A stretch of DNA of 64,000 nucleotides, taken from assembly GCF_963675165.1 (NCBI RefSeq), contig NC_087393.1:4859702-4923701 (forward strand), read 5' to 3'. Below are positions 1 to 64,000 of this stretch, piece by piece (positions within the stretch are counted from its first letter, which is position 1; each line of letters opens with the position of its first letter). Source of the stretch: Halichondria panicea. Its lineage: Eukaryota; Porifera; Demospongiae; Suberitida; Halichondriidae. A program made the translations under genes and the position numbers. Under the pieces are notes generated by a model, which ran no database searches, was not told the origin of the DNA, and saw nothing but the letters and a program-made list of their open reading frames with translations.

Positions 1-1039
1 CTTGCAATGTCACAGTGACATCTTCCGTTCGGTTTTTATGCCATGATCACATAGTTATATACACGTGTCATAAACAATTGTAGCTGGCTGGAATACTATA
101 AGGCTCTGTATAGTCACGCTATACTCGTAGACACATACTCTTAATGCAAGTAGTAAAAAAACGTCATGTGTATAATTAAGTTATAAGGGTGTGGTGTGAC
201 TGAGTGATAGGTGTACATGTGTGTGTGTGTGTGCGTGTGGACACAAAATGTGCTGTTAGCGAACTAGATACTTTCATGGACTGCTTTAACTGCAAATGAG
301 ACAGTGGTTGAAGGCTATACTTATAGTTGAAACTTATATATAGGCAATCTTCGAAGGCGACAAAAAACACTGTTTTCTAATCGATATATATATAATCGTT
401 GTTTATTACTTTTTAAATGAAGGCAACCTATTAATTTTTAATATTATACGTTCATAATTAACCTCTTGTTTGCAGTTGTCTGACAAGCCTGTCGGCAAAG
501 AAAGGAAACAAATATTACTGAGCATCTTGTACTCTATATACCCACCGATGTTGTGTCAGAGTTCCAGACCTTAGCTGAAAACAGTTGGTGTTTTTTCTAT
601 CCTGTTACACAAGCAACCACATACCCACCACCAAATTACGTTGCCAAGGAAATATTTTGTAGCCTCATTATTCACCTACAAAATGATATCAATGTCAAGA
701 CCATGTATTTATGTACCTCCATGCAGACACTGTAAAAACAATGTGGTGGTGGGCAGGGCTTTGCCTAATAAATTATGCTAGCATAGTTTTGAGACTAATA
801 GGTAACCCTGGAGCATTGAGCATAACGTCAGCCTGGTAATATCAATAGCATCCAGGCATTTATAATAGTACATGCACTTCTTTGATGTCTGACCACAATG
901 AGTGGGTTAGTGTACAAGCTAGCTATAGCTAGGAGAAAGAAAAGCAACATTTTGGCAACTACATTCAATTACTTGTTCCAGTTTTCTAATAACTTATTGA
1001 TAGCAGATAAGAAAAGAAAATACCGGAATTGAAGCTATA

Positions 1040-2098
1040 ATGGTGAATCAACGCACTTTGAAGGTGACATTGTTATTTGTTTTGCTTGACAGTATCGCAG
1101 TGCTAGTGCTATGGTATTTCGCAAGCTTATACTTAAGGGTGAACATGACTGAGCAAGCCAATGTTATTGAATACTCAAAGGAGGTAACGACTGAACAGGT
1201 CAATGCTATTGAAAGAAGACTCTCCACGGCGGTCACAACTAAAATTGCACCAACACGCTTTATCTATTTAACACAAACAGAAAAATGTATTCCAACTTAT
1301 CTAAAGTCTCCCAATGTGATTGGTGACTCTGAAGCATGTCAATGTGATGTCATCATCCTCAGTTACAAAAACAAGTGCACTGACACATCAATGCCTCATA
1401 TCCAATACATATTCAACTCTAGTAAGTCTATAACCTGGACTACTGGAAGAAACTTGCTTTACAAAGCAGCCAAGGAAAGAAAAGAAAAGTACATCTACTA
1501 CATTTTCATGGACGATGATGTTACACTTATACCGGTGGATAAAATGAGTACACAGAATTCATGGAGGATGTACGAGGAATCTCTCAAGATCTTTCAACCC
1601 GCTGTAGTTATCATCCTTGATGATTCCAAGCGAAATGTTTTCCCTAAAGAAATTCTTCCTGAGCGATTGGATTGTGAACTCACAAGATACATACAAATAT
1701 ATAGAATAGATGGCCTCTTTATTGCCTATCACTATCAAGCGATAGACTACATACTTCCATACGAACCAAAGTACGATTCAGTGAGCTGGTGGTACTCACA
1801 AGAGTATACAAACGTTAGGTTGAATATCCGGCTTAATGGACAGGTAGTTATTGACCCTCGTTTTAGAACACCCAACCCAAAACATCGCAAGTACGCACGG
1901 AAATATCCTAGTCAGGATGCTTTCAATAATTTTGTCTCTGACATTCAATCAGAAGAACCAGAAAAGTATCGAAACTCAGTTGAGCCTATTTTACAGCAAT
2001 GGTTGACGAATATTGACTCAAAGTTTATATTGGGCCAACAGACATGCAAACGTGACTTGTCTATACATCCATATAGACCTTACGAGAATCTGGCTTAA
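1040..2098 (+). CDS. Putative Golgi type II membrane glycosyltransferase-like protein, copy 1
   Basis: Intronless 352-aa ORF. Residues about 7-29 form one hydrophobic segment after a short basic N-terminus (type II signal anchor), followed by a Thr/Glu-rich stem to about residue 75 and a globular domain. The core contains CQCDVIILSYK, WTTGRNLLYKAA and YYIFMDDDV; the DDD near residue 160 resembles the metal-binding DxD of GT-A glycosyltransferases. Late conserved-looking blocks include DGLFIAYHYQAIDY and VVIDPRFRTPNP. The first ATG is used because it precedes the anchor and is identical in both copies. A sulfotransferase gene follows about 2.1 kb downstream on the same strand. I do not recognise the exact family; the enzyme class is an inference from topology and the DDD motif. 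Confidence 0.6.
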   Translation: MVNQRTLKVTLLFVLLDSIAVLVLWYFASLYLRVNMTEQANVIEYSKEVTTEQVNAIERRLSTAVTTKIAPTRFIYLTQTEKCIPTYLKSPNVIGDSEACQCDVIILSYKNKCTDTSMPHIQYIFNSSKSITWTTGRNLLYKAAKERKEKYIYYIFMDDDVTLIPVDKMSTQNSWRMYEESLKIFQPAVVIILDDSKRNVFPKEILPERLDCELTRYIQIYRIDGLFIAYHYQAIDYILPYEPKYDSVSWWYSQEYTNVRLNIRLNGQVVIDPRFRTPNPKHRKYARKYPSQDAFNNFVSDIQSEEPEKYRNSVEPILQQWLTNIDSKFILGQQTCKRDLSIHPYRPYENLA

Positions 2099-2712
2099 AA
2101 AATTAACTTGTACTGATACAAACTGACATTCGTTTACCAAAATTTGATTTTATACATGATTGTACTATAGACCCTTTTTATAGTGGTGTAATGTTTCTGT
2201 TGTGTTTGTGTTCGTAATTTTCAGGGCTCTCAGGTAACTAATTCAATGGATTCTGAATTAGTGACAAGACTCCCCTGTGGCTAAATAGACACTTGGTGTG
2301 TTGTTATGCTTCTTTAGTAACACTTATTATGCCTCGAGGCGTAGCCGCACGAGGGATATATATGGACTGGAAGTTTTTACTTACACAGTATGTGAAACAG
2401 GGTTTGCATGAGCTTATACTTTCAAATACGATAAATCCTGACTGTGCATGTGTGTTTCTGTCTGTGTAGACACGCAAGCCGTCACTGTTACACGGTGTGA
2501 CTGGTCAAACTCCGTGTAGAGACTTGTGTTGCACAGTCAACATCTCTATAAGTGGCTGCGGTTTTCGTGACGTCAGTATACTGCATGTGATACGTAGAGT
2601 TTTCTAGTGCTACGTCACTATCAATGATATTGTAGTAACCGCATGCGGTCTAGCCACTTGAGTTGCCACAAATATCGTGACAAACGTTGCACGAGTCTCT
2701 ATATATACACGG

Positions 2713-2955
2713 CAGTGGCGTAGCCAGGATTTTGGGAAGGGCAGAGCTCAAATCAGTTGAGCAAGGCAGGCACTGAATAACATGGAGTTTTTAAAAAGGT
2801 AATCACTCTTCTCCTCAGCAATCAGCATGCGCGTTAGATGGCCCTGCCCACATTTCCTTGAATGACATCATTCTAGTAACTATGCAGTGCAGATGATGGA
2901 GCTCAAAAGGGGGGGGGCTCTAGCCCCGTCAGCCCCCCCTCTGCCTACGCCACTG
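2713..2955. mobile_element. MITE with CAGTGGCGTAG termini
   Basis: The left end begins CAGTGGCGTAGCCAGG and the right end is the reverse complement of CAGTGGCGTAGGCAGAG, giving terminal inverted repeats with about 11-12 matching bases. The 5-bp sequence CACGG flanks both sides (2708-2712 and 2956-2960), which fits a target-site duplication. At 243 bp and without an ORF this is a non-autonomous DNA transposon. Confidence 0.75.
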
Positions 2956-3406
2956 CACGGAGTTTGTACTATTTACCGTGCAACCGTGACAGCTTGCGAG
3001 TCTATGTCTATGTCTGTGTGTGTGTGTATTCCAGCCGTAACTCAGTGCTCAACGGTTGCAACGAAAACTAACAGCTTCTATATAGGTTTCTATATACTAT
3101 TAGCCACATTCTCGATTTGTGGGTTTGCAAACTAAAGCTTTCAGTGAAGGCTGTTGCAGTCTCTTCAGAATCCTTCGTAGCATCACCTGTTTGCAAACTT
3201 TCTATTCAACTTTACTGCATGCCAGAGAGCAGTAGCCATTGCGAACTTTAACCTATTGGGATACACCTTTTTCTGCGCATGTGCATTCCATCCCATATGT
3301 GTGAGATCCTGAGCCACATGCATGTATACACCATATATGGAAGATTTTTATATGACATCATAACGTATCGTACCATGACGTGTATAGCAAACACCCAATA
3401 CTAAAT

Positions 3407-3619
3407 TACCGTATAGCGGGTATATTTCGAGGGTGTAAACTTTCACGGAATGACCGTTAGAAAGATTTTCGTGGATTTAATTTTCCCGGAATAGCAGCCT
3501 TTCTGCAGCATGCATGCATGCATGCGATATTAAATTCGTGGGTATAAATGTTTGCTGGTACATGCTTAATCAGCAAAAACCGCGAACATTTACACCCTCG
3601 AAATACACGCTATACGGTA
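3407..3619. mobile_element. TA-flanked MITE with ACCGTATAGCG termini
   Basis: Inverted termini of about 30 bp: ACCGTATAGCGGGTATATTT at the left, with its near-perfect reverse complement ending in GCTATACGGT at the right, flanked by TA. The interior has no coding capacity. A relative sits at 40656-40864, and solo pieces occur near 27583 and 52690. Confidence 0.7.
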
Positions 3620-3644
3620 ATACCCTGTATGCACATACAGGCTG

Positions 3645-3895
3645 TCTTACTGGTTGCTGTGTGTGTGGGCAGTGCAGAGGAGACAGAGCACTGCGGCTTG
3701 TACCGACTTATAGTGTAGACTGGAGGGGGTGGTACGTCCAGGGAGCTGGGAACGTTGAGTCAGCCCTAACACAGGATGGAGCTAGGTTAATAGGTGTACA
3801 TGCAGCATGTATAGGTTGCATTCATTTGATAAATACAATGTACATGTGTCAAAATGGTATCTGCATTATACAGACAGAGAGCATAACAGTTAGAC
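3645..3895 (-). pseudogene. Displaced copy of MEI1-like exon 18 and flanking intron
   Basis: About 250 bp closely match 15063-15310, that is, exon 18 of the MEI1-like gene plus part of the preceding intron in the same orientation. Relative to the parent, the copy has a few added bases in the exon and lacks about 25 bp around the start of the exon, which removes the normal acceptor. No other MEI1 exon is nearby, so this is a captured gene fragment and not a gene. Confidence 0.7.
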
Positions 3896-4195
3896 ACTGT
3901 TGAAAGTTTCTACGTGATTTAGAAGCTAGCCTAAAGGGCTTGTATATTATAATACTCTGAACGTATAGTGATGGTTTTGCTAGGCCCTGAAATCACTTGG
4001 AAACTTTCTAAACAGTGTCTAAACATTTAGGATCATGTCAGTGGTGAGTCAAGTATATAATTAGATCTATCTAGATTAGATTAGAAAATTATGTAGCAAA
4101 GAAAATCATGTAGCAAAAATGTTGATAAGAACAGAACTAGACAGGTGAGGTTAAGCGATCTAGCTACGTACCTAGCTAAGTACATAGATTTGAAA

Positions 4196-5476
4196 ATGAG
4201 GATTTCTATACATCTATTCCTGGCATTAGCTATAGCAGTACTGGCTACTATAGTTTGTGTTACTATGTTTGGTAACCGGCACTAGAGCTACACCCGTATT
4301 AAACAATAAAGAGAACAGTATTGATCAAGTTTATCTTCACTCGAGTCTCACAACTACAACAACGCCCAGATACAACCTCTCGTAAGATTATCACTTGAGG
4401 AGAGCATTTCTGAAGACATGAAGAGATGCAGTTCAGCAATGGGAATATCACAAAACGTACTGGAGCAAAATAAACACAACATTGCAAGTATCGCTAAAAA
4501 GGCTGCTGTCTCCTTGGAAACATTTTGGGAGATTGTACCAAAACCAAAAGACTACCTCTCCGACTACAAGAACCCATGTTGGTACTCCAATGTTACAATA
4601 AGTACAAACGTTTCAAAGTTTCTAAGGGAAAAGTTACCCGCTTACCACAATAATACTATTCCTCAATCTGATGTACTATGGCTACATAAGGAGCTCTTTG
4701 AGACTCAAACACAAGGAAATCAAACACTCCAGTGTCTACTTATTTTTTACTTCCCGGTGTACTAAAGAGTGGAACGACAACCCTTCACTCAGCCTTGTCC
4801 CAACATCCTCAGATCATGAAGCCGGAAAACAAAGAGCCTCAATGGTGGTACAAACTACCAGTTTCCCCACCGGCTAGCAAGAAATATATGGAAGTCTTTG
4901 TTGCACGATATCTATCAGCTTATCTGTCTCCATCCTCAAAGATTAATAGCAGAAAAGACGGTAGTTCTCTTGTAACATACGATGCTTCACAGACCATGAT
5001 GGTTAATGTTTTCGATTCAGGTTTCCATATTAATCATGAGGACTATTGTGCTTTTCCAGCGGTGATATCCAGGGTACTACCCCAAGCAAAGATTATCGTG
5101 CTAATGCGAGATCCCGTACCTAGAGCATATTCACATTATCTTTACCTGAGTAATAAGTGGCCTATTGAGAAAAAACGGGATCCAGCACTTTACTTAGAAG
5201 TGGATGCAATTTTGGCCAAAAGAACAATTTATTTTGCTAAAAACTGAAGAAATGGTATTGCAACCTGTTTCTACACTAAGGAAGATCACAGACTTTTTTT
5301 CGCTGGATCCATTTTCAGAAAAGACAGCAATGACTGCAAGAAAGAACGTTAACAAGAGCAATCATAAACAAATGTTGCCTTCGACAAAAAAACTGCTTCA
5401 ATCATTTTACCAACCTTTCAACAAGAAACTAGAGGAACTGTTTGGAATAAATTGGAAGTACGTATACGACCACTGA
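4196..5476 (+). pseudogene. Carbohydrate sulfotransferase-like pseudogene, copy 1
   Basis: Homologous to 8037-9485. The ATG at 4196 starts a signal-anchor sequence (MRISIHLFLALAIAVLATIV), but the frame ends at a TAG after about 29 codons (near 4285). Further damage includes loss of about 12 bp near 4372, a 1-bp deletion near 4745 that shifts the frame just before the 5'-PAPS-binding loop (GVLKSGTTTL), and replacement of about 145 bp by an unrelated 58 bp after the 3'-phosphate-binding motif IIVLMRDPVPRAYSHY. It resembles CHST-type Golgi enzymes that transfer sulfate from PAPS to sugars. With at least three independent lesions it is very unlikely to make an enzyme. Confidence 0.75.
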
Positions 5477-6577
5477 ACATTCTGCATGTCGTTATTAATA
5501 TACCATATTGCATTACTTGCAATGTCACAGTGACATCTTTATTAGTAAATGCTCCTTTCGGTTTTTATGCCATGATCACATAGTTATACACGTGTCATAA
5601 ACAATTGTAGCTGGCTGGAATACTATAAGGCTCTGTATAGTCATGCTATACTCGTAGACACATACTCTTAATACAAGTATTATAAAAAAAACGTCATGTG
5701 TATAATTAAGTTATAAGGGTGTGGTGTGACTGAGTGATAGGTGTACATGTGTGTGTGTGTGCGTGCGTGCGTGCGTGTGGACACAAAATGTGCTGTTTGA
5801 GCGAACTAGATACTTTCATGGACTGCTTTAACTGCAAATGAGACAGTGGTTGAAGGCTATACTTATAGTTGAAACTTATATATAGGCAATCTTCGAAGGC
5901 GACAAAAAACACTGTTTTCTAATCGATATATATGTATAATCGTTGCTTTATTACTTTTTAAATGAAGGCAACCTATTAATTTTTAATATTATACGTTCAT
6001 AATTAACCTCTTGTTTGCAGTTGTCTGACGAGCCTGCCGGCAAAGAGAGGAAACAAATATTACTGAGCATCTTGTACTCTATATACCCACCGATGTTGTG
6101 TCAGAGTTCCAGACCTTAGCTGACAACAGTTGGTGTTTTCTATCCTGTTACACAAGCAACCACATACCCACCACCTAATTACGTTGCCAAGGAAATATTT
6201 TGTAGCCTCATTATTCACCTACAAAATGATATCAATGTCAAGACCATGTATTTATGTACCTCCCAATGCAGACACTGTAAAAACAATGTGGTGGTGGGTA
6301 GGCTTTGCCTAATAAATTCTGCTAGCATAGTTTTGAGACTAATAGGTAACCCTGGAGCATTGAGCATAACGTCAGCCTGGTAATATCAATAGCATCCAGG
6401 CATTTATAATACTATATGCACTTCTTTGATGTCTGACCACAATGAGTGGGTTAGTGTACAAGCTAGCTAGGAGAAAGAAAAGCAACATTTTGGCAACTAC
6501 ATTCAATTAGTTGTTCCAGTTTTCTAATAACTTATTGATAGCAGATAAGAAAAGAAAATACTGGAATTGAAGCTATA

Positions 6578-7636
6578 ATGGTGAATCAACGCACTTTGAA
6601 GGTGACATTGTTATTTGTTTTGCTTGACAGTATCGCAGTGCTAGTGCTATGGTATTTCGCAAGCTTACACTTAAGGGCGAACATGACTGAGCAAGCCAAT
6701 GTTATTGAATACTCAAAGGAGGTAACGACTGAACAGGTCAATGCTATTGAAAGAAGACTCTCCACGGCGGTTACAACTAAAATTGCACCAACACGCTTTA
6801 TCTATTTAACACAAACAGAAAAATGTATTCCAACTTATCTAAAGTCTCCCAATATGATTGGTGACTCTGAAGCATGTCAGTGTGATGTCATCATCCTCAG
6901 TTACAAAAATAAGTGCGCTGACACGTCAATGCCTCATGTCCAATACATATTCAACTCTAGTAAGTCTATAACCTGGACTACTGGAAGAAACTTGCTTTAC
7001 AAAGCAGCCAAGGAAAGAAAAGAAAAGTACATCTACTACATTTTCATGGACGACGATGTTACACTTATACCGGTGGATAAAATAAGTACACAGAATCTAT
7101 GGAGGATGTACGAAGAATCTCTCAAGATCTTTCAACCCGCTGTAGTTATCATCCTTGATGATTCCGGGCGAAGTAAGTTCCCTAAAGAAATTATTTCCGA
7201 GCGATCGAATTGTGAACTCACAAGATACATACAAATATATAGAATAGATGGCCTCTTTATTGCCTATCACTATCAAGCGATAGACTACATACTTCCATAC
7301 GAACCAAAGTACGATTCAGTGAGCTGGTGGTACTCACAAGAGTATACAAACGTTAGGTTAAATATCCGGCTTAATGGACAGGTAGTTATTGACCCTCGTT
7401 TTAGAACACCCAACCCAAAACATCGCAAGTACGTACAGAAATATCCTAGTCAGGATGCTTTCAATAATTTTGTCTCTGACATTCGATCAGAAGAACCAGA
7501 AAAGTATCGAAACTCAGTTGAGCCTATTTTACAGCAATGGTTGACGAATATTGACTCAAAGTTTATATTGGGCCAACAGACATGCAAACGTGACTTGTCT
7601 ATACGTCCATATAGACCTTACGAGAATCTGGCTTAA
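6578..7636 (+). CDS. Putative Golgi type II membrane glycosyltransferase-like protein, copy 2
   Basis: Intronless 352-aa ORF, same length and layout as copy 1: signal anchor about 7-29, stem, then a catalytic-like domain with YYIFMDDDV. I count about 18 amino-acid differences from copy 1, and seven lie within one 16-residue patch near residues 197-213 (DDSGRSKFPKEIISER here against DDSKRNVFPKEILPER). Both copies keep an open frame although the neighbouring sulfotransferase copies have decayed. Family unknown; glycosyltransferase is the best inference. Confidence 0.6.
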   Translation: MVNQRTLKVTLLFVLLDSIAVLVLWYFASLHLRANMTEQANVIEYSKEVTTEQVNAIERRLSTAVTTKIAPTRFIYLTQTEKCIPTYLKSPNMIGDSEACQCDVIILSYKNKCADTSMPHVQYIFNSSKSITWTTGRNLLYKAAKERKEKYIYYIFMDDDVTLIPVDKISTQNLWRMYEESLKIFQPAVVIILDDSGRSKFPKEIISERSNCELTRYIQIYRIDGLFIAYHYQAIDYILPYEPKYDSVSWWYSQEYTNVRLNIRLNGQVVIDPRFRTPNPKHRKYVQKYPSQDAFNNFVSDIRSEEPEKYRNSVEPILQQWLTNIDSKFILGQQTCKRDLSIRPYRPYENLA

Positions 7637-8036
7637 AAAATTAACTTGCACTGATACAAACTGACATTCGTTTACCAAAATTTGATTTTATACATGATTG
7701 TACTATAGACCCTTTTTAGTGGTGTAATGTTTCTGTTGTGTTTGTGTTCGTAATTTTCAGGGCTCTCAGGTAACTAATTCAATGGATTCTGAATTAGTGA
7801 CGAGACTCCCCTGCATGGCTAAATAGACACTTGGTGTGTTGTTATGCTTCTTTAGCAACACTTATTATGCCTTGAGGCATAGCCGCATGAGGGATATATA
7901 TGGACTGGAAGTTTTTACTTACACAGTATATATGTGAAACAGGGTTTGCATGAGCTTATACTTTCAAATACGATAAATCCTGACTGTGCATGTGTGTTTC
8001 TGTCTGTGTAGACTAGCTAAGTACATAGATTTGAAA

Positions 8037-9485
8037 ATGAGGATTTCTATACATCTTTTCCTGGCATTAGCTATAGCAGTACTGGCTACTATAGTTTGTG
8101 TTACTATGTTTGGTAACACTAGAAATACATTCGTGTTTAACAATCAAGAGAATACTATTGATCAAGTTTATCTTCACTCGAGTCTCACAACTACAACAAC
8201 GCCTAATGTTCTCCAGATACAACCTCTCGTAAGATTATCACTCGAGGAGAGCATTTCTGAAGACATGAAGAGATGCAGTTTAGTAATGGGAGTGTCACCA
8301 AATGTACTGGAGCAAAATAAACACAACATTGCAAGTATCGCTAAAAAGGCTGCTGTCTCCTTGGAAACATTTTGGGAGATTGTACCAAAACCTAAAGACT
8401 ACCTCTCTGACTACAAGAACCCATGTTGGTACTCCAATGTTACAATAAGTACAAACGTTTCAAAGTTTCTAAGGGAAAAGTTACCCGCTTACCACAATAA
8501 TACTATTCCTCAATCTGATGTACTATGGCTACATAAGGAGCTCTTTGAGACTCAAACACAAGGAAATCAAACACTTTAGTGCCTACCTTATTTCTTATTG
8601 CCCGGTATACCAAAGAGTGGAACGACAACCCTTCACTCAGCCTTGTCCCAACATCCTCAGCGTTTTTTTTATTGACTTCCACATTATAGATTGCTCCCCC
8701 ATTGATTCTAGCATTGTTTTTGGAGAATACAGATCATGAAGCCGGAAAACAAAGAGCCTCAATGGTGGTACAAACTACCAGTTTCCCTACCGGCTAGCAA
8801 GAAATATATGGAAGTCTTTGTTGCACGATATCTATCAGCTTATCTGTCTCCATCCTCAAAGATTAATAGCAGAAAAGACGGTAGTTCTCTTATAACATAC
8901 GATGCTTCACAGACCATGATGGTTAATGTCCACGATTCAGGTTTCCATATTAATCACAAGGACTATTGTGCTTTTCCAGCGGTGATATCCAGGGTACTAC
9001 CCCAAGCAAAAATTATCGTGCTAATGCGAGATCCCGTACCTAGAGCATATTCACATTACTTTGAAAAACACATTCAAAAAGCTGTAAACGAGTTTCAACA
9101 ATGCGTTAGGAACATATCAATCTATGAGTGTGTCAATAAAGTTCGGACTGACTATAAGGAATTAAGCGTGTGGCTGGACAGTGGAGTTTACCACATACAC
9201 ATTCAGAAGTGGATGCAATTTTGGCCAAAAGAACAATTTATTTTGCTAAAAACTGAAGAAATGGTACTGCAACCTGTTTCTACACTAAGGAAGATCACAG
9301 ACTTTCTTTCGCTGGATCCATTTTCAGAAAAGACAGCTGTCAGTGCAATGACTGCAAGAAAGAACGTTAACAAGAGCAATCATACCAAACTTTTGCCTTT
9401 CACAATAAAGCTGCTTCAATCATTTTACCAACCTTTCAACAAGAAACTAGAGGAACTGTTTGGAATAAATTGGAAGTACGTATAA
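8037..9485 (+). pseudogene. Carbohydrate sulfotransferase-like gene, copy 2 (interrupted)
   Basis: The start at 8037 gives a type II anchor (MRISIHLFLALAIAVLATIV), then a luminal stem to about codon 180, a PAPS 5'-phosphosulfate loop (PGIPKSGTTTL, near 8608-8640), and the 3'-phosphate motif IIVLMRDPVPRAYSHY (near 9016-9060) followed by a complete C-terminal half. Two features break the frame: an in-frame TAG at 8577-8579 (CAG in copy 1) and a 72-bp insertion at 8661-8732 that carries a stop. Reading would otherwise continue in one frame to the TAA at 9485. The layout resembles CHST15-type sulfotransferases. It may still be expressed if the stop is read through or the insert removed, but a recent pseudogene is more likely. 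Confidence 0.65.
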
Positions 9486-10077
9486 TGATACAATCATTGA
9501 ACATTCTGCATGTCGTTAGTTAAAGTCACAGTGGGCTATCTCGTATATACAGCGTTGCTATAATTATAGTAATTGTGTTGTGATCACGTACCGAATAGTT
9601 ATACACATCGTTTTAATCATAAAGTTAACATGTATAGAGAGCTCACAAGCTGCTGGCTGGATTACTAGGTTCCACCTACACATATTAAATACCTCAGTCC
9701 TGGGTTGCTCCCACACATTCAAGTCAAAGCCATGTGCATGCCAAAGTGTTTTATCCTATTGTTATATCAGGAGTGTATGAATCATGCACTCCTGATTATA
9801 TGAAGCCGTCTATTAAATTGATACTGACATTGTTCTCCATATAGCCGCGGCTCAGATCACTATATATATATTGCGCAGAATAATTCGGACGATGTCTGCA
9901 CTAACTATATACAAATAGCGAGTAATTTTCGTTGGTACAAATGTTCATAATTATGAAGTGCCCAATTAAATAATTCGTATTTGTACAACTCAGGATATAT
10001 AGTGACGTTGAACGTATTGCAATAGAATAATTTTGCAGTTTTAATATTCGTATGACGTTGTACAATACGAAAATTAT

Positions 10078-10177
10078 CCGCTATACTGTAACTAAAGCCC
10101 CATGTAGACAGAATAACCCGCTATACGGTAACTAAAGCCCCATGCAGACAGAATAACCCGCTATACTGTAACTAAAG
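10078..10177. repeat. 40-bp direct repeat, about 2.5 copies
   Basis: Units beginning CCGCTATACTGTAACTAAAG start at 10078, 10118 and 10158; the third degrades after about 20 bp. The core CCGCTATAC.GTAA resembles the terminus of the ACCGTATAGCG MITE family, so the array may derive from transposon ends. Confidence 0.7.
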
Positions 10178-10738
10178 CAACAATCATGCAGATGGACAGA
10201 ATCAGATGATAAGTAGACACTGTCTTTATAGAATGATTAATTATTTCAATAAAATGCATTCAGTGGTATAAACAGAAGCGTATATCTTTATAACATATAA
10301 ATAAACACAATAATTGTAACAGGATACGATAATGAATGACAAACAGTTAGTTCACAGCGTCATATTGCTCGACTATTCTCCATTGCTGCTCTTCTAAGCA
10401 ACCTCTATCCAATCTCGCAATCTGAGCATGGGTAAGCATTGGGTGCCATGACTGTCAATATACAGATTGTTTTAATAATTGCAGTCATAATTATGAACAT
10501 TCTAACAGTTACGGTCAAAGGGATGTAATAATGTCAGCCTAAAGTGCCCACCATGCATATGTGTTTCAACATGTGTTAGATGTGGGCCACCATTTTAACA
10601 GATCCATGCAATTCAGTTTTGGCCATATAGAACCATAGAAACAAGTTGAAGAAAGCCATCCAGCGACTAGTGTCTTATACTAATAATCGTATGTTGTCCT
10701 ATTATTCACTGTGATTCGTGTGTCAGTAATTGCACGTT

Positions 10739-10791
10739 GTCAAGGCAGTAATTGCACGTCGTCATTAACGACGTGCAATTACTGCCTTGAC
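10739..10791. repeat. Perfect inverted repeat (23-bp stem, 7-base loop)
   Basis: Arms 10739-10761 and 10769-10791 are exact reverse complements (starting GTCAAGGCAGTAATTGCACG) around the loop TCATTAA. A transcript of either strand could fold into a strong hairpin. Confidence 0.85.
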
Positions 10792-10885
10792 GACCGCACG
10801 TTCGAATAACGACCGCGGCAAATTTTTTTTACTGAAACTGCAGCTAAAAATGTCCTTAAAACTGCATCACAAACGATTAACAATC

Positions 10886-11032
10886 AATAGTATGGCTACT
10901 CGTGCAATAAGGGATTAATAGAACTCATAACAAGCACTGGCAAGGTTAATAGCAGCCTCGTGCAATTAGTATTCTTGCCATTGCTTGTTACTCGTGCTAT
11001 TAATCCCATATTGCACTCTTAGCCATACTATT
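10886..11032. mobile_element. Imperfect palindromic (foldback) element
   Basis: Left arm AATAGTATGGCT...GGGATTAATAG pairs with the right arm CTATTAATCCC...AGCCATACTATT, and the inner arms TAACAAGCACTGGCAAG and CTTGCCATTGCTTGTTA pair as well. Nearly the whole 147 bp folds back on itself, like a small foldback MITE. Confidence 0.65.
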
Positions 11033-11107
11033 AATTGGTCTGCCCAAGGGTGACCTTCCCCCATGGCCCTGTATGCCATACGCCTCCCCACGTCAACTCC
11101 TATACAC

Positions 11108-14100
11108 TTACAGCATGACCACTATCTGGGCAAAAAACTCACATTTTTGCTTAATTATTAATAGATTTTTGGCACAAACCTGCTTAAGACAAGAGGTTAG
11201 ATTTTGAGCCACGTCATTTCCTGAGGTTGCCGTCAGTAGTGACTTGTAGAGCAGCTGGCCTAGTGATCGAAGAGTTGGGCGTAGGGTGTGTGGCTGACCT
11301 TTGAACTCCGAATCGAGCGACATAGATTGAAGAATCTGTACAACGTGAGTATTAACGTGACAAGGTTATATTTTTACAAGCTCTATACGCATAATGATCT
11401 AGATAGAAACCTGTTGTAAGGGAATAATTATGTCATTGCTATGCGATAATGAATTTATGGATAATTATATATTTGAGTGAGACCCCCCCTCCCCACTGCA
11501 ATGATGCATGCAAGACTAGGGAATTTCCCCCAACTGGCTGGGGGTGGGCAATGCGAGCGGCAGTTCAATACTCACCTGTTGCAAGCAGGTGACCCTGTGA
11601 AGTGGCAATATGGAGGACTTATACATATCTACACTGTGCCTGAGTAGAACCAGGCACCATGGAGACAGAATACCTACAAGCAATCAGTAACAAAACGTTT
11701 CGATTGGTATACAAGATAAATCATTTGCAATGGCTAAGAAAGATATTGTAAGCATTATAGCACAACACACATCACTTGTTATAACATCTGGGAAATGCAT
11801 TATTCAATTACACACACCTACCCACGCACACACGCACACACGCACACACACACGCACACACACACGCACACACACACATATACGCATACGCACACACACG
11901 CACACGCACACGCACATACACACACACACACACACATACACACACACACCCACGCACACACGCACATATACGCACACACACGCACACGCACCTACCCACG
12001 CACACACGCACATACGCACACACGCACATATACACACACGCACACACACACATACACACACATGCACGCACACACATGCACACATGCCTTTCTTGCACTT
12101 GTCCAGTGAATGTGAATACTTAGTGAGCTCCACAAAACAGTTGGCAGCTGCCTCAGCCACACCCACACTTCCCTGCAGTGTGTTGACATTACCCTACTAA
12201 TGTTTATGCAGGTCGACTTTATGAAAGCATCGATCTCATAAAAGCATCATACAACGGTTAGAATAGAAATGCTTATAGCAGTCGATGTATATATAACTAT
12301 TAATTTTAATTTGATTCACATACATTCACTGAGCAGTTCATGATTAGGAAGGTCAAAGTTCTCAGCTGCCTGAGAGGCTGTTGGCCCACCCCTTGGATGA
12401 TGAAGGGTGATGCCACGCCTCCTCCGGAAAATACCTTCCCCCACAGATTGAGACCAGCAACTACAGAATACATCCGTGTAAGTACATTAGAGAATAAAAG
12501 ACCCAAAGGAGGAATGTTATGAAGCTATATTAGATACTGTACTCAAAAACGAACTTTGAACTCTAGGAACCGGAGAGAGCAATGCTGACATCAAGGTATG
12601 TGCACTCAGAGGTATGTGATGGTTGACAACCTGTATTAACACGTAACTATGTTAACCACGGGCCTGAAAGGTGGTTTGTTGGCTCACATCATTTGCAGCA
12701 ATGAGAAGAGTAATAAATTCCATCACGACAGCTGATAACAAGTTGTGTGTCTAGGCAAGAAACAGAGTTACATAGTTAATTGAGAGTGTTCTTTCACACA
12801 CCTTAGCTTTGCTGTCTCTTGGCAACAGTGTAGATAGTTTGTGAAGCAGAGATTGGTTGCTCAGTAGCGAACGAACAACTGCAGTAGGTATACATGCATA
12901 TAGACTGTTTAGTGTATGTACATATACATACAGGGATATTGCTTGTATCTACTGCAGTGAAGCCTGTCTATATATGGTGGTCACCCTACCACTTATAATG
13001 CAGTCAAATTTAATGAGCCTAAAAGTTTCTAGCTAAAAAGTACATAGGCCATATATATAAATCTATTACGACCACTGCTGTGTCTGCCCAAGCAATACAC
13101 AGATTTCACTGCAACTCAATAAACTACATGACTGTAGTTATTTCTTAAAACACCAGATTATAGAATCGACCACGACACAGGGTCTTACTCTGTGAGGAGG
13201 AGGTCTGTAGCTCTACACACACGGACAGTATCTCCAGTCCACACTGGGCAATGACCCTCCCATGAGCACTAGCAGTGCTGTCCTCCAAGACCACACCCAC
13301 CCGACACACCAGATTCGCAACTGAGGGGTGGGGGGGGAATAATGAGATCTTGCCATTGTAATATGTACCATTTTTTAAGGCGTAATAATTTGGGTAACTA
13401 TTTAATTATTTAATTCCTACACTTAATGCATAATTATTGTTGAGACGTAGTATTTCTAAGGCATAATTACTTCGTACTCCATAATTATGGTGGCTTGTTT
13501 AGAGAGCTAGAGGGATTCAAGAGAGCTAGAAGAAACCAACGCACTGTGATAGGTGAGCTTAACGTCTGAAGTGATGAGATCAGCACAATCCTTGTTGTTC
13601 CGAGTCATCGCTAAGAGTTTAAGTAGAGCACCATAGGAGTCGTCTGTGGGTGGGTGGGCGGTGTGTGTGCGTGTGGGGGGGGTGCAGGTATAATAATGTC
13701 TGCATTACTCTTTACCTGGTAATGGATGAACTCTTTGTTCCAGGATAATCCTATTCAGACATGTGTACATGGTTACCCACAGCGACGAGTTCTCCTGTGT
13801 GTCAGTATATACAGCATAATTGTCATAATCATGGCCCCAGGCAACAATTCAGTGGGCTATCTAACGCTAAACTGTGGCTAAATTACCCGGGAATTGAGAA
13901 GGAGGTGCTCCAACAGTTCCGAGACAGTGGTCAGACCACCCATACCGTCATCAGAGGAGGGAGCGCTAATGAGACCCTGATGAAAATAAAACGTTAACAG
14001 CTAGCATGATCGATTAACAGTAGAGCACTAGAGGCTTAGAAAATGCCAATTTTGTCGTACCAAGACGCACTGCAGTGCCAGGTTACTGGTCTCCAGTAGC

Positions 14101-17100
14101 AACGAGAGATTCTCAGCTTGTGACTGAGACTGGTGGGCCAGGGAGATCCATTGCTGCATCTGCATGGAGAACAAACCAATGACATATAGCTTCCACATAC
14201 ACACACACAGAATGAGCAATGCAAGTGGCTACATTCATTCTTAGCGTTACCATCACAGACATACGCGCTGGCAAAACTAATAAGAGCCGCCAAATACAAA
14301 ATTACTCTTTCTAGCTAGTGTTAAATAGAGCATCTTTGAACAGCCATAACATTAATTCCGTTGGTCCCATAACGTTAATTTTATGATTTTCTGAAAGCTT
14401 AGAGAGTGGCCTTTCAGATGATTTGTTGAAACTAAATTGTTGGGCATGTTTGCATGGTTCATGACATCAATTGCTTACCCAGGCCTTAGTGATGTCGTTC
14501 CCCCCACCCCACTGACGAAGGCACCAGCTCATCAGACTGACATGAGGTACAAACAGTGAGGTTGGATCAGTCACGCGCTGCACACCTCTCGTTAGAATCG
14601 CCAGACCTGAACAAATATTTGTGTGTATACATAGTTGTCGTACATATACATACGCTCGTTAATTATATACATGTACCTGATATCCTATTAGAGCTAACGT
14701 CACTGCCATTGAGACAGGAAGGGACATCATGTGATGCAATCTGCATGAGCGAATACAAATCCTTGGTCAGGTGTGTGCGAGGATGGAGGTTATAAAGACA
14801 GACATGATTACACTCACAGCGTATAAAACGGTGATATGTGACAAGGTGGTGGGTGGAAGCAGGTGGAGGTCAGGGTTCAACGAGAGGAACATGTCCAGAG
14901 CTCTCAGCAAGTCACTTGCTGGCACCAATCTGAAAATATCATAAAGATATTCATAAACCCAACGGAATATACAGAGTGTACTTAGGGCCAGCTGCCACAG
15001 TAGAGTAAGAGCTGATTGAAGTAGCAGATGGTGTAGTAAATACATTGTTGCACATTCAAGCTATCTTACTGGTTGCCGTGTGTGTGGGCAGTGCAGAGGA
15101 GACAGAGCACTGCGGCTTGTGCCGACTGTAGACTGGAGGGAGTGGTACGTCCAGGGAGCTGGGAACGCTGAGTCAGCACTTGCAGGCAGTCCGTGGGAGC
15201 ACCTAACACCGGGTGGAGGTTAATAGGTGTACATGTAGGTTGTACATACGTATATACTTGTGTCAAAATTATCTCTGCATTATACACCGACACAAAGAAC
15301 ATACACATAGCAGTGTGCATTATGTAATGTAACACATACATAGAGACGCACCACTGAGAGAGGGTAGTGCCTGTTGGAGAGCGTCCTTGATGTAGGGAAC
15401 CCTGACATTTGAACCCTCCAGAGTCGTGCACAGCTTCACTAGCAGCTGGTCACCAACGGAGCACAGATCACTGGCCCTGCATGGCCGGAGCAATGAGTAA
15501 CATAAAGTACATAGAGCATGATATGAACGTACTTGTTACTGAAGTGAAGCATACATATCTAGCTACACCTTTGTACTTGTTTGGCCGTATCTACAGTTTG
15601 GAATATAGACTTCTAAAAATGGGTTCTATAGCTCTTAAAAAAAAGCTCTACATGTACTTGTATTGGTTGGGTAACAGTTATTCTTAATTAACCTTCAATA
15701 GAGCCGGGGAGCTTTCAATTCCAAGATAAGTTGAATGAATTCAAAAATTGGGTTCTGTAGCTCTTAAAAATAGCTCTACATACGTATTGGTTGGGTGACC
15801 AATTTCTTACCCTTCAACAGAGCCGGGGAACTTAGCTTTCAGTTCCAAGATAAGTTGAATGAACCCTGTGCCACCTGTGGCAAGAAACAAAGAGCTTAAA
15901 ATTGAGAATTGTGTACGAGATGTCATAGTAGGTAACACATACACACAATGCGTACATAAAGTCTCGGCCAATTCTCTGCCTGTCTGTGAGGTCACCAACA
16001 ACTGGAGGAGACAGTCCGCCATTGAGAGGACGGAAACACTAGGTCTAGGTGTGTCAAAATGGTCCAAGTGGAGCTGGGGGGGGGGGGTGGGGGGGGGGGG
16101 AACAGGAGCGTGTAACAATGGACTAACTTTGTGGTGATGTATTAAATGCATCTCCCATTGATGATACAGTAGAACTAAAATGTTGGCCAACTTCGAACAA
16201 AGCAATCTTAATTCTTCGGACAAAGCAATCTTAATTAGAGCTAAGATATAATAATTATGTAACAAAAGTTTTACTGGCATCACAAACCTACAGTACTGCA
16301 TGTAAATGTACCTCCCTCACCAGGAACACGGGTAGGAGAGACTCTCTCATGGCTGACAGCAAGAAGTCTCTGTCATCATTATCATCATCACCAACACACA
16401 CCACACCACCCTCCAGAGACAGTCTGTGGGACAATAAGATCCTGTTTGAAACAACAGTAGCTATCTTATGACAACACAGAATGTTGTGCTCATCCAAGCT
16501 CTGGGGACATGCAGTAACAAAAGAGCATCTTGAAAACTTTTAGTGACAATGTGCAAATATAGGGATTAAATAAACATGACTTTCAGGATTTTGCACAGTG
16601 GGTGAAAATGTGGGTTCCAAATATTAAGCAATATAAAGCTGGTGATTGACAACAGTGCAATATACTTGCTTTCAAACGGATGAAAATTAACCCGCTAACT
16701 TGCACTGAAATAAACCCTGCATCATCACACCTGCATCATCACACCAACTCACAACTAAGAAACAGAGATATGCCAACATACAGCTATTGTACATTACCTG
16801 CACACTCTTGAAAAACACTGGAAAACATTGCAAATCAGGTCTTTGGTACTAGCTGTGAAATCAACAGTTGTTTCCCTGATATCATCGGCAGAAGTCAAAG
16901 GTTGTAAGAGAGAGAGGAGGTGGGCCAAAGGAGTGAGAAAGGGTCGGAGGGGAGTGCCACTGGGGACATGCTGAGAGCTGTAGAGATTGAGTGGGGTATC
17001 GTATAAAATACAAGTATCGAATTATAAAGAGTAGCTGCATGCAATGAAAGCAGTACCTGATGAGAGCACTGAGGGCAGCAGTGGTGGGTGTGGCCAGACA

Positions 17101-19764
17101 CTCCACCTCTAGTAGAGAGGTGAGTAGATCCAAGAGGTTGTGCAGGAGGGTGGGGCTACAGAACAGGGACACACCCCTCGGCTGTCTGCATGGAGGAAAA
17201 AATAACACATGCTCACATGATGAGATAGTTGTTGTCATGCTCACCTTGTGAGTATCTTTGTTAGCAGAGTGATTCTGTGAAGGATAAATCCAATTGAGCA
17301 GTTAGACGTAGGTATAATTATACATTGCACAGTGTGTGTGGTTGACCCACCCTGACTGAGCAGACACATGATTCCTCAGTTTGAGCAAGGTGTTCAGTCC
17401 AGTCAATATCGGTTCCATACCTGGGGGGGAGGTGACACATTCCAATACCACTAACAGGGTGTCATACAGGATTTTGAAGTAGAGGGGGGAAATGAGAAAG
17501 TAACCAGAAAATGTTGCTAAAAAAAGGTCAACTGTTATTTCAATACCCAGCTATATATGGACACTCAGTCATACAACTAGTATTTGAAGGGGGGGGGATA
17601 TCCCCCCTTTCCCCCCTATAATTATGACACCTTGACTAATACACTGGATTGAGATTGTAGAAGTATTGCTTTCAGCACATTGTTAAAAAACCGATAGTCC
17701 TCAGAGATGGGTATACATTATCAGCTACATGTGTGTACATATTGATAAGATAATCAATGTGATAAGGTTATGTTCCCATGTACATTTACATGAATTGTGT
17801 AACTATGCTCTCATGTCCTCTCACCATAAACAACATGGTACTTCGTGTAGAACTCATCGATTCCAGCCAGAGAGTTGAGACAATTAAACAGAGAGCTGTG
17901 TGTGAAGATATCAACAGCATTAACTTAATTATTGTTACTCTCACTTTAATAACAGCTCAGTTTTGCTTGAAAGTGCTTCAAAGAGGAATTCTGCAAAAGC
18001 AAGCAGTATATAATTATATCAACACTAGTATACAGATTCAGGTAATTGTGAGTGAGACACAATAAAGTTAAGAGGTACAAGTATGCACGTGCCTGCAATG
18101 TCAGCACTTAAGAGTGTTCGGCCATAGTCAGGATGTGAGGTGAGTACCTCGGCTATGCACTGCACTCCTGACAGCTGGAGCAGCTCGTCTTGACTCAACA
18201 ACACCTGCACACAGACAGACAGAGATAGATGACATACTTTTCCAATCACCGAAGAGATACAATGTGAAAATCCCGTACAACAGCAAACAATCCAAACATG
18301 ATCGTATACACAGGAGACATTGTTCAACATACCCTTTTGAAAGCAGAAGCAAAAGTGGAGCCTGCATGCATGAGCATTAAAACAAGGAATAAGCAATTAT
18401 ATATGTTAAGAGATCCATGTACTACCTTTTGCATCTGCATTGAGTCTGTCAGCCTGTATCAGACACTGGGTGTATGAGTCACTCTTGAGCAAATGACGTA
18501 CCAAACCTAGGTGGGGGGGAGGCGGTGAGAGAAAAGCATTAAGAAATTATAGCAATTTTTTTCATTTTCTCACCGAGAAGGTTGATTGTTAGATCATGTG
18601 ACTTTGCAGTGGCGAGGTTAGTAGAGATGTGTCTGGCCAATCTCTGTACGAGGGAGAGGGGGAGGGAAGTGGGTGGAGTTTTCCCTGCCACCTGAACGAG
18701 GAGGTAGACAACAGAGGACTTGATCTTCTCATCGGGATAAGAGAGTCCATTGAGGAGGAAATCAAGCAGACTGCCTGAGGATGTGTGGGTGTGAGGGTGA
18801 GGGAGAGGTTCATGATCTTATGAAGGCGTTACTTGAGAAGACTTGATATGGCCACAATTTATTTTTAGTGAGAAAACACCAGCAGAAAAAATCCTTATGT
18901 ATAAAGAAGGCGAAAGTGAACTTTCTAAACGCTAATTACTAAAGATAGTTTCAATTGTCTGCAATACACTGATTCCATGATTCCTCACCATACGAGTGCA
19001 ACAGGTCAAAGGTGAGGGCGGAGTGAGAGTGGAGTAGCCGTCCCAATAGTGTGAGATGAGGGAGAGAGCTGGGTAGGTTGGGGCTCGTCAGTATCTGCAA
19101 GTGGGAGCAAGTAGATAAGATATTTCGTAAGACACTAGACTTCTTGTTACAGTACAGAAACTTTTAACCCTAACCCTAAACAGCTTACAGTTAATACAAG
19201 AGCATTTGGTGTACATATTGCAATAATAATTCTACATCATCAGTGAGATCGAGGTGGATATAGAATATTACAGATTGCACAGTTTTCTGCAGTAGTCTCC
19301 GGCTGATGTCCTGTGTCTTGGCTAGCCCCAGCAGGGTCATCAGCACTTCCAGTGAAGACTGAGCTACAGTCGCATCATGTGACTGCAGCAAACCTGCACA
19401 GCAGAAGAAAAGAAGCAGAAGACAGCGTACACAATAATTACAAGCAATGGTGAAGAGAAATGGTGTATTTCTCACCAAATAGCAGTCCACATAGATGCTC
19501 CACTACTCTTGAATCTGTGGAGAGTACAGAGAAGAAACTCTGCTCAGAGGAGTTGCACGCATGCGCAGTAGAGCTCAGGAGTGCTTGGAATTCCCCTAGA
19601 ATCTTCTTGATGTGAATGTTTAGCTCTCCTTTTGAGTGATTTTCCAGCCTCTCAGTTGCACATGCAATGCACAGCTTTGGGAAGGAGTATCCAGTCACAC
19701 ACCACACTGCACTGTGGTGTGCATGCCTTGCAGTGAGCAGAGGGCAACTAACTGCATCATCCAT
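11108..19764 (-). CDS. MEI1: MEI1-like armadillo-type protein, 34 coding exons
   Basis: MEI1 (plant relative PRD1) is needed for programmed meiotic DNA double-strand breaks and is a helical-repeat nuclear protein. Proposed exons, 5' to 3': 19764-19476, 19393-19215, 19094-18989, 18774-18574, 18506-18426, 18361-18333, 18204-18093, 17990-17945, 17895-17825, 17420-17351, 17274-17245, 17185-17057, 16977-16798, 16441-16321, 16073-15956, 15874-15811, 15476-15352, 15202-15070, 14929-14818, 14740-14677, 14606-14479, 14159-14061, 13976-13887, 13794-13716, 13643-13545, 13320-13189, 12878-12798, 12731-12688, 12604-12571, 12460-12324, 12172-12084, 11639-11576, 11335-11180, 11125-11108. All phases agree and the sum is 3510 nt (1169 aa); human MEI1 is about 1270 aa. 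Recognisable blocks are [56 protein letters not shown] and [20 protein letters not shown]. Exon 7 uses a GC donor; exons 2 and 29 have weak donors (GTACAC, GTTCCT). Identity is from memory of the family; the last six exons are the least certain. Confidence 0.72.
11805..12085. repeat. (CA)n/CACACG microsatellite
   Basis: About 280 bp of interrupted CA dinucleotides with CACGCA and CATA variants. It lies inside the MEI1-like intron between exons 31 and 32 and begins right at the proposed GTGTGC donor of exon 31, so on the transcript it is a long GU-rich tract. Open frames across it are artefacts of the repeat. Confidence 0.9.
15611..15741 (-). pseudogene. Degenerate tandem copy of MEI1-like exon 16
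   Basis: About 130 bp here repeat 15745-15860, which contains exon 16 (15811-15874) and the start of the next intron. The functional copy keeps a GTAAGA donor and a CACAG acceptor. In this copy the donor position reads GTTAAT and the acceptor side is lost, so the duplicated exon should be skipped. Confidence 0.65.
16076..16100. repeat. G12-T-G12 tract at a splice acceptor
   Basis: On the minus strand this is a C-only polypyrimidine tract directly upstream of the AG that opens MEI1-like exon 15. The G strand could form a quadruplex. Confidence 0.8.
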
Positions 19765-19784
19765 TTTCTACCACATGTGAGCTA

Positions 19785-20395
19785 TAGCCTCGAAATCAGA
19801 TACTTTTCCACGCGTCTTGATTTCAAGGATAATGACGTTATGTCTAAAAATAGCTTAAAATTACGTCATTTCTTAATTCGCTGTGTCATCTTCGTGGGGG
19901 ACCTCAGCTATGCATAAAAGGGGTGTCTTCCTCAGCTAAAATCATCCACAGCCGATCGCAACTAGCTGCAGTGTTTCACCATCACCAGTTGTAGTCCAAG
20001 ATGACAAGTTCACCAAGGCTACCTGGTCCCCGCTTACTTCGTTCAGCCATTGTCGAAGTAAAGAGATAACCCCACTGGCCTTTGCAGTCGAGCTATGGCT
20101 GTAAGGGCATGTCTGAGCAGTTAGTATCTCAACTGAGTCTAGCTGTGAGGACACCTGAGGTGGTTAATCTCGAAGAAAACTTTCGGCTCAAAGGGCACTC
20201 TCACCATACAAGCGGCCACGCTATCACTCTACAGAGTGCTCAGTGGATGGTTGGGAGTGTCTGGAGGGCCCCATACGTTGTCCGTCTGTCTGTTGCTAGG
20301 CTACTCGTTGGTCTGGCGCAGGCAGGGGGGCAGGGCATGGAATAGATCTGTACGATCATCTTCTATAGCAGTAGCGTCGACCACCGGCACCAGAT
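19785..20395. promoter_or_regulatory. 0.6-kb MEI1-side promoter module, copy 1
   Basis: It begins 20 bp upstream of the MEI1-like start codon. It contains two CRE/bZIP-like sites (TGACGTTA near 19832, TTACGTCA near 19861) and, on the plus strand, a TATA-like CATAAAAGG (19913-19921), followed by about 450 bp that is also kept in the other copies at 33781, 43704 and 53702. The arrangement suggests a bidirectional promoter, with MEI1 transcribed leftward and an unknown transcript rightward. Two overlapping frames of 70 and 87 codons stay open on opposite strands; neither resembles a known protein. Function inferred only from conservation and motifs. Confidence 0.5.
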
Positions 20396-21383
20396 AGAAT
20401 CTATAATTATAGTTCTATAGTCTGACAACAAAAGTTGTTGTGGGTTAATTTAACAAAACCTCAAGCTAGAAATCCAACACAGATAATTAGCATTTGTACA
20501 GTGACACTTATACATCATGCACACGCAAAATCTAACAGTTCATCGCCGTCACCAGTCTCGAGCAAAGGTTATGTCTAATTATGGTAGCTATATTATAGCC
20601 AGACTATAATTATATAAGCCACATGCATGCAACAATGATAATTATTGTCATTTGCTAGAACTCATTGTATGCTGTAAGATTCTATTCTTCTCCAATTTGC
20701 TTCTCATACCATTTAGAGTGTGCTGACTGCGTTTGCGTACCAGCTGGCCATGACATGCTATCAGGTTAATACTCTGACATTAAACATTTTCGTAATCATA
20801 TAATTATGTAATACCTCAAGCAAGAACCTCTTACAAGAGAGATCTCCTGGCAAAGACGGGACTAACATAAAGACTAAAATCTATTTGTGTATATATAATT
20901 ATGCTCATGCTTGCAGTTTCCACACTTTATATATTTTTTATAGAGTATAATTACACGGAATATACATTGTATAGTAATAAAGAACGATCTGCTATGAAAG
21001 TCAAACATGAAATTTATTAGGTTTGTATATGACAACGTTCATTGCATTCTTCAGATAATTCCTTCACACTCATCGGCAAACTCTGTATGTACATAATTAT
21101 ATGAGTATAGTGAAGTAAGTATATCCAAACTATATTGCTATATACAAAACACCTCATTAAATGCAGTTATAATTATTGGTAAAGTTTTTACTATACTAAA
21201 CGTATTAACATGTAGCTCCGACCATGCAGCTGGAGGAAATATGTACAGAGTGCCTATATAATAATAATTACAAGTTAGCTATTACAAACACCTATAGCCT
21301 CCTTCACAAGGCCTCAGTGTGTCCTGGGATCGAGGCTAACTAATACCAAGCTCAGTGTTACAAACATCTTCCAAGTTTTGTGA
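20396..21383. other. AT-rich spacer downstream of aGPCR-1
   Basis: No gene recognised. It is a spacer shared by the aGPCR units (the same order recurs at 34374-35338 and, partly, 27720-28130 and 44160-45570). It includes one complete 76-bp element (21289-21364) just beyond the aGPCR-1 stop codon. Confidence 0.6.
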
Positions 21384-22916
21384 TCACACACCTGACTCTT
21401 TCTTAGACATTTCCATGGTCGAGTTGTTATTAGACTCCAGTTTCAACGAACTGTCCAAGGATGGAGAGGCAACACTGGTATTGACATTGATGAGAGTGGT
21501 ACTCTGAAATGCAAAATAATGTACAATCATGTGTCACTGTAATTAGCTATACGGTCAGATTTAAGAGTGATACCTTGATGTTTTGACGTTGATGCTTTAC
21601 CATCTTTTCCTTCCACCATTTGGAGTACGCATCCCTCACTGGCTTAGAGAGAGGTACAAAGAGTATAAAAATGGCCACTCCTTGGAATGAAACGAAGATC
21701 GTGAAGATGTACGACACTGGAAGTAGAGCAGGGATGTCGAACACCAGAACACCTGTGTTGATAATGTTACAATCAAAATCTCATGTATTATTGTTCTCGC
21801 CAGTTATCCATGTCAGTCCCATGACAGTGACCAGTGACACAGACGACTTCAACCAAGAACTGTATCAGAAATACATACTTCAAACAATGCATAATTTGTG
21901 TCTGTATCATATCCACATACCTCATTTCCTGCCGCTTCCCTTGCCTCTTTTGGTGTCTACATATGATAACTATTGCCATGATAAAGAAGCCAACATTCAC
22001 CAAGAGAATAATCACCACTGGCACGATGAACGTCAGAATAAAATTAGTGTTGGAGTTCAACCAGCAGCTGCAAGCACATGCTATTATAAGACAGTGTAAA
22101 TAGTTATCGTCTCTATAATAATATAGGCAGACATAACCAGAGTGATAATGCATGCACTTGTGTTACGCCTCTTATTTTTTAGATCCCACTTGTGTGTGTT
22201 TAGCAGGGAATTATGAGCCATAATCTCATAGTTTCCCAGGGAATTATAAGCTTGAGGGTATAAAGTACAAGTATAATTTTTTTGAATGCACAGAAATGAT
22301 AATAAAGCTGTAGCTAGCTGCATGATAATTAGCTATGGCTGTTTAGTTTTTTCACTACCAGTTTCTATAGCGTTTGCTGGGTTGATGGTAGTGTTCACCA
22401 GTATCTTTTCTTGTCTCTACGAGGAACACTAAGAGCCAATGATTATAACAGTTCTGGGTGCATTGTCACAAGCATGAAAGCATGTCTTCAACTTGTAGCA
22501 TTTGTCAACTTCGTCCTTCTGTTTCTATCCTGCAGCCATGTTTCAAACAGTAGACTCCTGTGTCTTTTTGGGAATGATAGTGCACTGTAGCATTGCTGCA
22601 AGCTGTCTTGCTAGCTAGCCGTACATATCAGAACAGTTTACTGAGCTGGGGGTGGGGCTTGAGTGCAGAGAAAAGAGGAGGCTGGGCTCATTTGTTGCAG
22701 AGTGCTTCCTGCACAAGGTGGAGTCACTAGTTTTCCATTCCAATATGTAAGGCCAATGAAAGGTTATTTAGCAGAGAAGCAGAAATCATCTAGCTTGTCA
22801 AAACAGGACATTTTCAAAAATAAAGCTGTTGCTAAGGCTTGCTACTTTTATAGATACACTTTTTGCCTGAGGCAGCATGAAAAGTGGGATCTAAATCAGT
22901 TAGCACATGTGCATTC

Positions 22917-22992
22917 GGTATCTATGGTTATAGTGTCCCTCATCCCTCGGGCAAAGCCCTCGTGATATGGGACACTATAACACATAGATACC
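22917..22992. repeat. Hairpin element in an aGPCR-1 intron
   Basis: GGTATCTATG-GTTATAGTGTCCC (22917-22939) pairs with 22969-22992 with one extra base bulged. The loop holds CCTCGGGCAAAGCCCTCG, a second small stem. It is absent at the same place in aGPCR-2 and -3, so it is probably a small foldback insertion. Confidence 0.7.
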
Positions 22993-25900
22993 TCATGCCT
23001 ATGTACTATCTATAACATAGCACCTCTGTCACAAAACTTAAAATTCTGTATAATCAACATAAATATCTACACGTATAATTATATGCATACTTCGGTCTCG
23101 ATAAGAGAGCGACTGAACTAACACTATGGGAGTGGCTGCATGTATGTGTGTATGGTATGCATGGGAACAGGAAAAGCACTCTTGATGAGAATTAACTCAC
23201 ACTATGGTGGTTGTATTGCTGTTGATCAGCTGGTAGCCATAGCTATCCTCCAAGCCAGATAGAGCAAAGCCCAACGGAATACAGAGGGCCATGTACAGTA
23301 CAGGGGTACCTATATAGAGATAACATGAACACGATATCAAGTCTATTTGAATACAGCATACCATAGCTGACAATAGTGAAGCCGACAATGTACTCCCGTT
23401 CATGCTCTTTTACGAAGACTTTGACGAGGACCAGATACAAGACCACCCCCTCCATGAGCATCCACATGAAGGACACCAGTAACAAGTAGTGCATGAGAAC
23501 TGCTACTGTCCGACAACCAGGATCCACCACACCCCCTCCCCCGTGAGGGGTTACCCCACTCACAAACATCAGCTGTGCCAGAATTAGACTCGCACACAAG
23601 TTGATGTGGATGTAGTTACGCATATTCCAGAGAGACCTGCACAACCACTAGGATATGCCCATGGAATAATTCCCTCTCATATTTTCCCAGACATTTTTAG
23701 TAATGATATTGTAGATAATTTTGTTTGGAGTCAAAAAACTAGTTAAAAGTTAGTTAAGATAGGAGAGTAGATGCTCAGCTTAGTATTTGCACACCTTAAT
23801 GTTATAAAACGGGTAATATTAGCGAATTTTAGCGATTTTGTAATTAATGGAAAATGGTATACACTTTTGAGAGTATGCTAAAGCAAAAGCTAGCCTTATA
23901 TATAACGACGCTGTCAGTAAGAAGAGCAGTCATAATTATAGTTACCTTAGGTATACCAATGCTACAATGGTTGCTAGCATGGCTAGTACAGAGAGTGATA
24001 CACCAATGTAGCCAATCAGTCCCAGTACGAATGCATGCACACCTCCCACTATGGGCTGAGAGCTGAGGAGAATGGCAAAGTTAGTGAGATGTGTGCACTC
24101 GCACACAGTGTGTGTGGAGTTAGAGAGATTGTCATTTCTCTCACAGCCAGTAGTATTCCATCTTCCATTGACTAGCTGAGACTCACTGCACGAAATTATT
24201 TACAGTTAATTATAATTTTTTGGTTATAGGTTATATAGCCATAATTATAATACAGCAATGTTTAGAAGTGATTGTTGGGAGGCTTCTATCTTCTTCTATC
24301 TTATAGAAAATTGATTGCAGTATACTTTAAATTGGTCAAAACCCTGAAAAAATACAGAAGACCAAAGTAGAAAATTCCCTTGACAACACTACAACTATTA
24401 CCTACCTTCCTAGTATGAACTCCCAGAAAACACACTTTGTTTCGCTGTTATCCTGCATTATTGCTCATTGTGGTCAGACATGCATCAAAGGGGAGTGTAT
24501 AGTACTAGTTAAGGCCACTCTCGGTTTCTGGTCCACCGCCTGGATCAGATTTAGTATCTCATTTAAAGCCATATAGATTACAATTGCTTTTATAGGGACT
24601 TATATTGTGGTTTATTATTCGCGGTATCAAATTAGGTATGGTTCACTAAGGAATGCGAAAAGAATGAAGCTCATGCTCAAAAGCAATTGGCTGCTAACTT
24701 AGCAACAAGATTACGCAGGACTAGAGCAATCAGCAATAAGTATATATACAGGTTATAACGTCATGCCCTCGAGATCGATTTGAATTTTTATTTAGCTCTA
24801 TCTACATGCATGCATCCTTCGTATGAGTATATTAAACCTAAGACACTTAATTATACACATAAACTGAGTGAGGTGCCTGCATGCCCTTTACATCAAAGTT
24901 GGCCTTTCTTAGTGAGTGGTTTCCACTGTATGTAGCTACAGTGTACAAATGCTTCAGTTATCCAGGAGGGAGGGGAAGGGAATACAGGGCTCACCCCCTC
25001 TCCTCGTTAACACTAGCCTGCATGGTTACCAACTTACCTGCGCCAACTGTGAGGAGTGTTTCAGTGTGACAATGACTGGCTGACTGAGCTGAATGTTGGC
25101 TGTGTCACAGATTTTGTCCCCACACTGCAGACTGGTGGAGACCACTGGAGATGCTAACACAGTGTTCCTCTCTCCCGGCAGAGTCCCGGGCAACAGTCCA
25201 CTCATGTTCCTGTAGTAGACTGATGCCACAGTGACTGGTCCAGTTCCATTACCCATCATCCTCACTAACTCAGTGGGCACTCGGATGGAGCCATTGGTTG
25301 TTTCAATACCAGTGAAGTATGAGTCGTTGTTCCCATCTTGTTCTACCTCTTGGACTATCAGCTCTGTAGAACATTATTGCAAAACGTGCATTACAGATAC
25401 GTACGTATGGTTTAGAGTATGTGTGGTTTAAGAATATCTCTTTGAGGACCTGTTAAATGAAGCATGCATGTAGAATTATAATACCTTTTATGAGACAAAA
25501 CGTACATTTTCTGTTTACAGCTATACACTGTAAATTAGTGTGTTTCTATAGCTACAACAACTAATGACCTTAATTGTAACAAAAGGGAAATGAATTATGA
25601 TAACCTGTACATTGTACGTTTCGCACAATAACCTCCTCTCTAACCCATACCAATATTTGATGTCCTAAGGCCGTATTTAGTCAGAGAGAGCACATTAAAT
25701 GCCAGCTGCTCAATGGTAGCAAGCAGTGTACTCCCGACAATGGCGCTGGACTGTAGTGTGTGTGCATGAGTGAGCTTGTATGAGGAGGAGGAAGGTTGTA
25801 CACTAAATAGGTAAATGGTGCATGTCATGGAATGATGTTAAATAAACACATAAACACACCTGATTAGTGTTCAGTGCTTGTTCCAGCAAGTCATCACTCA

Positions 25901-26366
25901 CTTCCAAAACAATCTATATACAAGAAATGTTTACATCAATGACTTTCAGTTGTTCACAAATCATCGGGACTCACCTGACCAAACTGTTGGCTGTCGTTGA
26001 TACCTCTCGCCCGATTTACCATATCACAGAGCAGATACATAACAGCTATCCGGTCAACAGCTTGTGGATCCTTCCTCACCAAGTCTCGTAGAGAAGTAGC
26101 TGCTTGACCAGGAGGCTAATTGGAGATAGAAATTGACATGAAAATACTCACAAGATGACTTACTTTTTGCTGGATTGCTCTCAATTTTTCACTTCCATTT
26201 ATCTAAAGCAGGATGACAATAGAAAAAACATGTAAATTTTCTCATTGTACTTACAATGCTTAAAACATTTGAGATAGCAGATTCTAGTTCTTCGACCAAG
26301 GATGAATAAATGCTGAAAGTAACTGGAGCTGTTGGTGTTGATGCCACTTGAATGGAGCTTGTAGAG

Positions 26367-26520
26367 TAGGTAGTTAAGGTCCCCTTTTCTGCAGTTGTCA
26401 TATCCGAGGTAGTTGGCGTCACCTCTTCTGCAGTTGTCATATCCGAGGTAGTTGACGTCACCTCTTCTTCAGTTGTCACATCCGAGGTAGTTGCCGTCAC
26501 CTCTTCTTCAGTTGATGTGG
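26367..26520 (-). repeat. Coding minisatellite in the stalk of aGPCR-1
   Basis: About four units of 39 bp encode variants of SDMTTAEEVTPTT, a Thr-rich sequence likely to be O-glycosylated. The same block has about ten units in aGPCR-2 and is nearly absent in aGPCR-3. Confidence 0.75.
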
Positions 26521-27302
26521 TTAGATCACTTTCTACACTTGAATTGTTGATAGAAATGCCATTAAACATTTCAAAGAGTTGAGTGATGTTCAGTGGGGCT
26601 GTAGTTGCTATGCGACTAGCGACTGTTGTTTTATACTCACAGCCGAAGGTTGTACAGTTGAGACCAAACACTATCTTGTGATCATCAGAGCCATCAGAGC
26701 AGTCAGTAGATACACCGCCATTTCTAATCTCTTTATTCCAATTTGCTGAGCTGTATCAGTGTATAAAAATCTTGTACATAATGTATTTAGACATGGTTTT
26801 GGAGGTGTCTAGAAGCCCAAAGACACTGATTTACTATTCCGAGCGTACACGTGGCTAAATTACATTCATGGACACCGACAAAAGAGTGTCTAGATACTAG
26901 CTATAGTGCGCATGAGCAAATCTTGCCTCGAGGCTTACAACAAGTATACTGATTTTGCTTGACATACTAAGTAACTATGTAAGTTATAGCAAGAGCAGAT
27001 GATGGAGTGTGTTACTACACGGATTCTGCATCATCTAGCTATGTACAAATCATTCCACATAATTATGCCAAAATGCTAAGTGCTGCTAACATTATTCATG
27101 ATATTCATTATTATTAGCGTTATCAGCCGCACATGTACAGAGCACTTAGCACATTACAAACAAGGAGTATATGGTTAAGACAATAGTGAATCCGCAATAC
27201 TATGCATATAATTATATATAGTAAGACGCTCTATCCCCTTATCTGCTCCTGCATGGTTATAGGTTTACTACGTCTCATCCTCCTCTGAGGCAAATTTCTA
27301 CT

Positions 27303-27400
27303 ACAGCACAACCTCGATTATCCGGACACCTGGGTTCCAGAGGCAGGCCAGATAGCTGAATATGCCGGATAATCGAATAGATAAACCTCGCATTGATACC
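27303..27400. mobile_element. Pogo/Tigger-like MITE remnant
   Basis: The end CAACCTCGATTATCCGGACA and a nearby inverted piece (CCGGATAATCGAAT) resemble termini of pogo-type elements. A close copy lies at 40899-40975 in the aGPCR-2 unit, so this insertion predates that duplication. Confidence 0.45.
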
Positions 27401-28132
27401 ACTTTATATTGATAAACAGCAGTGCCACATGGTTGTCTGCACATGAGCCGTTGCTTCCACAAAAAGCAGAATTCGACTCTAGGTTATCAATTATACCTTC
27501 ATCCATTAATTATGCATCACATCACTGTACGCATGCGCAGTGACGAATACAGTCTTTCTGCGAAAGTTTATATCCGAAATACCCGCTATACGATATATAA
27601 CACACCTTACGTACATGTATAAAGAAGAAGAAAATGAGCTTTCTAAAACTATAATTACATATACAAACTGATCCAATGATTTCATAATTCCTCACCATAC
27701 AAACCACAGAGTATAGTGCAGATATAATTATTTTCTCATCAAAATAATTACAATTGACATTGCACAGCTATACTATAATAAAGAAATGATAATGCTTCTG
27801 TACATAACGTATAATGAATGAATTAAAGTCAAACATCAATAACTATTTAGTACATTTGTTTTTATGACTAACGTTATAGATAATTCCTTCACACTCATCA
27901 GCAAACTCTGTATGTACATAATTAATTATGAGTATAATTATAGTGTTCATTATTATCAGTAATGGATAATCATTGTTCCAACTTATAGCTAGATAGTCTA
28001 ATTAATTGCAGTTGGTAAAGTTTTTGCCGGGTATACTAAACATGTATAGCTCTGACCAGCTGAAGGAACTATGTACAGAGAGCCTATATAATCATAATTA
28101 CAAGTTAGCTATTACAAGCACCTATAGCTATT

Positions 28133-30724
28133 ACAAACACCTATAGCCTCCTTCACAAGGCCTCAGTGTGGCCTGGGATCGAGGCTAACTAATACCAAGC
28201 TCAGTGGTACAAACACCTATAGCCTCCTTCACAAGGCCTCAGTGTGGCCTGGGATCGAGGCTAACTAATACCAAGCTCAGTGTTACAAACACCTATAGCC
28301 TCCTTCACAAGGCCTCAGTGTGGCCTGGGATCGAGGCTAACTAATACCAAGCTCAGTGGTACAAACACCTATAGCCTCCTTCACAAGGCCTCAGTGCGGC
28401 CTGGGATCGAGGCTAACTAATACCAAGCTCAGTGGTACAAACACCTATAGCCTCCTTCACAAGGCCTCAGTGCGGCCTGGGATCGAGGCTAACTAATACC
28501 AAGCTCAGTGGTACAAACACCTATAGCCTCCTTCACAAGGCCTCAGTGTGGCCTGGGATCGAGGCTAACTAATACCAAGCTCAGTGTTACAAACACCTAT
28601 AGCCTCCTTCACAAGGCCTCAGTGTGGCCTGGGATCAAGGCTAACTAATACCAAGCTCAGTGTTACAAATACCTATATAGCCTCCTTCACAAGGCCTCAG
28701 TGCGGCCTGGGATCGAGGCTAACTAATACCAAGCTCAGTGTTACAAACACCTATATAGCCTCCTTCACAAGGCCTCAGTGCGGCCTGGGATCGAGGCTAA
28801 CTAATACCAAGCTCAGTGTTACAAACACCTATAGCCTCCTTAACAAGGCCTCAGTGCGGCCTGGGATCGAGGCTAACTAATACCAAGCTCAGTGTTACAA
28901 ACACCTATAGCCTCCTTCACAAAGCCTCAGTGTGGCCTGGGATCGAGGCTAACTAATACCAAGCTCAGTGTTACAAACACCTATAGCCTCCTTCACAAGG
29001 CCTCAGTGTGGCCTGGGATCGAGGCTAACTAATACCAAGCTCAGTGTTACAAACACCTATAGCCTCCTTCACAAGGCCTCAGTGCGGCCTGGGATCGAGG
29101 CTAACTAATACCAAGCTCAGTGGTACAAACACCTATAGCCTCCTTCACAAGGCCTCAGTGCGGCCTGGGATCGAGGCTAACTAATACCAAGCTCAGTGTT
29201 ACAAACACCTATAGCCTCCTTCACAAGGCCTCAGTGTGGCCTGGGATCGAGGCTAACTAATACCAAGCTCAGTGTTACAAACACCTATAGCCTCCTTCAC
29301 AAGGCCTCAGTGTGGCCTGGGATCGAGGCTAACTAATACCAAGCTCAGTGTTACAAACACCTATATAGCCTCCTTCACAAGGCCTCAGTGTGGCCTGGGA
29401 TCGAGGCTAACTAATACCAAGCTCAGTGTTACAAACACCTATAGCCTCCTTCACAAGGCCTCAGTGCGGCCTGGGATCGAGGCTAACTAATACCAAGCTC
29501 AGTGGTACAAACACCTATAGCCTCCTTCACAAGGCCTCAGTGCGGCCTGGGATCGAGGCTAACTAATACCAAGCTCAGTGTTACAAACACCTATAGCCTC
29601 CTTCACAAGGCCTCAGTGCGGCCTGGGATCGAGGCTAACTAATACCAAGCTCAGTGGTACAAACACCTATAGCCTCCTTCACAAGGCCTCAGTGTGGCCT
29701 GGGATCGAGGCTAACTAATACCAAGCTCAGTGTTACAAACACCTATAGCCTCCTTCACAAGGCCTCAGTGTGGCCTGGGATCGAGGCTAACTAATACCAA
29801 GCTCAGTGTTACAAACACCTATAGCCTCCTTCACAAGGCCTCAGTGTGGCCTGGGATCGAGGCTAACTAATACCAAGCTCAGTGTTACAAACACCTATAT
29901 AGCCTCCTTCACAAGGCCTCAGTGCGGCCTGGGATCGAGGCTAACTAATACCAAGCTCAGTGGTACAAACACCTATAGCCTCCTTCACAAGGCCTCAGTG
30001 CGGCCTGGGATCGAGGCTAACTAATACCAAGCTCAGTGGTACAAACACCTATAGCCTCCTTCACAAGGCCTCAGTGCGGCCTGGGATCGAGGCTAACTAA
30101 TACCAAGCTCAGTGGTACAAACACCTATAGCCTCCTTCACAAGGCCTCAGTGCGGCCTGGGATCGAGGCTAACTAATACCAAGCTCAGTGTTACAAACAC
30201 CTATAGCCTCCTTCACAAGGCCTCAGTGTGGCCTGGGATCGAGGCTAACTAATACCAAGCTCAGTGGTACAAACACCTATAGCCTCCTTCACAAGGCTTC
30301 AGTGTGGCCTGGGATCGAGGCTAACTAATACCAAGCTCAGCGTTACAAACACCTATAGCCTCCTTCACAAGGCCTCAGTGCGGCCTGGGATCGAGGCTAA
30401 CTAATACCAAGCTCAGTGTTACAAACACCTATAGCCTCCTTCACAAGGCCTCAGTGCGGCCTGGGATCGAGGCTAACTAATACCAAGCTCAGTGTTACAA
30501 ACACCTATAGCCTCCTTCACAAGGCCTCAGTGCGGCCTGGGATCGAGGCTAACTAATACCAAGCTCAGTGGTACAAACACCTATAGCCTCCTTCACAAGG
30601 CCTCAGTGCGGCCTGGGATCGAGGCTAACTAATACCAAGCTCAGTGGTACAAACACCTATAGCCTCCTTCACAAGGCCTCAGTGCGGCCTGGGATCGAGG
30701 CTAACTAATACCAAGCTCAGTGTT
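28133..30724. repeat. 34-copy tandem array of a 76-bp element
   Basis: Units begin ACAAACACCTATAGCCTCC and repeat every 76 bp; four units have 2 extra bases (CTATATAGCC). The span is 2592 bp, exactly 34 units after that correction. Units differ mainly at two sites (CAGTG[C/T]GGCC and AGTG[T/G]TAC). Each unit can fold: TAGCCTC pairs with GAGGCTA, and AGGCC with GGCCT. The other aGPCR units carry a single copy (21289-21364, 35265-35342) or a remnant (45650-45675). Since 76 is not a multiple of 3, the open frames here are not coding. Confidence 0.92.
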
Positions 30725-30730
30725 ACAAAC

Positions 30731-31070
30731 ATCTTCTAAGTTGTGCACCTGACTCTTTTTCCATGGCCAAGTTGCTGAATATAATTATTAGACTCCAGTT
30801 TCAACGAACTGTCCAAGGATGGAGAGGTAACACTGAGTCTGGTGCTGACACTGATGAGAGTGGTGCTCTGAAATGCAAAATAATGTACAATCATACGTCA
30901 CTATAATTATATACGGTCCGATTTGAGAGTGATACCTTGATGTTTTGACGTCGATGCTTTGTCAACTTTTCCTTCCACCATTTGGAGTATGCATCCCTCA
31001 CTGGCTTAGAGAGAGGCACAAAGAGTATAAAAATGGCCACTCCTTGGAATGAAACGAAGATCGTGAAGAT
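30731..31070 (-). pseudogene. Fourth aGPCR copy, last two exons only
   Basis: 30936-31070 matches most of aGPCR exon 17 (TM7 and the start of the tail: FVSFQGVAIFILFVPLSKPV), and about 30740-30866 matches exon 18. Similarity stops abruptly at 31070 inside exon 17, where the sequence switches to a copy of the RALBP1-like 3' region. There are no other receptor exons, so this is a remnant. Confidence 0.75.
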
Positions 31071-31745
31071 TCTTGTTGCTCAGCTGCAAGGAATTAAGAA
31101 CAGAGTAAAGTAGAGCACAATGAAAAACAGTTGGTATACAACAATGTACAGTAGTTGGACCTAGGGAAAGCAATATTTATAGTATGCAAATATAACAAAG
31201 AGAGTACTTGGGTACAACACTTCTAGGAATCTGTTGTTACACTGGTGAGAATTAATGTACCAATGAACACTTGCAAGAGTGCACTACTGGGAATAGTGGA
31301 AAGGAAGCAATTAGCAAAAAATGTCAGAAGGAGATGATTCTAGGAATCTGTGGCAATAGGAACAGTGTACGGACATTACACTGATTCAGAATGAACATGC
31401 AATGAATTATAAAGAAAACAATTAGTTACACAAAAATGTCATAGGGAGAGGATTCTAGGACTCTGCTGGCAATTGGAACAGTGTAGGGACATTTATACAA
31501 TACACTGAATGTATGCAAAGGGCAGGACATTACATGCACCATTACATGATATGCATGAGTAATACCATGGTAATACTTAGACTCACATCTAACTCTTTGT
31601 TGTGCCACTTCAGAGCAGCCACTTGCCTGGCCAAGTCTGTTTCATCACCCTATATGTATGTCATAACTATTAGAAAGCATCATGTCCTAATGTAGCTGTC
31701 AAACAATTATGTGGTGTTTATAATTATAGCCATAAAAGCACTGTG
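31071..31745 (-). pseudogene. Fragment of the RALBP1-like 3' end
   Basis: This matches about 54656-55310: the intron before the last exon, the exon encoding DLARQVAALKWHNKELD (here about 31588-31650) and the next intron. It lacks the last exon and all upstream exons. It is a duplicated gene fragment, presumably carried with the adjacent aGPCR unit. Confidence 0.7.
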
Positions 31746-32360
31746 TGCCAACAAATACACTGCATACGGATTCAGGTAGCTATAGCGCCGGGAAAATGTT
31801 CGTTAGGTGCAAAGTTTCGCATTTTTCGACAGTGACAAGTGAAACCTTTGAAGGCGTCTCAGCAAACAAACAGGATGGCGCCCGTCTTGACGTTGTTGTG
31901 GACGGATTCTGGGGAAGTACCTTTGAAAGAACGTACCTAGATGTGAGCTCGAGGGTATTCAACCCTCTGGCCCCCTCTAACCAAAAGCGCTCTATGTCCG
32001 CCACATACAGGAGCCACGAAAAAGAAAAGAAAACAAAGAGTCCGTGAGATCAACTCTTCAATCTATGGTGAGATAGAACACTCCTCATTCTGCCCCCTCG
32101 TGTTTTCGTTGACAGGAGGACTGGCCCCAATCGCAACCACTTTTTATAAAAGACTTGCCTCCCAATTATCGGAAAAGTGGAAACAACCCTATGGCCCCAC
32201 GATGCGGTGGCTGAGGTGCCATATTTACTTCTCCTTATTGAGATCATGCATCATGTGCATTCGTGTGCATGCATTCGAGGAGCAAGGTCATCCGCAAACT
32301 GCTTCAACTTACCCTTACCGTCAGCTCGCAGCGACTGTAGACGTAACAATTGCTGACTAG
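31745..32360 (+). pseudogene. Retroelement-derived ORF fragment, copy 1
   Basis: Translated pieces read RLDVVVDGFWGSTFERTYLDV, FNPLAPSNQKRSM, PLVFSLTGGLAPIATTFYKR and RWLRCHIYFSLLRSCI. This resembles a C-terminal, nuclease-like region (R.D..GFW...F.DVRVFNP) widely repeated in marine invertebrate genomes and linked to retroelements; that link is from memory. Small insertions and deletions relative to copy 2 (6 bp, 11 bp, 24 bp) break the frame between 32040 and 32090. Confidence 0.55.
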
Positions 32361-33260
32361 ACAGTAAAGATCATTCATTACATTAAGTTTTTAACGATGT
32401 TTTTATGACAAAAAATGGCAAAAAATGGCTGAAGGTGAATATTTTAGTCTCATGAATCAGCCGCCCTTTTAATTATGGATCAGTTCAAGATAACACGATA
32501 TACACTATATGTATTAATTATGTCTTGAGTCAGTTGTGTGTTGTGTTTATTTCTACGTCTTAATTTTCACATTTTTTGGGGAATAATCGGATTTTTTATG
32601 TTATGAGAATAATAGGCACATTTTTCAAGAATTAAAGATGGGTGAAAAAAAAGCATAATTTATCAGGGCCTATTGCTGACACTAACCTAAACTAATTGCC
32701 TTAATTCATCATCACCTCATGCAAACCATTATTATTTTTGTTGTTGTGCATTGTGAATTGTTGAAAGAAAAAAAATTAAATAACGCAAAAATTAAAACAG
32801 GTGTAGAAGCGATATGGGGCTCCCTCCCCATTTCGGGGCCCCCAGGCCCTAAAACGCTAGCGATTTTGGGCCCGTTCAATAGCGCTTTGAGGCCCCTCCA
32901 GCGATATGGGGCTCCCACTTATAACTTGCAGTGTATATAGATGGTATCTATGCTTGTAGCCTCAGCCTCATGCTTAAGTACTAGATGTCCTTTGCTGACT
33001 AGATCTTGCAGTACTTACTCATAATTATGTCCAAGCTCTCTTGCTGACTAAGTGCAGAGTTTGATAACACCATGTATGACTTGCAGGTCCTATTGCCAGT
33101 ATTGACTAATGTTAGGCTAGCTATACCAGAGCAGGAAGATGTAGATCTATCCTCAACTGAACTCGAGAAAGTTGTGTTTATTTATTATTTTATGCCCCTG
33201 TTTAATATAAGTAAATTACTGTTCCTTTAACTGGCTCTGTTCCGAGTCTGTCTTGGAGTG
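32361..33260. other. AT-rich spacer between retroelement fragments
   Basis: No gene recognised. It contains two direct copies of GCGATATGGGGCTCCC (near 32811 and 32899), the first preceding a GC-rich patch, suggesting the end of another repeat element. Confidence 0.5.
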
Positions 33261-33270
33261 GAAACTGGAG

Positions 33271-33681
33271 CTATACCTTTGAAAGAACGTACCTAGATGT
33301 GAGGGTATTCAACACCCTGGCCCCCTCTAACCAAAAGCGCTCCATGTCCGCCACATACAGGAGCCACGAAAAAGAAAAGAAAAGGCAATACGAACAAAGA
33401 GTCCGTGAGATAGAACACTCCTCATTCTGCCCCCTCGTGTTTTCGTTGACCGGAGGACTGGCCCCAATCGCAACCACTTTCTATAAAAGACTTGCCTCCC
33501 AATTATCAGAAAAGTGGAAACAACCCTATGGCCCCACGATGCGCTGGCTGAGATACCATATCTCCTTCTCCCTATTGAGATCATGCATCATGTGCATTCG
33601 AGGAGCAAGGTCATCCGCAAACAGCTTCAACGGCCAGCTCGCAGCAACGGTAGACCTGACAATTGCTGACACTAACCTTAA
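33271..33681 (+). pseudogene. Retroelement-derived ORF fragment, copy 2
   Basis: This is one open frame (to TAA near 33681) covering the later two thirds of the domain in copy 1: VFNTLAPSNQKRSM, KEKKRQYEQRVREIEHSSF, PLVFSLTGGLAPIATTFYKR and LLRSCIMCIRGARSS. It begins abruptly at TACCTTTGAAAGAACGTACC, which is internal to copy 1, so it is 5'-truncated and unlikely to be functional. Confidence 0.55.
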
Positions 33682-33780
33682 CTAACTCCTCAAATCATTA
33701 TCAACTCAAACCATTATTATTATTTTGTACTTTGTGGTTGGTAGACTCTACTTAAAAAAAAAAAAAACTAAAAAAAACAA

Positions 33781-34373
33781 ACTCGAAATCAGATACTTTC
33801 CACACATAATGACGTTCTGTCTAAAAATAGCTTAAATTACGTCATTTCTTAATTCGCTGTGTCATCTTCGTGGGGGACCTCAGCTAGCTGCATAAAAGGG
33901 GTGTCTTCCTCAGCTAAAATCATCCACAGCCGATCGCAAAGAGCTGCAGTGGTTCACCCTCACCAGTTGTAGTCCAAGATGACAAGTTCACCAAGGCTAC
34001 CTGGTTCCCGCTTACTTCGTTCAGCCATTGTCGAAGTAAAGAGATAACCCCACTGGCCTTTGCAGTCAAGCTATGGCTGTAAGGGCATGTCTGAGCAGTT
34101 AGTTTCTCAACTGAGTCTAGCTGTGAGGACACCTGAGGTGGTTAATCTCAAAGAAAACTTTCGGCTCAAAGGGCACTCTCACCATACAAGCGGCCACGCT
34201 ATCACTCTACGGAGTGCTCAGTGGATGGTTGGGAGTGTCTGGAGGGCCCCATACGTTGTCCGTCTGTCTGTTGCCAGGCTACTCGTTGGTCTGGCGCAGG
34301 CAGGGGGGCAGGGCATGGAATAGATCTGTACGATCATCTTCTATAGCAGTGGCGTCGACCACCGGCACCAGAT
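33781..34373. promoter_or_regulatory. Promoter module, copy 2
   Basis: Near-identical to 19785-20395, with the CRE-like sites (near 33809 and 33838) and CATAAAAGG (33891-33899) preserved. No MEI1 exon lies next to it; the retroelement fragment abuts on the left. It heads the aGPCR-2 unit. Confidence 0.5.
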
Positions 34374-35338
34374 AGAATCTATAATTATAGTTCTATAGTC
34401 TGACAACAAAAGTTGTTGTGGGTTAATTTAACAAAAACTCAAGCTAGAAATCCAACACAGATAATTAGCATTTGTACAGTGACACTTATATATCATGCAC
34501 ATGCAAAATCAACAGTTTATCGCCGTCACCAGTCTCGAGCAAAGGTTATGTCTAATAATTTATTATGGTAGCTATTATTATAGTCAGACTATAATTTATA
34601 TATAAGCCACATGCAACAATGATAATTATTGTCATTTACTAGAATTCATTGTATGCTGTAAGCATCTATTCTTCTCCAATTTGCTTCTCGTATCATTTAG
34701 AGTGTGCTGACTGCGTTTGCGTACCAGCTGGCCATGACATGCTATCAGGTTAATACTCTGACATTAAAAATTTTCGTAATCATATAATTATGTAATAAGA
34801 ACCTCTTACAAGAGAGATCTCCTGGTAAAGACGGCACTAACATAAAGACTAAAATCTATTTGTGTATATATAATTATGCTCATGCTTGCAGTTTCCACAT
34901 TTTATATATTTTTATAGAGTTATAATTACACGGAATTTACATTGTATATAATAATAAAGAACGATCTGCTATGAAAGTCAAACATGAAATTTATTAGGTT
35001 TGTATATGACAACGTTCATTGCATTCTTCAGATAATTCCTTCACACTCATCGGCAAACTCTGTATGTACATAATTATATGAGTATAGTGATAATTGTGGT
35101 TCTAAACTTATTGCTATATACAAAACACCTCATGCAGCTATAATTATTATAATATTGGTAAAGTTTTTACTAGACTAAACATGTATTAATATGTATATAG
35201 CTCTGACCAGCTGAAGGAAATATGTACAGAGTGCCTATGTAATAATAATTACAAGTTAGCTATTACAAACACCTATAGCCTCCTTCACAAGGCCTCAGTG
35301 TGTCCTGGGATCGAGGCTAACTAATACTAAGCTCAGTG
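34374..35338. other. Spacer downstream of aGPCR-2
   Basis: Collinear with 20396-21383, with no gene recognised. It contains one 76-bp element at 35265-35342 overlapping the aGPCR-2 stop codon region. Confidence 0.6.
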
Positions 35339-38300
35339 TTACAAACATCTTTCAAGTTGTGCACCTGACTCTTTTTCCATGGCCGAGTTGCTGAATATAT
35401 TAGACTCCAGTTTCAACGGACTGTCCAAGGATGGAGAGGTAACATTGGTGTTGACACTGATGAGAGTGGTACTCTAAAATGCAAAATTATACGACACTGT
35501 AATTATACAATCAGATTTGGGAGTGATACCTTGATGTTTTGACGTCGATGCTTTGCCAACTTTTCCTTCCACCATTTGGAGTAAGCATCCCTCACTGGCT
35601 TAGAGAGAGGTACAAAGAGTATAAAAATGGCCACTCCTTGGAATGAAACGAAGATCGTGAAGATGTACGCCAGTGGAAATAGAGCAGGGATGTCGAACAC
35701 CAGAACACCTGTGTTGATAATGTTACAATCAAAATCTCACATATTATTGTGCTCACCAGTTATCCATGTCAGTCCCATGACAGTGACCAGTGACACAGAC
35801 GACTTCAACCAAGAACTGTATAAATATCAGAAACACTATAGATTATTTGTGTCTGTATCATAGTCACATACCTCACTTCCTGTTTTTTTCCTTGCCTCTT
35901 TTGGTGTCTACACATGATAACTATTGCCATGATAAAGAAGCCAACATTCACCAAGAGAATAACAACCACTGGCACGATGAATGTCAGAATAAAATTAGTG
36001 TTGGAGTTCAACCAGCAGCTGCAAGCACATGCAGGTATTATAATGACAGCGTAAATATTTATTGTCTCTAATTATATATAGCTTGACTCAGGGGTCACTG
36101 CATGCTGAAGGCAGACATCCAAAGGACAATGCACTTGTGTTACGCCTCTTTAGAGCACCTCCATCACAAAACTTAAATTTCTACGTAATCAACATAAAGA
36201 TCTATTGGTGCATGAGCTACAAATGTGCATACTTGGGTCCCGACCGGGAGTGGCTGTATGCATGGGAACAGGAATGCACTCCTGATGAGAATTAACTCAC
36301 ACTATGGTGGTTGTATTGCTGTCGATCAGCTGGTAGCCATAGCTATCCTCCAAGCCAGATCGAACAAAACCCAACGGAATACAGAGGGCCATGTACAGTA
36401 CAGGGGCACCTAGGGATAACATGAACACGATATCAAGTCTATTTGAATACAGCATACCATAGCTGACAATGGTGAAGCCGACAATGTACTTCCGTTCATG
36501 CTCTTTTACGAAGACTTTGACGAGGACCAGATACAAGACCACCCCCTCCATGAGCATCCACATGAAGGACACCAGGAACAAGTAGTGCATGAGAACTGCT
36601 ACCGTCCGACAACCAGGATCCACCACACCCCCTCCTCCGTGAGGGGTTACCCCACTCACAAACATCAGCTGCGCCAGAATTAGACTCGCACACAAGTTGA
36701 TGTGGATGTAGTTACGCATATTCCAGAGAGACCTGCACAACCACTAGGATATGCCCATGGAATAATTCCCTCTCATATTTTCCCAGACATTTTTTTAGTA
36801 AAGATATTGTAGATAATTTTGTTTGGAGTCAAAAAAACTAGTTAAAAGTTAGTTAAGGTAGGAGAGTAGATGCTCAGCTTAGTATTTGCACACCTTAATG
36901 TTATAAAAACGGGTAATAATTATTAGCGAATTTTAGCAATTTTGTAATTAATGGAAAATGGTATACACTTTTGAGAGTATGCTAAAGCAAAAGCTAGCCT
37001 TATATATAACGACGCTGCATGTCAGTAAGAAGAGCAGTCATAATTATAGTTACCTTAAGTATACTAATGCTACAATGGTTGCTAGCATGGCTAGTACAGA
37101 GAGTGATACACCAATGTAGCCAATCAGTCCCAGTACGAATGCATGCACATGCACCTCCCACTATGGGCTGAGAGCTGAGGAGAATGGCAAAGTTAGTGAG
37201 ATGTGTGCACTCGCACACAGTGTGTGTGGAGTTAGAGAGACTGTCACTTTTCTCACAGCCTTTAGTATTCCATCTTCCATTGACTAGCCGAGAGTCACTG
37301 CACGAAATAAGAATACCAATGTTTAGAAATGAATATTGGGAGGCTTCTATTTTATAGAAAATTGATTGCAGTAATCAATGGATATAAACGCTGAAAGGGA
37401 TTATAGGTTATATAGCCATAATTATAATACAGCAATGTTTAGAAGTGATTGTTGGGAGGCTTCTATCTTCTTCTATCTTATAGAAAATTGATTGCAGTAT
37501 ACTTTAAATTAATCAAAACCCTGAAAAAATACAGAAGATCAAAGTAGACAACACTACAACTACAACTATTACCTACCTTCCTGGTATGAACTCCCAGAAA
37601 ACACACTCCGTTTCACTGTTATCCTGCATTATTGCTCATTGTGGTCAGACATGCATCAAAGGGGAGTGTATAGTACTAGTTAAGGCCACTCTCTGGTTTC
37701 TGGTCCACCGCCTGGATCAGATTTAGTATCTCAAAGCCATATAGATTGCAATTGCTTTTATAGGGACTTATATTGTGGTTTATTCACGGTATCAAATTAG
37801 GTATGGTTCACTAAGGAATGCGAAAAGAATGAAGCTCATGCTCAAAAGCAATTGACTGCTAACTTAGCAACAAGATTACGCAGGACTAGAGCAATCAGCA
37901 ATAAGTATATATATAATTATAGGTTATAACGTCACGCCCTTGGGATCAATTTGAATTTATTTAGCTGTACGTACATGCATCCCTCGTATGAGTAATAAAC
38001 CTTATGCACACAAACTGGAGTGGGGTGCCTGCATGGCCTTTACATCAAAGTTGGCCTTTCTTTAGTGAGTGGGTTCCACTGTAGGTAGTTTTACAGCGTA
38101 CAAATGCTTCAGTTATCCAGGAGGGAGGGGAAAGGAATACAGGGCTCACCCCCTCTCCTCGTTAACACTAGCTTGGTTACCAGCTTACCTGCGCCAACTG
38201 TGAGGAGTGTTTCAGTGTGACAATGACTGGCTGACTGAGCTGAATGTTGGCTGTGTTACAGATCTTGTCTCCACACTGCAGACTGGTGGAAATCACTGGA

Positions 38301-39540
38301 GATGCTAACACAATGTCCCTCTCTCCTGGCAGAGTCCCAGGCAGCAGTCCACTCATGTTCCTGTAGTAGACTGAAACCACAGTGACTGGTCCAGTTCCAT
38401 TACTTATGATCCTCACTAACTCAGTAGGCACTCGGATGGAGCTGTTGGTTGTTTCAATACCAGTGAAGTATGAGTCGTCGTTCCCATCTTGTTCTACCTC
38501 TTGGACTATCAGTTCTGTAGAACATTATTGCAAAACGTGCATTACAGATACGTACGTATATGGTTTAGAGTATGTGTGGTTTAAGAATATATCTTTGAGG
38601 ACCTGTTAAATGAAGCATGCATGTATAATTATAACACCTTTTATGAGACGAAATGTACATTTCCTGTTTACAGCTATACACTGTAAATTAATGTGTTTTC
38701 TATAGCTACAACAACTAATGACCTTAATTGTAACAAAAGGGAAATGAATTATGATAACCTGTACCTCCTACGTTTCGCACAATAACCTCCTCTCTAACCC
38801 ATACCAATATTTGATGTCCTAAGGCCATCTTTAGTCAGAGAGAGCACATTAAATGCCAGCTGCTCAGTGGTAGCAAGCAGTGTACTCCCGACAATGGCAC
38901 TGGACTGTAGTGTGTGTGCATGAGTGGGCTTGTATGAAGAGGAAGGTTGGAATTATGTTAAATACACACATGAACATACCTGAGTAGTGATCAGTGATTG
39001 ATTCAGCAAGTCATCACTCACTTCCAAAACAATCTATATACAAGAAATGCTTACATCAATGACTTTCAGTTGTTCACAAATCATCGGGACTCACCTGACC
39101 AAACTGTTGGCTGTCGTTGATACCTCTCGCCCGATTTACCATATCACTGAGCAGATACATAACAGCTCTCCGGTCAACAGCTTTTGGACCCTTCCTCCTC
39201 ACCAAGTCTCGTAGAGAAGTAGCTGCTTGACCAGGAGGCTAATTGGATTATGAGATGCAAAAGTACAATGAATACACAAATAATATGGAATGAGAATATA
39301 ACATTATACTCACAAGGTTAGAATAATTATGACTTACCTTTTTCTTGATGGTTCTCAAGTCTTCACTTCCATTTATCTAATTAAGGTAGGATAGCAATGA
39401 AAAATATATAGTTTACTTACAATGCTTGAAACATTTGAGATAGCAAATTTCAGCTCTTCGGCCAAGGATGAATCAATGCTGGAAGTACCTGGAGCTGTTG
39501 GTGTTGACGCCACTTGAATGGAGCTTGTAGAGTAGGTAGT

Positions 39541-39905
39541 TGAGGTCCCCTTTTCTGCAGTTGTCATATCCGAGATAGTTGGTGTCACCTCTTCTGCAGT
39601 TGTCATATCCGAGGTAGTTAAGGTCCCCTTTTCTGGAGTTGTCATATCCGAGGTAGTTGACGTCACCTCTTCTGCAGTTGTCATATCCGAGGTAGTTGAG
39701 GTCCCCTTTTCTGCAGTTGTCATATCCCAGGTAGTTGGCATCACGTTTTCTGCAGTTGTCATATCCGAGGTAGTTGGTGTCACCTCTTCTGCAGTTATCA
39801 TATCCCAGGTAGTTGGCATCACGTTTTCTGCAGTTGCCGTCACCTCTTCTTCAGTTTTCACATCCGAGGTAGTTGCCGTCACCTCTTCTTCAGTTGATGT
39901 GGTTA
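39541..39905 (-). repeat. Expanded coding minisatellite in the stalk of aGPCR-2
   Basis: About ten 39-bp units encode alternating SDMTTAEEVTPTT-, TTAEKGTSTT- and AENVMPTTWDM-type 13-residue blocks. The exon is 402 bp (134 codons) longer than in aGPCR-3 while the frame is kept. The units form higher-order pairs, typical of unequal exchange. Confidence 0.8.
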
Positions 39906-40655
39906 GATCACTTTCTGCACTTGAATTGTTGATAGAAATGCCATTAAACATTTCTAAGAGTTGAGTAATGTTCAGTGGGACTATAGTTGCTATGCGACTA
40001 GCCTCTGTTGTTGTTTTCTCACAGCCGAAGGTTGTACAGTTGAGACCAAACACTATCTTGTGATCATCAGAGCCAACAGGACAGACAGTAGATACGCCAC
40101 CATTTCTAATCTCTTTATTCCAATTTGCTGAGCTGTATCAGTGTATAAAATTCTTGTACATAATGTATTTAGACATGGTTTTGGAGGTGTCTAGAAGCCC
40201 AAAGACACTGATTTACTATCACGAGCGTAGCGTGGGTACTACATGTACACGTGGCTGAGGGCTTCTAAATCACATGGATGGACATCGACAAAACATTGTC
40301 TAGATACTATATGCTAGTGCGCATGCGCAAACCTTGCCTCGAGGCTTACAACTGATTTTGCTTGACATACTAAGTAAGTTATAGCAAGAGCAGATGATGG
40401 AATGTGTTACTACACGGATTCTGCATCGTCTAGCTATGTACAAATCATTCCACATATGCCAAACCACTAAGTGCAGCTAACATTATTCATGATATTCAGC
40501 GTTATCAGCCACACATGTACAGAGCACTTAGCACATTACAAACAAGGAAATGTGGTGAATCCACAATACTATGCTATAGTAAGACGCTCCATCCCCTTAT
40601 CTGCTCCTGCATGGTTATAGGTTTACTAAGTCCCATCCTCCTCTGAGGCAAATTT

Positions 40656-40864
40656 CCCGTATAGCGGGTAATTTTCGGGGGACAAAATATTCGTGGTTCA
40701 GCAATATTGAGACATTTCGTGGATAATATTTTCGTGGTTGCTGCTTGGATAGTAGGTAAAGGTAGGCAAGGTCGCTTCATTCGTGGGTAAAATATTCGTG
40801 GTCAGACCTCCAACCACGAAAACCACGAATATTTTGCCCTACGAAAATTACCAGCTATACGGTA
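40656..40864. mobile_element. MITE of the ACCGTATAGCG family in the aGPCR-2 intron
   Basis: The left end CCCGTATAGCGGGTAATTTTCG is mirrored by CGAAAATTACCAGCTATACGG at the right. The interior has nested inverted pieces (ATATTCGTGG and CCACGAATAT). The matching site in the aGPCR-1 unit (near 27297) lacks it, so it inserted after the two units separated. Confidence 0.7.
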
Positions 40865-42387
40865 CTTCCCATGCATGTAGATATTATCAACTATACAGTA
40901 CAACCTCGATTATCCGGACACCTTGGTTCCAGAGGCAGGCCAGATAGCCGGATAATTGAATAGATAAACCTCACCTTGATACCACTTTATATTGATAAAC
41001 AGCAGTGCTACATGGTTGTCAGCACATGCGCAGAAGATACAAGCAGGCCTTGTATCATGCAATAGTAACATCTGCAATGCGCATGCGCATTTAAGGGACA
41101 CGTTTATGTTATGGATTGTTAAAAAGAAAGTTGCCAAGCCAAAGGTTCCGAGTTTAAATTTAAATACAAAAATACCTCAAATATCCCTGATTAAATCCAT
41201 CCTCCAGTAGACTGATGCTGGTTTCATTCACAATCAAGCTAATAGACACATTGTCCAGTGTCATTACGTCTCTCTTTACACCTGTGTCTAAAAAAACATG
41301 TTGCAGCCATCTTATCTGCAGTCCATCTCTGAGATAGTCATCTCCGCACACACTTATCTTGAATGACTGAACTTCAGTAGAATTGTAGTAAGGAACATCA
41401 TAGTCTCTGATTCGGAATGTTGGATTATTAGTATATAATTTATGATCATGGTACGCTAAAGGAATCCAATTGCCGTCTCTGTCCCAATTGCCTAGCGATA
41501 CCTCTATACCCTCATTATATCTTTCAATCTCGTTACAGCCATCTGGGGCCATATCCAACACATATGACAGCTCTCTGTGTAGGAGAACATACCGCACAAT
41601 CATAGACGTACGTGCAGGTACAGAACACAAACTCACATTCTTGGGTTACTGGTTTCGCAATTCATCGGTGGTGGTTGCTTATCAACAAGAACTGAACCAT
41701 CGACTATCACATTACATTCTTCTGTTGTACTATTATCCTGCAGCCTAACAGGGCGGAACACCACACCCCTTGGTTTCCCTGCCCTACCTCCACCGAACTG
41801 TAGAGGACTGGCACCATTTATTGTGAGTTGACTGCTGTTACAGCTGCCTTCTCTGCATTTTTTTTTTATACATTCGTAAGTATAACGTCAAGATAATGCA
41901 TTGACTTACTCATTAAAGAGATCAAAGTAACTATTGCCATCGAATGTAACCAGCAGTTTGTTGACTTCCCAGCAGTTGCACAATCCACCGCCATGTTCTG
42001 GCTGTACTATTCTCAGCTGCACAGAATCAACGTTGTCTTGTCCAGAACTGTGTAGAGTGTGTCCAGTTACATTATAGTCCGCATCTGTATAATTATTATA
42101 GTATTGCATGCACAGTAAGTAGAAAATAGGATAGAACATTTACCAGTAGTCAATGTTTCAAGAGTGCTCCACTGGTCAGGTATCAATAAGTTATTGACCC
42201 TCTCCAGCCATCGATACTCCACTCTAACAAATGCAGGACCAGGGTAAGTCAGCCCAGTGCTACAGTTGACGGGTGAGTTACTCCTGACAGTTATATTGAG
42301 TGAGAAGTTAGAACATCTTGCTCCTTGAGAGAACAGTACAATACTGCAAGCCAGCACTAACACTACAAATTGTCTCTTAGTCTGCAT

Positions 42388-43430
42388 TGCTACTCAGTAT
42401 AGCTACATGCACATTGAATACTTCAATGACTTCTTTCAATACTCATGCACTGCTCTGGGGGAGTCGATAAACAACTATTAAGTATCACAACTTCCTTAAT
42501 ATCATGTATCAATTAGTTAGGCTAATAAAACACTAAATATACACACATACAGTTGCGATAAATAACAAGCCATACACAATGACTTTCATGATGTTGACAT
42601 AACTTTGTCATATACTTCTTCATATACCATTGGATTCCTTGTTAACGAAAAGTGCTTCTATTATGTTAATTATAGAGCTGATAAGCATTTTCCATGTATA
42701 GAAGTCCCTAGCTGGCATATACTTGTCAACCATGCACACAAAGTATAAAAATGAAACCATAATTGACCACATAACTTCCAGGGCCGAACTCAACACATCT
42801 TCCTTTAAAATAATTGTTCATACACAACATAGTTTTGCATGGTAATTACAAAGACCCACAAAAACATTTGCAATGTGAAAATTGCTAGGATTGAAGCGAA
42901 TAAACAAGAAAGCGGACGAGAGCATAACTCCGATCCATTACATTGTCATTCATATAATTATGTGTACGTTAGATTTTGTCGGTGGTAGTTTTTCCATGCT
43001 ATTTTGTAGTTTTCCTGGCCAATCAGCACATTGCTGGTATATAATTATAGGGTGATACATGCATACATGCAATCAAGAGTTCATTAGGAAGAGTACGCAA
43101 CTCCAATAGACTGTACACAAAAAGCATTCCTCCAGACCTACGTCACAGATACTGGCTGTTGTAACCACAACTAGCAGGAAAGGCAATGATAACTATGTTA
43201 TTCATTGCCTTTCCTACTGGCTTGTAATTTGATACAGTTACATGCATTTGGGTGACAATGTGTGGTCATTGACGACCGTGCATTTTGTGCAAGGTATATA
43301 CTTGTATGGAAGGAATGATGCGGTTGATTAAGTTCAGTCTATACATATCTTAATTACAATTCCTAATTGAAGAACAATTTGTAATGCAGCTAATATAATG
43401 TACCTCAACACTATAGCTGGTACATGCATA
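42388..43430. other. 5' flank of aGPCR-2
   Basis: No gene recognised. About 600 bp upstream of the start codon is shared with the 5' flank of aGPCR-3 (51639-52430) and probably holds the promoter. A perfect 14-bp-stem hairpin (AGGAAAGGCAATGA and its complement) lies near 43172-43215. Confidence 0.55.
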
Positions 43431-43489
43431 TATGTACTTTCATAATTACGAACCATACAAACCACAGAGTACAGTGCAGATATAGTTTC

Positions 43490-43704
43490 TCACCAAATAG
43501 CAGTCCACATAGATGCTGCACTACTCTTGAACCTGTCTGTGGAGAGTACACTCTGCTCGGAGGAGTTGCACGCATGTGCATGCAGTAGAGCTCAGGAGTG
43601 CTTGGAATTCCCCTAGAATATTCTTGATGTGAATGTTTAGCTCTCCTTTTGAGTGATTTTCCAGTCTCTCAGTTGCACATGCAATGCACAGCTTTGGAAA
43701 GGTT
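43490..43704 (-). pseudogene. MEI1-like exon 1 fragment, copy A
   Basis: This matches about 19465-19682: the end of exon 1 with its donor side, stopping within exon 1 before the start codon. At 43704 it joins directly to the middle of the promoter module (equivalent to about 19975), so about 290 bp carrying the start codon, CRE-like sites and TATA-like box are missing. Confidence 0.75.
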
Positions 43705-44152
43705 CACCCTCACCAGTTGTAGTCCAAAATGACAATAGGCGACCTAGCGTTCAATTGGAGACGGATCGGCCTGGGATCGAGGCTAACCTGGTCCCCGCTT
43801 ACTTTGTTCAGCGATTGTCGAAATAAAGAGATAACCCCCACTGGCCTTTGCAGTCGAGCTATGGCTGTAAAGGCATGTCTGAGCAGTTAGTATTTCAACA
43901 GAGTCTAGCTGTGAGGACACCTGAGGTGGTTAATCTCAAAGAAAACTTTCGGCTCAAAGAACACTCTCACCATACAAGCGGCCACGCTATCACTCTACGG
44001 AGTGCTCAGTGGATGGTTGGGAGTGTCTGGAGGGCCCCATACGTTGTCCGTCTCTCTGTTTCCAGGCTATTCGTTGGTCTGGCGCAGGCAGGGGGGCAGG
44101 GTATGGAATAGATCTGTACGATCATCTTCTATAACAATGACGTCGACCACCA
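43704..44152. promoter_or_regulatory. Promoter module, copy 3 (5'-deleted)
   Basis: This corresponds to about 19975-20375 and lacks the presumed promoter part. It contains a replacement of about 50 bp near 43738-43786 that includes GGCCTGGGATCGAGGCTAAC, a segment of the 76-bp element. Confidence 0.5.
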
Positions 44153-44159
44153 GACAATC

Positions 44160-45560
44160 GAGGGTGAAACAATGCATGCATGCATGCGCACATTATTTGC
44201 ACATTCTCATTAGTTTCATGATTACATAATTATGCAAACCCAATAACACTGAGCATAAGGATAGTTACGAGTACAAAACATGTAAACATGACAAACACAA
44301 TCACAAACTGAATTGCAGAATAGAATCTACTATATAGTCTGACAACAAAAATTGTTGTGGTGTGTTAATTTTTAACAACACCTCAAGCTGGAAATCCAAC
44401 ACAGGTAAATGATTTTGCATGTGCATAATCCACAGTGTATATACATGTGTTCATTCACCTGGTCTCAGCAAAGTTTATATATGGTTAGTATAGGCAGCTA
44501 TATAAGCCATAATTATGTATACAATTCATTGTATGCAGTAAGCAGTAAGGCGTGTGCAAATCTAATTTGCTTCTTATACGCTTTTGCCAAACTCATTTTT
44601 AGTCTGACTGCGTACCAGCAGACCATGGCAGGCTATATCTGGCTTCTCAAGCAAGACCCTCTTAACAAGAGAGATCCTGGCAAAGAAGGGAAAAGCAACT
44701 AACAGACTATAGTGTGTATTATGCTCATGCAGTTTCCACATTTTCCTATTAACTAAAAGAGTTTGTGTACAATTACAATTGATATTGCACAGCTACACTA
44801 TAATTATAATAAAGTAACAATCTATTTCTATATAATAATTATAACGTATAACGTAATTATACTATGTGAAAGTCAAATATAAGTAATATTAATGTATGAC
44901 TAACGTTCAGTGTATTCTTCCTTCACACTCATCGGCAAACTCTGTATAAATTATGAGCATAATTATAGTGAACATTATATAATCTTAATTAATGCATAAT
45001 TATGGTTCCATGTAAACTTAGTATACATCACAAAAACACCTCATTAATTGCAGTTATATGTATTAGTTATTGCCCAGCCAGAGTGCAACATGCCATATAT
45101 TGCACTGGAGCAATATAATGCCCGAGGGCATTATGTCATCCAGTGCAATATATGGCATGTTGCACGAGGGCGCCTGCAATAACTAACTTGTTGCCCAATG
45201 ACGTTAAACTCGTCTGACTGGTCATATAAATCGTAATAAAAGACATGTGTTTTGAAGGAATTTAGTGTATTCATTAGTTTTGCTGAATTCATTATGATAT
45301 ATAGTAAATTTTTAGGTTTTCTTCCCACTAGTAGTTGTAAAAGTAGTAGCCTATAAAACGGACCAACTGAGTATTGGGTGGGATGGTGGGCCATAAGTCC
45401 CAAATGGATATCTCTTAAAAAAATCTACTGCATTTACACACAGTGCAAGTGCATATAATCCAGTGCATTATAGCCATGGCAGTGATGCAACATGCCATAT
45501 ACTGAGCACTGGATTGCTTTGATCTGCCCACTCACTGGGCAACAAATAGTGTTTGGTATA
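44160..45560. other. Spacer downstream of aGPCR-3
   Basis: No gene recognised. It is more diverged from the other unit spacers than they are from each other and carries a private 122-bp foldback insertion at 45064-45185. Confidence 0.55.
45064..45185. mobile_element. Foldback element with a 26-bp perfect stem
   Basis: Arms 45083-45108 and 45140-45165 are exact reverse complements (GTGCAACATGCCATATATTG...), and the outer arms 45064-45073 and 45176-45185 (TAGTTATTGC and its complement) also pair. A single-arm relative occurs near 45484-45516. Confidence 0.75.
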
Positions 45561-45570
45561 ATTATGTAGA

Positions 45571-48500
45571 CTAATAAACTTGTATTATTATTATGTAGCT
45601 CTGCCCAGCACTGAAAGAAATGAATGGAACTGTACAGAGTGCAGCAAACACCAAGCTCAGTGTTACAAACATCTTCCAATTAAGTTGTGCAATCATGCAT
45701 GCACATATGCACCTGACTCTTTCAGACTCCAGTTTCAACGGACTGTCCAAAGATGGAGAGGTAACATTGGTGCTGACACTGATGAGAGTGGTACTCTGAA
45801 ATGCAAAATAATGTACAACTATACGTCACTGTAATTATAAGGTCAGATTTGAGAGTGATACCTTGATGTTTTGACGTCGATGCTTTGCCACCTTTTCCTT
45901 CCACCATTTGGAGTACGCATCCCTCACTGGCTTAGAGAGAGGCACAAAGAGTATAAAAATGGCCACTCCCTGAAATGAAACGAAGATCGTGAAGATGTAC
46001 GCCAGCGGGAAAAGAGCAGGGACCTCGAACACTAGAAGACCTGTGTTGATAATGTTACAATCAAAATCTCACATATTATTGTTCTCACCAGTTATCCATG
46101 TCAGTCCCATGACAGTGACCAGTGACACAGACGATTTCAACCAAGAACTGTATCAGAAATACTTCAAATAATGCATAATTTGCGTCTGTATCATATCCAC
46201 ATACCTCACTTCCTGCCGCTTCCCTTGCCTCTTTTGGTGTCTACATATGATAACTATTGCCATGATAAAGAAGCCAACATTCACCAAGAGAATCACCACC
46301 ACTGGCACGATGAATGTCAGAATAAAATTAGTGTTGGAGTTCAACCAGCAGCTGCAAGCACATGCAGGTATTATAATGACAGCGTAAATATTTATTAATT
46401 ACATAGGCTTGACTCAGGGGTCACTGCTAAAGGCAGACATAGCCGGAAAATAAGAGTGACAATGCACTTGTGTTACGCCTCTTTAGAGTACCTCTACCAC
46501 AAACTTAAATTTCTGAATAATTAACAATTGGTGCACGAGCTTTCGATATGAGAGCGACTGAACTAACACTATGGGAGTGGCTGCATGCATGTATGTGTGT
46601 ATGGTATGCATGGGAACAGGAAAAGCACTCTTGATGAGAATTAACTCACACTATGGTGGTTGTATTGCTGTTGATCACCTGGTAGCCATAGCTATTCTCC
46701 AAGCCAGATAGAGCAAAGCCCAACGGAATACAGAGGGCCATGTACAGTACAGGGGCACCTAGGGACAACATGAACACGATATCAAGTCTATTTGAATAAC
46801 GGTTAATAGTCTCTCCCTGGTACCAATTAGATTTCGAACATCAATGTACCAATACTCATTCTTCCCACTAACTTTATGGAACAAACTTGTTAGTAAGTAC
46901 AATATAGAAGATATTGTTACTGTCAGTGTGTTTAAATATTTTCTGTTTAGGATGCACTTTACATCTAGCTACTAGCTAATTGTGTATCCTATGCTATATG
47001 CTGAATTATTATAAAAAATAAAAAATAAAAAATAACAGCATACCATAGCTGATAATAGTGAAGCCGATAATGTACTTCCGTTCATGCTGTTTTACGAAGA
47101 CTTTGACGAGGACCAGATACAAGACCACCCCCTCCATGAGCATCCACATGAAGGACACCAGGAACAAGTAGTGCATAAGAACTGCTGCCGTCCGACAACC
47201 AGGATCCACCACACCCCCTCCTCCGTGAGGAGTTAACCCACTCACAAACATCAGCTGTGCCAGAATTAGACTCACACACAAGTTGATGTGGATATAGTTA
47301 CGCATATTCCATAAAGACCTGTACAATTAACACACTCAATAAGTAGCCTCGTTATGTAACGTATGCTTGTTGCCTAATAAATGTTGATGTTATTCCAATA
47401 ACAAGTTCAGAATTATTGGTCAGAGATCAAACAGAGATATTATTACCAATACAACCTCTATATAAAGGAAGTTGTCAGTAAGAAGTGCAACCACATAGTT
47501 ACCTTAGGTATACCAATGCTACAATGGTTGCAAGCATGGCTAGTACAGAGAGTGATACACCAATGTAGTCAATCAGTCCCAGTACGAATGCATGCACACC
47601 TCCCACTATGGGCTGAGAGCTGAGGAGAATGGCAAAGTTGGTGAGATGTGTGCACTCGCACACAGTGTGTGTGGAGTTAGAGAGACTGTTATTTCTCTCA
47701 CAGCCTTTAGTATTCCATCTTCCATTGACTAGCCGAGAGTCACTGCACAAAATAAGAATACCAATATTTAGAAATGAATATTGGGAGGCTTCTATTTTAG
47801 AAAATTGATTGCAGTAATCAATGGATATAAACACTGAAAGGGAAATGGTAATTAACTTCATCCCTCTATGGAGTAAATAGTGCATGCACTCGACAGTATA
47901 CAACTATTACCTACCTTCCTAGTATGAACTCCCAGAAAACACACTTCATTTCACTGCTATCCTATAAAGAACAGAGAAACCGAACTTTTATAGAGGTGAC
48001 CTTAATTGGAGTAGTTTAATTTGTACAAAAATGTTCTTATATCACAGTTGGCCTTTCTTTAGAGGTGGCCTTAAAGTTGGTTTCCACTGTACGTAGCTAC
48101 TGTGTTACTGTACAAATGCTTCAGTTATCCAGGGGGAAATACATGTAGGGCTTCTCCTCATTAAGCCTAGTTTAACGTTACCAGCTCACCTGCGCAAACT
48201 GTGAGAAGTGTTTCAGTGAGACAATGACTGGCTGGCTGAGCTGAATGTTGGCTGCGTCAAAGATCTTGTCCCCACACTGCAGACTGGAGGAGACCACTGG
48301 AGATGCTAACACAGTGTCCCTCTCTCCTGGCAGAGTCCCGGGCAGCAGTCCACTCATGTTCCTGTAGTAGACTGAAACCACAGTGACTGGTCCAGTTCCA
48401 TTACATATCATCCTCACTAACTCAGTGGGCACTCGGATGGAGCCGTTGGTTGTTTCAATACCAGTGAAATACGAGTCATTGTTCCCATCTTGTTCTACCT

Positions 48501-51500
48501 CTTGGACTATCAGTTCTGTAGAACATTATTGCAAAGTGTGCATACAGTAATGAACTCACAAGCATATGGAATTTCTTTGAGGACCTGTAAAGTGAAGTAT
48601 GCCAGTATAATTATATCACCCTTTTATGAGATGAAACTGGAAAGTACTAGGAGTACTAGCCTGACTCCAGCCCCTTAAAATGTACATTTCCTGTTTACAG
48701 CTATACACTGTAAATTAATCTGTTGCTACAGCTACAACAACTAATGACTTTAGGCACGAGTGCAGGCCGCAGGCCCCTAGGGCAAACAGAATTACTAAGC
48801 CAATAATTATATCAAATGTGTGCACGATGTATAACAACTGATTTTTTGCATTCCTTGTGCATTCTTTTCCGTGTACACATCACTCCTTTTATAGGACACC
48901 TAGTTTGTATAACTGCTTGTGGTCGGCTAATAATTATACTTAACGCTGTACTGTCATGTTAACTGTACACTAAACGTCATGTGACCTATAGACCACAAAT
49001 AACTTCAACCTTATGAAAGTGGGTGGATTTTAGATAACTTCAGCCAGTAACTAACCGCTATGCCAATATCTAAATACTATAATGATCTCGGGCCTAAAGG
49101 ACCTTGACCACAATCTACTACCGGGCCAATAAACTGCTTGTGGCACGAATTGCCATGTAATAACTAATTTGTTGCCTTGAAAACCATTTGCTGCGTATAG
49201 ATACGGAGAAAAAATAGTTTGGTAGTTTTGTTCTGTTTTTGGTGGCTGGAATTACAATATTGTATAGTAAGTGCATCGAAACCATGTCTAATTACCATAC
49301 CAAGTCTAAGTCTAAACCATACCAATATTTGATGTGCTAAGGCCGTTTTCGTTCGGAACAAGCACGTTAAATGCCAGCTGCTCAATGGTAGCAAGCAGTG
49401 TACTCCCGACAATGGCGCTGGACTGTAGTATGTGTGCATGAGTGGGCTTGTATGATGGGGAGGGAGGTTGTAACACTAAATAAGTAAATGGTGCATGTCA
49501 TAAACACACACAAGTGAACATTACCTGAGTAGAATTATATTACACACATGAACATACCTGAGTAGTGATCAGTGATTGTTTCAGCAAGTCATCATTCACT
49601 TCCAGAACAATCTACAATAAATGCTTACAAGTGGCATTTAAATCATTTGTACTCACCTGACCAAACTGTTGGCTGTCATTGATACTTCTCGCCGCCTGAT
49701 TTACAATGTCACTGAGCAGATATATAACAACTCCTGGGTCAACTTCTGTACCATTCCTCACCACCAAGTCTAGCAGAGAAGTAACTGCTTCAACAGGAGG
49801 CTAGTTGAGGAGATGATAATAATCAGAAGGGACTAATATTTATGTTATATAGTTATTGCCTAGACTTTATGGCAGTAAACCTCTGAGGCTGACAGTAAAG
49901 CCCCGAGGCAAAGGATACATGGTTTTAGCCTAAGATGAGAGTAACATATTCACAAGATTAGAATGTGACTTACTGTTTGCAGGATGGCTCTCAAGTCGTC
50001 ATTTTCATTTATCTAAGGCAGGAAGACAATGAAAAACATGCAAATTTTTAGCATACTTACAATGCTTAAAACATTTGAGATAGTAGATTCCAGCTCTTCA
50101 GCCAAAGATGAATCAATGCTGGAAGTAGCAGGAGCTGTGGTAGCTGTCATCACCTCTTCTTCTGTTGATGTGGTAATGTCTTTAAACGTTTCTAAGAGTC
50201 GAGTGATGTTCAGTGGGACTGTAGTTGCTATGCGACTAGCGTCTGTTTTTCTTTTCTCACAGCCGAAGGTTGTACAGTTGAGACCAAACACTATTTTGTG
50301 ATCATCAGAGCCACCAGAGCAATCAGTAGATACGCCACCATTTCTGATCTCTTTATTCCAATTATTTGAGCTGTACGAGTGTATCAAAATCTTATACATT
50401 CAAATATAGCAAAATACCTCAAATATCCCTGATCAAATCCATCCTCCAGTAGACTGATGCTGGTTTCATTCACAATCAAGCTAATAGACACATTATCCAG
50501 TGTCACTGTGTCCCTCTTTACACCTGTTTTTAAGTAAACGTATTGCAGCCATCTTATCTGCAGTCCATCTCTGAGATAGTCATCTCCGCACACACTTATC
50601 TTGAATGACTCAACTTCACTACAATTGTAATAAGGAACATCATAGTCTCTGATTCGGAATGATGGATTATTGGTGTATAATTGATGATCATGGTACGCTA
50701 GAGGAATCCAATCACCGTCTCTGTCCCAGTTGCCTAGCGATACCTCTATACCCTCATTATGGCGATCAATCTTGTCACAGTCATCTGGGGTCAAATCCAA
50801 CACATATGATAGCTCTCTGTGTAAGAGAACACACAATCATACGCAGCAGATAAGAAACACACTCACATTCTTGGGTTACTGTCTTTGCAATTCATCGGTG
50901 GTGGTTGCTTATCAACAAGAGCTGAACCATTGACAACCATATTACATCCTTCTGTTTGGCCATTATCCAGCGTAACAGGGAGGAACACCACACCCCTTGG
51001 TTCCCCTGCGCTACCATCACAGAACTGTAGAGGACCGGTATCATTTATTGTGATTCGACTGCTGTTAATATAACAGCTTCTTATTCTGCATTTAATACAT
51101 AATTATTATATGATGTCCAGATAAAATGCATTGACTTACTCGTTAAGGAGATCAAAGTAACTATTGCCATCAAATGTAACCAGCAGTTTGCTGATTTCCC
51201 AGCAGTTGCACAATCCACCGCCATGTTCTGGCTGTACTATTCTCAGCTGCACAGAATCAACGCTGTCTTGATCAGAACTTTGTAGAGTATGTCCAGTTAC
51301 ATTATAGTCATCATCTGAAAGATAGTATACAGCATAGATTAATATGGTATACACATATACGAAGTATAAGTGGAAAATCCAATGCAAAATTTACCAGTAG
51401 TCATTGTCTTAAGAGTGCTCCACTGGTTAGGTATCAATGATGTATTGACCCTCTCCAGCCATCGATACTCCACTCTAATAAATGCAGGACCAGGGTAAGT

Positions 51501-51638
51501 CAGCCCAGTGCTACAGTTGAGGGGTGAGTTACTCGTGACAGTTATATTGAGTGAGAAGTTAGAACATCTTGCTCCTTGAGAGAACAGTACAATACTGCAA
51601 GCCAGCACTAACACTGCAAGTTCTCTCTTAGTCTGCAT
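45571..51638 (-). CDS. Adhesion GPCR copy 3 (aGPCR-3), apparently intact
   Basis: Exons: 51638-51395, 51314-51140, 51085-50867, 50816-50418, 50370-50061, 50012-49974, 49800-49657, 49611-49558, 49422-49323, 48515-48190, 47961-47915, 47742-47503, 47318-47044, 46758-46650, 46351-46205, 46147-46089, 46040-45862, 45795-45571; 3291 nt, 1096 aa, all phases consistent. Layout: signal peptide (about 1-24); Cys-containing ectodomain (exons 1-4, with GNWDRDGDWIPLAYHDH, CGDDYLRDGLQIRWLQ and TLDNVSISLIVN); a short Thr-rich stalk (exon 5); GAIN (exons 6-11, SQPVIVSLKH, KCVFWEF); a GPS with the expected HL/T cleavage site in CECTHLTNFAILLSS; TM1 (exon 12), TM2-4 (exon 13), TM5 (exon 15) and TM6-7 (exons 16-17, GLTWITG, VSFQGVAIFILF). 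The last exon has lost the stop codons used by the paralogs and reads on for about 30 extra hydrophobic residues. Ligand unknown. Confidence 0.82.
46797..47036 (+). mobile_element. 5'-truncated LINE 3' end inside an aGPCR-3 intron
   Basis: The plus-strand frame reads FRTSMYQYSFFPLTLWNKLV and ends at TAG, like the C-terminus of non-LTR reverse transcriptases. A short 3' region ends in (TAAAAAA)n, the expected LINE tail. It sits in antisense orientation within the intron that is only 48 bp in aGPCR-2 and 52 bp in aGPCR-1. Splice sites are intact on both sides. Confidence 0.7.
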
Positions 51639-53084
51639 TGCTACTCTAAACTATAGTACAGCTACATGGAATAGTTTAATGATTTTCTTTCAACCACTCA
51701 CTGCTATCTGGGGAGTTGATACAACTACTAGTATTACAACTTCCTCAATACCATGCATGAATTAGTTAGGGAAACACTATATGAAACACCTATACAGTTG
51801 TGATAAATAACAAGTTATACACAGTAATGACCTTCATGATGTTGACATAACTTCCCATTGCATGGATTCCTTGTTAAAAAGCGCTTATATCTATATGTTA
51901 TAGAGCACCAACTAAAAGTGAGCATTTTCCATGTAGAAGTCCCAGGCATACTTGTCAAAAATTTGTATTATTAGTATTACAACTTCCTCAATTCCATGCA
52001 TGCATGTATGAGTACACACCTACACACATGCAGTTGCGATAAATAACAAGCCATAATTTATACTGTTTTCACCATTATAATGTTGACATAACTTTGTCAT
52101 ACTTCACTAATTATACCAATGTATTCCTTGCATGTGAAAAGGCGCTTCTAATATCTAGAATTATGCTGTAGAGCTGATACGCTCCAACCTTAGCATTTTC
52201 TTTGTAGAAGTTCCTAGCAGACTTGTCCACCATATAAAGCATAAATGAAGCCATAATTGACCACGTAACTTCCAGGGCCGAACTCAACGTAAATAGACTT
52301 TAGTTCAACGTCTTCCTTTAAAGGATTGCTCGTACACAACATAGTTTTGCATGTATGGATTATTGGTATCACATAATTATCCTCTACTATGGTTATTATA
52401 CCTACGTACAAATAATAAGTGAGTAATCAGCGAAATGTAAATCAGAGGAAGACACCCGTGCACTTAGTATCTCCCCTAAACCCCTCAATAGAGAATGTAA
52501 CTTAACACATTCACCAAACCATACCACATTAATTGTGACAAATTCTTCATAGCCGATTGCTCCAAGGGGTTGCTTCTACCGCAAAAAGCAGTAAAAGGTG
52601 ACTATCATTATAATTAAACCTTCACCCATTCAGTGTGCACGTGCACAGTGAGGAATACTTAACGGTCTTTCCACGAAAGTTTTATACCCTTAAAATTTCC
52701 GCTATATGGTATAACACACCTTACATATAAAGAAAGAGAAAGAGAAACATCAGAGCCTCCAAGTATTTCTGTATTTATACGGACTTCTATCTTATAATAA
52801 GGTTATACGGAATTAACTGCAAAAAAACGGATATAGATGTAGATAGATCTCTTTAAATTGTGGATCATTTTCCTCTGCACAAAGTTGATATGCTGCATTT
52901 TTTGTCCGCAAATGATACAGCAAATGACTCTATTACCTATGCTGGTGGTGAGTCTGATACTAAAACACAGCTATGCTTGTAAAAGCTAAGTCTCGCTTGC
53001 CATGCCCCTTTATTGAAGGGGCGTGGCAATATAAATACAGCCACTAAACAGCATTCCTCATTTCTACTCCTTTTCACACCGTTT
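51639..53084. other. 5' flank of aGPCR-3 with an internal duplication
   Basis: No gene recognised. About 250 bp are repeated in tandem: the block with TATTACAACTTCCTCAAT, GATAAATAACAAG and ATGTTGACATAACTT occurs near 51729-51860 and again near 51974-52100. A hairpin TTGCCATGCCCCT/AGGGGCGTGGCAA lies at 52998-53031. Confidence 0.6.
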
Positions 53085-53472
53085 ATTAGTTGGGCGGAGT
53101 CCAACCAACTGCATGGGGTTGGGCACCACTGCAATGTCAGGTTTTGTTCCACAGGGTGTGGCTATAAGCATTAATCCCAAGTGGGCGGTAACCGCAAAGC
53201 TCATGCAGTTAGAATGCTCTGCAGGTGTCAGTTTTGCATGCCACTAGCTCTAACTGACCTGGTGTGTTCCTGGATCAAGCTGGCTTGTCTACTATTGTTG
53301 CATTTTGATTGGCTAAAGAGAATTACTAGTTACAGACTCGTCATTAATGAGCCACGCCTTCAGCACTTGAACTCTGCAATCTGATTGGGCTGCAAAATTT
53401 CTGCAGTGGAACAAAACCTGACTTGCAGTGGTGCCCAACCCTACGCAGAGGGTTGGACTCGGCCCAACTAAT
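53085..53472. mobile_element. MITE with about 70-bp terminal inverted repeats
   Basis: The left terminus (ATTAGTTGGGC...GTCCAACC...GGTTGGGCACCACTGCAA...TCAGGTTTTGTTCCA) is mirrored almost completely by 53404-53472. Without coding capacity it is a non-autonomous DNA transposon of about 390 bp. The 67-codon frame inside is not considered coding. Confidence 0.75.
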
Positions 53473-53599
53473 AGTTTATATATAACTGAAAAATTAAATA
53501 CAGAAAAATGAGCTGCTGAAAAGAAAAGTTTCTACACGCTAATACTGATTTTTCATAATTCCTCACCATAATTATGGAACCACAGAGTACAGTGTCATT

Positions 53600-53700
53600 T
53601 TCTCACCAAATAGCAGTCCACATAGATGCTCCACTACTCTTGAATGTGTGAAGATAGTACCGGAGGAGTCACACACATGCGCAGTAGAACTCAGGGGCTT
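53600..53700 (-). pseudogene. MEI1-like exon 1 fragment, copy B
   Basis: This matches about 19471-19585 (exon 1 end with donor), with small changes, then jumps to the start of the promoter module. It marks the left edge of the rightmost, truncated aGPCR unit. Confidence 0.7.
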
Positions 53701-53701
53701 A

Positions 53702-54297
53702 GCCTCGAAATCAGATTACTTTTTCATGTGTCTTGATTTCGAGGTAATGACGGCTGTCTAAAAATAGCTTGAAATTACGCCATTTCCTAATTGGTGTGTC
53801 ATCGTGGGGGACCTCAGCTAGCTACATAAAAGGGGTGTCTTCCTCAGCTATAATTATCCATCCACAGCCGATCGTGCTGCAGTGGTTCACCATCACCAGT
53901 TGTAGTCCAAGATGACAAGTTCACCAAGGCTACCTGGTCCCCGCTTACTTCGAGGAGACATTGTCGAAGTAAAGAGATAACCCCACTGGCCTTTGCAGTC
54001 GAGCTATGGCTGTAAGGGCATGTCTGAGCAGTTAGTATCTCAACAGAGTCTAGCTGTGAGGACACCTGAGGTGGTTAATCTCAAAGAAAACACTCGGCTC
54101 AAAGGGCACTCTCACCATACAAGCGGCCACGCTATCACTCTACAGAGTGCTCAGTGGATGGTTGGGAGTGTCTGGAGGGCCCCATACGTTGTCCGTCTGT
54201 CTGTTGCTAGGCTACTCGTTGGTCTGGCGCAGGCAGGGGGGTAGGGCATGGAATAGATCTGTACGATCATCTTCTATAGCAATAACGTCGACCACCA
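53702..54297. promoter_or_regulatory. Promoter module, copy 4
   Basis: Near-identical to the first module. The plus-strand TATA-like box is kept (CATAAAAGG at 53825-53833), but the CRE-like site is changed to TTACGCCA. The module is followed by a short piece of unit spacer that runs directly into the 3' end of the RALBP1-like gene, so no receptor exons follow. Confidence 0.5.
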
Positions 54298-54535
54298 GAT
54301 CGACAATCGAGGTGGAACAATGGTCATGCAAATATGCACACATGACAATAATTATTGTCAGACAGTCTTTATTACTTATTATTTTCACATTGTCATTTAA
54401 TAAGGCTGTTAGACTTTATACAACATGTATTATTGCTTCATGATTATATTATGCAAAGCTGACAATTAACATTGAGCATGAGAATAGTTGCGAGTATAAA
54501 ACATGTATTAAAACATGACAAACACATAATTACAA

Positions 54536-57500
54536 TCAATAAGACACAGTTTCATCTAAGTTGAGTTGTCGTCTGATTGGAATGATTTTTAGTTTAACAT
54601 TGAGGTCCATAATTGCTTTCCCCTCCTCTTGTATGCCATCAATTAGATTTTTGTTACGCAGCTGCAAGGAATTAAGAACAGAGTAAAGTAGAGCACAATG
54701 AACAATAGTTGAGGAGAATATACAATGAAAAACAGTTGGTATAGTTGGACCATAAGGAAAGCACTAATTTAAAGCAGTACATGTAAGGAAAGCAGTATGC
54801 AAAATGTAACAAGGAGAGTATTTGGGTGCATTTCTAGGAATCTGTTGCCATGTGTACATGCACTGCACTGCTGAGAATTAATGTACCAATGAACACAAGA
54901 GTACACTACTGGGAATAGTGGCTGAATAGGGAAGCAATTAGCAAAAAATGTCACTAAGATAAAGGAATATGTGGCAGTAGGAACAGTGTAGGGACATTAC
55001 ACTGAATGTACCTACAGCATTATACAAAGGCCAGGGAATTACAGATTACATGCATGAGTAAATACCATAGACTCACATCTAACTCTTTGTTGTGCCACTT
55101 CAGAGCAGCCACTTGCCTGGCCAAGTCTGTTTCATCACCCTATATGTATGTCACAACTATTAGAAAGCATCCTGTCCTAATAAAGGGCAGCTGGCAAACA
55201 ATTACATGACTGTACAAGGAAGAGGAAGGCCATCAATTAAGCTAATCACATGTGTAATGAAGTGTTTATATATAGCCATAAAAGCACTGTGTACCAACAA
55301 TACACTGCACTAAGTACGAATAGGTAACTGAAAGAGCTGCAAAAACAAACACTGTAATCCTGTTACCAGTAAGTATGTGATCAGGTGATGTACTTACACT
55401 GTCCTCGTCTGAGCAGGCGACCTCTACGATATGAGACTGTCGATTTCGTAAACGACGCTATAAGAGAACAAACAAGCAATGTACAAGTTGAACAAATATA
55501 GTGACATTGCCACAAACCTTGTAGCTGTCGATAAGGTCGGCCTCGCGTTTCAGGGCAGTTTTCAGCTCGTCTTTCTTTGAATACAGCTCCTGTGTTAGAA
55601 AATAGGTAATGGTCAACACACAAAGAAAGTTGAATGCAGTTACAACCCAAAATTAAAATTTGGTTATAAACAGTTTTGCGTAATCTTGCACGTGTGTGGT
55701 ACACATGATGTACACTGTAGATACATGTATAACAGTAAACATACCTCACTTTCTGCCACCAGTGTGGCCTCCATCAGCATCAGTGTCTTTACAAATTCTG
55801 AAGAGAGAACAGAATACATGATGAGCAAAGAACGGAGAACAGAGATAAATAAAGGAGGGAGGGAGTGAAGGTCTGCACTTACCACTTTCCCCGTTAGTAG
55901 GGGCCAGTTGGGCCGATGGTGGTGGCATCATAGGTTTCTTGGGGGCAGCTGCTGATTTTGCTTGTAACGCCTTTTTCTGTTGCAAGGAGGAGAGACAGAT
56001 TCAAACAATACACAATACACACACATGCAGTAGTCCATCTTTGCATGGGTTATACTGTTACTGTATAGTAATCCACAATAGACACATGAAACCCAACCCC
56101 CAAAGTACACCACACCTTTCTCCGAAGTATAGTGATGGCTCTCTGCAGTTCCCAGAGGTAGTCATCTTTCTTATTGTATCTGTTGGTCATCCTGCTGTGG
56201 ACATTGTCAAGGATACCGGTCAACCTCTGCAGCTCAGTACTCACTTCCCTGAGGGGGGGAGGGGCAAGAATTATGTAACAGATGAACAACAGTCCTTTCA
56301 GCAATTAACACACAAAGAAGTTTACAACTACAACTCCAGGATACAGAACGTAGCTTCATGATTCTATGGGGAACAATGGTAGTACTTTAAAGACAAAATA
56401 ATCAACATCCATTATATAGCATCCAAAACAGGCCAGACTCACTCTTCAGTTTTCAGACTGGCCACATGACTGAGGTGATTCTCAACCTTGAGTCGACCAC
56501 TGTCCCTCTTGTCAGGCTTCATGTATCTGGAGGAATGCATGGACATTAAGATAACAGCCTCACACTGCTTTATGTAATAGTTGTAACACAAGCACGAGTG
56601 CCACACGGGATATATTGGCTGAGTAGTGATCTAGGCCTGAGGGTCGCAGGCCCCGAGGGCAAAAATTATTGTTTTTTAGCTATAGCTATTACAGTGACTG
56701 TATGCTGACTGAGTACGAGGCAAGCGTTGGCAAGGTTTATTAATTTATATACATGCCCCCAGCAAAAACCTCATCTCACACAACATACTTTTATTATTAT
56801 ACTATTATCAGGAGTTCATTAAAACTCTTGCTATTATACATACACTCTAAAGTATTACGATATTGTACGTGCATCCCTAACTCACTTTTTGAGCTCTAAA
56901 TCTCCGAAGAGCTCTTGTCGGTTGTTATAGAGTGCGTGCAGGGCAGGTGCTGATATCTGGAGGGTGGGGCTGAACACAATCACGATGTTGGGGAGCGTCA
57001 TCTTGTTCACCGAGGACTGTGCAGAGAGAGAGAGGGGTGTGTGTCACTAGGATGGGCCGATTAGAAAACTCTGAAATGCTGATAATAGATAGACACTGCA
57101 TGATACATGATTAGAGCCTGTGTTATGGAGAAGAATATATATGTAGATTTTGCCATTTGGTACAAATTTTGCCCCAGTAGCTGCTAAATTTCTTAACTCA
57201 TTGCAATCGGACAATTTAGGCAAAATAATGTCTCCCTGCAAACCCAACCCACCTTATCGATGATATGGCCCATGTGTGTGATTAGCCAGCTGAGCATAAG
57301 CTTCTCTAGCGGGGGCACCTCTTCCATGAGCTCCTCTAGAGCTTTGTACTGATCACCAGGGGGCAGCACTGGGGGGGGGGGGGGGGGGGGGGCGAGAGGT
57401 CATGTGAAGGTACATTCTGTATGGAAAGTGCATAATAGTTGACCTCCTAGCCCCTTGGCAAAAAAATTGACCCCTGATTATGTGCAAATAAAACTGTTCA

Positions 57501-60500
57501 CAAGTCTATCTGTAGGGTCCTTTGGGCTTGTTATAAGTACACGGCCTTTCAACAAAATAATTATAGCTACGCCTGCACTCAGTGTTTTTGAGCTAAACTT
57601 AAGGAGTGGAGATACACACAATAGTGGACCTAGACACACCTAACCCCCACACACCTGTTCAACACAGACATTTATATAGGCTCTAAAATGAACACTTTGA
57701 AAGCTTACTAGTGAGAGAATCAACCCTGGGAGCCAGCCTGTGGGGAATGAGGGGCTCTGGCAGGTCTCTGAGGTACTGCTTGAAGAGACTGGCCACTGTG
57801 TTCACATCATGCTCAGTCAGGTCCAACACTTCACCTGCACGAGGGGAAGGGGGTTAAAGGTCAATACCAACCAACCTATTAGTGATACCTCAATACACAG
57901 AGGTAGGTATTGCAGTGATATCCCGGAGTACCTAGGTATTGACCTTTGCCTACTAAAGGTCGACAAAATGTAGCCTGCCCTAAGCTCAAAAGTTGTACTG
58001 AGAAACACTTGAAAATGTATATTGTACAAAATATCCGTATATGGTTTTTAGCAGCACACTGAGGTATAATACATTCCACAGTGTGGGTGGTAGAAAGACA
58101 TGATGTATGGTCTCAGACACAACTATAAACAAAGTACACAGCTCTGAGCAAGTGGGGTTGGTGTCTGACATTCCAAGACAGTTCATGATATTCAGACAAG
58201 CTCCTTAAATGGTAAAGCCGTGTGTGTGTGTGTGTGTACCTTTATCATAGCGGCTCTTAGCATCCTCGATCTTACTCTTGACCCCCGGCAGACGATACAG
58301 TCCCTCATGATCCGCTGTGTGTGTGTGGGGGCGGGGTAAAGTGTGTGTGTGTGTGTGGGGGGGGGGGTGTGGGGGGTCAAGCAAGTGTAGTGATATGCCC
58401 TAAATCTACTGCACATACTACCAGGAAAACTCAAGTCACCAGCCCTGATAGCATCGTGTATGCATAATAGACACTTACTGCACACCCAATGTAAGGACGC
58501 GAGGAGCTTGCGTACAATGCAGAAACGCAACTCACCATTTTGCTCCAAATAGTCGATACATTCTCTAAACACGGTGGGCAGCTGAATGCCATCCCCCGCC
58601 ACCTGACTCCGCCCCACTGCCGTCTCCAAGGAAACACCAAACACAGGTGCATCTACGAAGTAAAGCGAGCGATAAGTATCACACACACACACACTATTGG
58701 TAATAATAATAGCATCAGCGTTGTGTGTTTTATCCATCAATAATTATTATTAGATTGTGGTACCTTTTCGTAGTTTGTTCTTGATTTTCTGTTTGAATTG
58801 GACAATGTTTGGCTTTTTGAAGGCGTGCTTAAACTTCTTCTTTGGCTTTGGGCTGGCCTCATCTTGAAGAGTGCTGAACAGAAACAAGAGATATTGATAA
58901 GTGTCATTATTACCGCAACACAAGTGTTTGCATGTTGCCACTTATAATAGCATTTTGTTTATTTTTATGAAGTGCATGCAACAATTACGTGACCCTCCTT
59001 TATTGTTTTGTAAACTGGACTAAGTGAGAACATAAATTATGCGTTTACAGCTACATCACACGGCAAGCAAGAGAAGTAAAAAATAAATGCTGATATGGTA
59101 ACAGACACTAATAATACTTAAGTATATTATTATACATTCACTTTCAATCTGCACACGGCATAGACCAGCTAATGATGTGTTACCAACAGAGACAAGTTGT
59201 GTACAAGCACTGTTAGCAGCTGTCAGTTGATGCTCAGCAGTTAACCAAGTGCTAGGAAACGATAATACCCCAGCCATACCTGCCATGCATGAGTGACAAA
59301 ACAGATGACTTACTAGTGGAATAAGTGGATCTCCTTAGCTACCTGGGGTGGGGTGATTGCATGAGGAGCTAGTTAAGTGATTCTATAAACAAACACACGT
59401 AAATGACTAGCCATGCTGTTGTTCAGTTGTGCATATATCCCCCTCAGCCATATATAACCAGAGTGTAAGGTGATGCTTGCTGCACATAATTATACAAATA
59501 CGTATATGTCTAAGGTGGAACTTAGAATTAAGATGAAGAAAGTCCCGGTCATAATTGTTTAAGGACAGAAATGACATAGTAGGAGGTGATCAAACTTCAC
59601 ATGATTGTTGAATAACATCGTAGAAGCTAGTAACACAGCATCTCACATTACATATTACATCCATCAAAGCGCATTTGATCCACCTACGACTGGTTGTTTT
59701 GTGTAAATTGACCTAGTCTGAAATAACGTGAATCTAAAGCTCTGTATCACTATACCAGTGTAGCAGCTTGGAGCCATTGAAGCACGCAAGCCTAACAAGG
59801 ACAACTTGGACAACACACAACATGTCCGCATACCGCCATCTTACAACATAAACAACAACAACTCAACCTTAATTATCCCTCAGAGGAAGTCTCCGTACAC
59901 ATATAGAGGTATTTAATAATAGCCTGAGGGTATCTCTCGTTAGCTTGCATCGTGTCTAACACACACTAAGAGACACTTAGTGCACTGCCCATATATTGCA
60001 ACGGTCAAGCTACGGCAGCTTTACCAACTCAAGTGGGGATAACCGACTATATATAATTATGGGACCAGTAACGTGATCGTAGCAGCTATATTAGCTCATA
60101 ACTGTAAACCACCTATTAAGAGTACAGATGGCACGACAAGTTGCCACAAGAAGAGTGAGTGTTTTCCTTAATTTGCTAATTGTCTTGTGTATATTTGTAA
60201 ATCCCAAACAAAAACCAGCTATTGTAAAATCAAAAAACACTGCATCAACGTATGTACATACTATACTGTACCGGCCTGCGCCTGACTCTAGTTTGGGAAA
60301 AATCAATATTGTATGAAAGAAATTAGTAGTATACTATTGAAGAGGTCTGTACTATAATTATTTACCTAGCAACAGTATAGTAGTTGAGTTACCTTGTGCG
60401 TGCTTCGTCAGGGTCCGACAACGTCCCTTTGGTAGGCACCAGAGATAGCTCCCTGACACGATGTATCTCAAAGCCTCCTGGCACATGCAGTAGAGTATCA

Positions 60501-60655
60501 CTTCTGCTGCTCAATGGCTCATCATCCCTAGTACTACTAGACAGTGCTTGGCTAGTGACCCCATCAGTGGTCTCCTCTGCATCAAGTACACCACTTTCAG
60601 ACTCTGATCCGCTCTCGAAACTGTCATCAAAACTGTCTGCGTAGTAGTCAGACAT
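54536..60655 (-). CDS. RALBP1: RALBP1-like RhoGAP (RLIP76 family), 15 exons
   Basis: RALBP1 is a Ral GTPase effector with a RhoGAP domain for Cdc42/Rac, acting in endocytosis and cytoskeletal control. Exons: 60655-60393, 58873-58764, 58652-58536, 58314-58240, 57834-57709, 57368-57253, 57016-56886, 56526-56443, 56248-56116, 55976-55883, 55797-55745, 55589-55518, 55457-55398, 55139-55077, 54661-54536; 1623 nt, 540 aa (human about 655), all phases consistent. It has an acidic Ser-rich N-terminus, then a basic Lys-rich segment (KPKKKFKHAFKK). The RhoGAP domain spans PVFGVSLETAV, LPTVFRECIDYLEQNG, GLYRLPGVKSK (arginine finger), NTVASLFKQYLRDLPEPLI and MTLPNIVIVFSPTLQ. A Ral-binding coiled-coil region follows (DDYLWELQRAITILRRK), then a C-terminal helix. 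Intron 1 is about 1.5 kb. Confidence 0.88.
57371..57392. repeat. G22 homopolymer at a RALBP1-like splice acceptor
   Basis: On the transcript strand this is a C22 run ending directly in the AG that opens exon 6 (57368-57253), so it serves as the polypyrimidine tract. Length changes are expected between individuals. Confidence 0.85.
58874..60392. other. RALBP1-like intron 1
   Basis: A 1.5-kb intron, the longest in this gene. No exon with matching phase or protein-like content was found; the short open frames here (59056-59286, 60091-60306) are not supported. Confidence 0.6.
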
Positions 60656-61226
60656 TGCTAGCTGCACTAGGAGTGTAGGACTGCTTCACCACTGTGTCTA
60701 CGTCTTTTTAGCTTCTTGTAGGTATAGGTACTAGTCTAAATATATAATTATGTAGACTACCTCTTTCCAATTTTTCGATAGCTCAAAAGTCCGTTTAATT
60801 AGAATGTGAGGGGGAGGGGCTGAATGGATAATAACAGGAAACAGATTTAACCCAGGAAATCGATTGACTGCCTCTGCCACTCCCACTAGCCATGTGTGGG
60901 AGGCCTGGAGCATAAAACCAGCCTCCATGCATTTCTGCATACCTCTAGCTGCTGGAAGAAAGTCAGGTAATAATCTGTGTGTCACTGTGTGCGTGAGTGA
61001 AAGGTCATTGCAGATAGTTCTAACTACATATGATATCTGCTAGATATAGATCTATTGGGTTGTTGTTGCATGATAGTAGCTCAGAACTTTTAATACTTGA
61101 TCATTTATATTTATTCTGCAGATCTTCCAAAGCTGAAAGGAAAACTCAATTCATTTCAGTCTGAGCTACTGCATCTCCTCCAGTGAACTGTTGAACTAGC
61201 AACGACAACAAGAACCAACCCCCAAG
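60656..61226. promoter_or_regulatory. Divergent intergenic region, RALBP1-like and myosin II
   Basis: 571 bp separate the two start codons, which face away from each other, so it probably carries both promoters. No clear TATA box was seen. It also contains a 60-codon minus-strand frame (60940-60761) with a good GTAGTC donor, listed separately. Confidence 0.5.
60761..60940 (-). CDS. Candidate upstream coding exon of the RALBP1-like gene or a short ORF
   Basis: The open frame from ATG (60938-60940) encodes MQKCMEAGFMLQASHTWLVG and continues to FELSKNWKE at a GTAGTC donor, in phase 0. An AG acceptor lies six bases before the annotated RALBP1 start codon, also in phase 0, so the two could be joined to give an N-terminal extension. 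The sequence is protein-like, but I recognise no family. It could equally be 5' UTR. Confidence 0.3.
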
Positions 61227-63260
61227 ATGAGTGGTGACGATCCTTCGCAGTACCTGCGTACTAGCAGGACGCAGGACGTCATTGACCAGACTCGAATGTT
61301 TGACACCAAGAAATGGCTCTGGATTCCGGACGATGAAGAGGGATACAAAGCCGCCTCTGTCAAGTCCCAGAAAGGGGATAAATGCACCGTCGAGTTGTCG
61401 GATGGAACGGTGAGTGTGAATCATGCAGCTGTACTCCGTTTGTAAACACACTGTGCTACAGTTATAATCATGCCTGTACACTCTCTACGATATAGTCGCA
61501 TACTGCTAATTGCAACTAGACTGTACATATTATACATGCAAGGTTTGAACCTGGACTTAGAAGACTGCATTTTCCAACTAGCTAGCCATAATCATAATCT
61601 CGTGAATATGTGCATTAATTCTTGTCGTTATTCTCTCTCTCAGGAGATGATAGTAGACCTGAACTCGACTGAGCAGATGAACCCTCCCAAGTTTGAGAAG
61701 ATGGAGGACATGGCTGGACTCACCTATCTCAACGAAGCCAGTGTTATGCACAACCTCAGGCAGAGGTACTACTCCAGCCTCATCTACGTAAGTGAAAGGG
61801 TGTTCAAATAGACCTGGAGCAATGTATTAACCGTAAAGCGAGCACTAAAACAAAACAGCTATTTAATTTAAAGGTGTTGTTAGTTGGTACTAAACTAGTT
61901 GACTATCTGTTGATTGACTTGCGTTTGTTCTTGCATTGATCAGTATTTGGGTGAGAATACACTTCACAGCTATGCAATTTCATTCGATGAAAATTGGGAT
62001 ATCTTGGCAAGTTAGTTGTACTATATTCAAACAGTGATCAAATGTGGGCAGGTTGTTGCAAACACACTGGCTTTAATGAGTGAACCAGACAGGCACTGGG
62101 TAACAGAACGACAGCTGTTCTTACTCTCATACATTCGACCAAATACAGTGTTGTTTCATTTAGGCTGTTAATCTGTAAACAATGCAGAGTGATTTTAGTA
62201 AGATCCAAAGCTGTGCAAACAGGTCTCAATTATCATAGAGAATGGAGGTTTCCTTTCCGTGCATACCAGACCTTGTTTAGCAGACATGCAGTGTTATTTC
62301 AGGAGAGGGGGGGTGGTGCATACCACTCACTGGGCCATGGCTCAACTGCAATATATAGCTACAAAACAGAATGCAGAGGGGGGAACTGTTATATCAACTA
62401 CTATTTAAGGAAGCAAATTTGATATCGGGTACTTATGTGTTTACAGAAATTGAATACTTATGTGCTTTTCGTATAATGTGCTGTATTTCCATCTACAGTA
62501 ATTGAGAATCTGATACCTCATTACTGAAGCTATCACATATATAGAGTATCACATTATGTGGTGTATAATATTTATCCGGACCCTATAGTGTGGTTTACAT
62601 TGCCCATGCAGTATTTGTGTGGGAGTGAACAACCATTCATGCACATAATTATTATCTTGGATTCTACTGAAGTGCACTACTCTCGGCACTAACATATTAC
62701 CCCCTCCCCTCCCCTCCCCCACACACACACTACAGACCTACTCGGGATTGTTCTGTGTGGCCATCAACCCCTACCGCATGCTCCCCATCTACTCCAACAA
62801 AGTGGTAGAAATGTTCAAGGGAAAGAGACGAACGGAAATGCCTCCTCACATCTTCTCCATCTCTGACAATGCCTACAGGGACATGTTGCAAGGTAAGCTA
62901 GTCTGTTTGTGATGCTTTCGTGTTTTGTTAAGCTATAATAGTGTGTGGGCGATTATAGGTACACAATGCTGTAAGACAAATAAGCAGAGGTGGTTGTGAG
63001 AACTACAATGAAATACGTGCATTGAAACTTCTTGTTATGGAAATGTTACAGTAGGGACTACTATGTTTGTCACATTTTTTGCCCTGCAATTGGCAAATAA
63101 ATATGATATCAGGTTCACTAGCTAGTATAGCTTTGCCATCCATCAATTACTCTGTAAGCCAATACCAGTCTATTGCAGTATTCCACTAATTAATATCCCA
63201 CGGACCTTAGTCGGTATCTTAGTTGTGATAACATGGTTCTCTTAGCAACACATTAGCTTG

Positions 63261-63297
<37 letters not shown>

Positions 63298-63576
63298 ACC
63301 CCCCCCACACACACACACTTCCCTGCAGACCGTGAGAACCAGTCCATCCTTATCACGTAAGTTATTAAATTGTGCATATTAAATTGTGCATTATTATTGT
63401 GATGCTTGCAATAATTGTATTTTGCTCTAATACAGTATAGCCATGCAGTGCATTCTCGTCTCACGCTATAACTTTACAGGGGAGAATCTGGTGCAGGAAA
63501 GACTGAGAACACAAAGAAGGTCATCCAGTACTTGGCTCTGATTGCACCCGCCCCCGGTCAACAGTCAACTAAATCA
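61227..63576 (+). CDS. Non-muscle myosin II heavy chain, 5' part (runs off the window)
   Basis: Motor protein of actomyosin contraction. Exons: 61227-61409, 61644-61787, 62736-62892, 63329-63356, 63480-63576, phases consistent. The N-terminus carries the SH3-like subdomain ([29 protein letters not shown]), then [68 protein letters not shown] and the P-loop [20 protein letters not shown]. The VIQYLA sequence after the P-loop favours the non-muscle/smooth class. The last visible exon ends after [11 protein letters not shown], at surface loop 1, where other animals splice alternative exons. The remaining motor domain, neck and rod are outside the window. Confidence 0.93.
63256..63320. repeat. 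(CA)n microsatellite in a myosin II intron
   Basis: A CA repeat interrupted by a C-run, ending just before the CCCTGCAG acceptor of the 28-bp exon at 63329-63356. The repeat supplies part of the pyrimidine-rich region. Confidence 0.85.
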
Positions 63577-64000
63577 GTGAGTGTATGACCACATTAATTT
63601 GAACCCTTTCACCACCTTTACTTTAAGATGGTATATAGCCTGAGTACATTACATGTCTCTCTTATAATTATTATATGGGGGAGAAAATTTAAACATTTCA
63701 AGGAATTTTGTTTGTCAAGAAACGGTTGTATGAACAGAATAGTGTATGTGTAACATACCGTGTATGTGTGGGTGTGTGTGAAACTGGAGGAGGATGGTCT
63801 GTGTTACTGTGTAACATACCGTGCATGTGTGGGTGTGTGTGAAACTGGAGGAGGATGGTCTGTGTTACTGTACAATCATTAATTAATATCAACAAGATAT
63901 CCGCAACATTGTCATTACATTGCCGTTAATTTCACAAGCATTATGCAAAAATATCACAGTCAATGGTCTTTTGTGGTAACTTGAGTACGCCAATAGGCAG
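63577..64000. other. Myosin II intron (incomplete) with a 61-bp tandem duplication
   Basis: Two copies of a 61-bp unit beginning TAACATACCGTG start at 63751 and 63812. Nothing exon-like with an acceptor in the right phase was recognised before the window ends. Confidence 0.6.

What the first reader, a model, noticed from the sequence alone, without database searches (positions are those of the whole stretch)
19785..54540. Adhesion-GPCR cluster built by repeated segmental duplication from a MEI1-aGPCR boundary
Units share the order MEI1-exon-1 fragment, 0.6-kb module, spacer, 76-bp element, aGPCR. Five starts can be seen: 19.5 kb (with the real MEI1), about 27.65 kb (partial), 33.8 kb, 43.4 kb and 53.6 kb (truncated). 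The copies differ in exon content, mobile elements and stalk length, so the birth and decay of receptor genes can be read in one locus.
Basis: partly seen in the sequence, partly recalled or inferred. Interest (0 to 1): 0.7.

Follow-up and report, generated by a model that had tools for sequence, protein, structure and literature searches.

The report
Duplicated receptor genes between two neighbours
Three copies and one fragment of a cell-surface adhesion receptor gene, in different states of repair, sit between two neighbouring genes together with copied pieces of the start of one neighbour: a mostly ordinary case of gene duplication and decay, with an untested hint that receptor copies now sit behind the control region of a meiosis gene.

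Summary
On the minus strand, MEI1 (ATG 19,764, running left) and RALBP1 (stop at 54,539) look like the original neighbours. The "0.6-kb module" is the RALBP1-MEI1 intergenic region, and the 53.6-kb "truncated unit" is its RALBP1-attached end. Between lie three adhesion-GPCR copies and one fragment. Copy D (51,638-45,571; 18 exons, 1,096 aa) is open throughout, with GAIN, GPS (HL|T) and 7TM. Copy C has a 4-bp frameshift at TM1. Copy A lacks exons 1-4 and its 7TM changes look neutral. Fragment B fuses RALBP1 exon sequence to receptor exon 17. Between C and D the 7TM is constrained; the ectodomain is not. Stalk exons differ in frame (310, 496, 712 bp). This is birth and death by tandem segmental duplication, a known process, with signs of exchange between copies. 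Worth testing: receptors C and D (7TM constrained) each have a MEI1 upstream region plus an exon-1 splice donor directly upstream on their strand; decayed A does not. That could give MEI1-like expression, but there is no expression evidence and conversion explains the conserved module as well. The ectodomain has only a sub-threshold Reelin match. Species not identified.

The parts
19476..19764 (-). MEI1 exon 1 in the apparently functional MEI1 gene (ATG at 19,764; donor GT at 19,475); the gene continues left, its 3' limit not determined
   Evidence: ORF and splice sites; hand-joined N-terminal exons match recalled human MEI1, 33% over 246 aa, E 1e-28; HEAT repeat 0.0026, sub-threshold
19781..20387 (-). 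Module copy A = MEI1 upstream region (RALBP1-MEI1 intergenic); core 53% GC
   Evidence: Alignment of four copies; no frame open along the whole module; an 87-codon plus-strand stretch open in all four varies at 4 syn: 8 nonsyn codons, no coding signal; not a folded RNA, z +1.07
21384..26750 (-). Receptor copy A: exons 5-18 open (776 aa), exons 1-4 missing, GC donor at exon 16; 7TM codon changes on its branch 12 nonsynonymous : 3 synonymous (neutral-like)
27680..27745 (-). Unit B: remnant of MEI1 exon-1 end with altered donor (GATGAG) and adjoining sequence
28131..30731 (.). 76-bp tandem array, 34.1 copies, 97% matches, inside unit B
30736..31070 (-). Unit B: receptor exon 18 and part of exon 17
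31067..31764 (-). Unit B: RALBP1 fragment (one exon 65/65 identical to the RALBP1 copy, an intron stretch 41/253 different), fused into receptor exon 17 at about 4 shared bases (read by eye)
33789..34365 (-). Module copy C (no MEI1 exon 1 match beside it; other repeat DNA to its left)
35339..42387 (-). Receptor copy C: 18 exons, ATG 42,387; 4-bp duplication in exon 12 (37,297-37,054, TM1) shifts the frame; the following 7TM is open (336 aa) in the other frame; stalk exon 712 bp; low end = stop codon of exon 18 in the unshifted frame
43486..43702 (-). MEI1 exon-1 piece with intact splice donor (intron from 43,493), 1.1 kb upstream of receptor C ATG
43706..44156 (-). Module copy D (with small insertion), followed by RALBP1 3'UTR-like sequence at 44,193-44,306
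45571..51638 (-). Receptor copy D: open 18-exon adhesion GPCR, 1,096 aa; GAIN, GPS (HLT at residue 718), 7TM; stalk exon 310 bp
53599..53695 (-). MEI1 exon-1 piece with intact donor (intron from 53,606), 2.0 kb upstream of receptor D ATG
53700..54343 (-). Module copy E = RALBP1-MEI1 intergenic region still attached to RALBP1
54539..58743 (-). RALBP1 gene, 3' exons (stop codon at 54,539); 5' limit not determined
   Evidence: RhoGAP 1.3e-13; PDB 2mbg RalA-binding protein 1, E 1.7e-18; ORFs

Best explanation
Ancestrally RALBP1 and MEI1 were direct neighbours on one strand. A receptor gene came to lie beside or inside this junction, and segments with RALBP1 3' sequence, the intergenic region, MEI1 exon 1, the receptor and a spacer were tandemly duplicated several times. 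D split first; A, B and C share a later insertion (the 76-bp element), and A and C both lack the RALBP1 3'UTR piece that D keeps. The array then decayed by deletion joins (B), a 5' truncation (A), repeat insertion (between B and C) and a 4-bp slippage (C), leaving D open. The product of D is a standard adhesion GPCR: hydrophobic leader, ectodomain, Thr/Ser-rich stalk of variable length, GAIN with an HL|T cleavage site, tethered agonist TNFAILLSSQP, 7TM. Shown: anatomy, relative order, reading frames, constraint on the 7TM. Inferred: the duplication mechanism (unequal exchange after an initial end-joining duplication), autoproteolysis and signalling (by homology), and loss of function of A and C.
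For: Repeat blocks and order; gene models with GT-AG sites (one GC donor, copy A) in three copies; domains; best PDB relative ADGRL3, E 1.9e-62; A-C closest overall (exon 94.9%, intron 91.2%), D outside (exon 92.4-92.5%, intron 75.6-78.4%); 7TM Ka/Ks 0.26 for C-D, syn vs nonsyn p 4e-6; A branch 12N:3S vs C+D 20N:22S, p 0.037; B fusion junction; RALBP1 and MEI1 identity.
Against: No transcript or read data. The e17-e18 block does not show the A-C pairing (A-C 7.5%, C-D 5.2%, B-D 5.5%), and one A-C stretch is nearly identical (9/588 against 111/1960 and 55/692 elsewhere), so exchange between copies blurs the tree. Ka/Ks of A-C and A-D in the 7TM is 0.5, only weakly different from 1 (p 0.048, 0.035). 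How the receptor first entered is unresolved: MEI1 intron 1 of copy A shows no clear remnant of the receptor flanks.
Confidence: 0.85

Rival explanations
1. Promoter and exon capture: because everything is on one strand, duplication put copies of the MEI1 upstream region plus MEI1 exon 1 and its splice donor directly upstream of receptors. Receptors C and D are (or were) expressed from the MEI1 promoter in meiotic cells, and this kept them; A, whose upstream copy was deleted, decayed. (This adds to the best explanation rather than replacing it.)
For: Geometry and intact donors 1.1 and 2.0 kb upstream of the ATGs of C and D; altered donor and no module match upstream of A. C and D have constrained 7TM, A not. 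The module differs less than receptor synonymous sites (C-D 23/372 vs 88/712, p 0.001; A-D 24/372 vs 54/492, p 0.02) and introns (p < 1e-13). Precedent: in Drosophila yakuba tandem duplications change expression by shuffling regulatory elements and making chimeras, and 23 of 30 de novo structures form with expression in testes (PMC5460883, abstract read).
Against: No expression data. Only three receptor copies. Module conservation depends on block limits: a core chosen after viewing gives 16/324 vs flanks p 1.5e-6, but the whole module, 28/375 vs RALBP1 3'UTR copy 14/110, gives p 0.12. Copy C's module has no receptor with a 7TM downstream yet is also conserved (A-C 7/372), so gene conversion explains it as well. 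The receptor's own promoter may lie in the 1-2 kb between.
Confidence: 0.2
2. Assembly artefact or alleles laid side by side.
For: Some marine invertebrates are highly heterozygous (recalled).
Against: No second MEI1 body or full RALBP1 in the self-comparison; copies are 5-8% different in exons and 9-24% in introns; lesions are copy-specific; a 2.6-kb array is resolved.
Confidence: 0.05
3. Concerted evolution by gene conversion between copies sets much of the divergence pattern, and the low divergence of the module is a by-product, not a sign of function.
For: Module divergence is low in all four copies (1.9-7.5%) while spacers differ by up to 36%; the e17-e18 block groups differently; one A-C stretch around TM1-TM2 differs at 9/588 sites against 111/1960 and 55/692 in other stretches.
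Against: The exon-intron contrast and the constraint in 7TM show selection too; no formal conversion test was run.
Confidence: 0.35

Closest known systems
Adhesion GPCR family (7tm_2 + GAIN/GPS), nearest solved relative latrophilin ADGRL3
   Same: GAIN, GPS with HL|T, tethered-agonist stretch, 7TM
   Different: Ectodomain has no Pfam domain above threshold, only a weak Reelin-subrepeat-B match
Sponge adhesion GPCR repertoire (Amphimedon queenslandica, 40 receptors; PMC4302439, passages read)
   Same: Many sponge-specific adhesion receptors; the paper describes adjacent clusters for rhodopsin-type receptors
   Different: The words Reelin and tandem do not occur in that text; the species here is unknown
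Chimeric and regulatory-shuffled tandem duplicates (Drosophila yakuba; PMC5460883, abstract)
   Same: Tandem duplication can put a neighbour's 5' region next to another gene
   Different: Here only sequence, no expression, and repeated several times at one locus

Membership tests
Adhesion GPCR | 7tm_2 seven-helix domain | tested here: met
   PF00002 9.7e-45 in D, 9.8e-45 in A
Adhesion GPCR | GPS motif with HL|T/S | tested here: met
   PF01825 2.3e-14 in D, 6e-15 in A; HLT at residue 718 of D
Adhesion GPCR | GAIN domain | tested here: met
   In D, Pfam PF16489 3.7e-5 but 23.7 bits against a cut-off of 26.5, and no GAIN hit in A at E<=1; met through ADGRL3 chains that cover this stretch (residues 469-1010, 1.9e-62; 524-730, 7.9e-15)
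Adhesion GPCR | Autoproteolysis and tethered-agonist signalling | not testable with these tools
   needs expression
Reelin-repeat ectodomain | Reelin subrepeat profile match above cut-off | tested here: not met
   PF21471 0.003 (D) and 0.00067 (C), 17.8 and 19.9 bits against 27; second half of ectodomain no family; no PDB match at E<=10; AlphaFold2 of exon 4 alone pLDDT 32.6, unusable
Tandem duplicate gene cluster with birth and death | Paralogues in one orientation sharing flanks, with intact and dead copies | tested here: met
RALBP1 | RhoGAP plus Ral-binding coiled coil | tested here: inconclusive
   RhoGAP 1.3e-13 and best PDB hit RalA-binding protein 1; Ral-binding domain only 0.033, below cut-off
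MEI1 | Full-length similarity to animal MEI1 | tested here: inconclusive

The most novel reading that the evidence does not exclude
Repeated tandem duplication has re-wired an adhesion receptor family to a meiosis gene: each surviving receptor is driven from a captured MEI1 promoter and exon 1, giving germ-cell-expressed, fast-evolving surface receptors (possible gamete or germ-cell recognition) with stalks of different length.
Probability: 0.15. Interest if true: 0.65.

Novelty: new member of a known kind. Interest (0 to 1): 0.35.

Why it matters
It is a compact record of how an adhesion receptor family grows and dies: four copies at different stages, with stalks of three lengths. If the MEI1-promoter arrangement is functional, it would be a clear case of tandem duplication giving receptors a new expression site. 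Otherwise it is ordinary gene-family turnover.

Tried and rejected
Rejected: module as last coding exon of a neighbour (my first idea; note). A short minus-strand ORF end is conserved, but RALBP1 already stops at 54,539 and no frame is open along the whole module. Two plus-strand stretches (87 and 79 codons) stay open in all four copies but vary at 4 syn: 8 nonsyn and 4: 10 codons, so show no coding signal. Rejected: module as structured RNA (z +1.07). Rejected: the 4-bp difference of A and the 0.2-kb insertion of D near TM4-5 as lesions; both fall in an intron. Led nowhere: relatives in viral and prokaryote contigs (7 and 33 pattern hits, none confirmed); own-genome requests; Rfam at gathering threshold and tRNA scans (0 hits); AlphaFold2 of exon 4, so no fold search was run; PDB for the ectodomain (0 hits at E<=10) and for the MEI1 string (one hit at 1.4, taken as chance). 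Paper searches showed nothing in their listings that describes this locus; (Reelin + adhesion GPCR + sponge) listed 1 unrelated paper.

Caveats: exon models are by comparison only. The strength of module conservation changes with block limits. Ka/Ks is Nei-Gojobori on 24 to 1025 codons per comparison. Branch counts leave out columns with gaps.

Full report
What is there. Self-comparison of the window finds large direct repeats between about 19.5 and 54.5 kb. All genes concerned are on the minus strand. From right to left the order is RALBP1, then a series of receptor copies with repeated flanking pieces, then MEI1.

Neighbours. The gene ending at 54,539 is most likely RALBP1: its hand-joined C-terminal exons match RhoGAP (1.3e-13) and, best in the PDB, RalA-binding protein 1 (1.7e-18); the Ral-binding domain profile matches only below its cut-off (0.033). 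Pfam gives only a weak HEAT repeat. The repeated 0.6-kb module lies between RALBP1's 3' end and a MEI1 exon-1 piece at 53,700-54,343, and again at 19.78, 33.8 and 43.7 kb. No frame is open along all of it, two shorter plus-strand stretches open in all four copies show no coding signal, and it has no unusual fold. I read it as the intergenic and promoter region of MEI1; that it is a promoter is inferred.

Receptors. Comparison of three copies gave an 18-exon model. Copy D encodes 1,096 aa with a hydrophobic leader, ectodomain, stalk, GAIN (just under its Pfam cut-off), GPS and 7TM, nearest to ADGRL3 among solved structures (1.9e-62). Copy C has the same exons but a 4-bp duplication in the exon of TM1; after it the 7TM remains open for 336 aa in another frame. 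Copy A lacks exons 1-4, is otherwise open (776 aa) and uses a GC donor at exon 16. Unit B keeps only exon 18 and part of exon 17, fused at about four shared bases to a piece of RALBP1 with one exon 65/65 identical to the original, and holds a 34-copy 76-bp array.

Age and selection. A and C are closest overall (exons 94.9%, introns 91.2%); D is more distant (exons about 92.4%, introns 76-78%). The 76-bp element is in A, B and C but not at that place in D. Between C and D the 7TM is constrained (Ka/Ks 0.26, p 4e-6) while the ectodomain exons 1-4 are not (0.92), and the two differ (p 0.0003). By single branch the 7TM has 12N:3S in A, 7N:9S in C and 13N:13S in D (the D count includes the path to the A-C ancestor; 3 codons with three states left out). 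So A looks long dead, C recently damaged, D in use. Stalk exons are 310, 496 and 712 bp in D, A and C, differing by whole codons, with a 39-bp repeat in A and C.

Exchange between copies. Exons 17-18 do not follow this tree, and an A-C stretch around TM1-TM2 differs at only 9 of 588 sites against 111 of 1960 and 55 of 692 in two other stretches. Gene conversion or later exchange is therefore likely, though not formally tested.

Mechanism. Duplications of segments reaching from RALBP1 3' sequence through MEI1 exon 1 and the receptor, followed by deletions and insertions, explain the parts seen. How the receptor first came in is open: it may have been nested in MEI1 intron 1 or have arrived with a duplication of the junction. 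MEI1 intron 1 of copy A shows no clear remnant.

Promoter capture. Because transcription runs leftward, the MEI1 pieces at 43.5 and 53.6 kb lie 1.1 and 2.0 kb upstream of the ATGs of receptors C and D, with exon-1 splice donors intact; upstream of A the donor is altered and no module matches. Module divergence is about half that of receptor synonymous sites (p 0.001 and 0.02). The result is weaker when the whole module is set against the RALBP1 3'UTR copy (p 0.12) and stronger for a core block chosen after viewing (p 1.5e-6). Gene conversion fits as well, and the module of copy C, with no whole receptor behind it, is also conserved. Tandem duplications with such effects are known in Drosophila yakuba (PMC5460883, abstract).

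Ectodomain. Two copies give sub-threshold matches to Reelin subrepeat B over the same residues (0.003 and 0.00067). They are close paralogues, so this is one lead, not two. Structure prediction of exon 4 failed (pLDDT 32.6). I do not call it a Reelin domain.

Limits. Species unknown; no relatives found in the two collections scanned; no reads or transcripts. An adhesion GPCR gene was up-regulated after microbial signals in one sponge (PMC6208332, passages read), which is only a hint for function. After the filing check I corrected the ends of copies A and C and added the conversion stretch, and raised the conversion rival from 0.3 to 0.35 for that reason.

Noticed in passing
24-2471 / 5553-8013 and 4172-5498 / 8013-9523: A second tandem duplication (96% over 2.5 kb): a 364-aa membrane protein with a DDD motif, glycosyltransferase-like by eye with no Pfam hit above cut-off, and a sulfotransferase (Sulfotransfer_1 4e-13).
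   Followed up: partly
31918-32263 and 33274-33600: Two copies (89%) of a repeat whose ORF text I recall from 3' ends of non-LTR retrotransposon polymerases; Pfam gave no match above cut-off for the one tested.
   Followed up: partly
61200-62900 (+): 5' exons of a myosin heavy chain gene (Myosin_head 2.2e-34, Myosin_N 2.2e-12, hand-joined string) on the other strand from RALBP1.
   Followed up: partly
43770, 21323, 35304: The motif CCTGGGATCGAGGC of the 76-bp element also occurs inside a small insertion in module D, hinting at a mobile or dispersed element.
   Followed up: no
11807-12200: Long imperfect AC-rich tandem repeat in the MEI1 region.
   Followed up: no
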